From a virus, in IMG/VR virus record IMGVR_UViG_3300005264_000081, positions 1 to 26,448 of that record: a DNA stretch of 26,448 bases; one strand, given 5' to 3'. Shown here piece after piece: positions 1-26,448 of the stretch (position 1 is its first letter; each line of letters opens with the position of its first letter). Position numbers and translations under genes: made by a program. The notes under the pieces are model-generated. The model was not told the origin of the DNA. It worked only from the letters and a program-made list of their open reading frames with translations, and did not search any database.

Positions 1-162
1 ACAGGAGCACCATCTTATCCAGCTATGATACTTGATTATAGAAAAAATTTAGCTAAATGGGAAGTTGTTGAAGAATTTTGTAAGAAAGAGAAAGAGAAAG
101 GCATAAATGCTGAGTTTAAAATTATAACTGAAGCATTCCTTGCAAGACTAAAATTCAACTAG
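1..162 (+). CDS. Head-completion protein, gp4-like (C-terminal part)
   Basis: The reading frame is open from the first base and ends at TAG 160-162, giving the last 53 residues of a protein that starts outside the window. The tail contains DYRKNLAKWEVVEEFCKK, then an F-K-I-I-T-E step and a short end. This resembles the end of T4 gp4-type head-completion proteins, where an (N/Q)xAKWxAAxxFC helix is followed by a FxIxTE strand. T4 gp4 seals filled heads before tail joining and carries a nuclease-like fold. The neighbouring portal and head-region genes fit this. The match is from remembered family pattern over a short piece, so it is moderate only, and the catalytic part is not in view. Confidence 0.5.
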   Translation, partial: TGAPSYPAMILDYRKNLAKWEVVEEFCKKEKEKGINAEFKIITEAFLARLKFN

Positions 163-194
163 AGTAAATAACTTAATAATATATATATATGTTT

Positions 195-202
195 TATAAA
201 TA
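195..202 (+). promoter_or_regulatory. T4-type late promoter box TATAAATA
   Basis: An exact TATAAATA octamer lies 34 bases before the ATG at 237, in the gap after the gp4-like gene. T4 late promoters consist of this -10 box with no -35 element and are read by RNA polymerase carrying the phage sigma factor gp55. The same box recurs before other genes in this window. In such AT-rich DNA a chance match is possible. Confidence 0.45.
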
Positions 203-236
203 AATGAAAAGTCTTATAATTTAGGAATAACAAAAA

Positions 237-437
237 ATGTTAGCAAACAAGAATTATTTTTTCAATAATGAATTAGTTATTAGAGAAAATGAAAATGTAG
301 AAATTATAGATATTGATATAAGAAAGAATGATAATTTATTTTTTATTGTAGAGAGTTTATATACAGGCTTTATAATCAAGTTAAAATATATTGATATTTA
401 TAGTGCTCTGGATGATGGATGGGAAATAGCTTCATAA
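237..437 (+). CDS. Small hypothetical protein (66 aa)
   Basis: I do not recognise this protein. It has 66 residues, is acidic and rich in Ile and Asn, and ends in DDGWEIAS. It has no signal peptide or membrane segment and no cysteine pair. The alternating hydrophobic pattern suggests a small beta-rich fold. It sits between the gp4-like gene and the 195-aa packaging-region gene, behind a TATAAATA box, so late expression with the head genes is likely. The ribosome binding site is weak (AGGAATAACAAAAA before ATG). The short length and low-complexity DNA leave some doubt that it is translated. Confidence 0.55.
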   Translation: MLANKNYFFNNELVIRENENVEIIDIDIRKNDNLFFIVESLYTGFIIKLKYIDIYSALDDGWEIAS

Positions 438-519
438 GTAGTGTTTAAATCAATTTCAATGTTAAGATAAGTATTTATATAGAATTACATTTAAAATTGA
501 ATTAAACTAACTGTTTGAT

Positions 520-540
520 ATGAATAAAAGAAGATTATAA
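520..540 (+). other. Minimal upstream ORF duplicating the next gene's start
   Basis: ATG at 520 opens a six-codon frame (MNKRRL) ending in TAA at 538-540. Exactly 24 bases later the real gene begins with MKKRRLA. The two stretches match at most bases, so this is a short tandem duplication of the gene start in which the first copy has acquired a stop. It may be an inert relic, or it may affect translation of the gene at 544. Confidence 0.4.
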
Positions 541-543
541 TAA

Positions 544-1131
544 ATGAAGAAAAGAAGATTAGCTAGAAAGCAAATATTAGAGAATAATAGAGTCAAGAAA
601 AAAGAAGATAGAGATTTGGTTATTAGAAGTAGAAGATCAATGAAAAAAATATCTGATTTTAATGCAGGTGAAGTTATTGTTTTTAAGTATGATGCTATAA
701 CTAAAGATACACTAGATAAGTATGATAAATCCCCTTTACTTATTACACTAGGAACTTTTACTGCAAAGAAAACTAAAAATTTTATTTTACAAGGTATTAA
801 TATGCATTGGTTATCTCGATCACAGAAAACTAAAGTATTTGATATTATAGTAAAAAACTATATGAAGTTAGATTGGACTACTGGTAAAAATTTAAGATTA
901 AAAAAGAAAAGATTTATACAAATGACGTTTGATGATATAAAAGCTAATTCTATATTAAATAAAGCAATTATAGGAAATAATGCATATAGACATTATATAA
1001 TTAAAAGAGGAACAGGATATAGAAGAGTTCCTCTAAACTTTTATGATAAGCTATTTACAAAAGAAGGTAGGAACGTTCATCGTGCACGTTGGAGTCATAA
1101 GAGTAAAGGACATAAGGTTAAGGGTTATTAA
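544..1131 (+). CDS. Conserved T4-like head/packaging-region protein
   Basis: This is a 195-residue very basic protein. A Lys/Arg-rich N-terminus (residues 1-35) leads into a core with FKYDAITKDTLDKYDKSPLL, then FILQGINMHWL and a basic, Tyr-rich C-terminus. The pattern (K)YDAxTKDTLxxYDxxPL followed by a GxNxHxL segment is one I associate with a conserved protein encoded near gp4 and gp20 in many T4-like phages, sometimes annotated as a DNA-end protector (gp2). I cannot confirm that name. The basic charge fits DNA contact in packaging. It lies 26 bases before the portal gene and probably shares its transcript. Confidence 0.65.
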   Translation: MKKRRLARKQILENNRVKKKEDRDLVIRSRRSMKKISDFNAGEVIVFKYDAITKDTLDKYDKSPLLITLGTFTAKKTKNFILQGINMHWLSRSQKTKVFDIIVKNYMKLDWTTGKNLRLKKKRFIQMTFDDIKANSILNKAIIGNNAYRHYIIKRGTGYRRVPLNFYDKLFTKEGRNVHRARWSHKSKGHKVKGY

Positions 1132-1157
1132 ATAATTAAAAATAGGAACATATAAAA

Positions 1158-2999
1158 ATGGCAAAGAAAAAATTTAAGAAAGACTTACTAATTGAAAAAT
1201 TAGAAAAAGATTTACTACAAGCAAAAGAAGAAAATAAAAATTTATCAACTATATCAACTCAAAAAGATATATTATCTGATTTAGCATACACAAATACTAA
1301 TAGTGGTGAGTATATTGAATTATATAAAATTAAAAATCCTAGTGAATATATTCCAATGTGGAGAAATATGGCTAGTCAGCATATTGAAGTCCAAGAAGCA
1401 ATTGAAGAAATTACTAATGATGCAATTGTTACTAATGATTTATCTGAAGATATTATACAATTAGATTTTAAGAAACTTGAAGATAAGAAAATTACAGAGA
1501 ACAATAAAAAGAAAATTATAGATGAATGGAAATATTTATACTCATTACAAAACCTTGATGAAAATTTAGAGGTATATTTCAGAAGATTTTATATTGATAG
1601 CGTCCTAATATCTGAAGATATATTTGATAATGATAATATGAAAGGTGGTATTCAAGCAATTAATATATTAGACCCAATTGGTATGGTAAAAGAATATAGT
1701 AAAAAAAGAAAGAAATTCATTTATTATAAACAAAAATATGATAATAATGGTTATTCATTTTTAGATCAAGAAACGGCAATGAAAAAAATATGGGTTGATG
1801 ATCAAATTTCATTATGTAGTTCTGGGAGTTGGGATCCAGCTAGGAAAATGTATATGTCATATTTGAATTATGCAGTAATGCCAATTAATAAGTTAAATTC
1901 AATAGAGACTTCAATTATAGTTTATGCGTTGACTAGATCAACTGAAAGAATGGTTTATTATATTGATGTTGGTGATATGCCAGAAAAGAAAGCGCTTGCT
2001 AAAATTCAAGGTATTGCAAAAGCTAATTCAAGTGTTATAAAATATGATCCAGCAACTGGTTCTACGAGCAATTCTAAAGATAAGATTAAACTTACTAAAG
2101 ATATTTATCTTGGTAGAAGAAATGGTGAAAAGGGTACTCAAATAGAGAATTTATCAGCAAGTGATATGAATATTGGTGAAATGCCAATTTTAGAATACTT
2201 CCAAGATTTATTATATAGATCATTGAAAGTTCCTAGATTAAGAAAAAGTAAAGAAGCAACTTTTCAATTTGGTGAAACTCAAGAAATAGAAAGAGAAGAA
2301 TTATCATTTTTTAAGTTCATTACTAAGCTGAGATTAAAATTAACTCATTTATTCAGAAACCAATTAAAGAAACATTTAATAGCAAAAGGTATTTGTAGTG
2401 AGCAAGAATGGGAAGATATTTATAAAAGAATTATTACATTTAATTTCTTAAATAATAATGATTTTGACGAATTAAAAAGAATAGCGGCTCTAAGATCAAG
2501 ACTAGAAGTGCTATCAACAATTTCAGAATATACATTAAAAGATTTTAATGGTAATTTAACTATATTCTCAAGAGAGTGGGTAATGGATAATGTATTGAAA
2601 TTGACTGAAGAGCAAAAAGAAGAAATTGAAAAGCAGTTAACTGACGAAATTAAGAAACTACCTAAAGATCCAGATTTAGAGCAGGATGATAACCCTGATA
2701 GTGATGATGACTATAGTCCACCAGAGAATAATACTAAGAAAGAGAAAAAGCCTGAAGATGATGAAGATGAGCAGGATGATGAAAAAGATGAAGATGGTGT
2801 TGATGAAGATTTTAATGACTTATTAGAAGTATATAGAAATAAAAAGAAATTAAATAAAGATGATCAAGAATTAGCTATTGATATTGATGAATTAGAAATA
2901 ATTAAAGATACATTGAAAGAAGGTGATAGAATTATAGACCCTAAAAATAATATTGAAATGATATATAAAGATGGAATTTTAATACCATCTGAAAAATAA
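1158..2999 (+). CDS. 20: Portal protein, T4 gp20-like
   Basis: This 613-residue protein forms the dodecameric portal at the capsid vertex, through which DNA is packaged and to which the tail attaches. Recognisable gp20-type blocks are INILDPIGMV (about 168-177), then ALTRSTERMVYYIDVGDMP (about 257-275), a YDPATG step near 296-301, a YLGRRNGEKGT segment (about 317-327), and EYFQDLLYRSLKVP just before the C-terminal stem and crown helices. T4 gp20 has 524 residues. The extra length comes largely from a strongly acidic Asp/Glu-rich stretch at about 503-553 followed by a short folded end. The start has a GGAACA-type ribosome binding site. The prohead core and protease genes that follow gp20 in T4 are not the next genes here. 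Confidence 0.93.
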   Translation: MAKKKFKKDLLIEKLEKDLLQAKEENKNLSTISTQKDILSDLAYTNTNSGEYIELYKIKNPSEYIPMWRNMASQHIEVQEAIEEITNDAIVTNDLSEDIIQLDFKKLEDKKITENNKKKIIDEWKYLYSLQNLDENLEVYFRRFYIDSVLISEDIFDNDNMKGGIQAINILDPIGMVKEYSKKRKKFIYYKQKYDNNGYSFLDQETAMKKIWVDDQISLCSSGSWDPARKMYMSYLNYAVMPINKLNSIETSIIVYALTRSTERMVYYIDVGDMPEKKALAKIQGIAKANSSVIKYDPATGSTSNSKDKIKLTKDIYLGRRNGEKGTQIENLSASDMNIGEMPILEYFQDLLYRSLKVPRLRKSKEATFQFGETQEIEREELSFFKFITKLRLKLTHLFRNQLKKHLIAKGICSEQEWEDIYKRIITFNFLNNNDFDELKRIAALRSRLEVLSTISEYTLKDFNGNLTIFSREWVMDNVLKLTEEQKEEIEKQLTDEIKKLPKDPDLEQDDNPDSDDDYSPPENNTKKEKKPEDDEDEQDDEKDEDGVDEDFNDLLEVYRNKKKLNKDDQELAIDIDELEIIKDTLKEGDRIIDPKNNIEMIYKDGILIPSEK

Positions 3000-3012
3000 A
3001 AAATAAAATAAC

Positions 3013-3041
3013 TTGACATATTTGATTATATTTAGTATATT
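3013..3041 (+). promoter_or_regulatory. Sigma70-like promoter before the first leader gene
   Basis: TTGACA at 3013-3018 and TATATT at 3036-3041 are separated by exactly 17 bases, 35 bases before the ATG at 3077. The same hexamers and spacing recur at 3453-3481 and, with TTGACT, at 5140-5168. TTGATTATAT and GTTAATTAAAAA are also shared with the second copy. Confidence 0.7.
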
Positions 3042-3076
3042 TGATTATATGTTAATTAAAAAAAAAGGATAAGAAA

Positions 3077-3286
3077 ATGAAAAATTTCAAAGAGTATTAT
3101 GAACAAGAAATATTAAGTGAAGGTAAAACTTATGAAATGGGTGCAGATAAAATAAGACAAGCTATGGCAGAATCTGGTAAAATGAAGGTCAGTGAACTTA
3201 TGAAGTATATGAAAACAAGATATGCTGGAAAATATGATGTAAAATTAGCAAGAGAAAATGCTAAAGAATTAGTTGCAGATATGTAA
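3077..3286 (+). CDS. Small protein with capsid-targeting-like leader (type A, 69 aa)
   Basis: The N-terminus MKNFKEYYEQEILSEGK matches the type A leader shared by several genes here. L-S-E before G would suit a T4-type prohead protease (hydrophobic-x-E). Removal would leave about 53 residues, mostly predicted helix, with SELMKYMKTRYAGKYDVK and a short basic-acidic end. By analogy with T4 internal proteins I infer packaging inside the head. The mature domain is not recognised. The ribosome binding site AAAGGATAAGAAA is well placed, and the gene has its own TTGACA-N17-TATATT promoter. A palindromic element lies directly downstream. Confidence 0.75.
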   Translation: MKNFKEYYEQEILSEGKTYEMGADKIRQAMAESGKMKVSELMKYMKTRYAGKYDVKLARENAKELVADM

Positions 3287-3434
3287 AATATTTAATGAGT
3301 CCAGTATAAAAAGGTCAAAAATCTGTCATTACTAGGAGTTTACGACGAAGTAATCCCAATATTTCAGCCTACGAAAATCTGAGATTGCTTCACTATGTTC
3401 GCAATGACACCTTTTTATACCAGACTCTTTAATA
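3287..3434. repeat. REPIN-like palindromic element with long inverted ends
   Basis: The gap between two leader genes holds a large imperfect palindrome. Outer arms GAGTCCAGTATAAAAAGGT (3297-3315) and ACCTTTTTATACCAGACTC (3409-3427) are near-complementary, and the pairing extends into the flanking A/T. Inside are two inverted units, 3324-3357 (TGTCATTACTAGG...GAAGTAATCCC) and 3381-3409 (GAGATTGCTTCAC...GCAATGACA). Read on the minus strand, the second unit starts TGTCATTGCGAAC and ends GAAGCAATCTC. That is the style of a dispersed palindromic repeat common in bacterial chromosomes. The interior is visibly richer in G+C than its surroundings. It contains no gene. It is probably a host-derived mobile repeat, though it could also act as a transcription terminator. 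Confidence 0.7.
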
Positions 3435-3452
3435 TTAAAAACTGAATAAAGC

Positions 3453-3481
3453 TTGACAAGCAATAATATATTGATTATATT
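3453..3481 (+). promoter_or_regulatory. Sigma70-like promoter before the second leader gene
   Basis: TTGACA at 3453-3458 and TATATT at 3476-3481 are 17 bases apart, 30 bases before the ATG at 3512. It restarts transcription just after the palindromic element. The box sequences and spacing equal those of the promoter at 3013. Confidence 0.7.
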
Positions 3482-3511
3482 ACATTTGTGAGTTAATTAA
3501 AAATAAAGGAA

Positions 3512-3988
3512 ATGAAAAATTTTAAAGAGTATTACGAAGAAACAATGAATGAAGCTAGATCATATGAACAAGTATATTTTCATAGTCCATATCTTTGGAT
3601 AGCTAATGGACCAGGAAGTGGAAGTGGACCAGTTTTTAAAACTGATGTTGCAAAATTAGCTTCATATAGTGATAATCCAGAATATAAAAAAGAACCTAAT
3701 ACAGCTAAACAATTATTAGATTATTTTAAGAATGTTAAACCATTTGCTAAAAAAGATAATCAAAGAATGTTTAAAATTCCATTTTATCATAAAATGGATA
3801 AAACTGAAAATTTTGATATTTGGTGGGAAGTTTTACCAGAATATAAAAGAAGTGAAAAAGAATACAATGGAGATAAACCAGTTAAACCAACTAAATATAT
3901 TTGGTTAGTAATTGGTAAAGATAGTAAATATTCTTACTTGAACTTCTTTCATACTAAGAATGAAGCAAAAGGATATTCACAGATATAA
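3512..3988 (+). CDS. Protein with capsid-targeting-like leader (type A, 158 aa)
   Basis: The leader is MKNFKEYYEETMNEARS, with M-N-E before A as a likely prohead-protease site. The remaining ~144 residues include a GPGSGSGP turn, an aromatic patch around NFDIWWEVLPEYKR, and a strand-rich end (YIWLVIGKDSKYSYLNFF). The domain is not recognised; it looks globular alpha/beta and has no membrane segment. I infer a head-packaged internal protein. The ribosome binding site AAAGGA sits only one base before the ATG, unusually close. An internal ATG at 3545 falls exactly at the M of M-N-E, so a leaderless product is conceivable. uvsX follows after 24 bases. Confidence 0.75.
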   Translation: MKNFKEYYEETMNEARSYEQVYFHSPYLWIANGPGSGSGPVFKTDVAKLASYSDNPEYKKEPNTAKQLLDYFKNVKPFAKKDNQRMFKIPFYHKMDKTENFDIWWEVLPEYKRSEKEYNGDKPVKPTKYIWLVIGKDSKYSYLNFFHTKNEAKGYSQI

Positions 3989-4012
3989 ATTAATTATAGG
4001 AGAAATAAACCA

Positions 4013-5131
4013 ATGGCTAAAAAAACTATGTCAGCAAATGATTTAATTCAAATGATTGCTGGAACTGTAAAGAATGAACCAAAGATATTAAATGAAGTTA
4101 GAGAGAACTATACACCAGCATATCACATTGATATGGGTAATGTTCTCTTAAACTATCAAGTAGAAGCACAAAATACTGGAATGGCTAGTAATATGTCATT
4201 ACAGTTATTAGGTGCGGAAGGAAGTGGAAAATCTCTAATTATGAAAATAATAATGAGAAATTTTCAAAAAATGTTTGATGATAGTGTATGTGAATTGATA
4301 GAAACTGAAGGTGGAGTTGATGCAAATAAACTAGAGAAAGAAGGTTTAGACTTAAATAGACTTGTAATGACTGAGGTTAATCATACTTTAGAACTTAAAG
4401 ATGCTATTAGAGAAAAATTAAAGAAGTTTAAATTAGGTCATCATTGGGCATTTTTCATTGATAGTATTGGTAATTTAGCAAGTGAAGCTGAATATAACTT
4501 GAAAGAGGGTGAAAGTCATGCCGCTTTAGGTAGTAAAGCAAGAGAATCTAATTTGATGTTTAAAGTTATCTTGGCACCAGCTAGTAGAAGATCAATTCCA
4601 ATGGTATTTGTTAATAGAAAATATGATTCTATGGCGACTGGTGCATTTCTAACAGCAGATCAAAAATCAACAACATCCGGTGGTAAAGCTCAGTCATTTG
4701 CACCATCTGTAACACTAGAATTAACAAAAAGAACTATTTATGAGACAGTTGAGTATATGAAAGAAGATGGTAAGAAGTCTAAAAAGAAAGTACCTATTGC
4801 TACTGAAATAACATCATATTCTGCTAAAGCTAGAAGATCAAAAGATAAAACTAAAATTACATTTGTTATTCATAATAAAAAAGGTTTGTTAAGATATTCT
4901 GGACTATCTGAATTTGCTATCAATTATGGAATATTAGAAAAAGTTCAAGATGGTAGACAAAGGAATTGGAAATTAAAAAATACTGAGCAATCATTTAGAG
5001 AAATTATGGATATTCCTAATAGTGCTTGGGAAAAAGAATTAAAGAATGGTTTTGGTGATATGCTACATAATGAATTTAAGCAATCAGATTTATATCAAGA
5101 AGCTTCAGAAATTGCTAAAGTTAAAAAATAA
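4013..5131 (+). CDS. uvsX: UvsX RecA-like recombinase
   Basis: This 372-residue protein (T4 UvsX has 391) is the phage strand-exchange ATPase. It coats ssDNA and pairs it with homologous duplex in recombination-dependent replication and repair. Walker A GAEGSGKS lies at about residues 67-74 and Walker B AFFIDS at about 146-151. Family blocks ELIETEGGVD and HAALGSKARESN follow, then MVFVNRKYDSM and a GGKAQSFAPS L2-type loop region. No truncation is apparent. It sits inside a structural gene run, separated from the portal by two leader genes, and ends just before a hairpin/promoter and a tRNA. It has an AGGAGAAATAAACC ribosome binding site. Confidence 0.95.
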   Translation: MAKKTMSANDLIQMIAGTVKNEPKILNEVRENYTPAYHIDMGNVLLNYQVEAQNTGMASNMSLQLLGAEGSGKSLIMKIIMRNFQKMFDDSVCELIETEGGVDANKLEKEGLDLNRLVMTEVNHTLELKDAIREKLKKFKLGHHWAFFIDSIGNLASEAEYNLKEGESHAALGSKARESNLMFKVILAPASRRSIPMVFVNRKYDSMATGAFLTADQKSTTSGGKAQSFAPSVTLELTKRTIYETVEYMKEDGKKSKKKVPIATEITSYSAKARRSKDKTKITFVIHNKKGLLRYSGLSEFAINYGILEKVQDGRQRNWKLKNTEQSFREIMDIPNSAWEKELKNGFGDMLHNEFKQSDLYQEASEIAKVKK

Positions 5132-5139
5132 TATTTTAT

Positions 5140-5168
5140 TTGACTTCTCTAATAAAATTAGTTATATT
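5140..5168 (+). promoter_or_regulatory. Sigma70-like promoter upstream of the tRNA
   Basis: TTGACT at 5140-5145 and TATATT at 5163-5168 have a 17-base spacer, the same layout as the promoters at 3013 and 3453. It lies between uvsX and the tRNA. It overlaps an inverted repeat, so it may be controlled. Confidence 0.6.
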
Positions 5169-5179
5169 GTTAGAGAAGT
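5143..5179. terminator. Inverted repeat after uvsX (terminator or operator)
   Basis: ACTTCTCTAA (5143-5152) and TTAGAGAAGT (5170-5179) form a perfect 10-bp stem with a 17-base loop, starting 12 bases after the uvsX stop. There is no following T-run, so it is a poor intrinsic terminator. Its overlap with the spacer and -10 box of the promoter at 5140 makes an operator role equally likely. Confidence 0.4.
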
Positions 5180-5188
5180 TAACAGAAT

Positions 5189-5196
5189 TATAAATA
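5189..5196 (+). promoter_or_regulatory. Possible late promoter box TATAAATA before the tRNA
   Basis: An exact TATAAATA lies 10 bases upstream of the tRNA 5' end. If used as a T4 late promoter, the start would fall very near the mature tRNA end. This could be a chance match in AT-rich DNA. Confidence 0.25.
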
Positions 5197-5205
5197 ATAA
5201 TATAT

Positions 5206-5277
5206 TGCGGGATGGTGTAGTGGTAGCATTTTAGGCTCATAATCTAAAGGTCGAGGGTTCAAATCCCTCTCCCGCTT
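5206..5277 (+). tRNA. tRNA with CAU anticodon (Met, or Ile2 reading AUA)
   Basis: The sequence folds as a full cloverleaf. The acceptor has GCGGGA paired with TCCCGC (positions 2-7 with 66-71). A 4-bp D arm carries AGTGGTA, the anticodon stem is TTAGG/TCTAA with loop CTCATAA (anticodon CAT), and the T arm is GAGGG-TTCAAAT-CCCTC. Positions 1 and 72 are T and T, a mismatch, and CCA is not encoded. The anticodon stem lacks the three G-C pairs of initiator tRNA, so an elongator Met or a lysidine-modified Ile tRNA is more likely. AUA codons are very frequent in the phage genes, which favours the Ile reading. Confidence 0.88.
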
Positions 5278-5304
5278 CTAAATTTAAAATAAGGAAATAA
5301 TAAG

Positions 5305-5634
5305 ATGGAAAATGATGTAATAAGTGATATACTAAAGAATGCACAAGACGGTAATGTTTATGATTTTAAAGAGAAAGTTAAATCATATATTCAAGATGAA
5401 GTGGATGTAAAGGGTAAAGAATTTATTGATAGTGGAGATGCTTTTGATAGTTTTGTTAATAGTGATAGATTTCAAAATGAATCATCAATTGACATGATAG
5501 ATATTGCTACAAATCTTTATGATCAGTTCAAACTTAGCAAAAATAGAGATGAAATGATTAAGAAAGAATTAACTAAAAAGAAATATTCATTAAAAGATAT
5601 TTCTAAAATTATGAAAATGATTAGTAAATTATAA
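5305..5634 (+). CDS. Small acidic hypothetical protein (109 aa)
   Basis: The 109 residues are mostly predicted helix. MENDVISDILKNAQDGNVYD leads into a FKEKVKSYIQDEVDVKGKEF helix, an acidic middle, and a Lys-rich end (KKKYSLKDISKIMKM). The opening loosely recalls short head-core or hypothetical proteins of T4-like phages (D-I-I-x-x-I followed by an amphipathic helix), but I cannot name it. There is no capsid-targeting leader and no membrane segment. It lies between the tRNA and a strong terminator, so it ends this transcription unit. Its ribosome binding site is AAGGAAATAATAAG. Confidence 0.7.
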   Translation: MENDVISDILKNAQDGNVYDFKEKVKSYIQDEVDVKGKEFIDSGDAFDSFVNSDRFQNESSIDMIDIATNLYDQFKLSKNRDEMIKKELTKKKYSLKDISKIMKMISKL

Positions 5635-5654
5635 TATTTGTTTAAATATGATAA

Positions 5655-5708
5655 TACTAAAAAACCACTTAACCAATGGAAAATAGTTAAGTGGTTTTTA
5701 GTATTTTT
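5655..5708 (+). terminator. Intrinsic terminator
   Basis: TACTAAAAAACCACTTAAC (5655-5673) pairs with GTTAAGTGGTTTTTAGTA (5686-5703), an 18-bp stem with one bulged A and a 12-base loop, followed by TTTTT. It separates the uvsX/tRNA/109-aa unit from the baseplate genes. Confidence 0.85.
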
Positions 5709-5721
5709 ATAAATATAAATA
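5708..5721 (+). promoter_or_regulatory. Doubled late promoter box before gp6-like gene
   Basis: Two overlapping TATAAATA octamers (5708-5715 and 5714-5721) follow the terminator directly, 28 bases before the ATG at 5750. The identical doubled form is seen at 19885-19898. This is the likely late promoter for the baseplate cluster. Confidence 0.6.
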
Positions 5722-5749
5722 AAATACATTTATTAAAGGAAATAATACA

Positions 5750-8491
5750 ATGAGTGATTTCAAATTCTCATCATTAAATTTAGATTTTGAAGGAATACAA
5801 ACAGAGCTAAAAGATTATTTTAAAACTCTTGATATTTCTTATGCAGATTCGTCTAACTTTTCTCTATTGATTAAGGCATTATCATATTCAACAATGCTTA
5901 ATTCTCAATATATACAAACAGCAATAAATAATCTATATCTTGATAGCTCAAATAATATTGAATCAACTTATTTACTTGCATCTCAATTAGGATATACTCC
6001 AAGAATGAGAATACCATCAAGAGCTAGAGTTAATGCCACTTTTAATGGTACTTTAATTGATACTACATCATTTCAATTATCTAATGTGAATTTTATTGGA
6101 TTAAATAATTCATTAAACTATGTTGCTAATAATGTTACTTTTACTAAAAATAGCAATGATGAGTATACTGCTAATTTCATTATTGAAGATAAAATAATTC
6201 AAAGTTTAGATTATTATGGTGATAATTTAGTTAATCAAGAAATATTACTACCAACTTCAAACATTTCACAAGATGATATTTCAATAAAGTCTATAATATC
6301 AGGTAATGAATATGAATGGAAAAAAATAACCGAATTTTCAGATATACCAACACAAAATTCAAGAGTATATTTCATTGAGATTAATAAAAATAATAAAGTG
6401 AAAATTATATTTGGTAATGGTTTAGTTGGACAAAAACCTCAGTCAAGTGAAAAAATTACAGTTAGCTATTATACTACAAGTGGGGTTGACGGGGATGGTG
6501 AAAATGAGTTTGAGTTAGTTAGTCTTAAATCAAATTCAGTAGTTGATATAAATAATAAATCTAATTATGATTTTACTATATCTAGCTCTTTTGGTGGTAA
6601 AGGTTTTGAGTCAATAAATGAAATTAAGAAGATTGCACCAAAATATTTTTCATCTATTGGTAATTCAATAATTCAACATGATTATAGAGTGTTAGAGACT
6701 GTTGCAGAGAATCATGTTGCATATTCAAATTTAGCAACTGTTAATTATAATAATGGTAATCTATTAGGTACCACATATTTAGCTTTAGTGCCAGAAGATT
6801 ATAGAACTGAAACTGATAAAACTACTAATTATTATGATAATGGTACTTTTCCTATTAGCGAAATAACATCATTAGTAACTTCAATAGAAAAATATGATGA
6901 AATTGAAGGACACTATAATGGATGGGTTTATTTAAACCTTATTTCCCCAACATATTTATATATTGATATTACACCTTATATTGAGATAAGAAAAGATAAG
7001 GATATTAATATTGTTAGTAAAGAAGTATTTAATAGTCTACTTGATTATGTTGAAGATGAGTATTATGATAGTGATAATTTATTTGGCTTTAATAAAAATT
7101 ATAGAGATAGTTCATTTTTCAAGATAATAAATCAAAATGATAATATAATTTCAAGTGAAGTGGAAACATCATATAAATTAGTTATAAGCAAGGATAATAT
7201 TTTAGATAAAAAATTCCTAAAAATTCCTAAAAACTTCTTACAAAATAATGAGCAACATTTACTTAATTTAATAAATCATAATAGCTATAATTATGATAAA
7301 TTACAGATACAAGACAGGACACTATATTGTGGAGGTTTAAGTAATGGTACTACTTCTACTGGTAGTTCTTTTACTAGGAATATTGTCAGTTCAGATAATA
7401 TTTCTAATAATAATGTATCAAAAATATTTAACTTAATATTTGATACTAATGGAAATGTTATTGATCAAGATATTACTAATGTATATATTAATAAGAAAAT
7501 GGTAAATGTAAGTGTATTTCATTATAAAATAGATAAATCAAGTGAATCATTTGTTAATGGAAATATACCATTATATTATTCTACTGATAGGATACAAGAT
7601 TCTAATACTGAATACTTTTATAATTATAGTGATAATCAAGATGCTTATTTTGTTTATTTTTCATATAATGGTGTTACATACTTAGTAGGTGAAGTTTTAG
7701 AAATTAGTGAACCTATTAAAAATTATGTTTTAAAAATAGTAGAAAATACTTATGCTGTTCAGATTTTATTTGAAAATTTAGGTATACAGCAACTATCAAA
7801 TTCTGATATTTTTAATTATCAATTTACTAAAAATGTAAAGTATACTAATAATATAATAGAAACACAATATGAATTATTAGGAAATGTTATTTTTAGTAAT
7901 GAAGAATCTTTAGTGAAAAATAATATGAATTTACAAATATCTTCAAAAAAGAAAATCTTTTCTATAAAACTATTAAATACTCCAGAAATTACTAATGATG
8001 ATGTTTTTACTAGCACTTTAGATGAAGTTAATTCTCAAATACTAATTCTTGACGAGGATCTAAAAGAAATACTTACATTAGGTTATTCTGGATTTAATAT
8101 TGAGATTATAAATACAGATAGTTATGGAACAACAGGTAATTATACAAACTATAAAGATAATATGTTTAGTATAGAAAAAAATAACAATGTATTTGAGATT
8201 TATGCACATGAAATTTATGATGGTGTTATACTAGCTGATATTGATGTTAATGGTGGAGTAATTTATTTTAATGATAATATTATTATATATAAAGATAGAT
8301 TGAGTTCAAATTATATTACTCCAATTCCTGAATTATCAGAAACTTTAAATGAAATAATGGGTAGTGAAATTCATAGCATGAGTTTAGTATCTCAGAATAG
8401 TATAGAGGGTTTAACTAACATAAATGCGTCATTTGATACAGATTCAACAATATTTGTTATACCAAACTTAAATAATGTAAAGGAATTATAA
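5750..8491 (+). CDS. 6: Baseplate wedge protein, T4 gp6-like
   Basis: This 913-residue protein is the core baseplate wedge subunit (the gp6/gpJ-type family), which forms the iris-like ring joining wedges around the hub. The N-terminal third has the family look: an F-x-x-I/L-x-x-x-L-x-x-YF opening, ALSYSTMLNSQYIQTAINN, then LASQLGYTPRMRIPSRA (about 76-95), and later IIFGNGLVGQKP followed by YYTTSGVDGDGEN. T4 gp6 has 660 residues. The additional C-terminal ~350 residues are beta-rich and Asn/Ser/Thr-rich and look like added domains. It heads the baseplate unit, 2 bases before a leader-bearing gene. It has a good AAAGGAAATAATACA ribosome binding site. Confidence 0.88.
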   Translation: MSDFKFSSLNLDFEGIQTELKDYFKTLDISYADSSNFSLLIKALSYSTMLNSQYIQTAINNLYLDSSNNIESTYLLASQLGYTPRMRIPSRARVNATFNGTLIDTTSFQLSNVNFIGLNNSLNYVANNVTFTKNSNDEYTANFIIEDKIIQSLDYYGDNLVNQEILLPTSNISQDDISIKSIISGNEYEWKKITEFSDIPTQNSRVYFIEINKNNKVKIIFGNGLVGQKPQSSEKITVSYYTTSGVDGDGENEFELVSLKSNSVVDINNKSNYDFTISSSFGGKGFESINEIKKIAPKYFSSIGNSIIQHDYRVLETVAENHVAYSNLATVNYNNGNLLGTTYLALVPEDYRTETDKTTNYYDNGTFPISEITSLVTSIEKYDEIEGHYNGWVYLNLISPTYLYIDITPYIEIRKDKDINIVSKEVFNSLLDYVEDEYYDSDNLFGFNKNYRDSSFFKIINQNDNIISSEVETSYKLVISKDNILDKKFLKIPKNFLQNNEQHLLNLINHNSYNYDKLQIQDRTLYCGGLSNGTTSTGSSFTRNIVSSDNISNNNVSKIFNLIFDTNGNVIDQDITNVYINKKMVNVSVFHYKIDKSSESFVNGNIPLYYSTDRIQDSNTEYFYNYSDNQDAYFVYFSYNGVTYLVGEVLEISEPIKNYVLKIVENTYAVQILFENLGIQQLSNSDIFNYQFTKNVKYTNNIIETQYELLGNVIFSNEESLVKNNMNLQISSKKKIFSIKLLNTPEITNDDVFTSTLDEVNSQILILDEDLKEILTLGYSGFNIEIINTDSYGTTGNYTNYKDNMFSIEKNNNVFEIYAHEIYDGVILADIDVNGGVIYFNDNIIIYKDRLSSNYITPIPELSETLNEIMGSEIHSMSLVSQNSIEGLTNINASFDTDSTIFVIPNLNNVKEL

Positions 8492-8492
8492 A

Positions 8493-8867
8493 ATGCAAAC
8501 AATTAGAGAATTTATAGAAATAAATGAAGCTAAAATAGATGGTGATTGGAAATTAATTAGTAAAGTATCACAACAAACTGCTAGAGTAGTTAAATTACTT
8601 GAAAAACTACCATTAAACCCAAGTAAGTTATTTGATGAATTTAGACATATATTAACAAAAGATGAAAAAGATTTATTATCTTGGAAAGAAGCTGATAGCC
8701 CATCTAAAGCGATAATGATGAGTGATACTATTAAATTAAATAAAAAATATATAACGATAGAATTTAATCTTATGTATCATGGTAGATTTGGTAGAGTGAA
8801 TAGAATTGTAGAAAGATCATATAGATTAAAAGATAAAATGCTAAGGCCTGATGATGTTTTTAAATAA
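8493..8867 (+). CDS. Protein with capsid-targeting-like leader (type B, 124 aa)
   Basis: The N-terminus MQTIREFIEINEAK is the type B leader and is close to the M-K-T-Y-Q-E-F-I-x-E-A leader of T4 internal proteins. I-N-E before A is the expected protease site. The remaining ~111 residues start DGDWKLISKVSQQTARVVKL, continue with a helical Lys/Leu-rich region and end in strands (YITIEFNLMYHGRFGRVNRI). The mature domain is not recognised. It is wedged between gp6 and the discoidin-like gene. The ribosome binding site AAGGAATTATAAA lies within the end of gp6, so it is translationally coupled to gp6. I infer a head-packaged protein although all neighbours encode baseplate parts. Confidence 0.75.
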   Translation: MQTIREFIEINEAKIDGDWKLISKVSQQTARVVKLLEKLPLNPSKLFDEFRHILTKDEKDLLSWKEADSPSKAIMMSDTIKLNKKYITIEFNLMYHGRFGRVNRIVERSYRLKDKMLRPDDVFK

Positions 8868-8879
8868 AAAGGATAAATA

Positions 8880-9401
8880 ATGCTATTAAATTTGATGTCT
8901 GACATAAATACTTATATTTCATTTAGTGTTAATAATTCAAATAATGATTTCTCAATATCTAAAGGATATGAGAATATTGATTGGAGTGTTACGGATACTG
9001 GTGAAGATCATTATATTAAAATTCATTTATTAAATAATTATTCAATAGATAATTTAACAATGAATTTATCTACAATAACATTTGATACTTGTAATTTACT
9101 AGTTAGTAATGATAATTTGAATTGGACAACTATTGAAAGTAGTGTTAGTAACCAATTATTAACTAATTTTTCTTTTGATAAAAGCTATGATTGTGCTTAT
9201 ATTAAAATAGAGTTTAATAATGTTACTAATGTAGTTTTAGATAGTATATCTATTAATTATGAAGATGTTAGTATTATTAGTGAGTATGGTGAATTTTTTA
9301 AGAAATATAAGAAAGATGAAATGAATGATTTTCTACCAAGCAAATTATTCAATAATGATAGTGATATTAAAAGTATTTTTAAATCATATTTGGAATTATA
9401 A
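8880..9401 (+). CDS. Probable baseplate protein with discoidin-like beta-sandwich (173 aa)
   Basis: The first ~130 residues read like an F5/8 type C (discoidin) beta-sandwich. SDINTYISFSVNNSN leads to a D-H-Y-I-K-I-H strand, then VSNDNLNWTTIESSVSNQ and a YDCAYIKIEFNNV strand followed by LDSISINY. The last ~40 residues are charged and helical. Such folds bind sugars or act as protein joints. Within a baseplate operon it could be a wedge accessory or the attachment part of a tail fibre. It sits between a leader gene and the gp7-like gene, whose ATG follows the stop directly. The fold is a pattern-based guess. Confidence 0.6.
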   Translation: MLLNLMSDINTYISFSVNNSNNDFSISKGYENIDWSVTDTGEDHYIKIHLLNNYSIDNLTMNLSTITFDTCNLLVSNDNLNWTTIESSVSNQLLTNFSFDKSYDCAYIKIEFNNVTNVVLDSISINYEDVSIISEYGEFFKKYKKDEMNDFLPSKLFNNDSDIKSIFKSYLEL

Positions 9402-10859
9402 ATGATACAAAACATCAAAATATTTGACAAGCTTCTTAATATAACTGCTAATAATACATTAGACTATATATTAAATTCAAGTGATATAAACTATGAACAA
9501 GTTCTATATGATAATGAGTTAGATATAGATTATGGCTCAGAAGAAATTGATATTAAAACATCTCATTATTTAGAAGATCAATATATAGAAACTTATGCTA
9601 ATGAATTTAAAGATTTTTTCTTAGATGTTAGAAAGAGAAATAGTAATGAATTAATCGATTTGTCAGTTGATAAAGATATTGATATTTTATATAAAAATGA
9701 TTTATATGAATTAAGACAAAATGATATTAGGGATTTAAAGAATTATTTCTTGTCAAATATCAATCATTTTAAGCGATTTAAAGGCACTAAAGATTATACT
9801 ATGTTTATTATAACATTCTATTTAGAATTGAAGTTTAACAAGCAGTATGGTATTAAATTAACAACAATAGATTATGATAGCTATCTAGTTGTTGGTGAAA
9901 GGTATAGAATATTAGCAACTGAAAAAGATTATTTTGGTATTGATAAGAAAGTTGGTAACTTATTTACTGCAACTGAAAGTTTATATGCACAAAGTGGTTC
10001 TGTTCAAGTAATAACATCATCAGATACTGAATATATTACTTCTGGTAAATTATCAGTAAGTAAAAGATATAAAATAATAAACTATGATAAAGATAATCCT
10101 TTATATATTACTTCATATGGAGATATTGACATAGATTATGTACCTGGAAATATTATATCTAACAAATCATATAATTTTCCTAATGATCCATTAATAACAT
10201 ATAATAATATATTAGTTGAATTACCACCAACAATTATAACAAAATTGAAAGAAACTGTATATAATGTTCAGTCCATATTAAATGAAGATATTTGGAATTT
10301 AATAATTAAACCATTAGTACATCCTGTGGGGTGGTTAGTATATTATACAAATTTAGATACTATAAATTTAACTTCTGATTTTTTACAAACTAAAGATATA
10401 AGAATTAAAGATGAAATCAAGTTAATGAATTTAGGATACATACATAATAATCCTATATTAAATGGTACAAATTATTATTCATTTAAAGAAATTAATAATA
10501 TAAATTTGAAAGATACTTTAAAATTAAACTCTAATATTGGCTATAAGAGAGCATTCATGGATTTTACTCTCTTAGAGTCATCAGTAAGTAATTATTCAAC
10601 AATACTAATAGATCATAAATTCAAATTAGTATTTTCAAATATTATTAGTGATGATTTTGAAGTTAGAGATATAACTATAATCAAGAATGGTACATTTGTT
10701 GAAATAGAATATGATTATGTTATACAAGAAAATATTGTATATATAAAACCAGAATTAGAAAACCTTTCTTTATACAAATTAACCATCAAAAACACTTTAA
10801 AAAATAAATTTGAGTCTTTAATAAAAGAAGATATAGAAATAAAATTTACTACAGGATAG
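9402..10859 (+). CDS. Probable baseplate wedge protein (gp7-like)
   Basis: This 485-residue protein carries patterns typical of phage wedge proteins of the gp7/tail-protein-I kind. NHFKRFKGTKDYTMFIITFY (about 121-140) resembles the K-G-T-x-x-x-x-x-F-x-F segment, and NLIIKPLVHPVGWLVYYTN lies near 300-318. Between them are two small beta modules (VVGERYRILATEKDYFG... and SVSKRYKIINYDKDN...). The C-terminal ~100 residues form a predicted beta-sandwich. In T4-like baseplates gp7 binds gp6 and gp53, and both genes are close by. T4 gp7 is about twice as long, so identity as gp7 is inferred from position and motifs. The start follows the upstream stop without a gap. Confidence 0.6.
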   Translation: MIQNIKIFDKLLNITANNTLDYILNSSDINYEQVLYDNELDIDYGSEEIDIKTSHYLEDQYIETYANEFKDFFLDVRKRNSNELIDLSVDKDIDILYKNDLYELRQNDIRDLKNYFLSNINHFKRFKGTKDYTMFIITFYLELKFNKQYGIKLTTIDYDSYLVVGERYRILATEKDYFGIDKKVGNLFTATESLYAQSGSVQVITSSDTEYITSGKLSVSKRYKIINYDKDNPLYITSYGDIDIDYVPGNIISNKSYNFPNDPLITYNNILVELPPTIITKLKETVYNVQSILNEDIWNLIIKPLVHPVGWLVYYTNLDTINLTSDFLQTKDIRIKDEIKLMNLGYIHNNPILNGTNYYSFKEINNINLKDTLKLNSNIGYKRAFMDFTLLESSVSNYSTILIDHKFKLVFSNIISDDFEVRDITIIKNGTFVEIEYDYVIQENIVYIKPELENLSLYKLTIKNTLKNKFESLIKEDIEIKFTTG

Positions 10860-10862
10860 ATA

Positions 10863-12134
10863 ATGATTTTATCAGGATTTGATGCACAACAAAATTTTAG
10901 AATAAATAATATAAACCTATTAGAAGATAGCAATAGTTTGTGGTATAATCTTAATAATAGAGTTGATGATGATAATAATATTATACAGTGGGGAGATAGT
11001 GTTGTTATTGGTATTGATAATGTTAATGGAACAACTAGTATAGTTGCAGGAACCAACATTACAATATTTGATTTAAATGATACAATAGAATGGAGTGTTT
11101 ATAAAGTGTCTGATCATTGGATAATAATATCTAATTTATCTACAGATAGCTCAACTAGTTTTAGCAACTATTATAATATTAAAAAACCCAATAATGACGA
11201 TAATTTTAAGATAAAACAAGGAGTTGTTGAGAGATTTATTAGAAAATCTGAAATATCTAAAAATTATGAAACATTAAATGTTGAAATGAATGCGTTAGAT
11301 ACTCTATCAAAAACTTCTAATTTTGGTGATATGAAAATGAAGGCAGACTTGAATGGGGGAGTAATAGTTTACGATTTATCATTACCTTTCTATATTGAGT
11401 TGCAGGATAAAAATATTGAAGGAACATTATTTGATTTATGTATAAGCTCAGATGACTATAAACCAATTATTAGGGGGTTGAAGTTTGAAGAAAAAGTTAG
11501 AGATTTAGATTATTTAATATTTTCTTACTACGCAAATAATAGTAAGCAATATATAATCTTTACTACTAGAAGTTATATTACTGAATATGCTGTTTATCCA
11601 GACATTTATATAACAGATAATCTTTATAATAATATTGCTAATGATTATAGAGTACCATCTCTTTTTAATAATATGATGAATGATATTTATTCAACAGAAT
11701 TTATTGATTTATATTCATCTGCTGATGGTATTAAATCTAAAATACTAACATCTGAAATTACTTATTGTAAAGAAGTTTCTGAGGGTGATATTATTAGATA
11801 TAATAAATTTACAGGTGATTCCCAAGAAATACTTACTCATAAAGTTCTTAGTGAATATTTAGTTGAGTATGATATTGCAGATAGTAACTTAAAACTAATT
11901 TCTCATGATGGTAAAATTTTATTATATTCATCAGATGTAGATGAAATAAAAGAGCAGTATCTTAATAACTTATTATTAGAATTTGAGGTAGCATCAGGTG
12001 GTGATAAAGATTTTAGACTTATACAAATTTTCTATAATGATGAAGTTTCAAGAAAAGAATTATTATATCAATGCTATTTACCATTAACAACTATTTTTGC
12101 AGGTAGTTCTAAAACATTTAGGATAATAATATAA
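10863..12134 (+). CDS. Unassigned probable baseplate component (423 aa)
   Basis: This is a beta-rich, Asn/Asp/Ser-rich protein of 423 residues with no motif I can name. Features seen: NSLWYNLNNRVDDDNN near the N-terminus, a WSVYKVSDHWIIISN hairpin, a central ADLNGGVIVYDLSLPFYIEL, and a C-terminus DFRLIQIFYNDEVSRKELL followed by a strand ending FRIII. Position between the gp7-like and gp48/54-like genes, a 3-base gap upstream and a one-base stop/start overlap downstream argue for a virion protein of the wedge. gp8 is one candidate, with no direct support. No leader or membrane segment. Confidence 0.65.
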   Translation: MILSGFDAQQNFRINNINLLEDSNSLWYNLNNRVDDDNNIIQWGDSVVIGIDNVNGTTSIVAGTNITIFDLNDTIEWSVYKVSDHWIIISNLSTDSSTSFSNYYNIKKPNNDDNFKIKQGVVERFIRKSEISKNYETLNVEMNALDTLSKTSNFGDMKMKADLNGGVIVYDLSLPFYIELQDKNIEGTLFDLCISSDDYKPIIRGLKFEEKVRDLDYLIFSYYANNSKQYIIFTTRSYITEYAVYPDIYITDNLYNNIANDYRVPSLFNNMMNDIYSTEFIDLYSSADGIKSKILTSEITYCKEVSEGDIIRYNKFTGDSQEILTHKVLSEYLVEYDIADSNLKLISHDGKILLYSSDVDEIKEQYLNNLLLEFEVASGGDKDFRLIQIFYNDEVSRKELLYQCYLPLTTIFAGSSKTFRIII

Positions 12135-13090
12135 TGCCAATAAAACATAAATTACAATATCCAAGAGAAAGTGAATTTAAAAAATATAGAGCTTATTTAA
12201 AAATTACTATGAAAACATTTAAAGAATCTAGTGATGGATTTGCTAATGTTAAAAATATGGTTGATGGATATGGTGATAAATTGAAAGGTGTTGTTAGTAA
12301 TATTATGTCTTGGATACCTGGAGATGATAAAAAAGCTAATATATTAAGTAGTGATGAGCAAAATACTTTACTTAGTTCTAAATATAAAGATACTGGATAT
12401 GGAAGTGAGGGAGTATTTGAATTTGAAACATACATACCAGCAGATTTTGGAATTAGTCTTGCAGGTGATTGGTCATCAACTGAACTTATAAGTACTGAAA
12501 AAATATTAGAAACTGCAATTAAAGGTGGTGCTAAACTATTTGGTGTTGGAAGCTTTGTTAGTAATCAATATTCATTATTAAAGAATCAATTACAATATAA
12601 TACAAATCAAGCATTAACACCATTAGAAATAAAACAATTTAAACCAAGCTTCTTAGATACTACTTTAAATTTTGATTTTAGACCTAAAACTAGAGATGAA
12701 ATGATTGCTGTTGATAAAGCATTAAGAATTTTAAAACAAGGAACTATTCCTAATTCTAAAAATGGTGAGTGGTTTGATTATCCAGCATTATTTGATATTG
12801 AAGTAATGATAAAGGAAAAAGATAATGGAGTTGCTTTAGTAACTAATAAACATAAAAGCACAACAGATTTATTCACTAATTTTAAAGATTTAGGAATGGC
12901 AAGTTTTAACATGACTTCTGATAGTGGAAATAATGTTGATTTGAAATTTAGGGAAGATGGTGCTTTACAAGTTTATAAAGTATCAATGTCATTTACTTCA
13001 ACTAAGAAATATTATGAAGAGCCAGATAACGGAACAAGTGAAAAAATGACTGTTAGTAAAAGAATTGATAAAATAATGGAGTCAAAATAA
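12134..13090 (+). CDS. Baseplate tail-tube initiator/cap, gp48/gp54-like
   Basis: This 318-residue protein is probably the adaptor joining the baseplate hub to the tail tube. It has the family segment TNQALTPLEIKQFKPSFLDT (about 157-176) followed by LNFDFRPKTRDE, which resembles the N-x-A-x-x-P...F-x-F-x-P-(K/R)-(S/T)-x-x-E block of gp48/gp54. An N-terminal EFKKYRAYLKITMK and a C-terminal strand run (ALQVYKVSMSFTSTKKYYEE) complete a tube-like fold. T4 gp48 (364 aa) and gp54 (320 aa) are similar in length. Only one is seen in this window, so one protein may do both jobs. It overlaps its neighbours by one base on each side. Confidence 0.75.
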   Translation: MPIKHKLQYPRESEFKKYRAYLKITMKTFKESSDGFANVKNMVDGYGDKLKGVVSNIMSWIPGDDKKANILSSDEQNTLLSSKYKDTGYGSEGVFEFETYIPADFGISLAGDWSSTELISTEKILETAIKGGAKLFGVGSFVSNQYSLLKNQLQYNTNQALTPLEIKQFKPSFLDTTLNFDFRPKTRDEMIAVDKALRILKQGTIPNSKNGEWFDYPALFDIEVMIKEKDNGVALVTNKHKSTTDLFTNFKDLGMASFNMTSDSGNNVDLKFREDGALQVYKVSMSFTSTKKYYEEPDNGTSEKMTVSKRIDKIMESK

Positions 13091-13563
13091 TGTCATTAGA
13101 AATATTTTCAGATTATCTTGAAGAAATAGAATTAGATATTTCTCAATATAATAAAGATAATAATATTAAATACAACAATAAGCAACCAATAGTTTTTAAT
13201 CTCAAAAATTTACAATCATTTTCTGGAATAGACTTTACAGAATTACATGAATATTGTGATAATTATTTTATAAATAATGATGATAGATTTGATAAGATTT
13301 CTAATAAAATTTATGAAACAACTGCATTTTGGTGGTTAATTCCACTTATAAACAATATTAGTTATTATGATATGCCATTAAGTGAAGTTAAATTGAAAGA
13401 ATTAGCTTTATATCTATATGAGAATGAGTATAAATATTCAAGTGAAGATATATATTATGAAAAGTTAAAAGAAGTGAATGATTTGAAAAGAGAAATTAAA
13501 GTAATTAAATCTGAGTATTTATATATTATACTTAGAAAAATATATGATTTTATGAAAGGATAA
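13090..13563 (+). CDS. 53: Baseplate wedge subunit, gp53-like
   Basis: The diagnostic block is TAFWWLIPLINNISYYDMPL (about 78-97), matching the (Y/F)WWxxLLxNxIxDPxxxPL pattern of gp53 wedge proteins, followed by a helical end with a coiled-coil look (EKLKEVNDLKREIKVI). The 157 residues are near the usual size (T4 gp53 is 196). gp53 links wedges in the baseplate together with gp6 and gp7. It starts in a one-base overlap with the gp48/54-like gene. Its last codons and the following ribosome binding site are duplicated at 14339-14375 in front of another gene. Confidence 0.82.
   Translation: MSLEIFSDYLEEIELDISQYNKDNNIKYNNKQPIVFNLKNLQSFSGIDFTELHEYCDNYFINNDDRFDKISNKIYETTAFWWLIPLINNISYYDMPLSEVKLKELALYLYENEYKYSSEDIYYEKLKEVNDLKREIKVIKSEYLYIILRKIYDFMKG
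13534..13557 (+). repeat. Gene-53 3' end segment, copy 1
   Basis: The 24 bases AGAAAAATATATGATTTTAT plus GAAA, encoding the end of the gp53-like protein, recur exactly at 14339-14362. Similar AAAGGATAAA leader sequence follows in both places. Here they are coding; at 14339 they are not. Confidence 0.85.
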
Positions 13564-13567
13564 AAAA

Positions 13568-13816
13568 ATGAAAACAGTAAGAGAGTTTGATATGGCTTAT
13601 TATAGATCTCTAGATAGAATGAAACAATCAATGTATCTAGAAGATTTTATTGGTAGAAATTTTGCTGTGTCTGAGACTAAAAGAAATGTAACACATGTTA
13701 TAAGTATAAATGATAGTAAAAGTGAATTAACTAAATTATCTAAATCATTAGAAAAAATTGGATTTAATACATCTTTTGGAAAAGAAGATGGAATGATATG
13801 CTTGAAGATTAATTAA
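13568..13816 (+). CDS. Small protein with type B capsid-targeting-like leader (82 aa)
   Basis: The start MKTVREFDMAYYRSLDRMKQ keeps the M-K-T-x-R-E-F core of the type B leader but lacks an obvious x-N-E protease step; MYLED (about 24-28) is the nearest candidate. The rest alternates strands and a helix: VTHVISINDSKSELTKLSKS, then LEKIGFNTSFGKEDGMICLK. This gives a small beta-alpha-beta look resembling ferredoxin-like folds. No function is assignable. It follows gp53 with a GAAAGGATAAAAAA ribosome binding site and precedes two further leader genes. Confidence 0.65.
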   Translation: MKTVREFDMAYYRSLDRMKQSMYLEDFIGRNFAVSETKRNVTHVISINDSKSELTKLSKSLEKIGFNTSFGKEDGMICLKIN

Positions 13817-13824
13817 AAAAGGAG

Positions 13825-13862
13825 AAATAAAATGATTACAATTAGAGAATTTGTGAATGAAG
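13825..13862 (+). repeat. Leader module, copy 1 (38 bp)
   Basis: This 38-base segment spans the end of the ribosome binding site spacer, the start codon and the leader MITIREFVNE. It is identical to 14369-14406, while the genes diverge completely right after it. This shows the leader can move as a DNA cassette. Confidence 0.9.
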
Positions 13863-14281
13863 ATTATGTGTATGGAATAAGAGGAGGATGGGAAGGAGAA
13901 TGGGATGGTCCAAAAAACTTTCAGAAAATGTATGATAAATTAGAATCTAGCGGGTGGGTTATATATAGTAATAGAGTAATAACAAAAAAAATTAAGTCAA
14001 TTGAATTTTTTTTAAAATTTGGGAGGAATTCAACTAAAATAATATCGATTTACGCTAAATATAAGAATGATTATAGACAAATTGGGGGTACTTATTTTTC
14101 TAAGAATAGTAACAGTGTTGAGTATGCACAAGGAATTAGTGCTGGAAGTGATTTAACTTGGTATATGAAAGATAGTAATATAATAGACTCACTTAAAAAA
14201 GTGGAGGAACGTTATAAAATTAAATGGACTGATTGGGGTAAAACACCTTCTGTTAAATTAAATGATATAACTAAAGTGTAA
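13832..14281 (+). CDS. Protein with capsid-targeting-like leader (type B, 149 aa)
   Basis: The leader MITIREFVNEDYVYG has V-N-E before D as a possible cleavage site. The mature part is rich in Trp, Gly and Tyr (RGGWEGEWDGPKNFQKMYDK near the front), then has strands VIYSNRVITKKIKSIEFFLK and a C-terminal helix ending EERYKIKWTDWGK. The domain is not recognised. Codons 1-10 and the preceding seven bases are identical in DNA to those of the gene at 14376, including the following AG, giving a 38-base match. The ribosome binding site is AAAAGGAGAAATAAA. Confidence 0.72.
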   Translation: MITIREFVNEDYVYGIRGGWEGEWDGPKNFQKMYDKLESSGWVIYSNRVITKKIKSIEFFLKFGRNSTKIISIYAKYKNDYRQIGGTYFSKNSNSVEYAQGISAGSDLTWYMKDSNIIDSLKKVEERYKIKWTDWGKTPSVKLNDITKV

Positions 14282-14338
14282 GTAAAATGAAATAAATAAA
14301 GAATATATAGTATTAATTTATTTATTTTAATAATACTC

Positions 14339-14362
14339 AGAAAAATATATGATTTTATGAAA
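14339..14362 (+). repeat. Gene-53 3' end segment, copy 2 (non-coding)
   Basis: An exact copy of 13534-13557 sits in the gap before the gene at 14376 and is followed by its AAAAGGATAAATAAA ribosome binding site. The rest of the 94-base gap is A/T-rich sequence without a gene. It marks a segmental duplication of the gene-53 end. Confidence 0.85.
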
Positions 14363-14368
14363 AAGGAT

Positions 14369-14406
14369 AAATAAAATGATTACAATTAGAGAATTTGTGA
14401 ATGAAG
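14369..14406 (+). repeat. Leader module, copy 2 (38 bp)
   Basis: This is an identical copy of 13825-13862, covering the RBS spacer, ATG and leader MITIREFVNE. The gene at 14376 is therefore a chimera: a gene-53-derived upstream part, a leader shared with 13832, and a distinct body. Confidence 0.9.
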
Positions 14407-14838
14407 GAACTTTTGCACCAGATATGGATAATGAAGTTGAAAGTGTAAATAAATCTATAATGAAGTATGCTAAAGTAAATGGAATGATGGAATATCCATT
14501 TATGTTTAAGACAGCAACCCCTCTTTTTAAGAAATTTAAAAGAGATTTATTTCATGGAGGTCATTGAGTTAAATCAGAGCCTAAAGATGCTGTTAGTAGT
14601 GCAATGTGGTTAGATAAACAAAAAAAACGGATGGGAAGTAACTTCTGAATATGATTATAAATATGAAGCAACACAAGGAACTTTTAATCCTGTGTCGTTT
14701 AGTTTATTTGTTTATATCAATAATGGTAAAGTATATTTAACTTGGGATGATATTTATTATAAAGTTAAAACAAAATTAATGGTAAAGGATAAGAAACTAT
14801 CAAATGAAATATTAGAATTATTCAATAAATTAAATTAA
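14376..14838 (+). pseudogene. Broken leader-bearing gene (type B), in-frame TGA plus frameshift
   Basis: The gene starts MITIREFVNEGTFAPDMDNE with V-N-E before G, and runs 63 residues to TGA at 14568-14570. Reading through, the frame continues VKSEPKDAVSSAMWLDKQ to a run of eight A's at about 14621-14628. If one A is removed the frame continues NGWEVTSEYDYKYEATQG and ends LELFNKLN at TAA 14836-14838. The intact product would have about 153 residues with Trp/Tyr-rich strands and a helical end like its relatives. Either the gene has decayed or the sequence has two errors; a TGG-to-TGA change and one homopolymer base would explain it. The first 63 residues may still be made. Confidence 0.65.
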
Positions 14839-14852
14839 AAAGGATGTAAATT

Positions 14853-15185
14853 ATAAAAAATTTCAAAGAATATTACGAACAAAGTATTGATGAAGCAACA
14901 CAGAGAGTAGATAAAATCAGAATAGATTTATATTCGTCAAAGGGCTCTAATGGGTTTACTAAGATAAATCCAAAAAAGTGGATGAAAGAAATAGAAGATT
15001 ATTTTTCAGATACAGATGAATTTAAACTAAGTATCGAAAATATAAATAAAGCTAAAAATTTTGTTGAATTGACTGGTGTTGGTAGTTTTGTAGGTGGACA
15101 TCCAATGATGGATGAAATTAGTAAACAAGCTATGAGTAATCCGGGTATGAGATTAGATTACGCTAAAGCATATTTTGTGAAATAA
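14853..15185 (+). CDS. Protein with type A capsid-targeting-like leader and ATA start (110 aa)
   Basis: The in-frame sequence from 14853 reads (ATA)-KNFKEYYEQSIDEATQRVD, an otherwise perfect type A leader with I-D-E before A. ATA stands where every relative has ATG. A ribosome binding site AAAAAGGATGTAAATT is correctly spaced, so either ATA is used as a rare start or a G-to-A change has occurred. The first in-frame ATG (14982) would remove the leader and 43 residues. The mature part has KINPKKWMKEIEDYFSDTDE, a helix, then a Gly-rich GVGSFVGGHPMMDEISKQ. Function unknown. It ends 4 bases before the hub gene. Confidence 0.62.
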   Translation: MKNFKEYYEQSIDEATQRVDKIRIDLYSSKGSNGFTKINPKKWMKEIEDYFSDTDEFKLSIENINKAKNFVELTGVGSFVGGHPMMDEISKQAMSNPGMRLDYAKAYFVK

Positions 15186-15189
15186 TATA

Positions 15190-16317
15190 ATGCTATTAGA
15201 ATGTGTCATTAATGACAGAATATTTCCTTCAAATTCAATTGAAGGAGTAGTAATCAAAGAATCAATTCACTCTCAAATTATTGAGGGTGAATTGAATATT
15301 TTTGATTTCGCATTTATTGACCCTAAAGAAATATATGAAAGTGAAGAATATAAAGTTACATTTCTAGTATATGATATTCTTGAAGATGTTCAAAAAACTT
15401 TGACATTTTTAATATATGCAATAGAAGATGGAACTACTCAAGGTAACAATAAAATTACTTTAAAATTTTGTAGTTGGTATGCACCTGATTTATATTCAAA
15501 GACATTTACTAAATCTTATAATTCTACTAAGTACACAGACATCATTAAGAAGCTTTTAAAGACAAATAGAGTTGAAAGTGATATAATAGTTGAAAGTGAT
15601 AAGGGAGTTAATTTAATGCTACCTAATCAGTCGATTATAAAGAGTATTAGATATATGTTGAAACATAGTGTTGATGCTAGTAAAAGAGGTGGATATTTAG
15701 CATTCCCAGATTTATTTACTCAAAAGATGAATATTGTAAATTATAACTCAATGAATAAAGGTATCATTCAGAAATATGAAAAAGTATTATTAAATGATGC
15801 TGAGAATATGGAATATATTTCTAATATTACTAAGTTAGATATTATTCAAGAATTTGATATATTGAAATTGTTAGAAAAAGGAATAAATACTACTCTAACT
15901 ACTTTCAATTTTGATAATGGTAAAGTTGAGAAAGTTGATAATGATATAATACAACTTTTAAAGAATGAAGATGCAAGTTATAGTAAGATTTTAATGAATG
16001 AAAAATTTAATAATACTGATTATGGTAATAATGAAGGTGTATTATTCTCAAATAAAGATGAAATGAAAGCAATACTATCAAATAAACATTATGATATATT
16101 AAATAATAGTTTTAAACTTAGTGTTGGTGTGAATGGTGATTATGGAAGAAAGCTTGGTTGTATACTTCCATTAGTGATTTATAAATACGATAGTGATGGT
16201 GTAACTACTGATAATAAAATAAGTGGTGCTTATATTCTACAAGAAATAGAGCATAAAATATCAACTAAAGGTTATACTCAATCAATAATAATAAGTAAAA
16301 GTGGGATGGAAATATGA
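15190..16317 (+). CDS. 27: Baseplate hub protein, gp27-like
   Basis: The 375 residues have the layout of the gp27/gpD/VgrG-N hub fold. A starting beta-barrel (LLECVINDRIFPSNSIEGVV, IIEGELNIFDFAFIDP) is followed by the tube-like domain 1 strands (KVTFLVYDILEDVQKTLTFL). Next come LKFCSWYAPDLYSKTFTKSY and TDIIKKLLKT, typical of gp27-type proteins, and a second barrel ending AYILQEIEHKISTKGYTQSI. T4 gp27 has 391 residues. It forms the trimeric hub cup that holds the spike, and the OB-fold spike gene is two genes downstream. The stop TGA overlaps the ATG of the next leader gene. Confidence 0.82.
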   Translation: MLLECVINDRIFPSNSIEGVVIKESIHSQIIEGELNIFDFAFIDPKEIYESEEYKVTFLVYDILEDVQKTLTFLIYAIEDGTTQGNNKITLKFCSWYAPDLYSKTFTKSYNSTKYTDIIKKLLKTNRVESDIIVESDKGVNLMLPNQSIIKSIRYMLKHSVDASKRGGYLAFPDLFTQKMNIVNYNSMNKGIIQKYEKVLLNDAENMEYISNITKLDIIQEFDILKLLEKGINTTLTTFNFDNGKVEKVDNDIIQLLKNEDASYSKILMNEKFNNTDYGNNEGVLFSNKDEMKAILSNKHYDILNNSFKLSVGVNGDYGRKLGCILPLVIYKYDSDGVTTDNKISGAYILQEIEHKISTKGYTQSIIISKSGMEI

Positions 16318-16604
16318 AAAATTTTAAAGAGTACTATGAGCAAGTGAACGAAAGTAGTGAAGTGAATGAGGGTAGTAAAACAAAAGTAATAAAAGTATTT
16401 AAACATGAGTGGGCAGTAATAACAACAAGCTATACTACTCTAAGTTTCGATAATGAGTTTGTTAGAATATCTGTTAATATTGGATATAAGCCAGAATCTG
16501 GTATAGCACATTCATTTGAAAATGAGTCTGAAAAATTTAGTATTAATGATATGGGCTTAATAGAAGAATATATTAAAAAAATCAAAAAGAAATATTCTAA
16601 ATAA
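16314..16604 (+). CDS. Protein with capsid-targeting-like leader (type A, 96 aa)
   Basis: MKNFKEYYEQVNESSEVNEG contains two possible protease sites, V-N-E before S and V-N-E before G. The mature ~76 residues are KTKVIKVFKHEWAVITTSYT, strands VRISVNIGYKPESG, then a C-terminal Lys-rich helix (EEYIKKIKKKYSK). The strand-then-helix plan resembles the ends of the 14376 and 16874 products, without a nameable fold. The ATG overlaps the hub stop by four bases and the stop overlaps the next ATG, so it is embedded between hub and spike genes. Confidence 0.75.
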   Translation: MKNFKEYYEQVNESSEVNEGSKTKVIKVFKHEWAVITTSYTTLSFDNEFVRISVNIGYKPESGIAHSFENESEKFSINDMGLIEEYIKKIKKKYSK

Positions 16605-16870
16605 TGACTTCAAATCAGCTACATATCGCTAAAGTAATTTCTAACGAAGATGAACTCAAAAGAGAGAGAATTTTCGTTAGAGTTGTTGGTATTCATGATA
16701 TGGATGATGAAAGTTCTGAGAATGGAATGTGGTTAGAAAATGGAATATCAACTCCATTTACAAGTGGATATATACCAGAAGTTGATAGCTTTGTGTATAT
16801 ACAATTATTCAATGAAAGAATTGATAAAGGTATTTACTTAGGTCAAGTTAGATATAATATAGAGGAATAA
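16604..16870 (+). CDS. Spike OB-fold protein, gp5 N-terminal-domain-like (88 aa)
   Basis: The 88 residues form a single OB-fold of the gp5/VgrG spike type: HIAKVISNEDELKRERIFVR, VVGIHDMDD, a FTSGYIPEVDSFVYIQLFNE segment, then GIYLGQVRYN. In T4, gp5 has this OB domain, a lysozyme domain and a triple-stranded beta-helix needle; here only the OB part is present. It would sit in the gp27-like trimer and support a separate tip protein. Neighbours (hub gene two upstream, sheath two downstream) agree. It starts in a one-base overlap with the leader gene before it. Confidence 0.75.
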   Translation: MTSNQLHIAKVISNEDELKRERIFVRVVGIHDMDDESSENGMWLENGISTPFTSGYIPEVDSFVYIQLFNERIDKGIYLGQVRYNIEE

Positions 16871-16873
16871 ATT

Positions 16874-17179
16874 ATGAAAACGATTAGAGAATTTATAAAT
16901 AAATCAGATGAACAACTTATAGTAACATTTAAAGATCCAATGGGTAATCCTAAGAAAATAGGGACAAAATCTTTTGGATTTAAAGATGCATTAAGTAATT
17001 TTGAATGGGCTTTAAAAGATAATGATAGGAAAATAATATATAGAGAAGGTGGTGGGAATAAAAGAGTTAGTGATTATTTGAAAGATGTTATTGCTATGGC
17101 TTCTATAGATGCTAAAAATAATAATGATTTTGCTAAAAATCTTAACAAACTGATAAATATAAAATCTAAAGGTAAATAA
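16874..17179 (+). CDS. Protein with capsid-targeting-like leader (type B, 101 aa)
   Basis: MKTIREFINKSDEQ is nearly the T4 internal-protein leader, but the expected Glu of I-N-E is Lys, so cleavage there may fail; S-D-E three residues later is an alternative. The body has a short sheet (LIVTFKDPMGNPKKIGTKSF), helices (FKDALSNFEWALKDNDRK, SDYLKDVIAMASIDAK) and a Lys-rich end. It is not recognised. The ribosome binding site is AGAGGAATAAATT, and the gene ends 15 bases before the first sheath gene. Confidence 0.7.
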   Translation: MKTIREFINKSDEQLIVTFKDPMGNPKKIGTKSFGFKDALSNFEWALKDNDRKIIYREGGGNKRVSDYLKDVIAMASIDAKNNNDFAKNLNKLINIKSKGK

Positions 17180-17194
17180 TAAATAGGTGTATAT

Positions 17195-19878
17195 ATGAAA
17201 GCACAAATACCTCAAATAAACATAAAAGAATCATCTAGAGAAAATAGAACTTTACCTAATGTGAAAGTAGGCTCTATTTTACCAGCTAATACTGGATATA
17301 GAAATTATTCTTATATTATAGAAAATGAAGATCAATTAGTTTCTGTTTTTGGAAAACCTACATCTAGTAACTATAAATTTTGGTGGAATATTTACAATTA
17401 TTTACAGTATGCTAATGAAGGTATTTATGTAATTAATCCAACTTCTGATGACAAAAACTATTCAATGAAATTAACTGGAAGTAGTATACTAGTTAATAAT
17501 ATTGAAAATAGTGATTTATATAATACAGATTTAGCTTCCAATCTTATATTTAATAATACTTTAACTAGTCATAGTTTAGAAGTATATAATAGATATGTAG
17601 AAAATGAAGATAAATTAGCTATTACTGTTTGTGGTGCAGAAGATGCATGGGAAAATCCAATTACTAATGAAGAAATACCAATAATTAGAGATATTGGAGT
17701 TTATATTCATGAAGATGTATCTTCAATATATAGCAATAGTTATATATTAGATACTTATGTAGTTATTGATGAAGCTGTCTATAGTCATAATGGAGTTAGT
17801 GAAAGTTGTATTATATCTCTAGGAAATCAAACACATATTAAAGCTGGTGAAAATATAAACATAGATTATGCATCAATTAAAGTAGTTAATAGAATTGAAT
17901 CTAATAATTATAGAGTTGAAGATACTTTAATAGGGTTTCAATTTACTCTAATAATAGGTGATGGAACACCTGCTTATGGTGAGGTTGTTAAAGGTTCTGA
18001 TAGTGGTGTTACTGGAAAAGTACATCAAATAATTGGTAATTCAGTAATATTATATAATTTAACTGGAGATTTTGATAATAATGAAACTATACTAATCAAT
18101 GATGTTGCTAAAACAACTACGATAGCTAGTTTAACTTATCCAGCAACTCCAATATTCATATTAGGCGATAATCATCAATATTTAGAAGATGATGATATTA
18201 TTAAAATTCTTGATGACGATAATAATTATTTAATATCTTCACATAATTACGATAATGTAAATAATGTAACTGATATTATTATGACTAAGGAAGTTAGTTC
18301 TTATAATGAACTAACTTCTAGTGATAAATTAGTAATACAGTCAGATACTACAATGATAATTATAGATAATCCAGAAGAAGATTCAGTGAATTATATTACA
18401 TATCTTGGTGGTGAGTGGAATGATGCTAATATATTATCAGGTATTGATAAAGGAGTATTTATATTTTATAATATAAATACTCTCCAATGGGAAATTGACG
18501 AGAACTATTTTAATAATAATTCTCAATGCTATGTATTAAATAAAAATAAAGTATATAGTATAGAGAGAGATAATCCACCTTCGGAGTAAATAGAGGAATA
18601 ATAATCGTGATAGAATACGGACAAACAACACTTACAGAGGAAACTATAACAGCATTTCCTAGTAGTCAAAATATAGCAATTAAAGATTTTTATGAAAGTG
18701 ATATTATAATTAATAATACCATTAAAACATATAAAGATTTATTCATTAGTAAACCAGATTTTACTAATGGAGAATTTGCTATAATCATTTTCAAAAAAGA
18801 TGAAACAGAAAAATATATTTTAGAAGAAACTTATATACTAAAATATGACCAAAAGTCAGAAATTGAAGTATATAACGATTCAGATTTTATATACTTAAAA
18901 TTAAATTCTAATACTGAAAAAGTTGATACTAAAGATTATTCAATAGAAGAATTAACAATACAAGTTGATACCACTCAAGATTATAGTGATATTGAGCATT
19001 ATTCAAGACAAGAGTTAATTAATTCTAGTAATATATTCTTAGATAAGGATTATTTTACAGTTGATTATTTATTAGGGTTTAAATGTAGTTCTCTTGAAGA
19101 TAGTTACGACTTTGATATAATGACTAATATAGCTAAAGAAAGAGGGAATACCATAGCTTTAAATAGTGTTTGGGAAGAAAGTAATTACTTAGGTAAAACA
19201 GAAAGTGAAATACTAACTCAAATAACTAATGATTTCGGATGTCAAGATTTTAGATATAATGCTAAAGTAAAAGTATTTAATGATTATATGTCAATGTTTG
19301 GTAATATGAAATTACAATATGATTTTTATAATGAGAATTATATTTGGTTACCTATAATTGGTGATGTTGCTGGTAGTTTTGTTGAAAATGAAAGTATCAC
19401 CGGTGTTGGGTATAATACAATATTCAAAAATACTGATAGACTATTGTTTAATATTACAGATATTCAGAATAAGAAAGACTTAAATAGAAATGGTATTAAT
19501 CTAGTAACTTACAATAATTTAGCTCAAGCTATTATATTTGATAGTATTACATCAACACAAGATATGGATAGTATATTCAGAGAATTACAGAAAAGAAAAA
19601 CTCTAAATATGATTAAGAATGATTTAAGAAGATTTTTCTTTAGTCAATTACTAAAACTACTTACAAGTGATAGAGTTAGTGATATAAATACTTTACTAGA
19701 TAACTATTTGAATAAACTATACAAGAATGGTAAAATTACTAGAGGTTATAGTAAAGATGTTCAATTATCCGGCAGTGTGATGAATATTAGTCTTAAATTT
19801 ACTTTTACTGATATTCTTAGAGTAGTTAATATATCAATAATTGTAAATGAAAGTGGTGTGGAAATAAGAGAAATATAA
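17195..19878 (+). pseudogene. 18: Tail sheath paralogue 1 (gp18-like), split by a -1 frameshift
   Basis: The first part (17195-18589, 464 aa) has the sheath N-terminus: a TGYRNYSYIIENEDQLVSVF opening, FGKPTSSNYKFWW, and inserted beta modules (GEVVKGSDSGVTGKVHQIIG). The second part, frame 1 (GTG candidate start 18607), has the conserved C-terminal sheath domain: FLDKDYFTVDYLLG, WLPIIGDVAGSF, RNGINLVTYNN and a final beta/helix domain. Between them the coding frame moves by -1 near 18577-18583: CCACCT-TCGGAG-TAA would read on as P-P-F-G-V-N-R-G if one T were added. Joined, the product would have about 894 residues. Alternatively the GTG at 18607, preceded by AGAGGA, makes a separate C-terminal half. 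Sheath subunits polymerise around the tail tube and contract. Confidence 0.75.
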
Positions 19879-19884
19879 GTAGTT

Positions 19885-19898
19885 TATAAATATAAATA
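19885..19898 (+). promoter_or_regulatory. Doubled late promoter box before 19921
   Basis: Two overlapping TATAAATA octamers (19885-19892 and 19891-19898) follow the sheath 1 stop. The TTATAAATATAAATAAAA context is almost the same as at 5708, arguing against chance. It would drive the leader gene at 19921 and sheath 2. Confidence 0.6.
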
Positions 19899-19920
19899 AA
19901 AATAAAAAAAGGATGAAAAA

Positions 19921-20352
19921 ATGAAAAATTTTAAAGAGTATTACGAACAAGTGAATGAAAGTAAAGAATTGAATGAGTCGACTAAAATAAGATTCAATTT
20001 CGATACTAAATCTTTCCATAATAAGCAATTTAATTCAATCAAGAAGTCATTGAGTAAAGTAGATTTTAGTAAATATGAAAATTATTTCACTTCAATTTCG
20101 ATATTAGGGAGCGGTAACTCTGAATATAAAGAAAGTTTAGATGAATATATATATAATTTGAATTGTGAAGTAAAACTGTCTAATAAAATTGGTGATAAAC
20201 TAAATATACTGATATTACAAGATGGATTAAATGAAACTGATATACTAGTAGTAAAAGATAGTAATATGAAAGTACTTTATGAGACAGGTATTACATTTGT
20301 TAAAGCTAGTGATCACTGGTTAAATGACATTATTAAATTGATACATATATAA
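19921..20352 (+). CDS. Protein with capsid-targeting-like leader (type A, 143 aa)
   Basis: MKNFKEYYEQVNESKELNES has two candidate sites (V-N-E before S, L-N-E before S). The leader is closely similar to that at 16314. The mature ~123 residues start TKIRFNFDTKSFHNKQFNSI and alternate strands and helices (YFTSISILGSGNSEYKESLD, KLNILILQDGLNETDILVV). A C-terminal DHWLNDIIKLIHI gives a compact alpha/beta look. No catalytic motif is visible. The ribosome binding site is AAAAAAAGGATGAAAAA behind a doubled late promoter box. It lies between sheath paralogues 1 and 2. Confidence 0.75.
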   Translation: MKNFKEYYEQVNESKELNESTKIRFNFDTKSFHNKQFNSIKKSLSKVDFSKYENYFTSISILGSGNSEYKESLDEYIYNLNCEVKLSNKIGDKLNILILQDGLNETDILVVKDSNMKVLYETGITFVKASDHWLNDIIKLIHI

Positions 20353-20388
20353 AGAAATAATTAACTTAACATAAAAAAGGAATAAAAT

Positions 20389-22931
20389 ATGACAAAATAT
20401 AGTCCTTCAATAGAATTTGAAGAAACTGAAATATCTATTCCATCACAAGCAACAGAAACTGGTATCATTACTGGTATGGTTTTAAATGCAGATATGGGAT
20501 ATGGTAAAACAATAACTGATATATATTCAGTTAGTGAGTTATTAGAACAGTTTGGGAAGCCGACAGATTTTAATTATAAGAATTGGTTCAATGCAAGAGA
20601 TTATTTAATGCAAGGTAATCACTTAAAAGTAGTAAGACCAGTACCAACTAATGCTAAGAATAGTTCAATGCAATTAAATGGTGTTTCGCATTTAAGTCTA
20701 GATAGTGATTGGTATAATGGAACAGATGTAAAAAATAGAACTAAACCAATAGAAGCAATGTATAATAAAGATGTTGCTGAATTTAATTTGGAAAGCAATT
20801 TTACCACTACAAATAAATTAGAAATAATTAATAGATTTGTAACAACTAAACAAGATTTATCAATCGCTGTTTGCTCTAGTGCTGATCATTATGAAGAGCC
20901 GATGTTTTTTGATGAAATTGGAATTATTAGAAACTTCAACCAAACACAAGCACCACTAAAACCAGTTAAAGATGAGAGATATACTATATTAAGAAAAACT
21001 GAAGCAGTTAATATTACAGCTGGATCAAGCTCTCCTGATATAATTGTGTCTCCTAAAGATTTAACTAATGAGTTATCAATTAATGATTATATTAACGATG
21101 GAACTAGTCATTTACTAATTACTGCTATTGATTATGGAGTTACTACAGTAGATGTTACTACAATATCAGTTGCAGAAGGAACATCAAATGATTCATCAAT
21201 TGAAATTAGCTATTTATTAGGAGATTGGTCAACTAGTAATTTTGATAATGGAGATTTAGTAGAGTATGATTTAGATACTACTAATTGGGTTATACAAGGT
21301 TCTCCAGCAGATAAATACTATATTGAGTTATTAGGTAAAGTATATCGCTGGGATGATCCTAATTGGGTGGTTAGTGAAGATGAAAAGTATTTGCCTGTTG
21401 ATAGTAATGGAGATGGTAAAGCAGAATATGCTGTTAAGGATATATTTGATAGTTCTTTACTAAATTCTGATAATTCAATTAAATCATTCAAAGATATTTA
21501 TAAAGCTAATTTAGATTTTGTAGATGAATATGATTTGGTAGACTCAACAAAATTATTAAAAGATAATGTTTTAATATTCGTATTTAAGAAAAATGATATA
21601 AGTGGTAAATGGCAAATAGTTGAGCAACATTTAGGATCAAGTGTAAGAACTGCAAAAGATGACAATAACAATAGTATTTTCTTAGAAAAAGTAGTATTTC
21701 AAGAATCTAATTATATTTATGTTAAAACTGGTGAAACTAATACTCATACAGTAACTAATGTAGGTAATATAATAACAGCTACAGATTTGGAATTAAAAAA
21801 CTTTCAAATAGGTGAGAAAATTAAATTCATAGATACTAGTGGAGCTGAAGATATAATAAAAATAGCTAGTATCACTAATATGTCATATGCTGGAGATGAT
21901 ACTATAATTACTGTTAATTCTAATCCAACATTAAGCGACTCAACAATAACTAAAATTACAGATGAAGTTTCAGGTAAAGTATCAACTAATTATAGTAAAT
22001 ATGGTAATCCAAGAAGTGCTAGTTATGATGACAATTTATCTTATCATAATTCAGAAGGGTTTTCAATTACAGATTTAATTATTTATGATTTATCTCCACA
22101 AGATAGTGATAGTGTTACAATTACAGATTATGCTAATTTATCAACAACTGATATAGAATCAAGTGCTGATGTATTCTTAGACAAGGATAATGTTGATGTT
22201 CATTATTCTTAGGACAAACAGAAGATGAAATTACTGAAAGTTTAGTTGAAGAATTTGGTAATCAAAGAGCTAATTTATTTAGTGGTACTTTTACACAGTT
22301 TAGTAAGTATACAGGTGTTAATCAATGTTCAATGAAGTATTATGAAGATACTTATAATAACAAGTTTAGATGGTTGACTTATGCAGGTGATATTGCTAGA
22401 ATGATGAAAAGACAAGATAGTACTAAAGGTGTTTGGTTTCCAATAGCTGGTTCTCCAGATGGAACTATTAACAATCACATTAAAACTGCATTTATACCTA
22501 AAGAAGATTTTAGGGAAGAATTAAATAAAAATGCAATCAATACAATGTATATTAATTCAAGTATGTCTAATCCAATATTGTTCTCAAACTTAACTAGTTA
22601 TAGAACTGAAGGACTTTTCCAAGTTCTTTCATATCGTTTGATGCTTAATAAGATTGAAACATTTGTTAAGAATAATCTATTTCCACAATTGTTTAAATTT
22701 AAGTCTGATAATATGAAGAAAAGAATTAAAGATTTAATTGAGCCATTCTTAAATAATATTAAGAACTCAGATGGTCTTGAAAGTTTTGACTTAATATTCC
22801 CAGTAATTAAAGGTGAAAAATCTAATGAGATGAATATAATGTTGAAAATTACTCCGTCTGGGGTGATTGAACATTTTTATGTGAAATTAGAAATGACAGA
22901 GCAAGGTTATTCTTTAGAAGAAACTGTATAG
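20389..22931 (+). pseudogene. 18: Tail sheath paralogue 2 (gp18-like) with a -1 frameshift
   Basis: The opening frame (20389-22212, 607 aa) has the sheath N-terminus (NADMGYGKTITDIYSVSELL, EQFGKPTDFNYKNWFNARDY, LKVVRPVPTNAKN) and long inserted beta modules. It stops at TAG 22210-22212 just after FLDKDNVDVHY. In the -1 frame the protein continues FLGQTEDEITESLVEEFGNQ, then WFPIAGSPDG, a helix run and a GLESFDLIFPVIKG end typical of gp18 C-termini, to TAG at 22929-22931. One missing T near 22206 restores a product of about 847 residues. No canonical slippery heptamer is visible. The portion after the shift is fully open and conserved, so the lesion is recent, a sequencing error, or recoded. Confidence 0.82.
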
Positions 22932-22947
22932 AATAATGTATTTTTAG

Positions 22948-22971
22948 AGTACTCAATTTATTTTGAGTACT
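22948..22971 (+). terminator. Possible hairpin terminator after sheath 2
   Basis: AGTACTCAA (22948-22956) and TTGAGTACT (22963-22971) form a perfect 9-bp stem with a 6-base loop, 16 bases after the sheath 2 stop. The following TTTATAAAG is only weakly T-rich, so termination is likely but not certain. Confidence 0.5.
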
Positions 22972-22981
22972 TTATAAAGTA

Positions 22982-22989
22982 TATAAATA
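22982..22989 (+). promoter_or_regulatory. Late promoter box before the beta-helix gene
   Basis: An exact TATAAATA just after the hairpin, 21 bases before the ATG at 23011, with the same AAAAATAAAA downstream context as at 19885. Confidence 0.5.
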
Positions 22990-23010
22990 AAAATAAAAAG
23001 GATAAATAAG

Positions 23011-23593
23011 ATGAAAAAGAATTTTAAAGAATATTATGAAGAGACGCTGGGTATTATATTAACTGAAGGTAAAAAGAAATATGAATTATTAAAAACTGAT
23101 ACTAAAAAATATGAGAGGTAAAACACTTTATAGAATTAAATACCATAAAGATATATCTAAATATAATGTGAAATCTGGTGATTTGGGTGGTTATATTCAG
23201 AATGAGAAAAATTTAAGTAAAAAAGGTGATTGTGTGGTTTTAGGTAATGCTTTAGTTTTTGAAGGATCTTTAGTTACAGGTAATGCTTTAGTTTATGGAG
23301 ATTCTACAATTAGAGGTAATGCTAAGATATCTGATAATGTAGAAATTTGGGATTCTCATATTAGTGAAGATGTAGAAATTTCAGGTAAAGCTAAAATTGA
23401 AAGTGATGGTAATCGCCCATCAAATATTTCTGGTAATGTTAAAATTTATGATAATGCTAAGATAATAAATGGTAATATTAGTGGTAAATCTAAAGTGTAT
23501 GGTAATGGGGAAGTTAATAGAGGAACTTTAAGTGGTTTTGCTAAAATATTTGGGAATATGAGACTTTTAGGTGAATTACAAGAGAAAAATTAG
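23011..23593 (+). pseudogene. Leader-bearing hexapeptide beta-helix protein, frameshifted
   Basis: ATG at 23011 starts a type A leader, MKKNFKEYYEETLGIILTEG (L-T-E before G), and continues KYELLKTDTKKY before stopping at TAA 23119-23121. A +1 shift at the A6 run (23104-23109) joins it to the frame read from 23111 (MRGKTLYRIKYHKD). The joined sequence matches the well-known K-Y-E-L-L-x-x-D-T...G-K-T-L-Y-R-I family start. It continues with GDLGGYIQNEKNLS and many hexapeptide-like turns (GNALVFEGS, GNALVYGDS, GNAKISDN, GNVKIYDNA), which form a left-handed beta-helix. Removing one A gives one protein of about 193 residues. Otherwise a leaderless 160-aa product from 23111 remains. Confidence 0.72.
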
Positions 23594-23607
23594 AGGGATA
23601 TAATAAA

Positions 23608-24261
23608 ATGAAAAAGAATTTTAAAGAGTATTATGAGCAATTGAATGAGGGTGATTTGAATGAAACTAAAAGTTATGATGATATAAAACATGAGCATATA
23701 AGAAATTATGCTAAAGATGTTGTTAATTCATCTGATGATAGATTTTATGCACAGGCGTTTAGTTCTGAGTTTTCGTTAAAAATTAAAAGTGACTATTCTT
23801 GGTCAGGTGTAACAATAGACAAACATGGAGCATTAGGTTGGTATAGAGGAAATAGTACAAATTCAAATGTAACGGGAAATAAAACAAAAGAAAGTATATT
23901 AAGTGATTTAAAAATACTACTCACTCTCTCTAAAAAGAAAAAAGTAAAAGAAAATTTACATAAAACAGACATTGAAGAATATGTTACTGATTGTATTAAA
24001 TGGGTTAAGAAAAATGTGATTGATGGAAAGAAATTAGTAAAAGAAAAGAATAAACAAGGCAAAAATTTTGTGAAAGTGTGGAAAAAAGCAGATTTAGAAT
24101 TAGATAAAGTATATGATTTCTTAGGTGAAAACAAAAGAGAGATTGATGATTTATTAAATATGGCTGTTCATGATGTTGGTTCCTTAAGGTCATCAATAAT
24201 ATCTTTACAAAATAGTTTAATTAGATTTAAAAATGAGTTATTAAAACAAGTAATACATTAA
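23608..24261 (+). CDS. Protein with capsid-targeting-like leader (type A, 217 aa)
   Basis: MKKNFKEYYEQLNEGDLNET has L-N-E before G and L-N-E before T. It is the longest intact leader-bearing protein here. The front half has DDIKHEHIRNYAKDVVNSSD and a beta segment (EFSLKIKSDYSWSGVTIDKH, GALGWYRGN). The second half is strongly helical and Lys-rich, with a coiled-coil-like stretch (DIEEYVTDCIKWVKKNVIDG, LDKVYDFLGENKREIDDLLN). No enzyme motif is recognised. The basic character would suit packing with DNA in the head. Its ribosome binding site is AGAGGGATATAATAAA; sheath 3 follows after 13 bases. Confidence 0.75.
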   Translation: MKKNFKEYYEQLNEGDLNETKSYDDIKHEHIRNYAKDVVNSSDDRFYAQAFSSEFSLKIKSDYSWSGVTIDKHGALGWYRGNSTNSNVTGNKTKESILSDLKILLTLSKKKKVKENLHKTDIEEYVTDCIKWVKKNVIDGKKLVKEKNKQGKNFVKVWKKADLELDKVYDFLGENKREIDDLLNMAVHDVGSLRSSIISLQNSLIRFKNELLKQVIH

Positions 24262-24274
24262 AGGAATTATGTAA

Positions 24275-25840
24275 TTGTCAGTTATAATCAATGAATATAT
24301 AAGAAACATAAAATCAATAGAAGATACAGAATTCGACTTATATTGTGGATTTATTTTAAATTCTGAAACTGGTTATTGTAATTATCCATTAAATGATTTA
24401 TCTACATTGGGTGATCCAGCATTAGATAATTATCAAAAATGGTATGTTGCATATGACTTTTTAAAATATTCTCAAAATTTAAAGATTATAAGACCTATAA
24501 ACATAGCAAATATCGAGAATTGTAGTCTAACCTATGATAATACTAGCCTTGCCATTAGAAGTGGAATTAAACAGTGTTTTAACCCAGTTATAGCAAAGAC
24601 TACGCTTGATACTCTAACAGTTACAGAGAAAATCAAAGTAATTGCTAGAGATGTTAGAAGTTTTGATGAAGATTATAATATAGCAGTTAGTATTTGTTCA
24701 AGTTCTGCTAATTATAATAAGTCAATATTCACAGATGTTGATTTATCAATATTTGGAAAATCATTAATTGATTATGATGGTAATTTGAAAACTTACTTAG
24801 ATTTAACAGATGGAACTCCAGATTTTGATAATAATGAATTTGTTATAATAGTAATTGAAATAGTTAATGGTTTATATGAATTAAATGAAAGTGCTACTTT
24901 ATCATATACTGATGAAAATAAAGATTTAGAATTAATATATGTTAAAACTGGTGATTCATTAACTAAAGTTGAAACATTTGAAAGTGAATTAGATGATAAT
25001 ATTTTTGTTGATACTGTTGGAAGTTCTGATTTCACATTAGTACAAGCAGATTATGAAAGTGCAATAAATATTTTAGAAAATGATGATACAGTAATAAGTA
25101 TATTATCATTTGATTTTGAAGATAGTTTAAATTTAGTTGGTAGCATATCTAATAAAGCAATTTTTGTAAGTCCAACTGATGTTAGTAGGTATATTCAAGA
25201 AACAGATATTGGTGGAAAACTACTAGAAGATTTTAAAGTAAATAGCTCATATTATACTACTCATAAAGATGGTACTGTAATAATTGCTAATATGTATAGA
25301 GATTGGGATAAATATAATTATAGATATTCTTGGTTTCCTATGAATGGAATTTATGCTGGTTTATATTTCGCTAAAGAATTAAAGTTACCAATTGATTTAG
25401 ATGATTATGTTACACAGTCAAAATTATTATTTAAACCAACAGAAGCACAAAGAAAAAGTTTAATTAGTAATAATATAAATACAGTTATAAATAGAAATGG
25501 TAAAAATCTAGTATATGGCAATAAAATTTTTCATAGTAAGCTAGTTATAAAAGATGTATATAATCATTTTATAGTTGAAGAATTAAAACATAGATTTTTA
25601 GAAATTAAAAATAACTATTTAACTATCAATAGTAGGGAAATAAATATTGTTAGAGAAATGGTTTACAATGATATAGAATTAGTATTAAAAAGATATTATG
25701 GTAGTATTAGTAATTATGGATTGAATTATGTTACTAATGGTGGTATAATAAATTTTTATATAACAGTATTTCTACAAAATGCAGTTGATAACTTTGTTGT
25801 TGATGTAGATTTTAATTTAATATATGATAAAAGAAAATGA
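24275..25840 (+). CDS. 18: Tail sheath paralogue 3 (gp18-like), short form
   Basis: This uninterrupted sheath protein of 521 residues is shorter than paralogues 1 and 2 (about 894 and 847 if joined) because it lacks most inserted modules. Shared features are an N-terminal NSETGYCNYPLNDLSTLGDP segment, NLKIIRPINIANIENC, a linker module (YLDLTDGTPDFDNNEFVIIV) also present in both others, SYYTTHKDGTVIIANMYRDW, RYSWFPMNGIYAG, NRNGKNLVYGN and a closing beta domain. The start codon is TTG at 24275 with an AAGGA ribosome binding site nine bases upstream; the ATG at 24269 is followed at once by TAA. The TGA stop overlaps the next ATG. It is possibly a minor or specialised sheath. Confidence 0.8.
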   Translation: MSVIINEYIRNIKSIEDTEFDLYCGFILNSETGYCNYPLNDLSTLGDPALDNYQKWYVAYDFLKYSQNLKIIRPINIANIENCSLTYDNTSLAIRSGIKQCFNPVIAKTTLDTLTVTEKIKVIARDVRSFDEDYNIAVSICSSSANYNKSIFTDVDLSIFGKSLIDYDGNLKTYLDLTDGTPDFDNNEFVIIVIEIVNGLYELNESATLSYTDENKDLELIYVKTGDSLTKVETFESELDDNIFVDTVGSSDFTLVQADYESAINILENDDTVISILSFDFEDSLNLVGSISNKAIFVSPTDVSRYIQETDIGGKLLEDFKVNSSYYTTHKDGTVIIANMYRDWDKYNYRYSWFPMNGIYAGLYFAKELKLPIDLDDYVTQSKLLFKPTEAQRKSLISNNINTVINRNGKNLVYGNKIFHSKLVIKDVYNHFIVEELKHRFLEIKNNYLTINSREINIVREMVYNDIELVLKRYYGSISNYGLNYVTNGGIINFYITVFLQNAVDNFVVDVDFNLIYDKRK

Positions 25841-26133
25841 GAAAAAATGAATTTTTAGAGTATTATGATCAAATAAATGAGAGTGAAGAAGGATTAAATG
25901 AAAAAATAATGAGTGAAGAAGAAGCTAAAGTAATAGAAACTTTTTTGAAAGGATCTAATATTAAAACATTTGATGTAAGAATATTAGATATTGCTGGTAA
26001 ATATTGGAGTTTAATAATGAACAAAATGAAAGATTATTATGATAGTGATGTAACTAAATTATTAAAAAATGGATTAAGTAGAATATCTAATGAAAAAGGT
26101 GAAATAATATTTACTTTTAAATTAAAACAATAA
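25837..26133 (+). CDS. Protein with divergent capsid-targeting-like leader (98 aa)
   Basis: MRKNEFLEYYDQINESEEGL keeps the pattern of the type A leader (K-N-x-x-x-E-Y-Y-x-Q) with substitutions, followed by I-N-E before S and L-N-E before K. The remaining ~77 residues include a helix (SEEEAKVIETFLKGSNIKTF), a strand-helix with YWSLIMNKMKDYYD, and an end (NEKGEIIFTFKLKQ). It is not recognised. The start overlaps the sheath 3 stop by four bases, so it is translationally coupled to the sheath gene. Confidence 0.7.
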   Translation: MRKNEFLEYYDQINESEEGLNEKIMSEEEAKVIETFLKGSNIKTFDVRILDIAGKYWSLIMNKMKDYYDSDVTKLLKNGLSRISNEKGEIIFTFKLKQ

Positions 26134-26149
26134 ATAAAAGGAATATAAT

Positions 26150-26448
26150 ATGATAACATTTGATTTACTATATAATAGACACTTCTTAGAGGAAGATGAA
26201 AATTCAAGTGCTAATTTATCTCAAGACTTATCTACATTTAAACAAGCTGTTGGTATGGGTGGGGATAGAGGTAATAGTATTAATAAGAATTTGAAATTAC
26301 ATATCATATGTTCAAGTTGTGGACAATTAGTATATAAAAGTAGAGGCAGGTATCCACATAAATGCCCAAATTGCAAATATGATATTAGGAAAGAACAACC
26401 AGAAGTTAACGAATCAGAAGATAAAGAAACTTATGAACAATTCTTTAA
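26150..26448 (+). CDS. Small zinc-ribbon protein, cut by window end
   Basis: The frame runs from ATG at 26150 (ribosome binding site AAAGGAATATAAT) to the window end without a stop, giving 99 residues. The middle holds a CSSCGQLVYKSRGRYPHKCP segment continuing N-C, that is C-x2-C then C-x2-C, a classic zinc ribbon. The start MITFDLLYNRHFLEEDENSS differs from the leaders above. It does have a hydrophobic front followed by L-E-E before D, which could be a divergent, Alt-like capsid-targeting leader, but that is speculative. Zinc ribbons commonly contact nucleic acid or proteins. Confidence 0.7.
   Translation, partial: MITFDLLYNRHFLEEDENSSANLSQDLSTFKQAVGMGGDRGNSINKNLKLHIICSSCGQLVYKSRGRYPHKCPNCKYDIRKEQPEVNESEDKETYEQFF

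Follow-up and report, generated by a model that had tools for sequence, protein, structure and literature searches.

Packaged proteins of known phages

Injected phage proteins meet the host ahead of any phage gene expression, and they are hard to find because their cargo parts share no sequence. The internal proteins IPI-III of phage T4 carry the capsid targeting sequence MKTYQEFIAE/A, where the slash marks the cleavage point (Repoila 1994; Mullaney and Black 1996, in the passages of PMC12373910, PMC9391042 and PMC9026906 that cite them). Genetic work in T4 has placed the targeting function at residues 4 and 7 and the processing function at residues 8 and 10 (PMC9026906), and all three proteins reportedly inhibit type IV restriction enzymes (PMC12373910). 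The T4 ADP-ribosyltransferase Alt is carried in the head, cut by gp21 and injected (PMC9026906). The virions of T4-like cyanophages contain a SAM hydrolase, a cytidylyltransferase/NMNAT and an APH-like kinase, and the passages of PMC10665884 and PMC9602691 that describe these enzymes make no mention of a leader. In the giant phages SPN3US and phiKZ, N-terminal propeptides cut at x-x-E are thought to target ejection proteins (PMC5694885).

Here we describe a 26-kb fragment of an uncultivated phage (26,448 nt, IMGVR_UViG_3300005264_000081; hereafter the window) in which 13 genes begin with leaders resembling those of T4 IPI-III. The capsid-targeting tag itself is already known; what is new is its density (13 in 26 kb), its dispersal among tail genes and the use of the leader as a cross-phage predictor. 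As in IPI-III, a short N-terminal leader that is hydrophobic at residue 4 and aromatic at residue 7, has E6 and finishes in x-E precedes unrelated cargo that varies between relatives of a T4-superfamily phage. T4, in contrast, has four such genes in 169 kb, two ip loci and a leader of 10 residues, whereas the window has two leader types of about 10-22 residues, scattered among tail genes; IPI-III are in the head, which is the predicted location of the window proteins. The cyanophage virion enzymes bear the same kind of leader and are detected in purified virions, but their cargo consists of recognisable enzymes, few per genome. A leader of the window type precedes an ADP-ribosyltransferase elsewhere (L131), although the start of Alt is absent from the top leader scores of T4 and the window has no ADP-ribosyltransferase. 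A long propeptide of the SPN3US/phiKZ type was rejected for the window, as those propeptides are mostly >100 residues, differ in sequence and belong to another phage lineage.

Leader genes in the window

The phage is assigned to the T4 superfamily because the window has homologues of a gp2-like protein, gp20, UvsX, gp6, gp53, the hub and the sheath; its portal is 30% identical to T4 gp20. The fragment is approximately 25% GC, with abundant codons for K, N, I, F and E. It has no gp21, gp22 or gp23 gene, and the head-maturation genes are absent from it; gp21 lies after the portal in relatives, and the head genes of the window phage would lie outside the fragment. A search for a contig of the same phage with gp21, gp22 or gp23 found none. 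The ORF at 5305-5634 was considered as a gp67-type core protein and rejected (profile comparison probability 0.7%).

Table 1 Features of the window, with a slash at the predicted cleavage point of each leader
Positions	Strand	Feature	Leader	Length	Remarks
1158..2999	+	Portal protein gp20 (T4-superfamily head gene, context)			phrog_213, E=9e-101
3013..3041	+	TTGACA-N17-TATATT sigma70-type promoter-like site			36 bp before 3077 leader gene
3077..3286	+	Leader gene	MKNFKEYYEQEILSE/G	69 aa	
3453..3481	+	TTGACA-N17-TATATT promoter-like site			31 bp before 3512 leader gene
3512..3988	+	Leader gene	MKNFKEYYEETMNE/A	158 aa	Cargo without known relatives
8493..8867	+	Leader gene	MQTIREFIEINE/A	124 aa	
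13568..13816	+	Leader gene	MKTVREFDMAYY	82 aa	Clear cleavage motif absent
13832..14281	+	Leader gene	MITIREFVNE/D	149 aa	
14330..14362	+	Relic of gp53 gene 3' end			Just upstream of 14376 leader gene
14376..14567	+	Leader gene	MITIREFVNE/G	63 aa	
14853..15185	+	Leader gene	(I)KNFKEYYEQSIDE/A	110 codons	First leader codon ATA
16314..16604	+	Leader gene	MKNFKEYYEQVNESSEVNE/G	96 aa	
16874..17179	+	Leader gene	MKTIREFINKSDE	101 aa	Without hydrophobic-x-E motif
17195..25840	+	Three tail-sheath paralogues (17195/18607, 20389/22332, 24275; context)			Leader genes between
19921..20352	+	Leader gene	MKNFKEYYEQVNESKELNE/S	143 aa	
23011..23593	+	Leader gene	MKKNFKEYYEETLGIILTE/G		YdcK-like beta-solenoid cargo
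23608..24261	+	Leader gene	MKKNFKEYYEQLNEGDLNE/T	217 aa	
25837..26133	+	Divergent leader gene	MRKNEFLEYYDQINE/S	98 aa	

An earlier note on this DNA had listed at least 12 leader genes plus a divergent one at 25837, in two forms, and all 13 leaders and both forms are present (Table 1). The MKNFKEYYE type occurs at 3077, 3512, 14853, 16314 and 19921, with one extra residue at 23011 and 23608 and as the divergent MRKNEFLEYYD at 25837; the MxTIREF type occurs at 8493, 13568, 13832, 14376 and 16874. The leader sequences include MKNFKEYYEQVNE and MITIREFVNE. The note had placed the genes one by one between structural genes, which holds for most of them, but four follow one another at 13568-14853 and two are paired at 3077/3512. 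An arrangement of 13 tagged genes, single or in small groups among tail genes, is unusual, and the tail genes themselves have no leader. The note's further claim that the proteins share only their leader is borne out, as beyond it they are unrelated, save that 16874 weakly matches 19921 over 34 residues (E=0.003).

A degenerate DNA pattern for MK[NTSI]FKE[FY] has 8 matches in the window, compared with 0.20 expected from dinucleotide shuffles, of which 0 of 100 attain that count; the MxTIREF pattern has 5 matches against 0.08 expected. The match at 12209, one of the 8, is internal to another gene. A hydrophobic residue 4 and an aromatic residue 7, the positions mapped to targeting in T4, are conserved in 13/13 leaders, with the register off by 1-2 residues in three. 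The hydrophobic-x-E step said to occur in most leaders (here counted if followed by A/G/S/D/T/N/K, within residues 8-25) is found in 11/13, the exceptions being 13568 and 16874, against a rate of 12% in 18-residue windows taken further downstream (binomial p=4e-9). The motif also occurs at the same positions in 7/17 non-leader ORFs of the window (Fisher p=0.02), and the contrast with other N-termini is therefore weaker.

Leader matrix in T4 and other phages

A score matrix trained on the window leaders only was applied to T4, to relatives and to cyanophage S-CREM2. Among 1321 ATG frames of T4, the top four are gp61.1, IPI, IPIII and IPII; IPI-III stay within the top 5 when the TIREF-type leaders are used alone, and gp61.1 and IPI rank first with the other leader type (together with two leaders of the relative L007). 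T4 gp61.1 is a hypothetical protein. Across 80 T4-superfamily portal loci the matrix gives 45 matches, compared with 0 in reversed DNA, and nearly all fall on gp21 or on an ORF of approximately 65 aa between the portal and gp21.

The top four of the 199 S-CREM2 coding sequences (protease, cytidylyltransferase, gp136 and SAM hydrolase) are all virion proteins (p=0.002) by the mass spectrometry in Table 3 of PMC10665884, and the N-termini of the virion APH-like kinase and gp13 have the same kind of leader. With the strict matrix most S-CREM2 non-structural proteins detected by mass spectrometry do not score, and the score shift across all 26 of them is not significant (Mann-Whitney p=0.07). The virion NMNAT of S-SCSM1 begins MKSFLQFLKE/AA; NMNAT and the protease are the sole proteins to stand out in the piece of S-SCSM1, where one unrelated ORF scores above NMNAT. 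The strings MKTFKEF, MKTYQEF and similar had no occurrence in the open-access literature searched. The earlier note had proposed targeting of the T4 internal-protein type and a search of related phages with a leader profile; this search picks out IPI-III, gp21 and S-CREM2 virion proteins, and the T4 ranking, the gp21 and core matches and the S-CREM2 virion proteome together lend the proposal strong indirect support.

Cargo and its turnover

The nearest relative, L007 (6.5 kb), was found by portal search and has a portal 84-86% identical to that of the window. Behind the portal, where the window has its first leader gene, L007 encodes a leader protein with unrelated cargo, and this different tagged protein at one site points to cargo turnover. 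Searches with gp6 or UvsX in viral contigs and with the portal in genome contigs yielded no further close relatives, and the exact codon pattern for MKNFKEYYE had no match in the search for relatives.

The YdcK-like cargo of 23011 is the only window cargo for which relatives were found, and its leader terminates at LTE/G, exactly where the leaderless cargo homologues begin. In the SAM-lyase family, which includes the S-CREM2 virion SAM hydrolase, the spacer differs by 0, 3 or 10 residues and the [IL]-x-E/SSLSR junction is invariant. Both junctions fit the idea that the leader may be removable. No phage homologues were found for the cargo of 3512, 13832, 23608 or L007, and Pfam, PHROGs and PDB sequences gave no matches suggesting a cargo function. 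Residues 19-65 of the 3077 product weakly match phrog_1460 (E=1.9e-4), and structures predicted without an alignment were poor for 13832 (pLDDT 36) and 3512 (pLDDT 56).

Three of the 13 leader genes look damaged, and functionality therefore need not hold for all. The leader of 14853 starts with ATA rather than ATG, so its mechanical ORF begins only at 14982; the leader ORF of 23011 has 36 codons, with a shift near 23110 and the cargo resuming in a different frame from 23111; and the frame of 14376 stops after 63 codons while open frames go on in other registers, so that this gene is probably truncated or frame-shifted.

Proposed mechanism and alternative explanations

These N-termini are very probably capsid-targeting propeptides of the T4 internal-protein type, whose cargo would be packaged, cleaved, ejected and swappable. 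Binding to the prohead scaffold core would rest on leader positions 4 (F/I/V), 6 (E) and 7 (Y/F), and each cargo protein would thereby be built into the prohead; the variable spacer would end in the hydrophobic-x-E site, where the prohead protease would remove the leader, and the mature cargo would stay in the head and be ejected with the DNA. The cargo proteins are unrelated and would be exchangeable, and recombination at fixed sites between core genes would drive the turnover of leader genes. For the window phage we infer cleavage, packaging and injection, and by analogy with IPI-III the cargo would probably act early against the host or its defences.

The main competitor, which we consider unlikely but to be taken seriously, accepts targeting to the prohead core and gives most of the proteins a part in building the head (core filling, size control) rather than a role as injected effectors. 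The gp21 of relatives and the adjoining ORF of approximately 65 aa, both likely core parts, share the leader type; the leader protein of a relative (L126) matches PHROGs named 'virion structural' and 'internal head protein'; and a role of T4 IPIII in head assembly has been reported (PMC9026906). The window cargo, however, is unrelated from gene to gene and swapped among close relatives, unlike structural parts, and leader-bearing cargo elsewhere consists of enzymes (ADP-ribosyltransferase, adenylate kinase, SAM lyase and cytidylyltransferase).

The leader could instead be mainly a DNA-level module that recombination has spread, made up of a ribosome site and the opening codons, with no targeting role for its protein sequence. 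Leader DNA and upstream bases do recur within the window (repeats D1-D8), the first 30 nt of 13832 and 14376 are identical, the uncommon codons GAG and TAC are shared, and the gp53 relic is a copy of 13525-13557 (94% over 33 nt). Yet it is protein positions, not DNA, that both leader types have in common, and the pattern recurs with different codons in T4, cyanophages and others, on gp21 and proven virion proteins, which makes this reading highly improbable. We give just as little credence to an address for the tail or baseplate: leader genes do sit among baseplate, hub and sheath genes, but elsewhere in the T4 superfamily the leader is a mark of head-core and not of tail genes, the head is where T4 carries its internal proteins (PMC9026906) and the window's tail genes lack the leader. 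Chance likeness, or a by-product of an AT-rich genome whose codons favour such residues, is refuted to near certainty because the pattern counts far exceed those of shuffles, with matches at gene starts, and the reversed DNA of relatives gives none.

If the leader score holds, packaged and probably injected proteins could be listed from sequence, and the window would be one of the richest single candidate sources. A broader possibility, about which we are more doubtful than hopeful, is that the leader is a superfamily-wide address tag, that most late-gene gaps of this phage are cargo slots and that a large share of its small genes are swappable capsid payloads. In that case a short N-terminal score could by itself be enough to catalogue what T4-type phages, in their thousands, inject.

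Promoter-like sites

The window has 2 TTGACA-N17-TATATT sites (Table 1) against 0.16 expected, and the sole exact site in L007 is 36 bp before its own leader gene. Were the broader possibility true, 3077, 3512 and the L007 counterpart, with their strong host-type promoter, could act twice, as an injected protein and then as an early product. The intergenic DNA at 3286-3511 has no plasmid match. The late-promoter motif TATAAATA occurs 27 times in the window compared with 17 expected, which is only suggestive, and two copies, at 19885 and 19891, lie upstream of the 19921 leader gene.

Leader genes in a T4-superfamily fragment

By its protein families, we place the uncultivated virus represented by the 26.4-kb window (GC content of approximately 25%) in the T4 superfamily. 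Its tail-sheath paralogues, three in number, lie in tandem. Small genes occupy the gaps among the T4-superfamily genes, and 13 of them start with one of two related leaders, MKNFKEYYE or MxTIREF (TIREF type). Degenerate DNA patterns for the two types match the window 8 and 5 times, compared with 0.20 and 0.08 times in dinucleotide shuffles, although one of the 8 (12209) falls within another gene. The cargo parts behind the leaders are mutually unrelated apart from one weak pair (16874/19921, named by gene start), and the scattered small genes sharing only their leaders that the earlier note described are real. Three of these genes are imperfect: 14853 has ATA as first leader codon, 14376 contains a premature stop and 23011 changes frame near 23110. 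That note had also pointed to a hydrophobic-x-E step in most of these proteins. Such a step, followed mostly by a small or polar residue, is found within residues 8–25 in 11 of the 13 (12% expected from downstream windows), but also in 7 of the 17 other N-termini of the window, a weaker contrast that makes the motif alone moderate evidence. A zinc-ribbon-like open reading frame with a weak leader-like start (MITFDLLYNRHFLEED) lies at 26150-26448, cut off by the window end.

Features of the window and leader-bearing enzymes of other viral contigs
Feature	Contig	Position	Basis or remark
DNA-end-protector-like gene	window	544	protein family
Portal gp20	window	1158	phrog_213, E=9e-101; 30% identity to T4 gp20
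UvsX	window	4013	protein family
tRNA-Met	window	5206	
Baseplate wedge gp6	window	5750	protein family
Tube cap	window	12134	protein family
gp53	window	13090	protein family
Hub	window	15190 and 16604	protein family
Tail-sheath paralogue 1	window	17195-19878	split into two ORFs at 18589/18607
Tail-sheath paralogue 2	window	20389-22931	split into two ORFs at 22212/22332; apparently deletion and frame change
Tail-sheath paralogue 3	window	24275-25840	
ADP-ribosyltransferase	L131	6037-6816	E=1e-23
Adenylate kinase	L109	9768-10355	
SAM lyase	L151	91-579	
Cytidylyltransferase(-like protein)	L096	10631-11449	

The leader as a predictor of core and virion proteins

A score matrix trained solely on the five distinct window leaders ranks gp61.1 (MKTFKEFIKE), IPI, IPIII and IPII as the top four among 1321 ATG-started T4 frames of at least 50 residues, bearing out the proposed likeness to T4 internal-protein leaders. 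The TIREF type alone brings IPI-III within the top 5, and the other type plus two leaders from the related contig L007 ranks gp61.1 and IPI first. Residues 4 and 7, the main targeting positions in T4 genetics (processing depends on residues 8 and 10; reviewed in PMC9026906), are common to both window types. With the highest-scoring leader in T4, gp61.1 (NC_000866 18966-19130, annotated as hypothetical) is a candidate fourth internal protein.

When related phages were searched with this leader matrix, as previously suggested, 80 T4-superfamily portal loci (portal identity about 31-36%) yielded 45 matches, nearly all to the gp21 protease (MKLISEYVEN...) or to an approximately 65-residue frame between portal and gp21 (MKTFKELRE... 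or MKTFQEIREA...). The reversed DNA of these loci yielded none, and the leader therefore belongs with the prohead core.

In cyanophage S-CREM2, with 199 genes, the four that score highest by the matrix (protease, cytidylyltransferase, gp136 and SAM hydrolase) are all among the virion proteins detected by mass spectrometry in Table 3 of PMC10665884 (p=0.002). The APH-like kinase of the virion (VKRFDAFLTE) and gp13 (MKDLHSFLTE) visibly open in the same way. On the other side, most remaining proteins of that table do not score, as would be expected of components of the tail and shell, and taken over all of them the shift falls short of significance (p=0.07). The NMNAT of S-SCSM1, a virion protein according to PMC9602691, begins MKSFLQFLKEAA. 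S-CREM2 gp12-gp15 (OR473000 7704-13331) form a block of genes with products detected in virions, among them a kinase and a nuclease annotated as Cas9; leaders are clear in gp13 and gp14 and possible in gp12 and gp15.

A portable leader

The leader, the company it keeps and its portability are demonstrated in this analysis. Searching viral contigs for MK[NTSI]FKE[FY] starts found many leader genes, some clustered in runs. Records of 80-250 kb have 0-4 matches each, which makes the window, with its 13 leader genes in 26 kb, unusually dense; runs such as seven within 5.4 kb of L149 show that high density is not unique to the window. The 23011 cargo is a YdcK-like beta-solenoid protein whose leaderless homologues in other phages start (MNKKFELLLDDT..., LKYKLKDQHT...) exactly where its leader ends (...GIILTE|GKKKYELLKTDT...). 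A SAM-lyase family to which the virion protein of S-CREM2 belongs keeps [IL]-x-E|SSLSR unchanged, while the length from MKTFKEF to the cargo differs by 0, 3 or 10 residues. Both patterns fit a removable leader composed of address, spacer and cut site.

We infer that cargo is cut, packaged and injected in the window phage. Most likely, the leader would bind the scaffold core, the cargo would become enclosed, the prohead protease would cut the x-E site and the mature cargo would leave with the DNA on ejection. PMC12373910 reports that T4 IPI-III each inhibit a type IV restriction enzyme; by analogy, our leading guess, perhaps evenly balanced, is that the cargo acts against host defences, the main rival being that some cargo has a role in head assembly. 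The tag itself is of a known kind, already proposed as a general T4-like means of filling the capsid (PMC9026906). The novelty lies in how many leader genes a single fragment contains and how they are scattered, in there being two leader types, and in showing that core and virion proteins can be predicted from the leader throughout the superfamily.

Cargo turnover and promoter-like sites

L007, a 6.5-kb contig and the nearest relative found (portal identity 84-86%), encodes a different leader protein, MISFNEFFTRILNE|S, directly after its portal, with cargo unrelated to 3077 or 3512, and a second leader gene upstream (MIKFEELYNKINEMA). Its portal and that of the window have an acidic C-terminal extension (window 2655-2996) that is not in the T4 and C48C1 portals. 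Upstream of 14376 lies a 33-nt relic (94%) of the gp53 gene end, and the 13832 and 14376 leaders share an identical 30 nt; both are traces of recombination at the slot.

Strong sigma70-type promoter-like sites directly precede the post-portal leader genes, which are surrounded by late genes. TTGACA-N17-TATATT occurs in the window only at 3013-3041 (36 bp before 3077) and 3453-3481 (31 bp before 3512), and the sole exact site in L007 (5925-5953) lies 36 bp upstream of its leader gene. Judged solely by this consensus match, host polymerase may also transcribe the post-portal leader genes early. Between 3077 and 3512, a 24-nt inverted repeat (88%) marks the two ends of an element at 3292-3432; the interior of this element resembles bacterial interspersed palindromic repeats, and the element had no match in plasmids. 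T4-late-promoter-like TATAAATA occurs at 27 sites on both strands of the window (17 expected), some of them before gp6 (5708, 5714), 19921 and 23011.
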